From Alistipes sp. (GTDB lineage: Bacteria > Bacteroidota > Bacteroidia > Bacteroidales > Rikenellaceae): DNA of 40,204 nt. Location of the stretch: the NCBI GenBank assembly GCA_017465575.1, contig JAFTVX010000044.1, positions 1 through 40,204 of the forward strand, given 5' to 3'. The notes under the pieces were generated by a model, which did not search any database, was not told where the DNA came from, and was given only the letters and a program-made list of their open reading frames with translations. Each line of letters starts with the position of its first letter. Within the stretch, counting starts at the first letter, position 1. Of this stretch, positions 1-40,204 are shown piece by piece. The translations under genes and the position numbers were made by a program.

Positions 1-167
1 CGCACACTGCCCAAATGGTCGGTGATATAATAGTTAGTAGCCCAACTATTATCTGCAAATACAGCACGACCGCCAGTGATTGCAATACTCTCTGGAACTA
101 ATGCACCATTCTCTACACTCCATCTCAAAGAACCAGTATAGGCAAAGCCATTGCCTATGCTACAAAG
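1..167 (-). pseudogene. RHS-repeat protein fragment (edge, 5'-truncated)
   Basis: The minus strand has one open frame from position 167 to the left edge (55 codons). It ends with YYITDHLGSVR, the hallmark RHS-repeat core motif (YxxDHLGSVR). Upstream it reads GNGFAYTGSLRWSVENG and ITGGRAVFADN, as in Bacteroidetes RHS proteins. A TAA stop at 168-170 lies directly upstream in frame, and the frame has no ATG. The piece therefore lacks its N-terminal part and looks like a displaced RHS core/C-terminal segment; the rest lies outside the window. RHS proteins are polymorphic toxins or surface proteins whose tips recombine. The RHS identity is secure; whether the segment is expressed is unknown. Confidence 0.75.
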
Positions 168-193
168 TTAATAAAAAATAAACTTTGAGCAAA
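163..193 (-). promoter_or_regulatory. Bacteroidetes-type promoter at the RHS breakpoint
   Basis: On the minus strand, TTTG (190-193) is followed after 19 bp by TAACTTTG (163-170), a full match to the Bacteroidetes -33/-7 consensus. The -7 box overlaps the stop codon that truncates the RHS frame. Predicted transcription starts near 156, inside the RHS fragment. Confidence 0.45.
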
Positions 194-486
194 GAGGATT
201 GCATGTTTTTAGTTATTATAAGTTTTCCTCTTAAAAAACATTTTAACCCCTCGTAACTCATTGTAACCCATTTTAACTCACTAATAATCAATACACTATA
301 CCATACACCCTCGTAACTTATTGATAATCAGCGAGTGGAAAAATTCGCATTTTCACCACCGTATACTGCGCTGATAATCAATATCTTACAAATGGCCAAC
401 AGGAAAAATTTAGGGGCAAAAAATTTGGCAATGCTATATATAAGCCGTAACTTTGCATTAGGAAAATCCACAAAACCAACCCTACT
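171..486. other. Intergenic region with phased repeats and a hairpin
   Basis: No gene is seen. It holds a 10-bp-phased array of TTTTAAC/TCGTAAC units (239-290, resuming at 310-330). It also holds a 15-bp inverted repeat with one mismatch (319-333 with 369-383, TATTGATAATCAGCG type) around an AT-rich loop, and the promoter of the next gene. Confidence 0.6.
424..455 (+). promoter_or_regulatory. Promoter of the exported-protein operon
   Basis: TTTG at 424-427, then 20 bp, then TAACTTTG at 448-455 match the Bacteroidetes sigma-ABfr consensus. The implied start lies about 25 nt before the ATG at 487. Confidence 0.6.
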
Positions 487-1209
487 ATGACGAAACTAAC
501 CAAAGGGCTACTTAGGCTATTGTTGCTCGGCGCTATGGTGGTTGCCACCAACAATGCGATAGCGCAACACACCTATAGTTTTAGTGATGAACTCGGCACA
601 TATCGAGTGAAGTTCAAACCTCACAAAGCCACAAAGTTCGAGACACCAACGGCAAAGCCACTACTTTCCTCAACGCACGAATTACGCCTTGGCATCCTGT
701 GGGGAGGTTTAGATTATTATGGCGACATAGCCAACGAAAGCTCTATATACCTCTACAGCGACAGTGGCAATGTAACAGGCATATCGGGTCCCGACCACTG
801 GTACGCCTTTACGCTCGATTATGGCTATTGGGCAAGAGAGTGGTTTAGCATTGGTGGCTCTATAAGTTGGATTGCAGGTCTTTGCAACTACTACAACGAG
901 TATGACCGCAAGCTCGCCTTCACCGACCATCGCAACTATATCTCAATTATGCCCATAGCGCGTTTTGCGTGGGTGCGTAAGGGCAGAGTGCAGCTCTACT
1001 CATCTATCGGTTTTGGCTTAGGAATCCTCTACCAACGATTTCATCACAGCCCTAACCCTATAAAAGTCAAGCCCTACTTTACATACGACTTAAAGCCCTT
1101 CGGCATCGCCGTAGGTCGTAAGTGGTTTGGCTATATGGAGTTGGGCTATGGCTCACGCGGAGTGATAAATGTGGGCTTCGGCTATCGTATCAACACTAAA
1201 ACCAAGTAA
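487..1209 (+). CDS. Secreted outer-membrane-barrel-like protein (paralogue 1)
   Basis: A 240-residue protein that I do not recognise as a named family. Residues 1-26 form a clear signal peptide (basic start, LLLLGAMVVA core, cleavage after AIAQ). The mature part has alternating aromatic and glycine-rich strands such as SSIGFGLGILY and a C-terminal GYGSRGVINVGFGYRIN, typical of a small beta-barrel ending in an aromatic residue near the C-terminus. It is closely similar in layout to the next gene, with which it shares a 2-bp gap, so they are tandem paralogues in one operon with the lipoprotein at 1955. An outer-membrane location is inferred, and the function is unknown. Confidence 0.75.
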   Translation: MTKLTKGLLRLLLLGAMVVATNNAIAQHTYSFSDELGTYRVKFKPHKATKFETPTAKPLLSSTHELRLGILWGGLDYYGDIANESSIYLYSDSGNVTGISGPDHWYAFTLDYGYWAREWFSIGGSISWIAGLCNYYNEYDRKLAFTDHRNYISIMPIARFAWVRKGRVQLYSSIGFGLGILYQRFHHSPNPIKVKPYFTYDLKPFGIAVGRKWFGYMELGYGSRGVINVGFGYRINTKTK

Positions 1210-1211
1210 CT

Positions 1212-1949
1212 ATGCGACACCTATATAAATATATAATGGTTGCCATCTTCGCCATTGTGGCAGATATTGTGGTGGCACAGGAGGTGGTGAGCGACGAGCT
1301 TATCCGCGACCGTGTAACAAGCTATATCTCCACCTCAAGCAACGATGTGAACAACCTCACCACGGTAAACTACATTGGGCATAAGGCGGAGGAGAGCGTG
1401 CGTTGGACAAACGATATTCGCATCGGTTATGGCGCACCCGGTGTCTTATCACTTCTATTTCTTGATGAGTCATTCATCTTCACTTACGATGATATGCACA
1501 TACCCGAGACACTTCCAGGCAGGGTGGATAGGCTACACACCAATCGTGGTCCGATGCGTAGGTTTATGACCCTCTCGGCGAACTACCACCGCCAGATAAA
1601 GCCTTGGTTTGCCCTTGGCTGCAAAAGCTCGCTTGCTGGCATCTGGCAATCGACTTTCGACTCGATTAGCGGCGAGAAACGCTACTCGGACAATGTCTAT
1701 AATATTGCCGCCTTGGTCGATGCTCGCTTCTCGTGGTTGCGCCGCGATATGGTCGAGATGTATTCATCTGTAGGTCTTGGACTTATGGCGCATATCGAGA
1801 GAATGAATGGCGCATTATGGCCTATGTTCGACATCGCCGCCATCGGTATTTCGGTGGGTAGGTCGTTCTACGGCTTTTTGGAGATTGGCGCGGGATGCAC
1901 GGGCTCGGCGCGCATAGGTTTTGGATTTAGGTTTAACGACAAAAAGTAG
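1212..1949 (+). CDS. Secreted outer-membrane-barrel-like protein (paralogue 2)
   Basis: A 245-residue protein with an N-terminal signal peptide (residues 1-22, ending IVVAQ). Its C-terminal half aligns by eye with the preceding gene: MYSSVGLGLMAHIER against LYSSIGFGLGILYQR, ISVGRSFYGFLEIGAG against IAVGRKWFGYMELGYG, and a final IGFGFRFN against VGFGYRIN. The pair probably arose by tandem duplication. A small outer-membrane barrel is likely. The ATG lies 2 bp after the previous stop, implying translational coupling. The function is not recognisable from sequence. Confidence 0.75.
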   Translation: MRHLYKYIMVAIFAIVADIVVAQEVVSDELIRDRVTSYISTSSNDVNNLTTVNYIGHKAEESVRWTNDIRIGYGAPGVLSLLFLDESFIFTYDDMHIPETLPGRVDRLHTNRGPMRRFMTLSANYHRQIKPWFALGCKSSLAGIWQSTFDSISGEKRYSDNVYNIAALVDARFSWLRRDMVEMYSSVGLGLMAHIERMNGALWPMFDIAAIGISVGRSFYGFLEIGAGCTGSARIGFGFRFNDKK

Positions 1950-1954
1950 CGACT

Positions 1955-2689
1955 ATGAAACGATATATCATCTGGATTATGGCTCTAATCACGCTTGCCA
2001 CATCGTGCGTTGTTGAAGATGGCTATGAGCGCGAGCCAATAGCTATTGGTGAGGCGATTGCATCGAGCGGCATCTCCGATATAGCCAACTACACCCGCAC
2101 ATTTATCAGCATAGCAGCCATAGACGAATATCTCGCCACCGAAGACGAGGAGTTGCGCGAGCAGCTACGCACCAACTATATCGGTACGAACTGCACAATC
2201 GAGCAGGAGGGCAACAATATCATTGTCTACACCTACAACTATTATGGTAATAGTTATACTCTCCACGACATCACCACCGACGGCAAAGCATTGCGTGATG
2301 GTGGTGTATGGCAAAGCGAAGATTTTAGACTCTTTACCACCGACAACGCTATAACAATGGTGGTAACGGATACAAATAAAGACGGCATAGGAGATAGCGC
2401 ATCGCTCAATTTTGAGGATATAGAGTTCAATATCGAGCAGGGCTACACCTTCAATGTTGGCGGTAGATTTGTCTCAAACTATGGCAAGGGCTATACTCTC
2501 AACAGCGAAATATACAAGAAGCTTAGCTTCGTGGACAAAGGCTTCGTAAGTGGCATTGTCGATTTGCGATATACTGACGAGGGTAATGGCTACGATGACT
2601 TTGTTACGGCAGAGTATCTCGACCATACCAAGATAGGCATAAGCTATCTACAATACTACAAATTGATAACCAACTATAATATCAGATAA
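1955..2689 (+). CDS. Predicted lipoprotein, third gene of the operon
   Basis: A 244-residue protein. The N-terminus MKRYIIWIMALITLATSC is a lipoprotein signal with lipobox LATS-C, so the mature protein should start at the acylated Cys18. The rest is acidic and beta-rich, with paired statements such as DITTDGKALRDGGVWQSEDFRLFTTDNAITMVVTDTNKDG split by short turns; no known domain is recognised. It starts 5 bp after the preceding stop and is followed by a strong terminator, so the three genes form one transcript. It may be a surface or periplasmic partner of the two barrel-like proteins, but this is inference from order only. Confidence 0.75.
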   Translation: MKRYIIWIMALITLATSCVVEDGYEREPIAIGEAIASSGISDIANYTRTFISIAAIDEYLATEDEELREQLRTNYIGTNCTIEQEGNNIIVYTYNYYGNSYTLHDITTDGKALRDGGVWQSEDFRLFTTDNAITMVVTDTNKDGIGDSASLNFEDIEFNIEQGYTFNVGGRFVSNYGKGYTLNSEIYKKLSFVDKGFVSGIVDLRYTDEGNGYDDFVTAEYLDHTKIGISYLQYYKLITNYNIR

Positions 2690-2693
2690 CAAT

Positions 2694-2728
2694 AGTAGGG
2701 AGACTCAACGATGAGCCTCCCTACTGTT
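2694..2728 (+). terminator. Rho-independent terminator
   Basis: AGTAGGGAG (2694-2702) pairs with CTCCCTACT (2717-2725), with a further CTC/GAG extension inside and a short T-run after. It closes the three-gene operon and may also serve the convergent thioesterase gene. Confidence 0.75.
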
Positions 2729-2746
2729 TAATTAAGATGATGTTCG

Positions 2747-3118
2747 CTACAACTTGCTGAGGAACTTCTCGCGATTTACGACAAAGCGAATATGCTCGCC
2801 CGAGCCGATAAGCGTCTCACCATCAAAGGCCTCAACCTTGAAGGTCAGCTTACGGCCATCAACCTCGGTAAGCTCGGCTACTGCCTGAACGGTGTTGCCC
2901 ACCTTCGAGGGCTTGAGGTGCGAGGTAGATATCATCGAGCCTACGGTCGTTTCGCCCTCGCCGAGGTGGAGCGCTACCGCCAACATCGCAGCATTCTCCA
3001 TAAGTGCCACCATCGCGGGTGTTGCCAACACAGCCATATCACCCGAGCCAATATATTCTGCGGTATTTCCCGCCTCAACGCGCATAGCGCTAATGTGCTT
3101 TAAACCTTTCTCCAACAT
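2747..3118 (-). CDS. Hotdog-fold thioesterase (FlK-like)
   Basis: A 123-residue single-domain protein resembling the fluoroacetyl-CoA thioesterase-like hotdog family. The central segment VLATPAMVALMENAAMLAV carries the conserved Thr and Glu positions of this family, and VGSMISTSHLKPSKVGNTVQAVAEL gives the hotdog beta-strands with the conserved His. It is the full expected length, cytosolic and probably acts as a dimer. The physiological acyl-CoA substrate cannot be read from sequence; most gut homologues are not fluoroacetate enzymes. It is a single-gene unit convergent with the upstream operon. Confidence 0.8.
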   Translation of the reverse strand: MLEKGLKHISAMRVEAGNTAEYIGSGDMAVLATPAMVALMENAAMLAVALHLGEGETTVGSMISTSHLKPSKVGNTVQAVAELTEVDGRKLTFKVEAFDGETLIGSGEHIRFVVNREKFLSKL

Positions 3119-3206
3119 AGTTTACAGATATTATATTAGGTGCAAAAGTAATAAAAAATAGCGGTCGGCACAACTTATTTTGCGTTTTATGCGTTATATT
3201 TGCGAT

Positions 3207-3800
3207 ATGAAACGCTTGCTACGCATAACGCTAATCATCACTCTACTGCTCGCGATTGCCACTCCCGCAGAGGCACAATCGCGCAAACAGCGTGTGCGTG
3301 GTGCCTCGGCAGCACGCTGGGAGGTGGATAGTCGTGGCGACTCGGTGTTGCATATCACACTCCTGCCGGTCAATATTTTCCACCGCACACGCGACCTTAA
3401 GAACTACCAGAAGATGGTGCGTGCCGTGAAGAAGGTCTACCCTCTTGCCTTGGAGGCCTCGCGCCGTATGGCGAGTGTCGATGTTGAGCTTTCGGAGCTT
3501 AAGCGCCGCGACAGGAAGAAGTACACCGAGGCCATGGAAGAGGCTCTGAAAGAGGAGATTACACCGATGCTCTGGAAGATGACACGCTACGAGGGCAAGA
3601 TACTGCTTAAGCTTATTGACCGCGAAACCGACTTCACGGTATTTCAGATTATCAAGGATTATCGCTCGGGCTTTACTGCGGGCTTCTATCAGATGCTCGC
3701 CCGAATGTTTGGCAACAACCTAAAACTGCAATACGACCCCAAGGGCGAGGACGAGATGTTGGAGCAGATAGTGCTATACTATAAGGCAGGACTGCTGTAA
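3207..3800 (+). CDS. DUF4294-family exported protein
   Basis: A 197-residue protein counted from the ATG at 3207. A longer TTG-started frame from 3180 exists, but the ATG gives a proper signal peptide (MKRLLRITLIITLLLAIATPAEA, residues 1-23), so I chose it. The body is helical and strongly charged: RDLKNYQKMVRAVKKVYPLALEA, then a Lys/Glu-rich stretch, then GFTAGFYQMLARMFGNNLKLQYDP. This matches the DUF4294 family found widely in Bacteroidetes, whose role is unknown. A TAnnTTTG-like box at 3195-3202 lies too close to this ATG to be its promoter unless translation starts later. Confidence 0.8.
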   Translation: MKRLLRITLIITLLLAIATPAEAQSRKQRVRGASAARWEVDSRGDSVLHITLLPVNIFHRTRDLKNYQKMVRAVKKVYPLALEASRRMASVDVELSELKRRDRKKYTEAMEEALKEEITPMLWKMTRYEGKILLKLIDRETDFTVFQIIKDYRSGFTAGFYQMLARMFGNNLKLQYDPKGEDEMLEQIVLYYKAGLL

Positions 3801-4018
3801 GGGGAGAGCAAAGAGCAAAGAGCAAAGAGCAAAGAGAGAGCAGGCGTTCCGCCTGCGGGCAATAGCCCCAAGGGGCAAAAGGGGTAAAAGGGTTCCAAGT
3901 GGGGGCGTAGCCAGCGCTTGGAACAAGCGCAACCCCTTGTACCACTCAGACCACTTAGACTCCTCTGCGTTAGCTGGCGCTCCAGAGGAGCGCAATCTGC
4001 CACCTCCCAGCCAGCACA
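3801..4018. repeat. Palindrome-dense intergenic repeat block
   Basis: It begins with about four tandem GAGCAAA units (3805-3833). Several perfect stem-loops follow: GCAGGCG/CGCCTGC (3840-3856), GTTCCAAG/CTTGGAAC (3892-3924), GCGCTTG/CAAGCGC (3914-3930) and CTCCTCTG/CAGAGGAG (3960-3990). Open frames across it are repetitive and rich in Leu, Pro and Arg, and I judge them non-coding. Confidence 0.6.
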
Positions 4019-4266
4019 CTTTGTCGTCAAAAGTCGTGAGATGTGGGTTATCGCAAAAATGCCGTCGATGGGCTGTACTTGGCGTATTTCCCATTCGCCA
4101 TTTCGACTGAAGCGTCGCAGTAGCGCCGCTATCACAAAAAAAAAGTCGGTGCGCCAATTTCCCCCATAATACCCTCCGCCTCAAATACCCAAATGAAAGC
4201 CTCATTAACCCTAATCATCGACGAAAGGTATGCGCACCGACATATAACATTATAGCGACGACAAAG
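4019..4266. repeat. Palindromic element, copy A (composite)
   Basis: CTTTGTCGTC (4019-4028) is matched by GACGACAAAG (4257-4266). The left part holds the family core hairpin (ATGGGC..TACTTGGCGTATTTCCCAT, 4068-4095) and the conserved ATCAC (4131-4135). The right part is a second palindrome with arms GTCGGTGCGC (4145-4154) and GCGCACCGAC (4232-4241). It is the most diverged copy. Confidence 0.55.
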
Positions 4267-4413
4267 GTATAGCAGAGGCAGCCGTATTGAAATACATAGT
4301 TTACATAAAGAGTAACCAATTTTACTTTTATGCCACCACTAACCACAAAAGAGTTAGGATAACACAATAATTATTAGTAATTTTGGTTAGTCTAATAGAG
4401 AATTGGTTGCGCT

Positions 4414-5286
4414 ATGAACAAGAGATATAAATTCAGCACCATAGATGATGTAAATAGACTTTACAACATCCCGACGCTACATCCACTAATTAGCGTTATC
4501 AAGCTTTCGGATGTCAAGCCTATCGACATTCACCATAGCGAGCTCGGCATCTACACCATCGCCTGCCTCATTAATGACGATGGCAGTGGCTCTGTTCACT
4601 TCTTTGCGCCAACCAATAACATCACGCTGGACACGCGCGAGTTTTATAGAATGAACGGCTGTAGCCTCAACTTCCACCCCTCGCTACTTGATGATACGCT
4701 GCTTGTACATCGTATGCCGGAATATACATTCTTCAAGTATGCGCCCCACGATGTGTTACACCTCTCAGATTTCGAGATGAGGATTGTCGTGGGATGCATC
4801 AACGGCATAGGTAAGGAGCTAAATAATACTACCGACAACTACACCACACGCATCATCGCCTCAGGAATGGCCGTGCTATTTAGTTTCTGTATGCGCTACT
4901 ACGACCGCGAATACTCTGCGCATAGCGACAGTAGCGACATCATCAAGCGACTCAATATGTTGCTCAACAACCACCTCGCCCGCCCTATCCACGAGCGTTG
5001 TGAGCTGCCCAGCGTAGCGTGGTGCGCCGAGCGTATGCACCTGTCGGCCAACTACTTTGGCGACTTGGTCAAGCGCCAGAGCCACCGCTCGGCACAGGAT
5101 ATTATACATCAGCGCATCATCGCCGAGGCACGACTGCTGCTCGACCGTGGAAGATACTCGATAAGCGAGATTTCGTACCACCTCGGCTTTAAGTACCCGC
5201 ACCACCTGACGCGCGTATTCAAGCGCATCTTGGGCATCACTCCCAACGAATACCGAGCAAAAGTGCAGATAAAAAAGCCACTGTGA
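4414..5286 (+). CDS. AraC-family transcriptional regulator
   Basis: A 290-residue DNA-binding regulator. The C-terminal ~95 residues form the double helix-turn-helix of the AraC/XylS family: HLSANYFGDLVKRQSHRSA is the first helix-turn-helix, and ISEISYHLGFKYPHHLTRVFKRILGITPNEYR is the classic second one with the GFxxxxxxxRxFKxxxGxTPxxYR signature. The N-terminal ~180 residues form a cupin-like sensory domain with no obvious ligand motif. It is monocistronic. A -7-like TAATTTTG at 4378-4385 lies upstream without a clear -33 box. Its targets are unknown. Confidence 0.9.
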   Translation: MNKRYKFSTIDDVNRLYNIPTLHPLISVIKLSDVKPIDIHHSELGIYTIACLINDDGSGSVHFFAPTNNITLDTREFYRMNGCSLNFHPSLLDDTLLVHRMPEYTFFKYAPHDVLHLSDFEMRIVVGCINGIGKELNNTTDNYTTRIIASGMAVLFSFCMRYYDREYSAHSDSSDIIKRLNMLLNNHLARPIHERCELPSVAWCAERMHLSANYFGDLVKRQSHRSAQDIIHQRIIAEARLLLDRGRYSISEISYHLGFKYPHHLTRVFKRILGITPNEYRAKVQIKKPL

Positions 5287-5318
5287 TACTGTTTTGAGCG
5301 AGTTAGAGTAGCCAAAAT

Positions 5319-5349
5319 TTTGCTATTTGAAAACTTTACACTATCTTTG
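5319..5349 (+). promoter_or_regulatory. Promoter of tRNA-Gln
   Basis: TTTG at 5319-5322, a 19-bp spacer and TATCTTTG at 5342-5349 fit the Bacteroidetes consensus, about 20 bp before the mature tRNA end. Confidence 0.55.
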
Positions 5350-5369
5350 CCACGCTTACGAGCAACGAT

Positions 5370-5443
5370 TGAGCTATGGTGTAATGGTAACACAGCAGAT
5401 TTTGGTTCTGTTATTCTGAGTTCGAATCTCGGTAGCTCAACCA
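5370..5443 (+). tRNA. tRNA-Gln (anticodon TTG)
   Basis: It forms a full cloverleaf: acceptor TGAGCTA (5370-5376) pairs with TAGCTCA (5433-5439), the anticodon loop carries TTG, and the T-arm loop is TTCGAAT. The CCA end is encoded at 5441-5443. It has its own promoter and terminator, so it is a single-gene unit. Confidence 0.93.
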
Positions 5444-5448
5444 GAAAG

Positions 5449-5479
5449 TCCGATAGGTTATTGCTTATCGGATTTTTTT
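5449..5479 (+). terminator. Rho-independent terminator after tRNA-Gln
   Basis: TCCGATA (5449-5455) pairs with TATCGGA (5466-5472), followed by seven T. The next -7-like box, TATATTTG (5481-5488), lies right behind it and probably drives the nucleotidase gene. Confidence 0.85.
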
Positions 5480-5518
5480 GTATATTTGCATAAATAAAAT
5501 TTCAAATAGCTTCCCTAT

Positions 5519-6442
5519 ATGGCTTTCCCTATTGAGAATAAGTTGGTTGTTGCGGTATCATCTTCGGCATTGTTCGACCTCTCGGAGTCGGATAAGGTAT
5601 ATAATGAGTGTGGCTTGCAGGAGTATCGTCGCTACCAGGAGCAGAATATCGATGTTCCTCTGGGTAAGGGCGTTGCATTCCCCTTTGTCAAGCGCTTGTT
5701 GAGCCTCAACGAGGCATTCCCTGCCGAGCAACCTGTCGAGGTTGTGCTGCTCTCGCGTAACTCGCCAGAGACAGGCTTGCGTGTATTCCGCACCATCAAG
5801 CACTACGGTCTCGATATCTCGCGCGCCTCGTTCTTCTCGGGCGAGTCGCCATATAAGTATCTCCCCGCCTTTAATGCTTCGCTCTTTCTCTCGGCCTCGG
5901 AGCGCGATGTGAAGAACGCTTGCGATGCAGGCTATGCAGCGGGTCGTGTCCTCGACAGCGAGGTTATGGACGATGTGCAGGATAGCGAGCTACGCATCGC
6001 CTTCGACTTCGATGGCGTAATTGCCGACGACGATAGCGAGAAAATATACCAGGAGCACGGCTTGCAGGCCTTCCACCTTCACGAGGCAGCAACCAAAAAG
6101 CCCCTCGACCCAGGCCCTCTTGCCGACTTGCTGATTAAGATTTCGAACCTCCAGCGCTTGGAGATGGAGCGTATGAAGGAGGATGCGGAGTACCGCCGTA
6201 AACTGAAGATTTCTATCGTTACAGCCCGCAATGCCCCCGCCCACGAGCGTGTGGTAAACACCCTAAAGAGTTGGGGCGTAGAGGTTACCGAGGCCTTCTT
6301 CCTCGGTGGCATCTCTAAGGATAGAGTGTTGGAGATTATGCGCCCACATATCTTCTTCGACGACCAGATGTCGCACCTCGACCACCTACGCAATGTCCCC
6401 GCCGTGCATATCCCGATGGGCATCGCCAACGAGAAAAGGTAA
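5519..6442 (+). CDS. Cytosolic 5'-nucleotidase (NT5C1-like)
   Basis: A 307-residue enzyme of the 5-nucleotidase family related to animal cytosolic cN-I, which hydrolyses nucleoside monophosphates to nucleosides. The catalytic HAD motif I is AFDFDGVIADDDSEKIYQEHG (Asp163 and Asp165), motif II is IVTARNAP, and motif IV is FFDDQMSHLD. The N-terminal half carries a degenerate look-alike, VAVSSSALFDLSESDKVYNECG, as is known for this family. There is no signal peptide, so it is cytosolic. It is followed after 10 bp by a small membrane protein, probably in the same transcript. Confidence 0.88.
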   Translation: MAFPIENKLVVAVSSSALFDLSESDKVYNECGLQEYRRYQEQNIDVPLGKGVAFPFVKRLLSLNEAFPAEQPVEVVLLSRNSPETGLRVFRTIKHYGLDISRASFFSGESPYKYLPAFNASLFLSASERDVKNACDAGYAAGRVLDSEVMDDVQDSELRIAFDFDGVIADDDSEKIYQEHGLQAFHLHEAATKKPLDPGPLADLLIKISNLQRLEMERMKEDAEYRRKLKISIVTARNAPAHERVVNTLKSWGVEVTEAFFLGGISKDRVLEIMRPHIFFDDQMSHLDHLRNVPAVHIPMGIANEKR

Positions 6443-6452
6443 AAGACTGACT

Positions 6453-6725
6453 GTGAAGGAGTTTTTCAACAAGGTATTAGATAAGATAAAGGCGTTTCTA
6501 CAGCGTCTATCATTCCGCACGGGGGTTGTTGTGCTCGCTTCGTGCGTGGTCTTTTATATACTCTCGTTTGCACAGATGGCACTACCTATCTCGCCCGCAA
6601 TGAAGGGTGTGCTATGGTTTGTGCTCTTCGGTATGGCAAAGACCACGCAGTATGCAGGTCTTGCAATTGTCGGCATCGAGGGATGGAAACGCATCAAAGG
6701 GTACTTTAAAAAGAATGAGGAATGA
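6453..6725 (+). CDS. Small two-helix membrane protein, unknown function
   Basis: A 90-residue protein starting at a GTG (6453), 10 bp after the nucleotidase stop. A longer frame extends back into the nucleotidase gene but overlaps it heavily, so I reject that start. After an amphipathic basic N-terminus (KEFFNKVLDKIKAFLQRL) come two membrane segments, roughly residues 23-43 (GVVVLASCVVFYILSFAQMA) and 50-75 (KGVLWFVLFGMA..AGLAIVGI), and a basic tail ending KKNEE. I do not recognise the family. Co-transcription with the nucleotidase is likely; a functional link is not shown. Confidence 0.65.
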   Translation: MKEFFNKVLDKIKAFLQRLSFRTGVVVLASCVVFYILSFAQMALPISPAMKGVLWFVLFGMAKTTQYAGLAIVGIEGWKRIKGYFKKNEE

Positions 6726-6779
6726 GAAATTAGCAATTAGAAATGAGCAATCTTTTTTAGATAAATTCCCATAAAAAAG

Positions 6780-6794
6780 CATTTTAACTCATTG
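6780..6794. repeat. Short copy of the phased TTTTAAC repeat
   Basis: CATTTTAACTCATTG preceded by AAAAAAG, with an upstream AGAAATGAGCAA segment like that before the 22.3-kb array. It looks like a truncated member of the phased-repeat family. Confidence 0.45.
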
Positions 6795-6830
6795 TCTGCG
6801 ACAATGCAACCTTCCAAAACCCCACGGTCA

Positions 6831-6958
6831 AAATTTGTTGTCAAAAGCCGTGAGATGTGGTGCCAAATGAAAGAGCCTCGGATGGGACATACTCGAAGTA
6901 TTTCCCATTCGGGGCTCTGAGTTTGGTGCCGCAGATTGCGGCTTTTCACAACAAATTT
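6831..6958. repeat. Palindromic element, copy B
   Basis: A 128-bp near-palindrome. AAATTTGTTGT (6831-6841) matches ACAACAAATTT (6948-6958), followed inward by AAAAGCCG/CGGCTTTT and GGTGCC/GGTGCC arms. The core ATGGGACATACTCGAAGTAT with TTTCCCAT sits at 6882-6907. It lies between two convergent genes. Confidence 0.75.
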
Positions 6959-7083
6959 ATTTAGCGTCAGTGAGGGGCATATACAACACTCGCCAAAAAA
7001 AATGCGGATGGGCTGTACTTTGGCGTACTGCTCATTCGCATTTTTTTGGTAGGGGCAGTAGATGCCCCTCAATCACGCTAAAT
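6959..7083. repeat. Palindromic element, copy C, ending on the rluB stop codon
   Basis: It directly abuts copy B. Outer arms ATTTAGCG..GAGGGGCAT (6959-6980) and ATGCCCCTC..CGCTAAAT (7062-7083) enclose CCAAAAAAAATGCG (6993-7006) paired with CGCATTTTTTTGG (7037-7049). The core is ATGGGC..GTACTTTGGCGTAC..GCTCAT. The last base is shared with the stop codon of the minus-strand gene. The A/T-rich inner hairpin could act as a terminator in both directions. Confidence 0.75.
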
Positions 7084-8351
7084 TACTCGTATTGACCAGT
7101 CTTAAGGCGCATAACCTCCTCCTTGGTGAGGAAACGCCAAGCACCACGCTTGAGATTCTTCTTTGTAAGACCTGCATAGTATACGCGGTCGAGCTTCTGC
7201 ACGGTGTAGCCGAGGTGCTCGAACATACGGCGCACGATACGGTTACGACCCGAGTGAATCTCCACGCCTACGCTACGCTTATCCTCTGATGCATAAGCAA
7301 TCTCGTCGGCAAAGATATCACCATCCTCGAGTGTGATACCCTCGGTGAGGGTGTCCATATCGGCACGGGTGAGGGGCTTATCGAGTGTTACCTGATAGAT
7401 CTTCTTCTTGTGGCACGAGGGGTGTGTAAGCTGGCGTGTGATGTCGCCATCGTTGGTGATAAGGAGTAGACCTACCGAGTTCTTATCGAGACGACCTACG
7501 GGGTATACACGCTCGGTGCAAGCATTCTTCACAAGGTCCATCACGGTCTTGTCGGCATAGGGGTCGTCGAGCGATGTTACATAGCCCTTGGGCTTGTTGA
7601 GCACAAGGTATACATTCTTCTCGCCCTGCAAGCGCTCATCGTTGAAGCGCACCTCGTCGGTAGGCAAAATCTTTGTACCAAGCTCGGTAACTACCTGACC
7701 ATTAACGGTTACTACGCCTGCGAGGATAAAGTCGTCAGCCTCACGGCGTGAGCATACGCCCGACTGCGAGATAAAGCGGTTGAGGCGTACCTCGCCAGTT
7801 ACCTTGTTGGGGTTGTACTTGGGATAGTTGCGAGGTTTCTCGTCACGCTTGGGTGCGAATGAACGCTTTGCGCCACCCTTACCCTCGCTCTTGTAGGCAG
7901 GTTTGCCTTCGCTCTTATAGGCAGGCTTACCCTCGCCACGGAAAGCGGGCTTGCCAGATGTAGCAGGGCGTGCAGACTTTGCACGGTAGCCCTCGCTCTT
8001 GAGCTTAAAACCACCACGCTCCGAGCGCTCCGAGCGGTCGAAGCGGTCGTTGCGCTCCGAGCGGTCGTAACGCTCTGTGCGCTCATAGCGGTTGCCACGC
8101 TCCGAACGCTCCTCGTTGCGGGGTGCGTACTCCGAACGGAGACGGTTCTCGTCAGTGAAATGGGGGTTGAATGAACGGCGCTGGGTAGGCGCTGATGTTG
8201 TGCGAGGACGATACTCTCGCTGTCCCTCGTTGTCGGCCTCGCGGCGAGGGCGGGGACTACGCTCAACGCGCTCCGAAGTGTTGATACGCTGACGCTTATC
8301 GCGAGCAAAGCGTGACACATTTGCGCTTGAGTCTGTGTTGTAATTTTTCAT
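7083..8351 (-). CDS. rluB: RluB/RsuA-family rRNA pseudouridine synthase with basic N-terminal tail
   Basis: A 422-residue protein. Residues ~187-232 are an S4 RNA-binding domain (VRLNRFISQSGVCSRREADDFI), followed by the RsuA/RluB catalytic domain with VYPVGRLDKNSVGLLLITNDGD, in which Asp289 is the catalytic residue, and RNRIVRRMFEHLGY near the end. The family converts a uridine of 23S rRNA (U2605 for RluB) to pseudouridine; which site this enzyme modifies is inferred. The first ~185 residues are disordered and Arg/Lys-rich, with RSER/YDR-type and KPAYKSEG repeats, a tail seen in Bacteroidetes homologues and likely to bind RNA. Its leader is highly structured (8352-8549). Confidence 0.88.
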   Translation of the reverse strand: MKNYNTDSSANVSRFARDKRQRINTSERVERSPRPRREADNEGQREYRPRTTSAPTQRRSFNPHFTDENRLRSEYAPRNEERSERGNRYERTERYDRSERNDRFDRSERSERGGFKLKSEGYRAKSARPATSGKPAFRGEGKPAYKSEGKPAYKSEGKGGAKRSFAPKRDEKPRNYPKYNPNKVTGEVRLNRFISQSGVCSRREADDFILAGVVTVNGQVVTELGTKILPTDEVRFNDERLQGEKNVYLVLNKPKGYVTSLDDPYADKTVMDLVKNACTERVYPVGRLDKNSVGLLLITNDGDITRQLTHPSCHKKKIYQVTLDKPLTRADMDTLTEGITLEDGDIFADEIAYASEDKRSVGVEIHSGRNRIVRRMFEHLGYTVQKLDRVYYAGLTKKNLKRGAWRFLTKEEVMRLKTGQYE

Positions 8352-8549
8352 CTTAAGGGATGTTCTATTATTTAGTAAAAATGTTTGCGTTCGGGGTGTT
8401 CTCTATTTCGGTCGCTTTTGGTATTATTTTGGTATCTTCCTCGTTTTTCCTCAGTTACAATACCCGCGCATTGCGCCTTCGGAAGAGACGAGAAATATTC
8501 TCAAAATAATCTCCAAAATCTACTCGACCTAAATAATAGAACCTCCCTT
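8352..8549 (-). promoter_or_regulatory. Long-hairpin leader in front of rluB
   Basis: Outer arms at 8355-8375 and 8529-8549 are complementary over 21 bp with one mismatch (they share TTCTATTATTTAG). Inside, GGTCG/CGACC, TTTTGG..ATTATTTTG with its complement, CTCGT..TTCC/GGAAAAACGAG and a GCGC-AAT-GCGC apical hairpin nest in order, so nearly the whole 195 nt could fold as one rod. The inner end is 4 nt from the ATG. It is either a regulatory leader or a foldback (MITE-like) insertion; no known riboswitch is recognised. Confidence 0.55.
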
Positions 8550-8657
8550 ACTTAAACTATGTTTAAATTTCGGCACAAAGGTAAATATTTTTTACGGAAG
8601 GTCAACACCTAATCGCAATATCTATACCATTTTTTTCGCTGTAAAGAGTAAATTTAT

Positions 8658-8665
8658 TATTTTTG
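8658..8665 (+). promoter_or_regulatory. -7 box of the MATE gene
   Basis: TATTTTTG fits TAnnTTTG and lies 20 bp before the ATG at 8686; the -33 region (TTTCG, 8634-8638) is weak. Confidence 0.35.
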
Positions 8666-8685
8666 TGCGGTAAAGAGGTTAATTT

Positions 8686-10020
8686 ATGAACAAAGAGATA
8701 CTTAAGTTATCGATACCCAACATTATATCGAATATCACGGTACCCCTGATGGGTATCGCCTCGACCGCCATTGCTGGTCGCATCGAGGGTAGTTCGGCAG
8801 CGGTCACTATCGGTGCATTGTCGATAGGCGTTGCTATCTTCAACTTTATATATTGGAACTGCTCGTTTATCCGTATGGGCACAAGCGGTCTTACAGCACA
8901 GGCCTTTGGTGCTGGCGACAAAAAGGGCATCTCGCTGATGTTGTGGCGAGCGCTTATCGTGGCCTTTGGCGTGGGCATCGTCGCCTTTCTGTTGCAATAC
9001 CCTATCGGCGAGTTCTCGATAGATTTTATGGGCACGGGCGATGCGACGAGCGATGCTATGATTTCGCGATATTTCTACACCCGAATATGGGCTGTACCTG
9101 CGGGCATCTTGCTCTTTGCCTTTAACGGTTGGCTTACGGGCATGCAGAATGCCGTTGTGCCGATGATTGTGGCTATCACGGTGAATATCATACATATAGC
9201 GTGCAGTTTTCTATTCTCCATCGTAGGCACTATGGGCTTGGAGGGCATCGCTCTTGGCTCTGTGGTGGCACAGTGGACTGGTGTGGCTATTATGGTCGTT
9301 ATAGTCGCGCTGAAGTATCGCAAGTCGTTGGTCAGCGTATCGTTAAAGGAGGTTATGGACCTCTCGGCAATGAAGGAGTTTTTCTCTATCAATGGCGATA
9401 TTATCATCCGCACCTTCTGCCTTGTTGCCGTATACACCTTCTTTACGAAGGCTTCGGCAGATAGTGGCGATGCCAATATCTTGGCTGTCAACACCATACT
9501 CTTGCAGTTATTCACCCTATTCTCATATATGATAGATGGTTTTGCTTATGCTGCCGAGGCGCTTACAGGTCGCTTTGTTGGCGCTCACGATGGCAAGTCG
9601 TTACGCCGTTGCATAAAGCTCTGTCTTGTTTGGGGTACGGTCATTGCGCTTGTCTATGTAGGAGCATATATAGGTTGGTGGCGAGATATCTTCACACTAC
9701 TTGTACCTGCCGATGCCGAGAATATTGGTGCACTTTTGGCTGTTGCCGAGGAGTATATCGGTTGGATTATTGTGATACCTATCGCCTGCGCTATGCCCTT
9801 TATTATGGACGGCATTATGGTGGGTGCCACACGCAGTCGCATTATGCGTAACTCGATGATTTACTCGGCGATAACCTACTTTGCGATACTCTACGGCTTG
9901 GGCTGGCTTATCGGCAATAATGCGCTGTGGATGGCATTTACGCTCTTTATGTTTGTGCGTGGCGTGTTGCAGTTCTTTATGTCGGATAGGTTGCGCGATA
10001 TCTATCGAGATGCCGAATAG
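8686..10020 (+). CDS. MATE-family multidrug/sodium antiporter
   Basis: A 444-residue integral membrane protein with about 12 hydrophobic segments. The N-terminus (EILKLSIPNIISNITVPLMGIASTAIAGRI) and GTSGLTAQAFGAGDKKGI are the first-helix and loop signatures of MATE (DinF/NorM-like) transporters, and a second AEALTGRFVGAHDGKSL repeats the pattern in the second half, as expected of the duplicated fold. Such proteins export cationic drugs or metabolites in exchange for Na+ or H+; the substrate is unknown. It lies 36 bp before uvrB on the same strand, so the two may be co-transcribed. Confidence 0.92.
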   Translation: MNKEILKLSIPNIISNITVPLMGIASTAIAGRIEGSSAAVTIGALSIGVAIFNFIYWNCSFIRMGTSGLTAQAFGAGDKKGISLMLWRALIVAFGVGIVAFLLQYPIGEFSIDFMGTGDATSDAMISRYFYTRIWAVPAGILLFAFNGWLTGMQNAVVPMIVAITVNIIHIACSFLFSIVGTMGLEGIALGSVVAQWTGVAIMVVIVALKYRKSLVSVSLKEVMDLSAMKEFFSINGDIIIRTFCLVAVYTFFTKASADSGDANILAVNTILLQLFTLFSYMIDGFAYAAEALTGRFVGAHDGKSLRRCIKLCLVWGTVIALVYVGAYIGWWRDIFTLLVPADAENIGALLAVAEEYIGWIIVIPIACAMPFIMDGIMVGATRSRIMRNSMIYSAITYFAILYGLGWLIGNNALWMAFTLFMFVRGVLQFFMSDRLRDIYRDAE

Positions 10021-10056
10021 GTTGCTTCGAGAGAGCATTTTTCGTAATTTTGCAGA

Positions 10057-12147
10057 ATGGAGTTTAAGTTAGTGTCGGAATATCAGCCCACGGGTGACCA
10101 GCCCGAGGCTATTGAGCAGCTCGTAAACAGCATTTGCGAGGGCAGAGGCCACACTACGCTCCTTGGTGTAACGGGCTCAGGCAAGACATTTACCATTGCA
10201 AATGTCATTCAGCAACTCAACCGCCCAACACTCGTTATCAGCCACAACAAGACCCTCGCAGCACAGCTCTACGGCGAGTTTAAGAACTTCTTTCCCGAGA
10301 ATGCCGTGGAGTACTTTGTGTCGTACTACGACTACTATCAACCCGAGGCATACCTCCCAACAACCGATACATATATTGAAAAAGATCTCTCGATAAACGA
10401 CGAGATTGAGAAGCTCCGACTAAAAACTGTGGCTACGCTACTATCTGGTCGTAAGGATGTTATCGTCGTGTCGAGTGTATCGTGTCTATATGGTTGCGGC
10501 AATCCCGAGGATTTCCACCAGACAGCCATCGAACTCTCGGTGGGCGATGTTATCCCCCGCAAGAAGTTCTTAATGCGCCTTGTCGAGGCGTTGTACACAC
10601 GCACCGAGTTGGAGCTACAGCCCGCAACATTCCGTGTTACGGGCGAGACGATAGATATTATGGCCGCCTTTGGCGAATTTGGTAACCAGTGTTTCCGCAT
10701 TATGTTCTTCGACGACGAGGTGGAGGCGATATACTCTATCGACCCCGCTACGGGTCAGAAGCTCAGCTCGTTGGATAGCGTAACACTCTACCCCACAAAC
10801 CTCTTTGTAACGACACAAGACCGCATCAACAAAGCCATTTCGGAGATATATCTCGACCTTGGCAAGCAGATAGCATTCTTCGAGCGTGAGGGCAGAGAGA
10901 TGGAGGCACAGCGTATAAAACAGCGCGTGGAGTACGACCTCGAGATGATTAAGGAGCTCGGCTACTGCTCGGGCATCGAGAACTACTCTCGCTACTTCGA
11001 CGGTCGTGCTGCTGGCACACGCCCATTCTGTCTATTAGACTTCTTCCCGCGCGACTTTATCACCGTTATCGACGAGAGCCATGTTACCGTACCGCAGATT
11101 AGAGGTATGTATGGTGGCGACCACGCCCGCAAGGAGAACCTTGTGGAGTATGGCTTCCGTCTGCCTGCTGCGAAGGATAACCGACCTCTGCGCTTCCACG
11201 AATTTGAGGCGCTGACACCCACCAAGATATATGTTAGCGCTACGCCTGCCGACTATGAACTAACAAAGTCGGAAGATAGCATCGTAGAGCAACTTATCCG
11301 TCCCACAGGCCTCATCGACCCGCCGATGGAGATACACCCCACCAAGAACCAGATAGATACGCTTATGGAGCGTATTAGCGGCGTCGTGCGCAATGGCGAC
11401 AAGGTCTTGGTGACGACTATCACAAAGCGCATGGCAGAGGAGATGTCGCGCTACTTGGAGCGTGTGGGTGTGCGAAGCAGATATATCCATTCGGACATCG
11501 ACACCCTCGACCGCATCAGCATCTTGGAGGATTTGCGCGAAGATATGATAGATGTATTGGTTGGCGTAAACCTACTGCGTGAGGGCCTCGATTTGCCCGA
11601 GGTGGCATTGGTGGCAATCCTCGATGCCGACAAGGAGGGTTTCTTAAGAAATGTGCGCTCGATTACGCAGATTGCGGGTCGTGCTGCACGCCACACAAAT
11701 GGCCATGTAATGCTCTTTGCCGATAAGATTACCGACTCGATTTATGAGTCTGTCGTGGAGAGCAACCGCCGTCGCGAGAAGCAGATTAGATATAATATCG
11801 AGAACTCAATTATACCGCGTAGCGCACAAAAGAGTGGCAAAGGACAGAGTTCGTTGCTCACCGACAGAGAGGAGCGCAAGCCCGCAGATATGAATGTCTA
11901 TCCCCTCTACGAAGACCACTATGCACCCGCTGAAGCAGCTGAGCCTACACACGGATATATGACTCGTGAGAGTATTGAGGAGCAGATAAAGCGCGCTAAA
12001 AAGGATATGGAGCGAGCGGCAAAAAGTCTCGACTTCCTCGCCGCATCACGCTATCGCGACCACATGTACGAACTGCAAAAATTGCTCGACGACGGCACCT
12101 ATATCGAAGCACCAATAGATGAAAAATTTCATCAATTAAAGGAGTAA
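10057..12147 (+). CDS. uvrB: UvrB, excinuclease ABC subunit B
   Basis: A 696-residue nucleotide-excision-repair helicase-like protein that receives damaged DNA from UvrA and recruits UvrC. Walker A is GVTGSGKT (Lys43). The beta-hairpin region contains YYDYYQPEAYLP, Walker B is VIDESHVTVPQ, and the helicase C-domain carries LVTTITKRMAEE, GVNLLREGLDLPEVALVAILDADKEGFLR and QIAGRAARH. The C-terminal UVR motif (SIEEQIKRAKKDMERAAKSLDF..AASRYRD) is the UvrC contact. Length and all motifs are those of a full, active protein. The gene ends before a bidirectional terminator at 12300. Confidence 0.97.
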   Translation: MEFKLVSEYQPTGDQPEAIEQLVNSICEGRGHTTLLGVTGSGKTFTIANVIQQLNRPTLVISHNKTLAAQLYGEFKNFFPENAVEYFVSYYDYYQPEAYLPTTDTYIEKDLSINDEIEKLRLKTVATLLSGRKDVIVVSSVSCLYGCGNPEDFHQTAIELSVGDVIPRKKFLMRLVEALYTRTELELQPATFRVTGETIDIMAAFGEFGNQCFRIMFFDDEVEAIYSIDPATGQKLSSLDSVTLYPTNLFVTTQDRINKAISEIYLDLGKQIAFFEREGREMEAQRIKQRVEYDLEMIKELGYCSGIENYSRYFDGRAAGTRPFCLLDFFPRDFITVIDESHVTVPQIRGMYGGDHARKENLVEYGFRLPAAKDNRPLRFHEFEALTPTKIYVSATPADYELTKSEDSIVEQLIRPTGLIDPPMEIHPTKNQIDTLMERISGVVRNGDKVLVTTITKRMAEEMSRYLERVGVRSRYIHSDIDTLDRISILEDLREDMIDVLVGVNLLREGLDLPEVALVAILDADKEGFLRNVRSITQIAGRAARHTNGHVMLFADKITDSIYESVVESNRRREKQIRYNIENSIIPRSAQKSGKGQSSLLTDREERKPADMNVYPLYEDHYAPAEAAEPTHGYMTRESIEEQIKRAKKDMERAAKSLDFLAASRYRDHMYELQKLLDDGTYIEAPIDEKFHQLKE

Positions 12148-12299
12148 ACCCAAACTCTGATTTTTGCAACAGGGATTCAACTCCGTTCTAAATAATGAAA
12201 ATTTCTTCGCAAACATATTGGGTAAATATGCAATATATAGGAATATTTATTGCATAAGCAAAATTTAGTGTTTCAAGCAAAAACGACGCAAAAATAAAG

Positions 12300-12329
12300 A
12301 AGACGACACCTCAATAGGGGTGTCGTCTT
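12300..12329. terminator. Bidirectional terminator
   Basis: AAGACGACACC (12300-12310) pairs perfectly with GGTGTCGTCTT (12319-12329) over an 8-nt loop between the convergent uvrB and XRE genes. A-rich sequence precedes it. Confidence 0.8.
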
Positions 12330-12366
12330 ACTATATATAATATATAAGGTATCGAGCGAAGGCCGT

Positions 12367-12792
12367 CTACTTTGCCGTAAAACTCTCGAACGAACCATCT
12401 GTATATAATATAATCACTCGCTGCATACGCTTCCCAGAATTTTCAGCAACTGGAAAAATGGAGTGATTTTCATTTTTCTCAAAATTTTCTCTTGTTGAGA
12501 TTTCGATATTTTCGAAGTCGAGTGGCTGCGTTTCGAGAGATGGGGTGGCCGCGACAGACTCTACCTCGCCAGACATAACATCATCGCGATAAATCTTATC
12601 GGAGTCGAGCATCAACCAATCGGGGTTGAGGTGGGGGAAGGCACGGAGGATTTTAACCACCAAATCGAAGCTCGGCTTATTGCGACCAGAGAGAATATGC
12701 GAAATTCCCGAGGGCTGAATATCGAGCTTTCGTGCAAGGGTGGTAGCGGTCAGATTCTCTGAACGCAGCAAATATTCGAGTTTTGACTTCAT
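12367..12792 (-). CDS. XRE-family helix-turn-helix regulator
   Basis: A 141-residue protein. Residues ~5-60 form a Cro/C1-type helix-turn-helix (LEYLLRSENLTATTLARKLDIQPSGISHILSGRNKPSFDLVVKIL), followed by PHLNPDWLMLDSD, a common extension in Bacteroidetes XRE proteins. The middle is acidic and probably flexible, and the end (KRMQRVIILYTDGSFESFTAK) is a short conserved tail. It has its own promoter and faces an AT-rich region full of TTTACAAAT-type palindromes that could be its operators. The target genes are unknown. Confidence 0.88.
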   Translation of the reverse strand: MKSKLEYLLRSENLTATTLARKLDIQPSGISHILSGRNKPSFDLVVKILRAFPHLNPDWLMLDSDKIYRDDVMSGEVESVAATPSLETQPLDFENIEISTRENFEKNENHSIFPVAENSGKRMQRVIILYTDGSFESFTAK

Positions 12793-12807
12793 TTTCTATA
12801 ATTTTTA

Positions 12808-12839
12808 CAAATATAAACATTTTATTTTTGTAAACAAAA
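12808..12839 (-). promoter_or_regulatory. Promoter of the XRE gene with overlapping operator-like sites
   Basis: On the minus strand, TTTTG (12835-12839), a 19-bp spacer and TATATTTG (12808-12815) match the Bacteroidetes consensus. TTTGTAAACAAA-type dyads (12827-12838) overlap the -33 region, which suggests autoregulation. Confidence 0.5.
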
Positions 12840-13369
12840 TTTTCTTTACAAATTTAACAATTAACAGTGTCGTTAAAATGTTTACAATTGTAAGTATCCA
12901 GATTATGGTAAAACATTCAAATAGCATTTACCTATATTCTACTTAATATATAAATCGCAAATACTTATATTTCAAATATATTACACACATTTTTAACATC
13001 AATAAAACCAACCTCACCAAAGTGGCAATTAATTAACACTTTCAAATAGACTATACTTTAACTAATAATTATAAAACACTCATTTTATGATACTTGGTTT
13101 AATTTGTTTAGGGATTTAACGACCCGTATTTAGTGGCAAAATCAGTTGATGAGAGCACGGTAAAAAATATTGACAAATGTAATAATTAACAACTGTTAAC
13201 AGCTGTTAATAGTTATACAAATGTAAATAAATAGAGATTGTTACAAATGTTTATATTTTACATTTGTAATTACAAATGTAAAGATTACAAATTTAAAGTG
13301 CGAAAAATGCGATTATCAACCGACCATCGGGTCGAAAGAATTTAGGCTGGAATATTATGTTAAAAAGAA

Positions 13370-13408
13370 GTAGTGGTGTATGCTCTATTTACGAGCATAC
13401 ACCACTAC
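13370..13408 (-). terminator. Terminator of the HIT gene
   Basis: A perfect 16-bp stem (13370-13385 with 13393-13408) around a 7-nt loop, followed on the minus strand by TTCTTTTT. It lies 37 bp downstream of the HIT stop. Confidence 0.8.
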
Positions 13409-13445
13409 TACACAATAAGTTACGCAGTTGTTAACAGGGTGTTAA

Positions 13446-13829
13446 TTACTGCAAAGAATTAGCGATTTCAACAAACTCTTCCTGAGTCAAATTAAGCTTC
13501 TCACGCTTGAAATCTACATCATTTTCGGTGTTCATAGGTACCAAATGGATGTGTGCATGGGCTACTTCGAGGCCTAAAACAACGGTTGCGACCTTTTTAC
13601 AGCCTGTAGTTGCCTTGATTTTCTTCGCAATTTGCTTAGCGAAAACTATCATCTCCGAAAGCTCGTCGTCCTCCAAATCGAAAAAGTAGTCTACCTCACG
13701 CTTGGGAACTACCAAAGTATGACCTTTGGCCAGAGGAGCGATGTCGAGGAATGCGAAGAATTTCTCATTCTCTGCAACCTTATAACAGGGAATCTCACCT
13801 GCTATAATTCGTGAAAAAATTGATGCCAT
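13446..13829 (-). CDS. HIT-family protein (HinT-like nucleotide hydrolase)
   Basis: A 127-residue protein of the histidine-triad superfamily. The triad HAHIH (His91, His93, His95, in GLEVAHAHIHLVPM) is intact, and the N-terminal ASIFSRIIAGEIPCYKVAE is the usual opening of bacterial HinT proteins. Members hydrolyse purine nucleoside phosphoramidates or adenylated compounds. It is cytosolic and of usual length. It lies downstream of RelA/SpoT on the same strand with a 112-bp gap that contains a small hairpin, so co-transcription is possible but not certain. Confidence 0.92.
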   Translation of the reverse strand: MASIFSRIIAGEIPCYKVAENEKFFAFLDIAPLAKGHTLVVPKREVDYFFDLEDDELSEMIVFAKQIAKKIKATTGCKKVATVVLGLEVAHAHIHLVPMNTENDVDFKREKLNLTQEEFVEIANSLQ

Positions 13830-13941
13830 AATTAAGTAAGTAATTTAGTTGAAAAATTTTCTTAATTCTAATGTAGTGTTAAGAGCAGTAAACTTGGCTC
13901 ACTACCCCATTATTTCTAGCGGGCTACCCCATCCACCGAAG

Positions 13942-16197
13942 TTAATCGTTAAGCAATCGGCGGATATGCTCTATACCCTTGACCGCACGAATATTGTCGA
14001 GCAGGGCGTTGAGCGAAACGATATCCTTGACATACAAACTGATCGTACCTTCGAAGATGCCGTCATGCGATTGCACCGAGATAGCACGCATATTTATGCT
14101 AAAATCGGCTGTGATAACTTTCGTTAAATCGAGAATGATTCCGGGGCGGTCGATACCACGAATCTCTACGGTAGCAAGATAAGATATCGCCTTTTGCTGT
14201 GACCAGCGAATCTCCTCCTTAACGATATTATTTCCCGACTGCGCAGCGAGGCGCACAAGCTCATTGCAAGTCGCCTTGTGCACAATGATGCGGTTGGTCA
14301 GAGGATCACGATAGCCGACAACATTATCACCAGGGATAGGCTCGCAACACTCCGCCATCACAAACTCTGGCTCGTAGAGGATACTACCCTCCTCCGAAAC
14401 GGCAGTATCGTCGAGCGATGCCATCTCATCGTCAATGTCGATATCCAAATCCTCCGTCTCGTTGTCGGACATGCCGGGCAAGAGGAGTTTCCAGAATTTA
14501 AGAATCTTGCGCGACGAGTTCTCTTTAAGTAGCTTATCGAGATTGTCGAGCTTAATAATTCCCGCGCCAATCTTACTATACAGCTCGTCCTTATTGCGAC
14601 ACTCGTAGGCGGGCATCAGCTTACGCAGAACACGGCCGCTGAGCGTTACATTATGCTCGGCCAACGATTCTGTAAGCATCCGCTGACCATACTCGATATT
14701 ATCCTCTCTTTCGCGCTTTAAGAAGTCCTGAATAGCCTGGCGTGCCTTGCTTGTAGCCACGGCATCCAACCACTCGGCCTTAGGTCGGGCGCTCTCGGCG
14801 GTGATAATCTCAATCTGGTCGCCAGAGTTGATAACCGTAGTTACGGGCATTATCTTATGGTTAATCTTTGCACCTATGGCATGGTCGCCAATTTTGGTGT
14901 GAATCTCGTAGGCAAAGTCGAGTGCCGTAGCACCATAGGGCAGAGTCTGTGGCTCGCCCTTGGGCGTAAAGGCAACGACATCGGTCTTATAGAGCGAGAG
15001 TTTGAAGTTATCTAAGAACTCCTTGGCATTCTCCGTAGGGCTACTCAACGCCTCACGCACCTTACGCAACCACTTATCCAGGCCATCCTCCTCCTGAGCG
15101 ATAGATGAGTGCTTATACTTCCAGTGCGCAGCGAAACCTCGCTCGGCAATATCGTCCATACGCTCGGTGCGCACCTGCACCTCTACCCATATACCATCGG
15201 GGCCCATCACCGTAGAGTGTAGCGCCTCGTAGCCGTTGCTTTTGGGGATAGATATCCAGTCGCGCAGGCGGTCGGGCTTGGGTGTGTAGATATCCGTGAC
15301 GCACGAATATATCTGCCAGCACTGCGTCTTCTCCGAGGGGAAGGGCAGAGCCTTAAAGACAATGCGAATAGCAAATAGGTCGTAGACCTCCTCGAAGGGT
15401 ATCTCCTTACGACGCATCTTGTTCCAAATCGAGTAGATGCTCTTCACACGGGCAGTCATCTCGTACTGGAAGTTGTTGCGGTCGAGCACCTCGCGGATAG
15501 GCGCCATAAAACGCTCGATATACTGCTGTCGCTCGGGCTCTGTCTCGTCGATTTTGCGCTGTATCTCCTTGTACTCTTCGGGGAAGCGGTACATCATACA
15601 GAGGTTTTCCAACTCGCTCTTTATGGCGTGAAGGCCGAGACGATAGGCAAGCGGCACGAAGAGATAGATTGTCTCACTCGTAATCTTCACCTGCTTATTG
15701 TGAGGCATCGAGCCCAGTGTTCGCATATTGTGCAGACGGTCGGCAATCTTGATGATGATAACACGCACATCGTCAGATAGTGTTAATAACACCTTACGGA
15801 ACGACTCCGCCTGCTCGGAACTGTCGGCATTAAATACGCCCGACATCTTCGTAAGTCCATCGACCATCGAGGCAATCTTGGGCGTAAATAGTCGCGCAAT
15901 ATCCTCAACGGTATACTCCGTATCCTCGACAACATCGTGCAACAGAGCTGCAACCACCGACTTTTTGCCGAGACCTATCTCTCGCACAGCAATCAACGCC
16001 ACCTCAAGCGGGTGGATTATGTATGGCTCACCCGAACGACGGCGCACGCCCTTGTGCGCCTCCTTTGCAAGGAAGAAGGCACGCTTGATAAAGTCCCAGT
16101 CGCCATCACGGCGGCAGACCTTATTCTCCTTGCACGCCTCGGCTAACTCTTGCCACTTCTCTTCAATTAGAATTTCGTCTTGTTGAGTGTACTCCAT
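13942..16197 (-). CDS. rsh: RelA/SpoT-type (p)ppGpp synthetase/hydrolase
   Basis: A 751-residue protein from the ATG at 16197 (a GTG-started frame nine codons longer exists). From N- to C-terminus it has an HD hydrolase domain (YIIHPLEVALIAVRE..VVAALLHDVVEDT), a synthetase domain (KSNGYEALHSTVMGPDGIWVEVQVRT), a TGS domain (AFTPKGEPQTLPYGATALDFAYEIHT), a linker with ECCEPIPGDNVVGY, and a C-terminal ACT domain (IRGIDRPGIILDLTKVI). Both enzymatic halves keep their key motifs, so it is probably the bifunctional stringent-response enzyme, the main Rel of the cell. It follows recA on the minus strand with about 75 bp between. Confidence 0.95.
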   Translation of the reverse strand: MEYTQQDEILIEEKWQELAEACKENKVCRRDGDWDFIKRAFFLAKEAHKGVRRRSGEPYIIHPLEVALIAVREIGLGKKSVVAALLHDVVEDTEYTVEDIARLFTPKIASMVDGLTKMSGVFNADSSEQAESFRKVLLTLSDDVRVIIIKIADRLHNMRTLGSMPHNKQVKITSETIYLFVPLAYRLGLHAIKSELENLCMMYRFPEEYKEIQRKIDETEPERQQYIERFMAPIREVLDRNNFQYEMTARVKSIYSIWNKMRRKEIPFEEVYDLFAIRIVFKALPFPSEKTQCWQIYSCVTDIYTPKPDRLRDWISIPKSNGYEALHSTVMGPDGIWVEVQVRTERMDDIAERGFAAHWKYKHSSIAQEEDGLDKWLRKVREALSSPTENAKEFLDNFKLSLYKTDVVAFTPKGEPQTLPYGATALDFAYEIHTKIGDHAIGAKINHKIMPVTTVINSGDQIEIITAESARPKAEWLDAVATSKARQAIQDFLKREREDNIEYGQRMLTESLAEHNVTLSGRVLRKLMPAYECRNKDELYSKIGAGIIKLDNLDKLLKENSSRKILKFWKLLLPGMSDNETEDLDIDIDDEMASLDDTAVSEEGSILYEPEFVMAECCEPIPGDNVVGYRDPLTNRIIVHKATCNELVRLAAQSGNNIVKEEIRWSQQKAISYLATVEIRGIDRPGIILDLTKVITADFSINMRAISVQSHDGIFEGTISLYVKDIVSLNALLDNIRAVKGIEHIRRLLND

Positions 16198-16273
16198 ACC
16201 TATGTGTATAATACGACCAATCACGACTACCCTATCAGGATAGCCGTGGTTAGGTCATAGTAGTTAACTAATG

Positions 16274-17284
16274 TTATTTTCCCTCGCGCATTGCCTCACG
16301 CACACGGAGCTCGATCTCCTCCATCAGTGCGGGGTCGTTCTTCAACGCCTCCTTAACAGCATCGCGACCCTGGCCAATCTTCTTGTCGCCATACGAGAAC
16401 CACGAGCCCGACTTGCGGATAATCTCGTAGTCTACGCCGAGGTCGATAATCTCGCCCAATTTCGAGATACCCTCGCCGAACATAATGTCGAACTCTGCCT
16501 TCTTGAACGGAGGTGCCACCTTGTTCTTCACAACCTTAACCTTGGTGCGTGTACCGAGCTGCTCATCGCCATCCTTGATAACTGAGGTACGGCGGATGTC
16601 GATACGCACGCTGGCGTAGAACTTCAAGGCATTACCACCCGTTGTAGTCTCGGGGTTGCCATATACAACACCAATCTTGTCGCGCAACTGGTTGATAAAG
16701 ATGCAGACGGTCTTGGTCTTCGAAATCGAGGCGGTGAGCTTACGCAATGCCTGCGACATAAGTCGTGCCTGAAGACCCATCTTCGAGTCGCCCATATCGC
16801 CCTCAATCTCCGCCTTGGGCGTAAGAGCCGCCACAGAGTCGATAACGATAATGTCGATGGCACTCGAGCGAATCAACGAGTCGGCAATCTCCAACGCCTG
16901 CTCGCCATTGTCGGGCTGCGAGATAAGCAGATTGTCGATATCTACGCCCAACTTCTGTGCATAGTAGCTGTCGAAGGCGTGCTCAGCATCGATAAATGCT
17001 GCAATGCCACCCGCCTTCTGCGCCTCGGCAATCGCATGAATTGCAAGCGTTGTCTTACCTGATGACTCGGGGCCAAAAATCTCGATTACACGGCCCTTGG
17101 GGTAGCCACCTACGCCCAACGCCATATCGAGCGTGATTGAGCCCGAGGGGATAACCTGAACATCGGCTACCGAGTCGGCTGACATACGCATAATCGAGCC
17201 CTTGCCGAAGTCCTTCTCAATCTTATCCATCACTGCCGATAGCACCTTGAGCTTGTCGGCATTTACCTGTACTTTCTCTGCCAT
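16274..17284 (-). CDS. recA: RecA recombinase
   Basis: A 336-residue recombinase that forms filaments on single-stranded DNA for homologous recombination and SOS signalling. Walker A is [10 protein letters not shown] (Lys77), with [10 protein letters not shown], the Walker B strand [18 protein letters not shown], loop L1 [48 protein letters not shown] (loop L2) and a C-terminal lysine/glutamate-rich domain. Everything expected is present with no intein. It sits 18 bp downstream of the Bcp gene, so bcp-recA-rel may form a transcript. I see no SOS box of known type in the short upstream gap. Confidence 0.97.
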
Positions 17285-17302
17285 AGTTATATCTCTTTTA
17301 TC

Positions 17303-17761
17303 TTATTTATCCAACAACTTAATGATTTGGCCGAACGAATCCTTCGTGTCGACCTTCTTGATAATGTGCGTTACGCGAGCCTCCTCATCCAAAAGGAAGG
17401 TGGTGCGCACAATGCCCATATACTCTCTGCCACACATCTTCTTTAGCTGCCATACGCCCATCGCTTCGGCGAGCGTGTGGTCGGTGTCGGCAAGTAGCGT
17501 AAAGTTAAGTTCGTGCTTCGAGCAAAAACTTTGGTGCGACTTCACCGAGTCGGGGCTAACGCCAACGATTTTGTAGCCTCGGCACTTTAACTCCTCCTTG
17601 CCATCGCGTAGGCTCTTTGCCTCGAGCGTACATCCCGAGGTGTTGTCCTTGGGATAGAAGTATAGCACCGTGGGCGAGCCCTTAAGGTCGGCAAGCGTGA
17701 AATCTACGCCCGCCTCTGTCTTGATGCTAAACTCTTGAAGTTGATATCCTATATCTATCAT
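17303..17761 (-). CDS. bcp: Peroxiredoxin of the Bcp/PrxQ type
   Basis: A 152-residue thiol peroxidase that reduces hydrogen and organic peroxides with thioredoxin. The peroxidatic motif PKDNTSGC keeps the PxxxTxxC pattern, with Ser in place of the usual Pro before Gly-Cys. The position five residues later, where the resolving Cys of PrxQ proteins often sits, is Lys (CTLEAK). Other Cys are present (KCRGY, SFCSKH, KMCGRE), so it is either a 1-Cys enzyme or uses another resolving Cys. The DSVKSHQSFCSKHELNFTLLAD segment is typical of the family. It starts the minus-strand run into recA. Confidence 0.92.
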   Translation of the reverse strand: MIDIGYQLQEFSIKTEAGVDFTLADLKGSPTVLYFYPKDNTSGCTLEAKSLRDGKEELKCRGYKIVGVSPDSVKSHQSFCSKHELNFTLLADTDHTLAEAMGVWQLKKMCGREYMGIVRTTFLLDEEARVTHIIKKVDTKDSFGQIIKLLDK

Positions 17762-17869
17762 TTTATTTCGTTTTTATATTATCACTCTTTTATCCCTCAA
17801 ATTTACAGATTTTTTCCAAAAGAGCGAAACATTTGCACTACTTTTTTCTTATATCGCAATAAGCATAGC

Positions 17870-18082
17870 CTATGCCACACACACCATCTTTACTTGGCTC
17901 TTAAACTCATCTTCAGAAGTGTTGAGCCGTGAGCGACATACGGGGCAACGAATGGCATACTCGGTGTCGATATGCATCGCCTCCTGAATATTGTCGTAAC
18001 GCATTGTGCGCAGGTTTGTGTAGGCGTAGTGTTCGCTGTGCGCTCCGCAGTTGCGACACTCAATTGTGTAGTTTACTCCCAT
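17870..18082 (-). CDS. Small zinc-ribbon protein
   Basis: A 70-residue protein with two CxxC knuckles, ECRNCG (Cys9, Cys12) and RCPVCR (Cys46, Cys49), spaced like a zinc ribbon. There is no signal peptide, so it is probably cytosolic. Nothing else identifies a function; such proteins may be RNA- or protein-binding accessory factors. It stands alone between the peroxiredoxin and the repeat-filled gap upstream of the mutase. Confidence 0.65.
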   Translation of the reverse strand: MGVNYTIECRNCGAHSEHYAYTNLRTMRYDNIQEAMHIDTEYAIRCPVCRSRLNTSEDEFKSQVKMVCVA

Positions 18083-18409
18083 CGTGTTTAAGGTTTTAAA
18101 GGTTTATCATTTGTTTCACGATGCAAAGTAACCACCACTTTTTGACAGGTTGCGTCAAAGGAAAAAATTTTATAGGTAAAATGAGATATTTTTCTGTGGT
18201 AACGCTCCCTCGACCTAAAGAACAGAGAGAGGACAGAGAGGGAACAGGGAGAGAGCAGAGAGGGAACAGGGAGAGAGCAGAGAGGGAACAGGGAGAGAGC
18301 AGAGAGTGAACAGGGAGAGTAATCAACCCACCCTGACAACTCCCTGAAATCTCCCTGAAGTCTCTCTGAAATCTCCCTAATAAACCACCTTCCCACCTGC
18401 ACTCAGCCG
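18083..18409. repeat. Repeat-filled intergenic region
   Basis: No gene is supported. Positions 18241-18319 hold 3.6 tandem copies of a purine-only-type 22-bp unit (GGAACAGGGAGAG..CAGAGAG). Positions 18341-18380 hold 11-bp units of TCCCTGAAATC. Open frames here simply translate the repeats (ESRE/LSPC-type) and were rejected. Confidence 0.75.
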
Positions 18410-18536
18410 AATTTCTTGTCAGAAGGGGCATAATTTGGCGCCGATAAAGAGAAAGCCCGGATGGGACATACTAAGCGTATTTCCCATTCGGGCTTTGGAT
18501 TGAGGCGTCGAAGGATGCCCCTTATCACAAGAAATT
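18410..18536. repeat. Palindromic element, copy D (best conserved)
   Basis: A 127-bp element. Left arm 18410-18431 (AATTTCTTGTCAGAAGGGGC) and right arm 18515-18536 (GCCCCTTATCACAAGAAATT) differ only at the two family mismatches. The inner stem AAAGCCCG/CGGGCTTT carries the core ATGGGACATACTAAGCGTAT-TTCCCAT (18461-18487). It ends 8 bp before the stop codon of the minus-strand mutase. Confidence 0.8.
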
Positions 18537-18543
18537 CAACAAA

Positions 18544-20289
18544 TTACAGGTTGAGTTCAAGCTTAAGGTCTGCAATCTTCTTGTCGAGGGCCGCCTCAAC
18601 CTCGGCAAACTTATCTACCGAAGGAAGCTCAGCCTTAACGCCGAAGTAGAACTTAATCTTAGGCTCGGTGCCTGAGGGACGAACAGACACCTTGGTGCCG
18701 TCCTCGGTGAGCCACTGGAGAACATTACTCTTATCGTCGATGCCCTCGATAGGTCGCTTCTCGCCTGTCTTAACATCGAGCTCCTCCAAGGTCTTGTAGT
18801 CGAGAACCTTAACCACGGGTGAGCCAAGCAACGACTTGGGAGGATTCTGGCGGTAGTCTACCATCATCTGCTGAATCTCGGCAGCACCATCCTTACCCTT
18901 GCGAACAACATTTACCAAGCCCTCGCGGAAGAAGCCATACTTAACATAGAGCTGCTGCAACCACTCGTAGAGTGTGATGCCCATAGTCTCGCGTGCCCAA
19001 GCGGCAGCCTCGGCAACAAGTGTGATAGCAGCAACGCCATCCTTGTCGCGCACAAAGTCGCCGGGGAGATAGCCGAACGACTCCTCGCCACCACCGATAT
19101 ACTTTGTCTTGCCCTCCTGCTCACGGATAATCTTCGCGATATACTTGAAACCAGTGAGGCAGTTGTAGCACTTCACGCCATAGTGCTCAGCGATAGTATC
19201 GGGCATCATAGATGTTACGATGGTCTTAACCACGAACTCCTTGCCGGTAATCTTGCCAAGCTCTGCCCAGCGTGTAAGCTGGTAGCTCATCAAGAGCACC
19301 AATGTCTGGTTGCCGTTAAGCAATACATAGTCGCCAGCACCTGTGCGCAACGCAACACCCAAGCGGTCGGCATCGGGGTCGGTAGCCATAGCGAAATCTG
19401 CCCCCTCCTTCTCGGCACGCTCGATGGCCATAGCCATAGTCTTGCGCTCCTCGGGATTGGGCGATGCCACGGTGGGGAAGTTGCCGTCGAGCACCATCTG
19501 CTCATCGACACATATAATATTATTGAAGCCGTAGTTGCGCAACGACTGAGGCACGAGCTTTACGCCAGCACCGTGCAACGGGGTGTAGACAATCTTCATA
19601 TCGTTGTGCTTAGCAACAGCCTCGGGCGATAGGGAGAGCGCCTTGATTGCTGCCAAGTACTTCTGGTCGAACTCCTCGCCGAGGATGTGGATGTTCTCGG
19701 CATTCTTGCCTGTGAGCACCTGCTCAAGGTCGGTAACCTTCAATACCTCCTCGATGATGTTTACATCGTGGGGTGAGGTAACCTGTGAGCCATCGTTCCA
19801 ATAAGCCTTGTAGCCGTTGTACTCCTTGGGGTTGTGCGATGCGGTAACCATAACACCCGAGTGGCAGCCAAGCTCGCGGATAGCGAACGAGAGCTCGGGA
19901 GTGGGGCGCAAAGCGTCGAAGAGGTAGACGATAAAGCCGTTAGATGCAAAGATATCGGCAACACGCTCAGCGAACATACGCGAGTTGTTACGGCTATCGT
20001 GCGAGATAGCAACCTTAATCTGCTCGCCCTCGAAGTTCTTCTTAAGATAGTTAGCCAAGCCCTGAGTTGCTGAGCCCACGGTGTAGATGTTCATACGGTT
20101 AGTACCAGCACCCATAATACCGCGCAAACCGCCAGTACCAAACTCGAGGTCCTTGTAGAAGCTCTCAACAAGTTCGTTGGGGTTGTTCTCCATCATAAGA
20201 CGAATCTCGGCCTTTGTAGCCTCGTCGTAATTGCCATCGAGCCAAGCCTGAGCTCTTGACAAAACCTGCTTGTCCAATTCGTTTGCCAT
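18544..20289 (-). CDS. Phosphohexomutase (phosphoglucomutase/phosphomannomutase family)
   Basis: A 581-residue alpha-D-phosphohexomutase that moves a phosphate between C1 and C6 of hexose phosphates for glycan and nucleotide-sugar synthesis. The phosphoserine loop is VMVTASHNPKEYNGYK, the metal loop is ATDPDADRLGVAL, the sugar loop is GGGEESFGY, and the phosphate loop near the C-terminus is SVRPSGTEPKIKFYF. The first residues (QAWLDGNYDEATKAEI) are the long N-terminal type of Bacteroidetes and Bacillus PgcA-like enzymes. It is full length and cytosolic. Glucose or mannose specificity cannot be told from sequence. The minus-strand 3' end is followed by palindromic copy D. Confidence 0.94.
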   Translation of the reverse strand: MANELDKQVLSRAQAWLDGNYDEATKAEIRLMMENNPNELVESFYKDLEFGTGGLRGIMGAGTNRMNIYTVGSATQGLANYLKKNFEGEQIKVAISHDSRNNSRMFAERVADIFASNGFIVYLFDALRPTPELSFAIRELGCHSGVMVTASHNPKEYNGYKAYWNDGSQVTSPHDVNIIEEVLKVTDLEQVLTGKNAENIHILGEEFDQKYLAAIKALSLSPEAVAKHNDMKIVYTPLHGAGVKLVPQSLRNYGFNNIICVDEQMVLDGNFPTVASPNPEERKTMAMAIERAEKEGADFAMATDPDADRLGVALRTGAGDYVLLNGNQTLVLLMSYQLTRWAELGKITGKEFVVKTIVTSMMPDTIAEHYGVKCYNCLTGFKYIAKIIREQEGKTKYIGGGEESFGYLPGDFVRDKDGVAAITLVAEAAAWARETMGITLYEWLQQLYVKYGFFREGLVNVVRKGKDGAAEIQQMMVDYRQNPPKSLLGSPVVKVLDYKTLEELDVKTGEKRPIEGIDDKSNVLQWLTEDGTKVSVRPSGTEPKIKFYFGVKAELPSVDKFAEVEAALDKKIADLKLELNL

Positions 20290-20836
20290 AGTATCAGTTA
20301 TTTTTATAGTTTGAATTTCGATGTAAGAAAAAATCTAATATGCAAATATAATAAAAATTACTCATATATAAAAGTATCAGCACATTAAATTACATAGAAT
20401 TTTTTTGTCGGTTTTTACCATATAAAAAAAATCGTATTTTGCAACACTATTTCGATATTATTTTAATAAAATTATCTACATCTTTGCAATGTCAAAACGC
20501 GCTTAATGCGTTCTGCAAACCGAGCGCGAAAATTGCAGGAAATTAGGTGTAAAATATAAGTTATTGAAACAGAGCATTTTAACTGTTTCTGTAACTTTGT
20601 CGCCCCTAATGAAACCTAAAATTTTATTGACAAAAGCCATTGTTGATAACTTGCTGATAGCCACCTAAATTGTTAGTAACTTTCAGCAAAATCAAGACCA
20701 AAAAGGGCTAAAACAGGGCTAAAAAATGACCCAAATAGGGCTATTATTAAAATTATTTAAGAACTAAACTGAGAGGGCGACGAAGCACCATATCGAGCTA
20801 ATCAACCTCTCTAAAAGATAAACGGAACGAAACGCA
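20290..20836. promoter_or_regulatory. AT-rich dnaA upstream region with possible DnaA boxes
   Basis: No gene is seen in 547 bp. Two DnaA-box-like nonamers occur: TTATCTACA at 20472-20480 (+) and TTATCAACA at 20641-20649 (-). A -7-like TAACTTTG sits at 20592-20599. Closer to the gene are four AGGGCTA or complementary GACCC-type units (20700-20750). It may hold the dnaA promoter with autoregulation, or part of oriC; two boxes are too few to call an origin. Confidence 0.4.
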
Positions 20837-22228
20837 ATGACGCAGACCGAAACATACAAAGCACTCTGGAGCGACTGTCTTGACCGCCTCCGCCTCACTA
20901 TAACAGAGGAGGAGTTTGTTAAGTGGTTTAAGCCAGTGTGGCCCATCGACTACGATGGCGAGAAGTTGCGTCTGCGCGTGCCGAACGAGAGCTTTGTGGC
21001 GAGCATCGAGAAGCGCTACTTGCGCTACTTGCGCCCCATTATCTCGGAGCTCTATGGTGCCAACACACAGCTCCACTACGCCGTGCCTCGTAAGCAGCAA
21101 CCTGCCCCCACAGAGGAGCCACAGAGCGTAGCAGCACCTACCGACACTGCAAATATAAAGAATCCTTTTGTAATTCCGGGCTTGCGTCGAATAATGTTCG
21201 ACCCACAGCTCAACCCCAACCTTACGCTCGACACCTTTATCGAGGGCGAGTGCAATCGCTTGGCACGCTCGGCAGGTTTAACAGTAGCCGTTTCGCCCGG
21301 TAACAACGCCTTCAACCCATTATATATATATGGTGATTCGGGCTTGGGCAAGACACATATCGTGCAGGCTATCGGCCACGAGGTGCGCCAGCGCCACCCC
21401 GAGTTGCAGGTGTTGTATGTCTCGATGAACAAGTTCCAGGCGCAGTTCCAGACCGCCTACAAGAATGGCGAGATTACGGACTTTATCCACTTCTACCAGC
21501 TTGTAGATGTGCTTATCATCGACGATATTCAGGAGCTTACCGGCAAGACAGGTACTCAGAATGCCTTCTTCAACATCTTCAACCACCTTCAGCTTTCGGG
21601 CAAGCAGCTTATCCTCACTTCGGATAAGGCACCCGTGGAGCTTAAGGATATCGAGGAGCGACTCTTGACCCGCTTTAAGTGGGGATTGTCGACCGAGCTT
21701 TGCACGCCCGACTACGACACCAAGGTGAAGATTATCCGCGCCAAGGCTCAGCGCCTCGGTGCAAGCATTCCCGAGGATGTTATCCTCTACTTGGCTGACA
21801 ATATCTCGGCAAATGTGCGCGAGATTGAGGGTGCTCTCTCGTCGCTTATTGCCAATGCCTCGTTCCTTGGTCGCAAGATTACTATCTCGTTGGCAAAGGA
21901 TATCCTAAAGGTATATGTCAAGCTTACGCAGAAGGAGATTACTATCGACCATATCGTGAAGACCGTATGCGACTACTACGACTTGGATATCGACACCTTT
22001 AACTCACCCAAGCGTACGCGCGAGATTGCGCAGGCTCGTCAGGTGGCGATGTACTTGGCTAAGCAACACACCAAGTCGCCACTCACGGTTATCGGCTCAT
22101 CAATCGGTGGTCGTAACCACGCCACGGTGCTTCACAGCTGCAAGGCCGTAGCCGATATGATGGATACCGACAAGGGCTTCAAGCAGCAAATCGAGAAGAT
22201 TGAGCGCATAGTTCTCGGCAAGAATTAA
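20837..22228 (+). CDS. dnaA: DnaA, chromosomal replication initiator
   Basis: A 463-residue initiator ATPase that binds DnaA boxes and opens oriC. Domain I (residues ~1-80) is followed by a short proline-rich linker, the AAA+ domain with Walker A GDSGLGKTHIV (Lys172) and Walker B IIDDIQEL, sensor and arginine-finger regions (RLLTRFKWGL), and the C-terminal DNA-binding domain with RTREIAQARQVAMYLAKQHT and SSIGGRNHATVLHSC. The ATG at 20837 gives the usual N-terminus (TYKALWSDCLDRL). It is followed by a terminator and stands alone rather than with dnaN. Confidence 0.97.
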   Translation: MTQTETYKALWSDCLDRLRLTITEEEFVKWFKPVWPIDYDGEKLRLRVPNESFVASIEKRYLRYLRPIISELYGANTQLHYAVPRKQQPAPTEEPQSVAAPTDTANIKNPFVIPGLRRIMFDPQLNPNLTLDTFIEGECNRLARSAGLTVAVSPGNNAFNPLYIYGDSGLGKTHIVQAIGHEVRQRHPELQVLYVSMNKFQAQFQTAYKNGEITDFIHFYQLVDVLIIDDIQELTGKTGTQNAFFNIFNHLQLSGKQLILTSDKAPVELKDIEERLLTRFKWGLSTELCTPDYDTKVKIIRAKAQRLGASIPEDVILYLADNISANVREIEGALSSLIANASFLGRKITISLAKDILKVYVKLTQKEITIDHIVKTVCDYYDLDIDTFNSPKRTREIAQARQVAMYLAKQHTKSPLTVIGSSIGGRNHATVLHSCKAVADMMDTDKGFKQQIEKIERIVLGKN

Positions 22229-22230
22229 AA

Positions 22231-22270
22231 CTTAGACCGCTATCCTTCGGGGTGGCGGTCTTAGTTTTTA
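22231..22270 (+). terminator. Rho-independent terminator of dnaA
   Basis: CTTAGACCGC (22231-22240) pairs with GCGGTCTTAG (22255-22264) over a TTCG-type apical loop, followed by TTTTTA. Confidence 0.8.
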
Positions 22271-22311
22271 GAAATGAGCAAAGAGTTTATAAAAAACTTC
22301 CGCTTAAAAAT

Positions 22312-22356
22312 CATTTTAACACATCGTAACACATTTTAACACATTATAACACATTA
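22312..22356. repeat. 10-bp-phased TTTTAAC/TCGTAAC array
   Basis: Four exact 10-bp steps: CATTTTAACA, CATCGTAACA, CATTTTAACA, CATTATAACA. An A-rich leader (CTTAAAAAT) precedes it as in the other copies. Confidence 0.65.
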
Positions 22357-22367
22357 GAGTTATTAGA

Positions 22368-22457
22368 TTCATCCTGAGTAAAACGAAGGATCTCACAGTT
22401 ATCACGACCCTCGACCGTCTATAAAACCTTGAGATCTTTCGCTTCACTCAAGAATGA
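22368..22457. repeat. MITE/REP-like inverted repeat (ATTCATCCTGAG type)
   Basis: Arms TTCATCCTGAGTAAAACGAA plus GGATCTC (22368-22394) and GAGATC plus TTTCGCTTCACTCAAGAATGA (22431-22457) are imperfect inverted repeats. The sequence resembles a widespread bacterial GTCATTCTGAG/GAATCTC palindromic repeat. The rest of the gap to 22570 is CT-rich low-complexity DNA. Confidence 0.55.
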
Positions 22458-22570
22458 CACACACTCTCGCGGTCTCTCTCGTCTCTGAGGTCGCTGAGGT
22501 CTTTTTCGTCTCTGTTGTCTCTCTGCTCCCTCCCTGAAAACACCCTCGCACCCCCTCAACCTCAATACAC

Positions 22571-22597
22571 AAAAAAGGCGTACCTTAACGATACGCC
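22571..22597 (-). terminator. Terminator of the ECF operon
   Basis: GGCGTA (22577-22582) pairs with TACGCC (22592-22597), followed on the minus strand by six T. It lies just past the last gene of the operon. Confidence 0.75.
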
Positions 22598-22619
22598 AAA
22601 ACTAATGCTTTACTTCTGC

Positions 22620-23441
22620 TTAATCTCTATTTAGCTCCGAGGTGCGGATGGTGGCAGAACCTAAAGATGTTACATTTACATCATCAGCCGAGCCTTTGTA
22701 CTTGATAACGCCACTACCAGTAGATACAATCTCAAGCGTCTTGCACGCTACATCAAGCTCGATATTATCAATGCCTGCGCTATGATGCTCAATCTTTTTG
22801 GCGTTAGCTACGCCCTTGATAAAGAGTGCACCCGTATTGGTGAGCATAAGGCTGTTGGCGTTCCACTTATCAACATAACAAGTTGTAGTACCAACACTTA
22901 ACAACTCGATTATATCGGCGCTTATGCTATCGGCGTGAATAAATAGGCCACTGCTATTGGCTATCACTAACTTGTCCGCAAAGGCATCGCGCTCGATATA
23001 GAGCGACATATCCGACTTATTGAGGATATAGTTTAAGGTGCTTGCCGACACTCTAACTTCGATAGGTGTGCGCTCGGTTACAAGCGTATTTTTTGGCGCT
23101 TTTTTATCGGGATCTCGACCTATTGTCAAGATTTTGTCATTCTTAACTAAAAACTTGAGGTATTCAGCCTCTGCCTCAGGGTAGGAGATCTCGATATGCC
23201 CCTCCTTGCCATCGGTAAGCCACACCACCGTGGGCAGAAGCGACAAAATCTCTGTTACTCCCTCGCACTCAAATATCGTTGTTGCATACTTTATATCGCT
23301 ACGATTATCCTCACCTGTCCTTATGATACCCGCTACGCGATTACCAGTAGTCATCTGAGTAATAGTACCCGTAATTCGTTGGGCAGTGCTGATGTTCAAT
23401 AGACCAATAGTAAGAGCCACTATCAATATTAACTTTTTCAT
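22620..23441 (-). CDS. Exported GIN-domain (DUF2807-like) protein
   Basis: A 273-residue protein from the ATG at 23441 (a TTG two codons earlier is less likely). Signal peptide MKKLILIVALTIGLLNISTAQ. The C-terminal ~150 residues have the repeating beta-helix pattern of head-GIN (DUF2807) proteins: TPIEVRVSASTLNYILNKSDMSLYIERDAFADKLVIANSSG, then SLMLTNTGALFIKG and LEIVSTGSGVIKYKGSADDVNVTSLGSATI, with the Gly-Ser turns typical of the family. Such proteins are periplasmic or surface adhesin-like and often follow ECF sigma genes in Bacteroidetes. It is the last gene of the sigma operon. Confidence 0.75.
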   Translation of the reverse strand: MKKLILIVALTIGLLNISTAQRITGTITQMTTGNRVAGIIRTGEDNRSDIKYATTIFECEGVTEILSLLPTVVWLTDGKEGHIEISYPEAEAEYLKFLVKNDKILTIGRDPDKKAPKNTLVTERTPIEVRVSASTLNYILNKSDMSLYIERDAFADKLVIANSSGLFIHADSISADIIELLSVGTTTCYVDKWNANSLMLTNTGALFIKGVANAKKIEHHSAGIDNIELDVACKTLEIVSTGSGVIKYKGSADDVNVTSLGSATIRTSELNRD

Positions 23442-23452
23442 AATCAATCTGT

Positions 23453-23860
23453 TTAGTTGTTATTATTCTTCTCTTCGCGATAGATAGTCTGTGCATATAC
23501 CGTAACCACCGACGAACCGCTCGCAGTTAAGGTATAGACACGCTTCGGGTTGAGCCACACAGCCGTAACATTGTAGGTCTGACCACTCTCGTTTTCGTCC
23601 CACACCTTGGCAGTGTTACGGTCGGTCTTGAATGCCGCGATAAACTCCTTGACAAGGCGCTTGTCGTCGATGGCGGTAAACTCCACCACTCGCTTGATTA
23701 TTTCACCCGTTGCAGGGTCTCGCTTAACGGCAGATCGCATAGTCAGACCGCGGCGGTTGCTCTCGATATCACCATTTAATAGCGCATCGATGTGCTCCTG
23801 TGCTTGGCTCTCTGCGATGGTTGCCACCAAGAGCATAACAAATACTAATAGTTTTTTCAT
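23453..23860 (-). CDS. Small exported protein (possibly DUF5024-like)
   Basis: A 135-residue protein with signal peptide MKKLLVFVMLLVATIAESQAQ. The mature part has DPATGEIIKRVVEFTAIDDKRLVKEFIAAFKTDR, then a C-terminal beta region ending QTIYREEKNNNN. The DPxTGEIIKRVxEF stretch is reminiscent of DUF5024 proteins that sit in sigma-factor operons of Bacteroidales; this family call is tentative. It lies between the anti-sigma-like gene (42 bp upstream) and the GIN-domain gene (11 bp downstream), so it belongs to the same operon and probably acts in the envelope. Confidence 0.65.
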   Translation of the reverse strand: MKKLLVFVMLLVATIAESQAQEHIDALLNGDIESNRRGLTMRSAVKRDPATGEIIKRVVEFTAIDDKRLVKEFIAAFKTDRNTAKVWDENESGQTYNVTAVWLNPKRVYTLTASGSSVVTVYAQTIYREEKNNNN

Positions 23861-23902
23861 ATTCCTCGTTTTACATTTATAATTACAGCGCTGTTTTTCT
23901 TT

Positions 23903-24379
23903 TTATATCGTATCTGCCCACGCAAGTAGTTCGTTGGCGTGGTTTTCAATGGCTTCGGCACGAAGCAACATTGCCTCGATTTCGCTCTCAATAGAGGCTA
24001 TATCATCGTTACGCACACCAGCCTCGACAATATAGCTACCCTCATATATATTGAACTCCGATTGGCGGGGTCGAAGTGTGGCAATCAGCACTACCGCAAC
24101 CATTGCTGCTATGCCTACACCCACCGAAATCCAACGAATAACTCGGCGAGGGCTGCGGAGTGAAACACCTCTCTTTTGTGGTTGTAGCTCCTCACTTAGT
24201 TCAATTTGCTCCTCAGGCATACCATCAGCATACCACGCAAACATCTCTTTGAGAGGTTGCCACTCCTTAGAGACATCGTTTACCGAAAACCAATCGTAGA
24301 GCATCATCTCCTCTTGATTTGTGGTCTTGCCAGCGAGGAATTTCTCGACCAAAATTGCTATCTCTTCTCTCGTTTTCAT
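23903..24379 (-). CDS. Short membrane-anchored anti-sigma-like protein
   Basis: A 158-residue protein. The N-terminal ~50 residues (EEIAILVEKFLAGKTTNQEEMMLYDWFS) resemble the sigma-binding head of Bacteroidetes anti-sigma factors. One membrane helix spans ~82-102 (ISVGVGIAAMVAVVLIATL), and the last ~50 residues form a small acidic, helical periplasmic part instead of a FecR sensor domain. Its start overlaps the sigma stop by 4 bp, which ties the two at translation. Probably it holds the sigma factor at the membrane; what releases it is unknown. Confidence 0.75.
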   Translation of the reverse strand: MKTREEIAILVEKFLAGKTTNQEEMMLYDWFSVNDVSKEWQPLKEMFAWYADGMPEEQIELSEELQPQKRGVSLRSPRRVIRWISVGVGIAAMVAVVLIATLRPRQSEFNIYEGSYIVEAGVRNDDIASIESEIEAMLLRAEAIENHANELLAWADTI

Positions 24380-24861
24380 TCTCTCTGTCTCGTTTTGAAT
24401 TGTTCCAAAATATTGCGTCTTGCTCGGCTAAGGTTTTGGTATACGGCATCGACACTCATCATTGCCACTGTGGCTATCTCCTCGACCTCCATCGCCTCGA
24501 TATGTTTTAGACGGAAGACCATCTGCTGTTTCGAGGGTAGCGAGTCCACGACATCGAGTACTGCACGGATATCTATCCCGTTTGTATCATCTTCATCGTT
24601 AGGCGACATATAGGGTTTTAGCTCGACCATCGGGTGGCGATCCTCGTAGCGCAAGGTGTTGAGCGAAAGATGTTTAACCACAATCGTTGCAAGCGAATCC
24701 ACCGAGCCACTATCAGTCAGCCTATCACGCATCGTAAAAAGCTTGAGCAGAGCCTCCTGCACCACATCCTCGGCACTATCTTTCGCAAGATAGCGACTTG
24801 CCGTGGTAAGCATCTTATCGCGACATCTCACGACAAATATTTCGAACTCTGCGTTTGTCAT
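24376..24861 (-). CDS. ECF RNA polymerase sigma factor
   Basis: A 161-residue sigma-70 family protein from the ATG at 24861. A longer frame reaches 25047, but its first 62 codons are low-complexity repeat DNA, so I rejected that start. Region 2 is EIFVVRCRDKMLTTASRYLAKDSAEDVVQEALLKLF, and region 4 is LPSKQQMVFRLKHIEAMEVEEIATVAMMSVDAVYQNLSRARRNILEQF. The length fits a minimal ECF sigma. The operon order sigma, anti-sigma-like, DUF5024-like, GIN protein points to an envelope-stress regulon that includes its own operon. Confidence 0.9.
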   Translation of the reverse strand: MTNAEFEIFVVRCRDKMLTTASRYLAKDSAEDVVQEALLKLFTMRDRLTDSGSVDSLATIVVKHLSLNTLRYEDRHPMVELKPYMSPNDEDDTNGIDIRAVLDVVDSLPSKQQMVFRLKHIEAMEVEEIATVAMMSVDAVYQNLSRARRNILEQFKTRQRE

Positions 24862-25176
24862 CTGTTGTTTTCGGTTTCTGACTATATAACACCGCGTGGT
24901 GGCGTTTCTGACATCGAAGATACGATTTTTTACGCAATTGGTAGGGGTTGATGGAAAAAAGAGAGTTGGTAGAGGTTGAAGAGGCGCAGTCAATAGTGAA
25001 TTTAGGGAGATTAGGGAATTTAGTGAAGTTAGGGATAGCGCTATCATCTTTTATCCCTAAGCTCCTTACACTCTTTAAACCCATTAAACTCCCTGAAAAC
25101 CTCCCTGAAACACACAAAAAAATAGGTCGCACCCCACGGATGCGACCTATTTATATATAAAGGAGTAACTCTAAGA
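24862..25176. other. Repeat-rich gap between ECF sigma and SecDF
   Basis: It holds TTAGGGATA/TATCCCTAA (25029-25060), GGGA-rich degenerate repeats and two CTCCCTGAAA units (25090-25111). No gene is supported; apparent frames are low-complexity. The SecDF terminator lies at its right end. Confidence 0.6.
25115..25153 (-). terminator. Rho-independent terminator of secDF
   Basis: On the minus strand, AAATAGGTCGCA (25142-25153 reversed) pairs with TGCGACCTATTT, then a T-run of seven. It follows the secDF stop at 25177. Confidence 0.9.
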
Positions 25177-28077
25177 TTACTCTGCATCAGCCTTCAAAGC
25201 CTTCTTGCGCTGGCAATCGTAGGCGATAGGAGTAGCGATAAATACTGAAGAGTAAGTACCGATAACCACACCAAGGATCAACGCGAAGACGAAACCACGG
25301 ATGGTCTCACCACCGAAGATGAAGATCGAAAGAAGAGTTACCAAGGTAGTACCCGAAGTATTGATAGTACGCGACAAGGTAGCGCAGATAGCGTTGTTGA
25401 TGTTGTTGCGGATATCGCGCTTGGGGTAGAGAGTCATATACTCACGGATACGGTCGAAGATAACCACGGTATCGTTGATAGAGTAACCGATGATGGTCAA
25501 GATTGCAGCGATAAATGCCTGGTTAACCTCGAGGTTGAAGGGCATAATAGCATACAACATTGAGAAGAGACCGATAACGAGCAATGCGTTGTGTGCCAAG
25601 GCTACAGTAGCACCCAAAGCCCACTGCCAACGGCGGAAACGAACAGCGATGTAAGCGCCGATAGCAATCAACGCGATAAGCACTGCGACAACAGAGTTGC
25701 GGGTCATCTCGCTTGAGATAGCGCTACCCACCTGCTCCGAAGATGCGATACCATACTGTGCGATACCCTCACCAGTAGTGCGGAAGTGCTCGAACTCGAA
25801 GCCCTCCAAGTTGAAGTGCTCCTTAACGCTCTGGTAGATGATGCGGTCAACAACATCGTTAGCCTCCTCACCCTCGAGACCCTCGGGCTGGTACTGGGTA
25901 ACGATACGAATCTGGTTGTCGTCACCAAACTGCTTAACCTCGACAGAGGTGTTAGATGCGTCACCAACCTCGGCGAAGTTAGCCTCGAGTGATGCACGAA
26001 CCTCGGTGATGTTAACCTTCTCGGGGAACTTAACAACATATGAACGACCACCGGTGAAGTCTACGCCCTGGTTAAGACCGAGGGTGAGCAACGACACGAT
26101 AGAGAGCACGATAAGCGAGCCAGAGATGATGTAAGAGAACTTACGCTTGCCGATAAAGTCGAACTTGATGCCCTGCAAGAAGTTCTCGGTAATCTTTGTT
26201 GAGAATGCGATATTGCCACGGCGAGCTGCCCAAGCCTCCAACAATACGCGAGTGATGAAGATAGAGCAGAACAACGAGGTGATGATACCTGCAACCAAGG
26301 TAGTAGCGAAGCCCTTAACAGGACCTGTACCGAAGAAGAAGAGAACGATACCAGTGATAATGGTGGTAAGGTTACCGTCGATAATCGCTGAATAAGCGTT
26401 CGAGAAACCATCCTTGATAGCCAACGAGAGACCCTTGCCAGCACGCAACTCCTCCTTGATACGCTCGAAGATGATGACATTAGCATCCACAGCCATACCC
26501 ATAGTAAGCACGATACCTGCGATACCGGGGAGTGTCAAGACAGCGCCGAACGATACAAGCACGCCCATAAGGAGCAATACATTGAACAAGAGTGCGCAGT
26601 TTGCCATCATACCTGCTGCGCTGTAGAAGAATGCCATATAGACAAGCACGAGCAAGAATGCCAAAGCGAACGAGATAAGACCTGCGTTGATTGACTGTGC
26701 ACCAAGCGAAGGACCAACAACCTCGGTGTGGATAATAGTTGCGGGGGCGGGAGCCTTACCTGAGTTAAGCACCGAAGCCAAATCCTCTGCCTCCTGGGGA
26801 CCGAAGTTACCGCTGATAGATGACTGACCACCATCGATACGGTCGTTAACCTGAGGTGCAGAATATACATAGTCGTCGAGAACGATAGCAATCTGCTTGC
26901 CGATGTTTGCACCAGTGATGTCGCCCCACTTAACAGCGGTGTTGGCATCCATAGTCATCGAAACCTCGAAGCCACCAGTCTGACCACCCTGTGCGCGAGC
27001 GTTAGTGATGCCCGAGCCATCGAGAACGGGAGCAGCAACACCATTCTTACCCTTCAAAGCGTAGAGAAGGAATGTACCGCGTGAGTTCTCGTCGGTGCTC
27101 TTGTTAGACCAAGCGAGCAACACATCGTTGGGAAGTGCACGGTCCAAAGCGGGGATAGCGAGGTACTCGTTGAGCTTCGCCATATCCTCCTTTGCTGCAG
27201 CACCTACCTGGGGAGCACGAACCGAAGTCTCGTAAACCTCGCCAGCAGCCGAGCCTACGAAGTTGTAGTGAAGAAGGTCGGTAACGGGGGTGAGGCTAAC
27301 CTCCTCCTCCGAAGCACCGTTAGCCAAGAGGTGATCGCGAACGATACCGTTAGCCTCGCCATAGAGGATGTCCATAATCTCACCAGTCTCTGCCTGGTCG
27401 CATACGGTCCAGAACTCGAGGTTAGCGGTAGAAGCCAAAAGCTTGCTTACGCGCTCGGGCTCCTTAACACCAGGCAACTCAACCGAGATACGGTTGGTAC
27501 CTGTTACGCGCTGGATGTTGGGCTGGGTAACACCAAGAAGGTCGATACGGCTGTTCAACACATCGAACGAGCTTGCTACCGAACCCTCGATAAGCTCCTT
27601 GAGGTCCGAAGCCAAAGCTGCGGTGTCCTCCGATGCCATACCGAAGATTGAGCAAACGCCCTCGCCATAGGCTGCGATGAAGGCATCAACAACAGCCGAA
27701 GCGTTCTCCTCAACCGAGGCTGCCTTCAACGCTGCATCCATACGCTCGTAGAGAGCGGGGTCAGCCATTACGATGCCCTTGTTCTCGGCGTTGGTGCGGA
27801 TAACATCCGTAGCCTTAATCTCGAGCATAACATTCATACCGCCCTTGAGGTCAAGACCCAAGTTCAACTCACGGTTCTTACAATCAGCGTAGGTGTACTT
27901 CACCAAGCCAAGATTGTAGACAACCTCATCCCACTTAGCATCGAGATATGCTGCGGGATTCTCCTGCTCTGCTGCCTTACGCTCCACGCTGCGTGTAACG
28001 AAGGTGAATGAGAGCTGGAACACACAAGCCAGCGCCAAGAGTGCCGCCAGCCACTTAATAATACCTTTACTCTGCAT
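25177..28077 (-). CDS. secDF: SecDF fused protein-export subunit
   Basis: A 966-residue fusion of SecD and SecF, which use the proton gradient to pull proteins out of the Sec channel. The SecD half has an N-terminal membrane helix, the P1 periplasmic region with YTYADCKNRELNLGLDLKGGMNVMLEI (the D1 signature), and six membrane helices with GIVLTMGMAVDANVIIFERIKEEL (D5). The SecF half begins ~residue 640 with SYIISGSLIVLSIVSLLTLGLNQGVDFTGG (F1) and ends with GYSINDTVVIFDRIREYMTLYP (F4). The fused form is normal in Bacteroidetes. The upstream gap has a TATCTTTG -7 box (28163-28170, minus) that overlaps a terminator. Confidence 0.96.
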   Translation of the reverse strand: MQSKGIIKWLAALLALACVFQLSFTFVTRSVERKAAEQENPAAYLDAKWDEVVYNLGLVKYTYADCKNRELNLGLDLKGGMNVMLEIKATDVIRTNAENKGIVMADPALYERMDAALKAASVEENASAVVDAFIAAYGEGVCSIFGMASEDTAALASDLKELIEGSVASSFDVLNSRIDLLGVTQPNIQRVTGTNRISVELPGVKEPERVSKLLASTANLEFWTVCDQAETGEIMDILYGEANGIVRDHLLANGASEEEVSLTPVTDLLHYNFVGSAAGEVYETSVRAPQVGAAAKEDMAKLNEYLAIPALDRALPNDVLLAWSNKSTDENSRGTFLLYALKGKNGVAAPVLDGSGITNARAQGGQTGGFEVSMTMDANTAVKWGDITGANIGKQIAIVLDDYVYSAPQVNDRIDGGQSSISGNFGPQEAEDLASVLNSGKAPAPATIIHTEVVGPSLGAQSINAGLISFALAFLLVLVYMAFFYSAAGMMANCALLFNVLLLMGVLVSFGAVLTLPGIAGIVLTMGMAVDANVIIFERIKEELRAGKGLSLAIKDGFSNAYSAIIDGNLTTIITGIVLFFFGTGPVKGFATTLVAGIITSLFCSIFITRVLLEAWAARRGNIAFSTKITENFLQGIKFDFIGKRKFSYIISGSLIVLSIVSLLTLGLNQGVDFTGGRSYVVKFPEKVNITEVRASLEANFAEVGDASNTSVEVKQFGDDNQIRIVTQYQPEGLEGEEANDVVDRIIYQSVKEHFNLEGFEFEHFRTTGEGIAQYGIASSEQVGSAISSEMTRNSVVAVLIALIAIGAYIAVRFRRWQWALGATVALAHNALLVIGLFSMLYAIMPFNLEVNQAFIAAILTIIGYSINDTVVIFDRIREYMTLYPKRDIRNNINNAICATLSRTINTSGTTLVTLLSIFIFGGETIRGFVFALILGVVIGTYSSVFIATPIAYDCQRKKALKADAE

Positions 28078-28171
28078 TGTTAAAAAGTTTTGTTATTATT
28101 TGTTTGTTGTTTTCCTTTCGGTCGGCACGCTACACCTAAAGTGTAAACGCGCGTTAATCGCGCAAAGATAT

Positions 28172-28206
28172 AAAAAAAATCGCAATCCACAACTCGGGAC
28201 TGCGAT
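28172..28206 (-). terminator. Terminator of the fucosidase gene
   Basis: On the minus strand ATCGCAGTCC pairs with GGATTGCGAT (28179-28206), then eight T. The T-run runs into the -7 box of secDF. Confidence 0.8.
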
Positions 28207-28227
28207 AAAAATAGTTTTGTTCAGAAA

Positions 28228-28272
28228 AAATGGGTTACGATAAGTTAAAATGAGTTACGATGGGTTAAAATA
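28228..28272. repeat. 10-bp-phased repeat, inverted copy
   Basis: Read on the plus strand, TGGGTTACGA, TAAGTTAAAA, TGAGTTACGA, TGGGTTAAAA form four 10-bp steps. This is the same TTTTAAC/TCGTAAC array on the other strand, 40 bp after the fucosidase stop. Confidence 0.65.
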
Positions 28273-28312
28273 TTTCTTCAAAGGATAGCATATTAACTCA
28301 TTGCATCTATCA

Positions 28313-29617
28313 CTACTTTGTGGTAAGCTCGATGATGTAATCCACCTTATCCTCAACCTTGCCACACTCGAGCAAGATGCCACCAGCGACCTTCTGGAAC
28401 TTAACCTTCTGCTCCGTACCAAAGACCTTGGCACTCATCACCTTACACTCCAAAGGCAAGTACAAAGCATCGTGCTCCAACTCGAAGATATGGATGAACA
28501 GGCGGTCGCCCTTGCGTGTGGTGCAACCCCACTCCTGCTGGCGGATATCGCCTGCCTCAGTGCCATAGATTGTCTCGCCATTCGCCTTAAGCCACTCGCC
28601 CAAATCCTTCATTCGCTCGACAGCCACAGCAGGCAACTCGCCATTGGGCTGAGGGCCTACATTGAGCAAGAGATTGCCACCCTTACCCGCAGCGCTAACC
28701 AAGTAGCGAACGAGGGTCTCGGTAGACTTATAGTTCTGGTCGACAACCTTATAGCCCCACATACCGTTCATCGTCTGGCAGGTCTCCAAGGGCAATCGGC
28801 TGATAGCCTGACCCGACAATCCGTGGGTATTCTCGCCCGGGAGGTCACGCTCAAAAATCTGGATATCCTCGCCCTCGAAGGGTACTTGGTGGTGGTTGTT
28901 GGCAACAAGGCACGAGGGCTGCAACTTATGCACCAAGGCATACTGCTCGTCGAGCTCCCAGTTGAAGGGCGTAGCATCCTCGTCGTGGTCCCACCAGCCA
29001 TCAAACCATATAGCACGCACAGGGCCATAGTTGGTAAGAAGCTCGGTAATCTGGCGGTTCATAAAGTCGTAGTACGAGCGCCAGTTAATCTTCGTCTCAT
29101 CACGACCTGTAACCTCCTTTGCGGTACGACCACGGGGGTAGTCATCACGGCTCCAGTCGGCGTGCGAGTAGTAGAGGTGGAGGGCGATACCCTGCTTCTG
29201 GCACTCCTCGGCTAACTCCTTGAGCACATCGCGCTTAAAGGGTGTAGCATCAACGATATTATACTCCGACTCTGCGGTATCCCACATCGAGAAACTGTCG
29301 TGGTGGCGTGTGGTGAAGCATACATACTTTGCACCCGACGCCTTGATAGCCGACACCCACTCCCGAGCATCGAAGCGGTGGGGATAGAAGGCATCAGCAG
29401 CCTTGGCATACTCGTCGCGGTCGAGACCTGCATTCTGCAAGTACCACTCGCCCTGCGCAAACATCGAGTAGATGCCCCAGTGGATAAAGATGCCGAAACG
29501 GTCGTCGGCAAATGCCTCACGGCTCTTGATATTCTCCTCGGTAGGCACATAGCCCTGCGCCGAAACGGAAGCGAAAGACATCGCAACGAGGAGCAGTGAA
29601 AGGATAAGTTTTTTCAT
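28313..29617 (-). CDS. Alpha-L-fucosidase, GH29
   Basis: A 434-residue secreted glycoside hydrolase that removes terminal alpha-L-fucose from host glycans such as mucin O-glycans. Signal peptide MKKLILSLLLVAMSFASVSA (residues 1-20). The catalytic (beta/alpha)8 domain shows DRFGIFIHWGIYSMFAQGEWY, KYVCFTTRHHDSFSMWDT (His-His fucose-binding pair) and the nucleophile strand RAIWFDGWWD (Asp206). The short length (no C-terminal carbohydrate-binding module) is common in gut Bacteroidetes. No PUL-type SusC/D genes lie nearby, so it is not in a polysaccharide utilisation locus here. It stands alone, with repeat-rich DNA upstream. Confidence 0.95.
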   Translation of the reverse strand: MKKLILSLLLVAMSFASVSAQGYVPTEENIKSREAFADDRFGIFIHWGIYSMFAQGEWYLQNAGLDRDEYAKAADAFYPHRFDAREWVSAIKASGAKYVCFTTRHHDSFSMWDTAESEYNIVDATPFKRDVLKELAEECQKQGIALHLYYSHADWSRDDYPRGRTAKEVTGRDETKINWRSYYDFMNRQITELLTNYGPVRAIWFDGWWDHDEDATPFNWELDEQYALVHKLQPSCLVANNHHQVPFEGEDIQIFERDLPGENTHGLSGQAISRLPLETCQTMNGMWGYKVVDQNYKSTETLVRYLVSAAGKGGNLLLNVGPQPNGELPAVAVERMKDLGEWLKANGETIYGTEAGDIRQQEWGCTTRKGDRLFIHIFELEHDALYLPLECKVMSAKVFGTEQKVKFQKVAGGILLECGKVEDKVDYIIELTTK

Positions 29618-29635
29618 AGTTTTAGGTATTAGTTT

Positions 29636-29800
29636 CCAGGGAGGTTTCAGGGAGGTTTCAGGGAGGTTTTCAGAGAGTTTTCAGGGAGAGCTGATTGCGT
29701 TATCCGCATTCTCTCTGCCATTTTCTCTATTCTCTCTGCTTTCTCTCTAACACCTCTCTGTTTTCTCTCTGCTTTCTCTCTGTTATTTTTCTGGCAAGCG
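29636..29800. repeat. 11-bp TTTCAGGGAGG array and pyrimidine tract
   Basis: Three near-exact 11-bp TTTCAGGGAGG units run from about 29636 to 29670, then degenerate copies. A long CTCTCTGCTTT-type pyrimidine tract follows (29706-29790). The same unit occurs at 18341-18380 and 25090-25111. Confidence 0.65.
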
Positions 29801-29835
29801 AGGCTTTGCAGTTGCCCGCTTATCACAACAAAGAG

Positions 29836-29908
29836 AGCGGTAGACGGGACTCGAACCCGCGACCCTCGGCTTGGGAAGCCAATGCTCTACCAACTGAGCT
29901 ACTACCGC
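29836..29908 (-). tRNA. tRNA-Gly (anticodon CCC)
   Basis: The minus-strand cloverleaf has acceptor GCGGTAG paired with CTACCGC, a D-arm with AGCTCAGTTGGTAGAGC, anticodon loop TTCCCAA (anticodon CCC) and T-loop TTCGAGT. The discriminator is T; no CCA is encoded, unlike the tRNA-Gln in this window. Confidence 0.92.
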
Positions 29909-29981
29909 AAAGTGAATGAGTTGTTAGTTGTTAGTTATTAGTTATTATTTATTAGTTTTTTTTGAGATTTCTCTTAAAAAA

Positions 29982-30030
29982 CATTTTAACCCATCGTAAC
30001 TCATTTTAACTCATTTTAACCCATTAAATT
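29982..30030. repeat. 10-bp-phased TTTTAAC/TCGTAAC array
   Basis: CATTTTAACC, CATCGTAACT, CATTTTAACT, CATTTTAACC in exact 10-bp steps, led by CTCTTAAAAAA, 21 bp before palindromic copy E. This is the clearest array. Confidence 0.7.
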
Positions 30031-30050
30031 ACGCACCTACTTCGATGCAT

Positions 30051-30178
30051 ATTTTATCGTCAGAAAGGTACATATTTGGTGGTGGGTCGCAGGCGTTGAA
30101 AGCGGAGCATACTAAAGCGTATGTGAGCATTTCAACGACAAGCCCAACGCCGAAGATGTGCCTTTATCACGATAAAAT
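30051..30178. repeat. Palindromic element, copy E, ending on the lepA stop codon
   Basis: A 128-bp element. Left arm ATTTTATCGTCAGAAAGG (30051-30068, extended to 30073) pairs with the right arm CCTTTATCACGATAAAAT (30161-30178, extended to 30156) except at the family mismatches and a weak G/T pair. The core GAGCATACTAAAGCGTATGT is at 30105-30124. Its last base is the first base of the lepA stop codon (reverse). Confidence 0.75.
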
Positions 30179-31968
30179 TAGTCCATCTTCAAAACCGCCA
30201 AGAACGCCGACTGCGGTACCTGTACCGAGCCAATCTGACGCATACGCTTCTTACCCGCCTTCTGCTTCTCCAACAGCTTACGCTTACGCGAGATATCACC
30301 GCCATAACACTTTGCCGTAACATCCTTACGCACAGCCTTTACAGTCTCGCGGGCGATAATCTTCGCACCGATAGCCGCCTGAATAGCGATATCGAACTGC
30401 TGACGGGGGATAAGCTCCTTGAGCTTCTCGCACATCTTACGACCGAAGTCGTAGGCGTGGTCGGCATAGATAAGCGACGAGAGGGCATCGACAGCCTCGC
30501 CATTGAGCAAGATATCGAGCTTCGCCAACTTACTGGGCTGATAGCCAGTGCGGTGGTAGTCGAACGAGGCGTAGCCCTTAGAGATACTCTTCAGCTTGTC
30601 GTAGAAGTCGAAGACAATCTCCGAGAGGGGCATCTCGAAGTTTACCTCCACACGGTCCTGCGTGATATACGACTGATTCTTCATCACACCGCGCTTGTCG
30701 ATGCAGAGTTTCAGCACATTACCCAAGAAGTCGGCCTTGGTGATAATCTGCGCAAGGATATAGGGCTCCTCAATCTTTGCCACCTTCGTAATCTCGGGCA
30801 AGCCAGAGGGGTTGTGCACCTCCAACTCCTCGCCCTGCGTGGTGGTGATATGGTACGACACATTGGGTACGGTGGTGATAACATCCATATCGAACTCGCG
30901 GTAGAGGCGCTCCTGGATAATCTCCATATGGAGCAGACCGAGGAAGCCACAACGGAAGCCGAAGCCGAGTGCCAACGAACTCTCGGGCTCGAAGGTGAGC
31001 GAGGCATCGTTGAGCTTGAGCTTCTCCAACGAGGCACGCAAATCCTCATACTGGTCAGCCTCAACGGGGTAGACACCGGCAAAGACCATAGGCTTGACAT
31101 CCTCGAAGCCAGCAATAGCCTCGGTGCAGGGGTTAGCCACGGCGGTGATGGTATCACCCACCTTGACATCAGTCGAGTTCTTGATACCCGAACAGATATA
31201 GCCTACATCGCCAGCCTTAATCTCGCCACGCTCCGACATCTTGAGCTTCAAGACGCCAATCTCGTCGGCATCGTACTCGCTACCCGTGTTGAAGAACTTA
31301 ACATGGTCGCCCTTGCGGATTGTGCCGTTGAAGACACGGAAGTAGGCAATAACACCACGGAAGGGGTTGAACACCGAGTCAAAGATAAGAGCCTGCAACG
31401 GTGCATCATCATCGCCCTCGGGAGCAGGGATACGCTCCACGATAGCCTCCAAGACATCCTCGACGCCCTGACCCGTCTTGCCCGAGGCGAGCAAAATCTC
31501 CTCCTCCTTGCAGCCGATAAGGTCGATAATCTGGTCCTTGACCTCATCAATCATCGCCGACTCACAATCAATCTTGTTGAGCACAGGGATAATCTCAAGG
31601 TCTTGACCAAGAGCGAGATAGAGGTTAGATATGGTCTGCGCCTGAATACCCTGTGTAGCATCTACCACGAGGAGTGCACCCTCGCACGAAGCGATAGCAC
31701 GCGACACCTCGTACGAGAAGTCGACATGTCCCGGGGTGTCGATAAGGTTGAGGGTGTAGTTCTCGCCATTGCGCGCCTTGTACTCCATCTGAATGGCGTG
31801 GCTCTTGATGGTGATACCCTTCTCCCTCTCAAGGTCCATATCATCGAGCACCTGTGCCTGCATCTCACGCTGGTTCAGCGTGTTGGTCTTCTCCAACAGA
31901 CGGTCGGCAAGGGTACTCTTACCATGGTCGATATGTGCGATAATGCAAAAGTTGCGTATATTCTTCAT
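30178..31968 (-). CDS. lepA: LepA (EF4), ribosomal back-translocase GTPase
   Basis: A 596-residue translation GTPase. G1 is [10 protein letters not shown] (Lys17), G2 is around [11 protein letters not shown]3 is [11 protein letters not shown] and G4 is NKIDCESA. LepA-specific parts follow: the C-terminal domain with [19 protein letters not shown] and the tail [23 protein letters not shown], a LepA signature. It is full length. LepA acts on ribosome biogenesis and elongation. Long plus-strand open frames across it are antisense shadows. The stop codon is touched by palindromic copy E. Confidence 0.97.
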
Positions 31969-32152
31969 CTTCTGTCGATGTGATTATATCAATACATTAT
32001 AAAAATAGCGTGCAAATATACGAAAAAAACCTCGCATCTGCAAAACTCGCCATAATTTTATAGCAAACCTACCGCCACCCCAACCTCAACAGAATTTTTT
32101 CGCACTACCCCACACATAAATAATTTGTTGTTTTGTATTGTCTGTAAATGTA

Positions 32153-32213
32153 GCCATTAGTTGGATAGAGGCCCTCCGCACCAATCGCGGAACCGCGCTA
32201 TCCGCCCAATGGC
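32153..32213. other. Stem-loop in the gap left of the accessory genes
   Basis: GCCATTAGTTGGATA (32153-32167) and TATCCGCCCAATGGC (32199-32213) pair except for three positions. Outside them, TCTGT and ACAGA extend the pairing weakly. Between are CTCCGC/GCGG-type pairs. It may be the terminator region of the minus-strand gene cluster or a structured RNA. Confidence 0.4.
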
Positions 32214-32252
32214 GACAATACGGCTAACAGAGTAAATGATTTAGTCGATGGG

Positions 32253-32750
32253 CTATACCACCCAACCGCAATCATACTCTACAAGAGTCTCATCGCTGAT
32301 GTGTGTGAAGGTTGTTGTGCCATTTTCCTTGGCTATCCTTATCATAACGCGAACCAATCCGCGCCACCTGCCCCAATAGCTATATCGCAGTTGCGCCACC
32401 GAGTCGGACAACAGCGTAATTTCGGGCAATAACGACTCATCGCCGATATACGCCGCAACATCGCTTGTGATATCTACCCGCTCACGCTTGCTATGATCAT
32501 AGTGCAATATCCTGCTCGAAACAAGTTGCTCGAGATCGCTCATATCAAAGATATATGTCACACTCGCATAGCAAGCGTGCCAATAGAGTGGCATATACTT
32601 CCAACTAATTGATAGTAAGAATAGTTCCCACACGCTCTGCTTATTGAAGTCATACTCAATATAATCAAACACAGAGGGTATCATCTCCCTTGCTGTTATG
32701 TGCGACACCTCGCCTGCGATATATTGTCCTTCGTGAAATTTATTATCCAT
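32253..32750 (-). CDS. Unrecognised protein, accessory cluster (third gene)
   Basis: A 165-residue protein without signal peptide. An aromatic-rich stretch (VWELFLLSISWKYMPLYWHACYASVTYIF) is followed by charged residues and a second aromatic segment (LRYSYWGRWRGLVRVMIRI). The end is ETLVEYDCGWVV. I cannot assign a family with confidence; the pattern recalls small proteins that occur beside RHS or toxin genes as possible immunity proteins, which is only an impression. It starts 18 bp after the preceding gene on the minus strand, so all three genes probably form one transcript. Confidence 0.6.
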   Translation of the reverse strand: MDNKFHEGQYIAGEVSHITAREMIPSVFDYIEYDFNKQSVWELFLLSISWKYMPLYWHACYASVTYIFDMSDLEQLVSSRILHYDHSKRERVDITSDVAAYIGDESLLPEITLLSDSVAQLRYSYWGRWRGLVRVMIRIAKENGTTTFTHISDETLVEYDCGWVV

Positions 32751-32768
32751 AGCTACACTCTTTAAGCG

Positions 32769-33104
32769 TTAAAACAAAGAAAAATAATCTTCGTTGCAAT
32801 CATCAAAACTGCTATCTGGCACCTTCTTAAATATGTTTCGAAATAGACCATCTAAACCTCGATTCTTTAGGTGTTCAGGCTCTTCGTATGGCTCCGAGGC
32901 GTCCTCTTTTCGCGCATAGAATTCGTAGTGCGCAGCGTGATCATTTCCACACTTAAACGCATCAAGCACAAAACCATCGCGCAATTTGATATGCTCAAAC
33001 TGCTCCATAAATGGTTGCAGCCTCTCGCCACTCTCTATATCAATCTTCTTTATCGCATCCAATACCCTTCGGGCACTCGCAGCATAGTCAATATCGTTGG
33101 TCAT
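32769..33104 (-). CDS. Unrecognised acidic protein, accessory cluster (second gene)
   Basis: A 111-residue protein, net acidic, with DGFVLDAFKCGNDHAAHYEFYARKEDASEPYEEPEH in the middle and an acidic end CNEDYFSLF. There is no signal peptide or membrane segment. It could be the N-terminal half of a split protein whose second half is the following gene, since the 18-bp gap holds a stop codon and the following ATG begins in another frame. It could equally be an independent small partner. The family is not recognised. Confidence 0.55.
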   Translation of the reverse strand: MTNDIDYAASARRVLDAIKKIDIESGERLQPFMEQFEHIKLRDGFVLDAFKCGNDHAAHYEFYARKEDASEPYEEPEHLKNRGLDGLFRNIFKKVPDSSFDDCNEDYFSLF

Positions 33105-33144
33105 AGTCTATTTTTTATTTGTTTTACAATGGGTAGATTACCAT

Positions 33145-34620
33145 TTACAAGATTAATATTCCACCTTCGATGGTACCATTCTTATCCTCAAACGGAGCTT
33201 TGTACCACAAATCAAAATCAGATGAAAGCACCCTACGGAGTTTGTGGGCAATATCCAAACCTCGTCGATGATAATCGTCCCAATCCTTCTCGTATGGTTT
33301 GCCCGTTTCCGATGCGATGACTATCGGTTCAATCTCTTGTTGCCACTCGTATAGCTCTGGCAGAACGATAGGTTTCCCTGCGTTGTCGTATAAATCCTCA
33401 TCCAATGTTCCATCATCCTCAACTGTGTAATCGACACAATCATCGAAAAGACTCTGCGCAAATCGATTATCATAGGCGGGATAGATGAGTATCGCATCCT
33501 TAACCCATTGTTGCCTATTCGATGCATTGCTATAGTCTCTCTGCTCAACATTGTTCTGGGTTAGAAGAGTGGTTCTGCAGTCCAACTCCTTAATGCTTCC
33601 AATGAAGAGGGGAGCATCACCGCAAAACCTCTCTATTATAGGTGATTTTATCTTGTTGTATGCCTCACTTCTGATTTCATCATTGTCGTATTCGCCTCTG
33701 ATTGGATATTGGAGAGCTAGTGATAGCAAACCTTCATACATAGTTCTAACAAATTGCTTCCTATCGCAATACCCAGCAATAATCGGCATATTGACAAACT
33801 CATTAGGTAGAATCTTGACTAATGCATACTCTTTGTATTTAAACGCATAGCCTTTGCCCATATCTTCTATTCTATCCAAGACACTTACGAATTTTACACG
33901 AACTGAAGTAGTACTCATGTCAAAATTTAGGTCTATTTCACTCTCTTTGCCATAAATTAGTAGCAGTGATTCTAATTGATGGCGAATGGTTTCAAGATTA
34001 TTATCCCAATCTGAAAACCAAGTTTCATACGAACGATCACCTATTCCGACTCTGAAATGCTCTTCATGATCACCTACGACACAGAATACGAACTCTTCTT
34101 GACACACCTTATCGGTCATCAGTCTATGATGTGTTGGATGCAATGCCTCTATCTGCAGTTGTTTACAACACATCTCTACAGCTTGGTGCATTCTTGCACC
34201 CTCAATAGGCTCGTTGTTAGCAGATGTTAGACCACTATTATATATTTCAAGCAAATCATTCATCGCTATCCTTGATTTACCAACATAGTCTACATATTTG
34301 AAGTGTAGGACACAATACAACGATAGCTCTAAATTAAGTATAGTCCACTCAAAGCTATGGTTTGTTTTGCGTATTGAAACCTCACACCGAGACTGCTTGC
34401 CTTCGGAAAGTATATCCATAAATAGCCAATCATCCTTGTAGAGAGATGATACCAAACACAATGGACACACCAGTAATTGCCCAACACCGATATTGAGCCA
34501 TAACCCCCATTTGCCTTCCACCTCTCGGCATTCAAGTTCAAAATCCGAGCAGTTCCGCTCTACCAACTCTATTTCGCTAAGAGTTTGTTTATTATCTTTG
34601 TCGATAACACCCGCCTGCAT
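33145..34620 (-). CDS. Unrecognised 491-residue protein, accessory cluster (first gene)
   Basis: A cytosolic protein of 491 residues with no signal peptide or obvious membrane helix. It has a Cys pair in LLVCPLCLVS and dispersed Cys/His residues, an acidic middle (FDDCVDYTVEDDGTLDEDLYDN), and a C-terminal segment KDWDDYHRRGLDIAHKLRRVLSSDFDLWYKAPFEDKNGT. None of these identifies a family. Lower GC than the core genes and poor recognisability suggest transferred DNA. It is the first of three minus-strand genes with gaps of 40 and 18 bp. A toxin, an immunity or a defence protein are all possible. Confidence 0.6.
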   Translation of the reverse strand: MQAGVIDKDNKQTLSEIELVERNCSDFELECREVEGKWGLWLNIGVGQLLVCPLCLVSSLYKDDWLFMDILSEGKQSRCEVSIRKTNHSFEWTILNLELSLYCVLHFKYVDYVGKSRIAMNDLLEIYNSGLTSANNEPIEGARMHQAVEMCCKQLQIEALHPTHHRLMTDKVCQEEFVFCVVGDHEEHFRVGIGDRSYETWFSDWDNNLETIRHQLESLLLIYGKESEIDLNFDMSTTSVRVKFVSVLDRIEDMGKGYAFKYKEYALVKILPNEFVNMPIIAGYCDRKQFVRTMYEGLLSLALQYPIRGEYDNDEIRSEAYNKIKSPIIERFCGDAPLFIGSIKELDCRTTLLTQNNVEQRDYSNASNRQQWVKDAILIYPAYDNRFAQSLFDDCVDYTVEDDGTLDEDLYDNAGKPIVLPELYEWQQEIEPIVIASETGKPYEKDWDDYHRRGLDIAHKLRRVLSSDFDLWYKAPFEDKNGTIEGGILIL

Positions 34621-35400
34621 AAACTTTGTAAAAACATAATATTATTTCTCTATAAAAACAGCAGACTGCCCCACATTAGATTGGCGACCAGGCCACCCGA
34701 GTCTGCGGCCTCGGTACAAGGAGAGCAATCTGTCAATGCCCGCAGGTTAGGTAACCAAGAGATGTGTTGAGGCAGGTAACAATCCATTTATCCGATGTAA
34801 ATGCAGATGGTTATTCCGCACTCAACACACTTTTCTTGAAAAGGTGCATAGCCGCTATACTACGGCTAAACAACTGGTTGAAGTTGTTGTGGCTCGCGGA
34901 GAAGAACGCAAACCAACCCATCCATCTCCCCAGCATAAATCCACTGCACCCACTGAGGATTTCGCAAGTTTCCACAGCGCCCAATTCACTGCTAAATGCT
35001 ACATCCTCATTTCTTTGCAAAAGGCGGTTTTGGCACAACGCCCGACCCTAAAAGGAGTCGATTACCGCCAATATCTACGGTCTATTCATACCGAGATAGA
35101 TGAAAAGACAAGCATCAAGGAGGGGAAGCCTATCCCTCACACTCGCAAGTGCAGTTGGCAATACTCTTGACACTTGTCGCAGCTATAAATCAGCCACAAA
35201 GACCGTCTCCGTTCCAACAGAACATCACCAAACCGCCATCTCTATGGCTGATAGCATAGCCTAAAAAATTTCTTACTGCAAAGGTAAGGGTTCCATAAAC
35301 CACCACCAAGCATTTTCGCTCTGCAAGACTTGCAGAAAATGGCAATTTGTTTTTTAGTCTGATTTTACTTAACTTTGTAGAAATCTAATAAAGTGAGTAT
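34621..35400. other. Gene-poor 780-bp region with nested hairpins
   Basis: Short frames on both strands (75-108 codons) have no recognisable features and are not called. AGATTG (34678-34683) pairs with CAATCT (34726-34731) and AGGCC (34690-34694) with GGCCT (34707-34711), a nested structure just upstream of the three-gene cluster. The rest could be degraded coding sequence. The promoter of the next gene is at its right end. Confidence 0.45.
35346..35377 (+). promoter_or_regulatory. Promoter of the 401-residue protein
   Basis: TTTG (35346-35349), 20-bp spacer and TAACTTTG (35370-35377) fit the Bacteroidetes consensus exactly, giving a leader of about 17 nt. Confidence 0.65.
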
Positions 35401-36606
35401 ATGGAACTATTTTTAGATATAATTGGTGTAATCTGCATTTTTGGGTTGTTTATATCTCTCTTTTGGTGCGTGCTGCGTATGAAGTCAAAACATAATCCAC
35501 GCCCTAAGCCACAACCCGAGGCGAAAAAGACACCCATGAAGCGCCCCGTAAGAGAGATTGCCGAAGAGCCTAAACCCGTAAGAAAGTTTATCGTAGAGCC
35601 TATAAGTATAGATGAGGATTTTTTATGGCCAGAGGAACGCCAAATCGTATATATAGAGAACGAGTACGACGAGGTGGTAAATAACTTTATTATCGAAAAT
35701 TACGAGGCTATCAGCTCACTATTTCGCTACTATGGATACCACTTCTGCTATATGCCCATCGTTGACAAGAGCGTAAATGATGATGAAATTATCAACTATT
35801 ACGCCCCATATCGTGGGAGCATAGATAAGCAAACCATAAAAAGCGACTACCTATTGAAGGATGTGCCAGCAGAGGAGCGTGCAAAAATTCAGCCTTCGCT
35901 ACTCTATGGCTATACAGAGAATTGTATAGATTTTTATAAGCGTGTGGCTATCGAACTCGAGAAGGATAGTGAAGATAACTTCAAATCGCTGTTGCTGGCT
36001 ATCATCAACGACATTAACGCACACACATCAGATACGCCAAACATACGCTATTCACTGCGCGATAACCACGCAATGTATGACTTTGTTCAGGCAGAATACC
36101 CCGATATGGAGACACGACTACTAATAAAAGAGATAGAGGAGAGAGTGGCACAACTTGCCCAAAAGGGCATTAGCGAGCGTATCTTGGAACAGATTGTATC
36201 CAAGCCAGCGGTTGTCAGCCGTATGCACATCACACGCGATTATCGCATAATACTTACCGACTACAACGATATGGAGATTGTGATGACGCCCCTTGTTAAG
36301 GCTGTCTATTTCCTATTCCTCCGCCACCCCGAAGGCATTGGATTTAAGCACCTTATAGACTATCGCACCGAACTGCAAAAGATATACGAAGATCTTAAGG
36401 GTGAGCCGCTTGACGATAAGAAGATGCAGAGCATCATTGATGCCACCGACCCAACGAAGAATTCGATAAACGAAAAGTGCGCCCGCATCCGCGAGGCATT
36501 TGTAACTCGTTTCGACGAGCGCCTTGCCGAAAACTACATCATCCAGGGAGACCGTGGCGAACCCAAGCGCATCCCCCTCCACCGCGAGTTCATCGAGTGG
36601 CAGTAG
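35401..36606 (+). CDS. Membrane-anchored protein with possible winged-helix C-terminus
   Basis: A 401-residue protein. Residues ~5-27 (LDIIGVICIFGLFISLFWCVL) form a single N-terminal membrane helix, then a Pro/Lys-rich linker, then a soluble part rich in Tyr and acidic residues. The last ~150 residues (DYRIILTDYNDMEIVMTPLVKAVYFLFLRHPEGIGFKHLIDYRTELQKIYEDL, then NSINEKCARIREAFVTRFDERLAENYIIQGDRGEPKRI) look like a winged-helix, response-regulator-like domain that I have seen in other Bacteroidetes hypothetical proteins. Its function is unknown. It has a strong promoter and stands between two structured intergenic regions. Confidence 0.65.
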   Translation: MELFLDIIGVICIFGLFISLFWCVLRMKSKHNPRPKPQPEAKKTPMKRPVREIAEEPKPVRKFIVEPISIDEDFLWPEERQIVYIENEYDEVVNNFIIENYEAISSLFRYYGYHFCYMPIVDKSVNDDEIINYYAPYRGSIDKQTIKSDYLLKDVPAEERAKIQPSLLYGYTENCIDFYKRVAIELEKDSEDNFKSLLLAIINDINAHTSDTPNIRYSLRDNHAMYDFVQAEYPDMETRLLIKEIEERVAQLAQKGISERILEQIVSKPAVVSRMHITRDYRIILTDYNDMEIVMTPLVKAVYFLFLRHPEGIGFKHLIDYRTELQKIYEDLKGEPLDDKKMQSIIDATDPTKNSINEKCARIREAFVTRFDERLAENYIIQGDRGEPKRIPLHREFIEWQ

Positions 36607-37158
36607 CATTATCACTTTGCAATTTCATATTAGTTTATATCTGCTGTAACAATAAAATCGTCATCCCGAGGGAGGGCAACCGTGAGATTCGGGGTGCAAT
36701 TTGCAACTATGCCCTACCGTGGGAATCTACCATTGTCTATGACCTGGCTGATACCGCAACGCACCGCCGATAAACAGCGGTAGATCCCCACGGTCAGGCA
36801 TAGTTGCTATTTGCCCATCTGACCCTATTAAGTTGCTCTCCCTCGGGATGACGAGTTTATTATTACCCACCAGAATTTCTGACTGATCCTATTTTAAGGG
36901 TGTTACACCTATTATTTTTTGTGGGTAATAAAGGAGATATGGACACAAAAAAAACCTTACAACAGGGTGTGTTATAAGGTCTAAAAGTGATTCCGACGGT
37001 AGGGGCGGCGTGATTTGTTTGTCTCAAATACTCAAAGCGTTATGCGATTTTCGTGGTATGCGCTCACACCACACTCACAAAGGAATTAACTTATTGGATA
37101 TGTTGAAATTGGAATTAAATCACTAAATTCGCACTGTTATAGTTTATAAGAAGATTTT
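36607..37158. other. Intergenic region with inverted repeats
   Basis: No gene is supported in 552 bp. It contains a MITE-like element (36659-36853), then TTATTACCCAC (36860-36870) and GTGGGTAATAA (36921-36931) as an 11-bp inverted repeat, and ACCTTA/TAAGGT (36954-36980), a likely terminator. The 5' flank of the primase-helicase gene has a weak AT-rich promoter. Confidence 0.6.
36659..36853. mobile_element. MITE-like element with 22-bp inverted ends
   Basis: A 195-bp inverted repeat with 22-bp arms at 36659-36680 (starting CGTCATCCCGAGGGAGGGC) and 36832-36853 (ending CTCCCTCGGGATGACG), 21 of 22 matching. Pairing continues inward: GCAACTATGCC (36702-36712 region) pairs with GGCATAGTTGC, and ACCGTGGG with CCCACGGT. 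There is no transposase, so it is a non-autonomous element or a palindromic unit. It lacks the core hairpin of the A-E family. Confidence 0.65.
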
Positions 37159-40002
37159 ATGTCATCCAAACCTACATACCAAGAACTCCTGTGTTGTGTG
37201 CAGCAACTCCAAGCAGAGAATGAAAAACTTAAAGCTGAAGTAGCACGATACAAGTCGTTGTTCCAGAACGGGCACAAACAAGAGATACATATCGGTATGC
37301 AGTTTCAGAACACTACGCAACCGCCTGTCAATCAATTATCGCTTGAGGAGAAAGTGGAACTATTTCGAAGCGTATTTCGTGGCCGAAAGGATGTATTTGC
37401 TCGAAGGTGGCATAGCAATAAGTCGGGCAAGTCGGGGTATCAACCTGTATGTAACAACGAATGGCGTGTAGGAATATGTGAAAAGGGGAAAGTACAATGT
37501 GCTGAGTGTAAGAATAGAGACTTCAAGCAGTTGGGATATGACGACATATATCGCCATCTTGAGGGGCGCGACAATGAGGGGCATGATGTCGTAGGCATCT
37601 ACCCTATTTTAGAGGACAACACCTGTTATTTTCTATGTGCTGATTTTGATAACAAGAGCTCGTTGGTTGGATACAGAGATGATGTACTTGCTTTTGCGGA
37701 GGTGTGCAAGGTGTATAATATCCCCTACTCAATTGAGCGCTCTCGATCGGGTAATGGAGCGCATATTTGGATATTTTTCGCAGAGGCTATTCCAGCGTCG
37801 CAGGCTCGAAAGCTGGGTAACGCTATTCTTACCGAGGCAATGCGCTGCAAAGGTACGCTTTCGTTTAAATCATACGATCGTTTATTTCCCAATCAGGATG
37901 CTATTCCCGAAGGTGGTTTAGGTAATCTTATTGCCTTACCACTGCAAGGCAGAGCGCGCAAAGAGGGTAATAGCGTATTTGTAAACGAGGAGTTCGAACC
38001 CTATATAGACCAATGGTCATATCTATTATCGATCAAGAAGTTGCCTGTAGAGGAAATTGATGCCATAATCGAGAAATTGGGAACGACTACCGACCTCGGT
38101 GCGATGTCCAAATCTTCGGAGCATAAGCCTTGGGAGTTGCCATTGCCACCGCAGTTCTCTCCATCAGATATTCGTTGTCCTAATCTTGAGATTGTTAGAG
38201 CCAATATGTTGTATATTGCAACATCTGATATATCTCCAAAACTACTAAACCACCTTCGTCGCATTGCAGCCTTTAAGAATCCCGAGTTCTTCGCTCGTCA
38301 AGCGATGCGCATTGCCACACATACATCTCCTCGCATAATCTCTTGCGCGGAGATTATTGATGGTTATTTAGCACTACCTCGTGGTTGCGAGGAGGCTTTG
38401 ATTGAGATACTTGATAAGCTTTGCGTTAGATACTCCATTGTCGATAAAACCAATGCTGGCAATCCTATTATAGTCAGCTTTAACGGAGAACTGCGACCAG
38501 ACCAACAGATGGCTGTAACTACACTTCTATACAATAGAATAGGCACATTATCTGCTGCTACGGCATTTGGAAAAAGCGTTGTGGCTGCAAATATTATTGC
38601 ACAGCGAAAAACAAATACACTTATCCTCGTACATACCAAAGCTCTAATGGAGCAATGGCAGTCGGCATTAGCAAAATTTCTCACAATAGAGTGTGACGCC
38701 CCAATAGAGCAACCCCGTAGAGGTAGAAAGCGAATTTGGTCGCCAATAGGCTGTGTGGGTAGTGGTAAAGATAGACGCAGTGGCGTTATTGATATTGCTA
38801 TTATGCAATCACTTACGGATGGTGATAGTGTAAAGGAGTGGATACGAGATTACGGGATGGTAATAGTCGATGAGTGCCACCATCTGTCGGCGTTTAGTTT
38901 TGAGCGGATTATGCGCTTTGCAAATGCCCGATATGTTTATGGTCTAACGGCTACACCTATACGCAAAGATGGTCATCAGCCAATAATATTTATGCAGTGT
39001 GGAGCAATACGGCATAGTGTTGTGGCAAACAACACCTCATCGTATGAGCATTGTTTAATTCCACGATTTATAACATCAAAAGGGAAACCCGAGGATAATG
39101 AGCCTTATACCTCTACTATTCGCCACCTTGCAGAAAATAGAATACGAAACGAGCTTATAGTGCGAGATGCTGTTAATGCTATAGACAATGGCAGAACTCC
39201 AATAATATTGACCGCTCTTACATCACACGCCGAGTGCCTATGCGAGATGCTAAGGCCATATAGCAAAAATGTTATTAAGCTTGTCGGAGCAGACAGTGCC
39301 AAGCAAAAACGACTCGCCATGGAGCAAATACGAGCTATTGGAGCAGATGAAGATATGGTTATCATAGCGACGGGTAGATATGTTGGCGAGGGCTTTGACC
39401 TTCCTCGCCTTGACACACTACTCTTGGCGTTACCCGTGTCTTGGAAGGGTATTGTTGCACAATATGCAGGTCGCTTGCATAGAGAATATAACGGTAAGAC
39501 AACTTGCCAGATTTATGACTATGTGGATTTGGGAAATCCTATCTGCGAGAAGATGTACCGTCGCAGACTTAGAGCGTACAAGTCGATTGGATACTCCTCT
39601 GTAAATAACACAGATAATGTCGAAAAGTGTGGCTATATTTATGATGGTCACGACTTTGCCGAGCAACTTACTAAGGACTTGTCAGCCGCAACACGAGAGA
39701 TAATAATTTCAGCTCCTCGTGTATCAAGAATTGCTAATCCAAAAGTAGCTATGGCAATTCGTGACCGTCTGGCAGTAGGAATAGATGTTAGGATTATCAC
39801 ATCAGAGGAGACCTTTGATAGAGGACTCTTCAATTTGAATATTGAGGTTGTTCATACGGAGTCGTGTTCTTCGCACTTTGCGGTTATTGATAAAAGTATA
39901 TGTTGGTATGGCGATATTAAACTTCTCGGGTATAACGCCTCCGAGCGCACCTCATTGCGATTATGGGATAGAACTATCGCGGAAGAATTGATAAAGAGAT
40001 AG
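37159..40002 (+). CDS. TOTE conflict-system primase-helicase (AEP + SF2 helicase + PLD-like)
   Basis: A 947-residue multidomain protein. Residues ~8-35 are a coiled coil. Residues ~60-300 form an archaeo-eukaryotic primase-type domain with CADFDNK (Asp162, Asp164) and RSRSGNGAHIWIFF (His202), plus a Cys98/107/114/117 cluster. The SF2 helicase runs from ~445 to ~800: ATAFGKSV (Lys472), VIVDECHHLS (Asp571), YGLTATP, GEGFDLPRLDTLLLALP and QYAGRLHREYNG. The final ~120 residues form a PLD-like fold with SSHFAVIDKSICWYGD (His906, Asp911); the usual Lys after His is Ala. The order matches the TOTE (transposon operon-type) conflict proteins. A defence role is known for the class and inferred here. 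Confidence 0.85.
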   Translation: MSSKPTYQELLCCVQQLQAENEKLKAEVARYKSLFQNGHKQEIHIGMQFQNTTQPPVNQLSLEEKVELFRSVFRGRKDVFARRWHSNKSGKSGYQPVCNNEWRVGICEKGKVQCAECKNRDFKQLGYDDIYRHLEGRDNEGHDVVGIYPILEDNTCYFLCADFDNKSSLVGYRDDVLAFAEVCKVYNIPYSIERSRSGNGAHIWIFFAEAIPASQARKLGNAILTEAMRCKGTLSFKSYDRLFPNQDAIPEGGLGNLIALPLQGRARKEGNSVFVNEEFEPYIDQWSYLLSIKKLPVEEIDAIIEKLGTTTDLGAMSKSSEHKPWELPLPPQFSPSDIRCPNLEIVRANMLYIATSDISPKLLNHLRRIAAFKNPEFFARQAMRIATHTSPRIISCAEIIDGYLALPRGCEEALIEILDKLCVRYSIVDKTNAGNPIIVSFNGELRPDQQMAVTTLLYNRIGTLSAATAFGKSVVAANIIAQRKTNTLILVHTKALMEQWQSALAKFLTIECDAPIEQPRRGRKRIWSPIGCVGSGKDRRSGVIDIAIMQSLTDGDSVKEWIRDYGMVIVDECHHLSAFSFERIMRFANARYVYGLTATPIRKDGHQPIIFMQCGAIRHSVVANNTSSYEHCLIPRFITSKGKPEDNEPYTSTIRHLAENRIRNELIVRDAVNAIDNGRTPIILTALTSHAECLCEMLRPYSKNVIKLVGADSAKQKRLAMEQIRAIGADEDMVIIATGRYVGEGFDLPRLDTLLLALPVSWKGIVAQYAGRLHREYNGKTTCQIYDYVDLGNPICEKMYRRRLRAYKSIGYSSVNNTDNVEKCGYIYDGHDFAEQLTKDLSAATREIIISAPRVSRIANPKVAMAIRDRLAVGIDVRIITSEETFDRGLFNLNIEVVHTESCSSHFAVIDKSICWYGDIKLLGYNASERTSLRLWDRTIAEELIKR

Positions 40003-40204
40003 TTATGTTTTCTTACTCGGAAAGTACGGGGATAATATATTGATATAAAGCTACATATATAACTTGTCCGAGAAAGTATGGGAAAACATGTTCTATCTTG
40101 ATATTTGGATCTCCCCTTGTAAATTCACAATACAGCGCAAATCGGTATTTAGTGCGCTGAATCCTGCAGAATGTGCGATTTTCTGATAGATCCCGCACGA
40201 TTGC
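40003..40204. other. Right-edge sequence, no supported gene
   Basis: The minus strand has an open frame from the edge to 40013 (61 codons), but it shows no recognisable domain and may be the end of a gene outside the window. It contains a loose direct repeat (CTCGGAAAGTACGGG near 40016 and CCGAGAAAGTATGGG near 40069). Confidence 0.4.

Follow-up and report, generated by a model that had tools for sequence, protein, structure and literature searches.

Palindromic repeats at stop codons in Alistipes, probably a MITE-type family that took the place of intrinsic terminators

Many genes of an Alistipes genome end directly at a palindromic repeat, which adjoins the stop codon on the opposite strand and occupies gene ends that lack an intrinsic terminator. 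Our preferred reading, to which we assign a probability of roughly 60%, is that these repeats represent an undescribed, order-wide family of palindromic MITEs, which was amplified in the Alistipes lineage and settled at gene ends, replacing the terminators there. An earlier note on this DNA had described the palindromes themselves; the exact placement at stop codons, the exclusion of terminators, the difference between the strands and the relatives across the order are new. Mobile repeats near bacterial genes are common. To our knowledge, no known family is placed base-exactly at stop codons, excludes terminators and is conserved on the antisense strand.

Copies in the window and their neighbouring genes

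The window is a stretch of 40,204 nt of the host genome, in which five copies (A to E) of the palindrome had been proposed. Copies B, C, D and E were recovered as near-perfect hairpins of 124-126 nt, with scores of 83.8-127.7 bits in our covariance model R1 compared to 43.8 bits for copy A, for which the proposal was only partly right. All copies are given on the plus strand. Copy B (6833..6956, 124 nt, R1 125.4 bits), the arms of which extend to 6831-6958, and copy C (6959..7083, 125 nt, R1 112.9 bits) are the first and second unit of a tandem pair. The last base of copy C is at the same time the first base, on the plus strand, of the stop codon TTA of a minus-strand gene (offset 0), which encodes an S4 domain together with an RNA pseudouridylate synthase and is named rluB here (7083..8351). 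Copy D (18411..18535, 125 nt, R1 127.7 bits) is found at offset +9, toward the 3' end of the minus-strand gene pgm for phosphoglucomutase/phosphomannomutase (18544..20289); it is separated from the stop codon by CAACAAATTA, which resembles the end of an earlier copy. Copy E (30052..30177, 126 nt) represents a divergent subtype (R1 83.8, R2 102.4 bits; R2 is introduced below) and lies at offset +1, directly behind the stop codon TAA of lepA (30178..31968, minus strand).

Compared with dinucleotide shuffles, these four copies fold far better than expected, with z values as DNA single strand and as RNA of -11.9 and -14.8 for B, -10.3 and -11.8 for C, -9.6 and -12.4 for D, and -7.7 and -8.9 for E, whereas copy A resembles its shuffles (-1.4 and -1.3). 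Copy A had been taken as one palindrome from 4019 to 4266. However, the model ends this copy at 4142 (4019..4142; R1 43.8, R2 46.1 bits), and it forms no full palindrome but a degraded hybrid of two subtypes; since its two halves, when compared by eye, resemble different subtypes, the stretch 4019-4266 is not a single palindrome. A conserved tail motif, CCTCCCAGCCAGCAC (4003..4017, plus strand, one mismatch to the tail pattern), is situated directly left of copy A, and a related one, CCTTCCCACCTGCAC (18388..18402, plus strand, two mismatches), is found left of copy D.

Core, mismatches and covariation

Generally, the units are 123-128 nt long, each of them is an inverted repeat, and they have no coding capacity, as judged by length only. 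The ATGGG...CCCAT core that had been ascribed to all copies is present in A, B and D and nearly so in C, but not in E. Copy E carries GCGGAGCATACT..GTATGTGAGCAT instead, hence the core common to all five copies is reduced to TACT..GTA. One core pattern gave 39 exact matches in the host genome and none for the reversed control. The odd stem mismatches were confirmed, i.e. GTCAG opposite ATCAC in copies C, D and E; copy B shows GTCAA opposite TTCAC, which retains the C.C mismatch but has an A-T pair in place of G.A. Furthermore, among 30 diverse copies the G.A mismatch at columns 12/118 was kept in 26, C.C at columns 10/120 in 19 and A.G at columns 24/107 in 26. The suspected compensatory change was evident as well: both sides were changed in 32 of 44 pairs in a set of 38 copies, and its covariation score of 0.595 compares to 0.198 in shuffles, none of 500 being as high. 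In a set of 30 more diverse copies, 27 of 32 pairs showed changes on both sides. In the set of cores, entries identical over 60 nt were reduced to one each (31 rows).

Copy number, spread in the genus and known names

The earlier note would have given up its idea at fewer than about ten copies; the host genome holds at least 150 covariance-model matches. This count is a lower bound, as 150 of 624 candidates were scored and all 150 matched. On the complete contigs C27 and C9 (353.5 kb in total) 32 elements were found, which extrapolates to approximately 177 per genome. Among the other genomes of the genus, R1 matches occurred in 25 of 36. This distribution is patchy, with zero matches in G001, G007, G014, G019 and G023, each at least 94% complete (stricter filters, 58 candidates scored per genome).

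The element seems to be without an existing name, as had been presumed: among the papers listed by literature searches no such element is described, and Rfam gathering scores were reached only by tRNA. In the window, tRNA was the only match at the gathering threshold, and at seven loci all other matches stayed under it. Moreover, an exact-core scan of viral_contigs, a comparison of copies B and C with phage records and a comparison of one element from genome G260 with plasmid records gave no match.

Position at stop codons

The right end of the element adjoins the stop codon of a gene on the opposite strand, and the junction of gene and element reads TAA-TTT.... On C27 and C9 the same offset was found at 20 of 23 element-bearing gene ends, and two full-length copies on these contigs lie away from any called stop. 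Among 54 host arrays, the offset is 0 in 37 and +1 in a further 4; the right-hand gene is opposite-strand in 52 of them, while the left gene occurs in either orientation. Some host loci behind these 54-array figures were chosen by core match or best score, so C27 and C9 represent the unbiased set. The right end is fixed and the left end variable; what partial copies retain is the left part of the element.

Elsewhere in the genus, a stop codon lies within -12..+10 in 44 of 56 arrays (loci L105-L144, leaving out 8 arrays in lepA loci). It is exactly at 0 in 11 of these 44 and between -12 and -1 in 9, where some stops may occur by chance within the element. In the other Bacteroidales sampled the rule is weak, with only 12 of 43 copies within -14..+10, therefore it is not general to the whole family. 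When hits on both strands overlapped, the weaker one was dropped in the counts for the other genomes of the genus and the other Bacteroidales.

Strand asymmetry

The folding of the hairpin is strand-specific, and the favoured strand, which retains the C.C and G.A mismatches, is antisense to the adjoining gene. G.U pairs were counted in 319 cells against 14 cells with A.C, in the first 66 rows, all right-strand, of an alignment that holds 150 of 151 matches from both strands; this count leaves out copy E and some weaker copies. The plus strand folds better in 71 of 73 host copies (identical copies counted once, 73 of 77), in 54 of 56 from 8 further genomes of the genus Alistipes (hits below 111 nt left out) and in 41 of 43 copies from other Bacteroidales. 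Relative to shuffles, the mean folding z is -12.0 on the plus and -8.3 on the minus strand, the plus strand being lower in 48 of 52. Since the conserved strand differs from the mRNA strand of the adjoining gene, a simple RNA terminator is a poor fit.

The left flank, with its decamer-repeat palindromes, has a strand preference of its own, the minus strand being more stable in 45 of 52 cases. Measured against shuffles, however, the two strands differ only slightly (mean z -3.8 vs -3.3, minus lower in 33 of 52), hence this preference is treated as composition. Regarding replication-strand bias, GC skew on C27 and C9 is weak and elements occur on both strands, so no conclusion is drawn.

Exclusion of intrinsic terminators

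On C27 and C9, elements are present at 23 of 110 gene ends, i.e. at approximately one fifth of the transcription-unit ends. An intrinsic terminator was detected at none of these 23 ends compared to 32 of the 87 others (Fisher p = 1.7e-4). In an overlapping set, which has some arrays in common with the former, it was detected at 1 of 47 element-bearing ends and 12 of 25 others; the latter value counts one facing gene (locus L027) twice and equals 11 of 24 distinct genes, whereas the p value for this set uses 12/25. A terminator was scored where a GC-rich hairpin preceded a run of T within the first 120 nt, using simple purpose-written gene and terminator finders on genomes without annotation. 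At 4 of the 47 element-bearing ends a terminator-like site was found within 120 nt beyond the array.

Among the orthologues of lepA, pgm and rluB, 12 of 27 alleles had a strong R1 hit at the stop. Terminators were absent from all 12 occupied alleles and present in 6 of 15 others. However, lepA had a terminator in 0 of 9 alleles, occupied or unoccupied, and rluB in only 1 of 4 unoccupied alleles, with the script missing longer-loop hairpins such as those visible by eye after rluB in G064 and G021. The same orthologous site carries different element subtypes across species, which suggests ongoing turnover or gene conversion between copies.

Relatives in Bacteroidales

A second covariance model, R2, which was trained on copies from the own genus, G248, G068 and G155 (L324 from G300 was left out of the alignment as doubtful), matched in 69 of 295 Bacteroidales genomes and 56 of 184 genera. 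In genome G130, R2 relatives reside within MITEs whose ends measure 17 bp and whose 4-bp target duplications read ANNT; identical 4-bp ANNT flanks were found in 5 of 5 retrieved R2-positive elements and in 20 of the 22 different elements that share these ends (23 pairs were listed, one element appearing twice as L344 and L361). By eye, the tail motif bears some likeness to the left MITE end, on which we base no claim. R2 relatives in G216 and G260 are likewise part of MITE-like elements with duplicated 4-bp flanks and show no marked stop preference. Target duplication is thus observed around the relatives in these three genomes and not established for the Alistipes copies, which would be linked to the MITE forms by the one model R2. 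Among 25 retrieved stretches of G130, none contained a longer element that shared these ends and had identical flanks. A TA-target (IS630/Correia-like) reading of the element ends was dropped because the left flank varies.

Interpretation

The hairpins would be copies of a non-autonomous palindromic mobile element of the MITE type, whose family appears widespread in Bacteroidales, and the Alistipes copies would descend from such mobile copies. In the Alistipes lineage the element may have been amplified to approximately 150-180 copies, which came to lie where transcription units have their 3' ends, with the right end of the element joined to the stop codon and in the usual place of the intrinsic terminator. 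The hairpin might now do the job of a 3' end, halting or insulating transcription, or might make the loss of the terminator tolerable; a terminator activity is what we infer from the terminator exclusion alone. Selection would act on the strand antisense to the gene in its single-stranded form, which could be an RNA transcribed from the opposite direction or single-stranded DNA that a protein recognises. Against the mobile reading speaks that the two mobility domains searched for in the host genome, Y1_Tnp and RVT_1, gave no match. We regard it as doubtful, about as much as the first alternative below, that approximately one fifth of the transcription-unit ends were replaced by a transposon-derived structure acting opposite to the gene, a conserved template-strand or antisense hairpin whose mismatches bind a putative protein and which defines gene ends in direct connection with the stop codon. 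If this were true, the opposite-strand hairpin would add a novel type of 3'-end device and the genome would be an example of a genome-wide takeover of terminators by mobile DNA. If a family that is placed at stop codons, excludes terminators and is conserved on the antisense strand is confirmed, it would let one study in nature how gut Bacteroidales mark their gene ends when intrinsic terminators are missing, and it could serve as a probe for a putative protein that reads mismatched hairpins.

The strongest competitor, albeit a rather unlikely one, is a non-mobile host 3'-end device made of RNA or template-strand DNA structure, which would spread only via gene conversion and would terminate transcription with the help of a factor, insulate against antisense transcription or stabilise 3' ends. 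The stop-codon rule together with the terminator exclusion, the different subtypes at the same site across species and the strand-specific structure would all suit such a device. However, in G130, G216 and G260 the relatives belong to MITE-like elements that are flanked by 4-bp duplications and are not strongly drawn to stops, and the patchy presence in the genus also speaks against it.

Much less probable is that the symmetry arose without selection, through template-switch correction (quasipalindrome repair) that mimics covariation. In long inverted repeats one arm is easily copied onto the other, and halves appear shuffled between copies by eye, but arm correction would erase both the mismatches that persist in the 30 diverse copies and the excess of G.U over A.C.

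Slightly further down we place a SINE-like retroelement, whose plus-strand RNA would be copied by target-primed reverse transcription from the stop codon. Fixed right ends, variable left ends and partial left copies would fit, and so would a folded strand that reaches the gene with its 3' end; yet the partial copies are not 5'-truncated, and the reverse transcriptase domain RVT_1 (PF00078), present in 15 of 41 genomes of the genus, gave 0 matches in the host genome and was absent from 7 of 11 other genus genomes with at least 40 element hits, hence mobility by reverse transcriptase is not supported.

Least probable of all are REP/BIME elements mobilised by RAYT, an IS200/IS605-type Y1 transposase: the many extragenic, strand-asymmetric palindromes with mismatches resemble them, but Y1_Tnp (PF01797) had 0 matches in the host genome (94.28% complete) against 5 of 14 control genomes, the units are much longer than 20-40 nt and the G130 relatives have inverted ends and duplicated targets, so the RAYT link considered earlier is not supported.

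Comparison with known systems

ERIC and other enterobacterial palindromes of approximately 127 bp share the length, the imperfect palindrome and the extragenic, dispersed location, but belong to another host phylum, and we know of no stop-codon rule or antisense-strand preference for them. The integron attC is a structured site right after a stop codon and acts on the strand that does not encode the gene. The Alistipes element is alike in structure and position and would be so in its active strand; unlike attC, it adjoins lepA and other housekeeping genes and forms no cassette array.

REP/BIME with RAYT are likewise extragenic dispersed hairpins (see PMC3733652, PMC2817692, PMC3116915), whereas the Alistipes unit is far longer, abuts the stop codon and resides in a genome in which no Y1 transposase was found. 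The excerpt of PMC8040213 describes candidate RNAs including HMP2_4205 and HMP_4078, the four named ones being 80-132 bp long, palindromic and mostly or entirely from Bacteroidetes. Compared by description only, they agree in size range, palindromic form and Bacteroidetes host, while that excerpted description contains neither a stop-codon rule nor mobility. In IS1272, according to the part of PMC5678879 cited here, insertion replaces a resident inverted repeat; an insertion of this type would explain the terminator loss, and this parallel may be taken only as a lead.

Close counterparts are MITEs, which are also short, non-coding, intergenic, present in high copy and bounded by inverted-repeat ends, as are the G130 relatives with their 17-bp ends and 4-bp duplications. 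Within Bacteroidales, BrickBuilt, MITE239 and MITEPgRS are reported for Porphyromonas gingivalis, with ends that, as far as given in the excerpted source, differ from those in G130 (PMC4596501). BrickBuilt is placed there at 49-591 nt from coding sequences. Most of the Alistipes copies, in contrast, directly adjoin a stop codon, at gene ends without terminators.

The element and its copies

The window, one entire contig of 40.2 kb, belongs to a host genome of 1.95 Mb in 47 contigs. Its LepA shares 98% identity with that of a metagenome-assembled Alistipes sp. genome obtained from the colon of water deer, which makes an uncultured Alistipes the most probable host. Among the five palindromes described in the earlier note, copies B (6833..6956), C (6959..7083), D (18411..18535) and E (30052..30177), all on the plus strand, are long hairpins with folding energies 7.7-14.8 SD below shuffles; copy A (4019..4142, plus strand), judged by folding, half-by-half comparison and model placement, is a hybrid that lacks a complete palindrome. 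A different nested inverted repeat of about 220 bp, GTCATCCCGAGGGAG...CTCCCTCGGGATGAC, lies at 36646-36866 after the gene at 35401-36606, and its core was found once more in the own-genome stretches examined.

One core pattern matched the genome exactly 39 times, compared to 0 for the reversed control. The covariance model R1, built from 38 copies, found at least 150 copies in the own genome, all 150 scored candidates out of 624 being matched. The two complete contigs C27 and C9 (353.5 kb) carry 32 elements; at this density, the whole genome would hold about 177. The 54 arrays consist of one unit (34 arrays), two (17) or three (3).

Paired structure and strand preference

The earlier note took the structure to be under selection, and paired covariation is indeed present: in the 38 copies, 32 of 44 pairs changed on both sides, standard pairs fill 95.4% of the pair cells, and the covariation score of 0.595 exceeds both that of shuffles (0.198) and those obtained after sliding the partner by up to three columns (no higher than 0.122). 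Arm-to-arm correction could be the source of this covariation, but non-canonical positions were retained in 30 diverse copies, including the mismatches pointed out before (G.A at columns 12/118 in 26, C.C at columns 10/120 in 19). At columns 24/107, A.G is found in 26 of the 30, beside G.A (15) or A-T (10), and columns 56/75 hold A.G in 19 copies and G-C in the other 11. Furthermore, the model structure of 66 copies contains 319 G.U cells versus 14 A.C cells; therefore, pairing is kept on the strand reading GTCA..TCAC, the antisense one with respect to the abutting gene. This strand is the more stable one in 71/73 own copies, 54/56 copies from eight further genomes within the genus and 41/43 copies of other Bacteroidales, and the strand difference outlasts shuffling (mean z -12.0 versus -8.3; 48/52 copies). 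Because non-canonical positions and strand-specific pairing persist, arm-to-arm correction is disfavoured.

Position at stop codons

In 37 of 54 arrays, an open frame of 60 codons or more on the opposite strand has its stop codon exactly at the element right end, with one base shared; in 4 further arrays, the stop is one base off. By a simple gene finder, 52 of these arrays have an opposite-strand gene on their right, whereas the left gene was called on the plus strand in 24, on the minus strand in 25 and not at all in 5. The left end, which served as internal control, adjoins a gene in a single array (L004) by the gene finder, and the nearest plus-strand stop is at least 68 nt off (frames of at least 90 codons). 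On C27 and C9, taken as the unbiased set, the element stands at 23 gene ends with an identical offset in 20; the remaining nine elements are four outer units of tandem arrays, three fragments and two full-length copies away from any called stop (C27:195625, C9:94563). At a few own genes (L045, L062, L067; offset about -10), the frame seems to enter the element and to stop inside, as in two rows at offset -11 on C27 and C9.

In other genomes of the genus, a stop is found within -12 to +10 in 44/56 arrays, 11 of them at 0. The distance is usually 1 to 10 in genome G003, and 6/7 loci of G248, from another family, fall within -13 to +2, with weak abutment in other Bacteroidales genomes (12/43). 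The exact junction could result from insertion targeting or from selection.

Terminators at element-bearing ends

On C27 and C9, an intrinsic-terminator-like site within 120 nt was present at 0/23 element-bearing ends versus 32/87 other ends, which were either convergent or tandem and separated by 100 nt or more (Fisher p = 1.7e-4). In a partly overlapping set, such a site occurred at 1/47 element-bearing ends versus 12/25 facing genes (p = 3.5e-6 for this count, which becomes 11/24 if a twice-listed gene is counted once), and beyond the array at 4/47.

We also compared nine alleles each, own included, of lepA, pgm and rluB, whose stops face copies E, D and C. Strong R1 matches (at least 65 bits) were found at the stop of lepA in five alleles (G000, the host, and G062, G064, G035, G021), of pgm in two (G000, G017) and of rluB in five (G000, G025, G017, G022, G035); lepA of G017 and G025 gave weak matches of 29 bits. 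The subtype of occupied alleles varies between species. A terminator was scored in 0/12 occupied versus 6/15 other alleles, namely in five of the seven unoccupied pgm alleles and in one rluB allele; none of the nine lepA alleles, occupied or unoccupied, scores. Since terminators are scarce at element-bearing ends and in occupied alleles, the element takes the position expected of a terminator, and it may also do a terminator's work.

In G062, R1 also matches strongly (121.6 bits) some 165 nt downstream of the pgm stop (L177, 3412-3536); this copy is on the strand opposite to the usual arrangement.

Flanking parts, MITE anatomy and spread

Many own copies carry a tail, CCTTCCARYCAGCAC, left of the hairpin (101 matches with up to 2 mismatches versus 15 for the control). 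Left of it, many own arrays show, by eye and with folding computed, short-tandem-repeat palindromes of several unrelated sequence classes but one layout, with a purine-rich left and a pyrimidine-rich right arm (e.g. window 18300-18390 and 3900-4000). Some arrays retain left parts of older copies ahead of the complete one; at four own loci (L145, L148, L159, L163), ladders built from partial left halves, either of the hairpin or of the entire left composite, precede a complete copy.

R1 matched 25/36 other genomes of the genus and 0/24 from other families in a first survey, and 5/295 genomes across the order, own included. R2, a second model trained on 30 diverse copies, those of G248, G068 and G155 among them, matches 69/295 genomes and 56/184 genera (E <= 1e-3), four of the 69 having supplied training copies; by our count, the best match reaches E <= 1e-8 in 37 of them, all E-values being rough. 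At the rluB 3' end of G004 (L186), repeated palindromes of about 115 nt with a GCATACT..GTATG core lie shortly past the stop; they end in TTATAATCGC, not TTATCAC, and R1 does not match them.

In the R2-positive MITE-like elements of genome G130, the hairpin is the right-hand part and finishes at the element right end. This genome contains their 17-nt end 167 times (up to 2 mismatches; control 5), from which about 80 copies are estimated. Its MITE family (L341-L345, L358-L377) has 17-bp ends AGTGTCAGCAAGAAAAC. The 25 stretches sampled, five picked by R2 and twenty by the end pattern, hold 22 distinct elements with these ends on both sides and a size of 143-224 bp. Identical 4-bp flanks, all ANNT, surround 20 of the 22. 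These 20 include all five R2-positive elements; the other 17 elements were assigned by their common ends. The same kind of duplication occurs at 5/5 elements of G216.

Proposed origin and function

The anatomy in G130 suggests that the element is a MITE by descent, also for the Alistipes copies, which would then have multiplied and become established at the ends of transcription units. The data agree best with a role as a 3'-end element in place of a terminator, which may work via the antisense or the template strand, perhaps with a protein reading the mismatches. The RAYT link considered earlier is not borne out, a Y1 transposase being absent from the host genome as assembled; likewise, no reverse transcriptase was found there.

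Comparison with known systems

ERIC and attC are among the systems for comparison. Rfam contains no family of this kind, and no element with these features is described among the literature matches listed. Palindromic candidate RNAs whose length is similar have been reported in Bacteroidetes (PMC8040213). BrickBuilt is described as located at a distance from genes (PMC4596501). The inverted-repeat-replacing transposition of IS1272, as described in PMC5678879, might by analogy offer a lead for how a terminator could be replaced.
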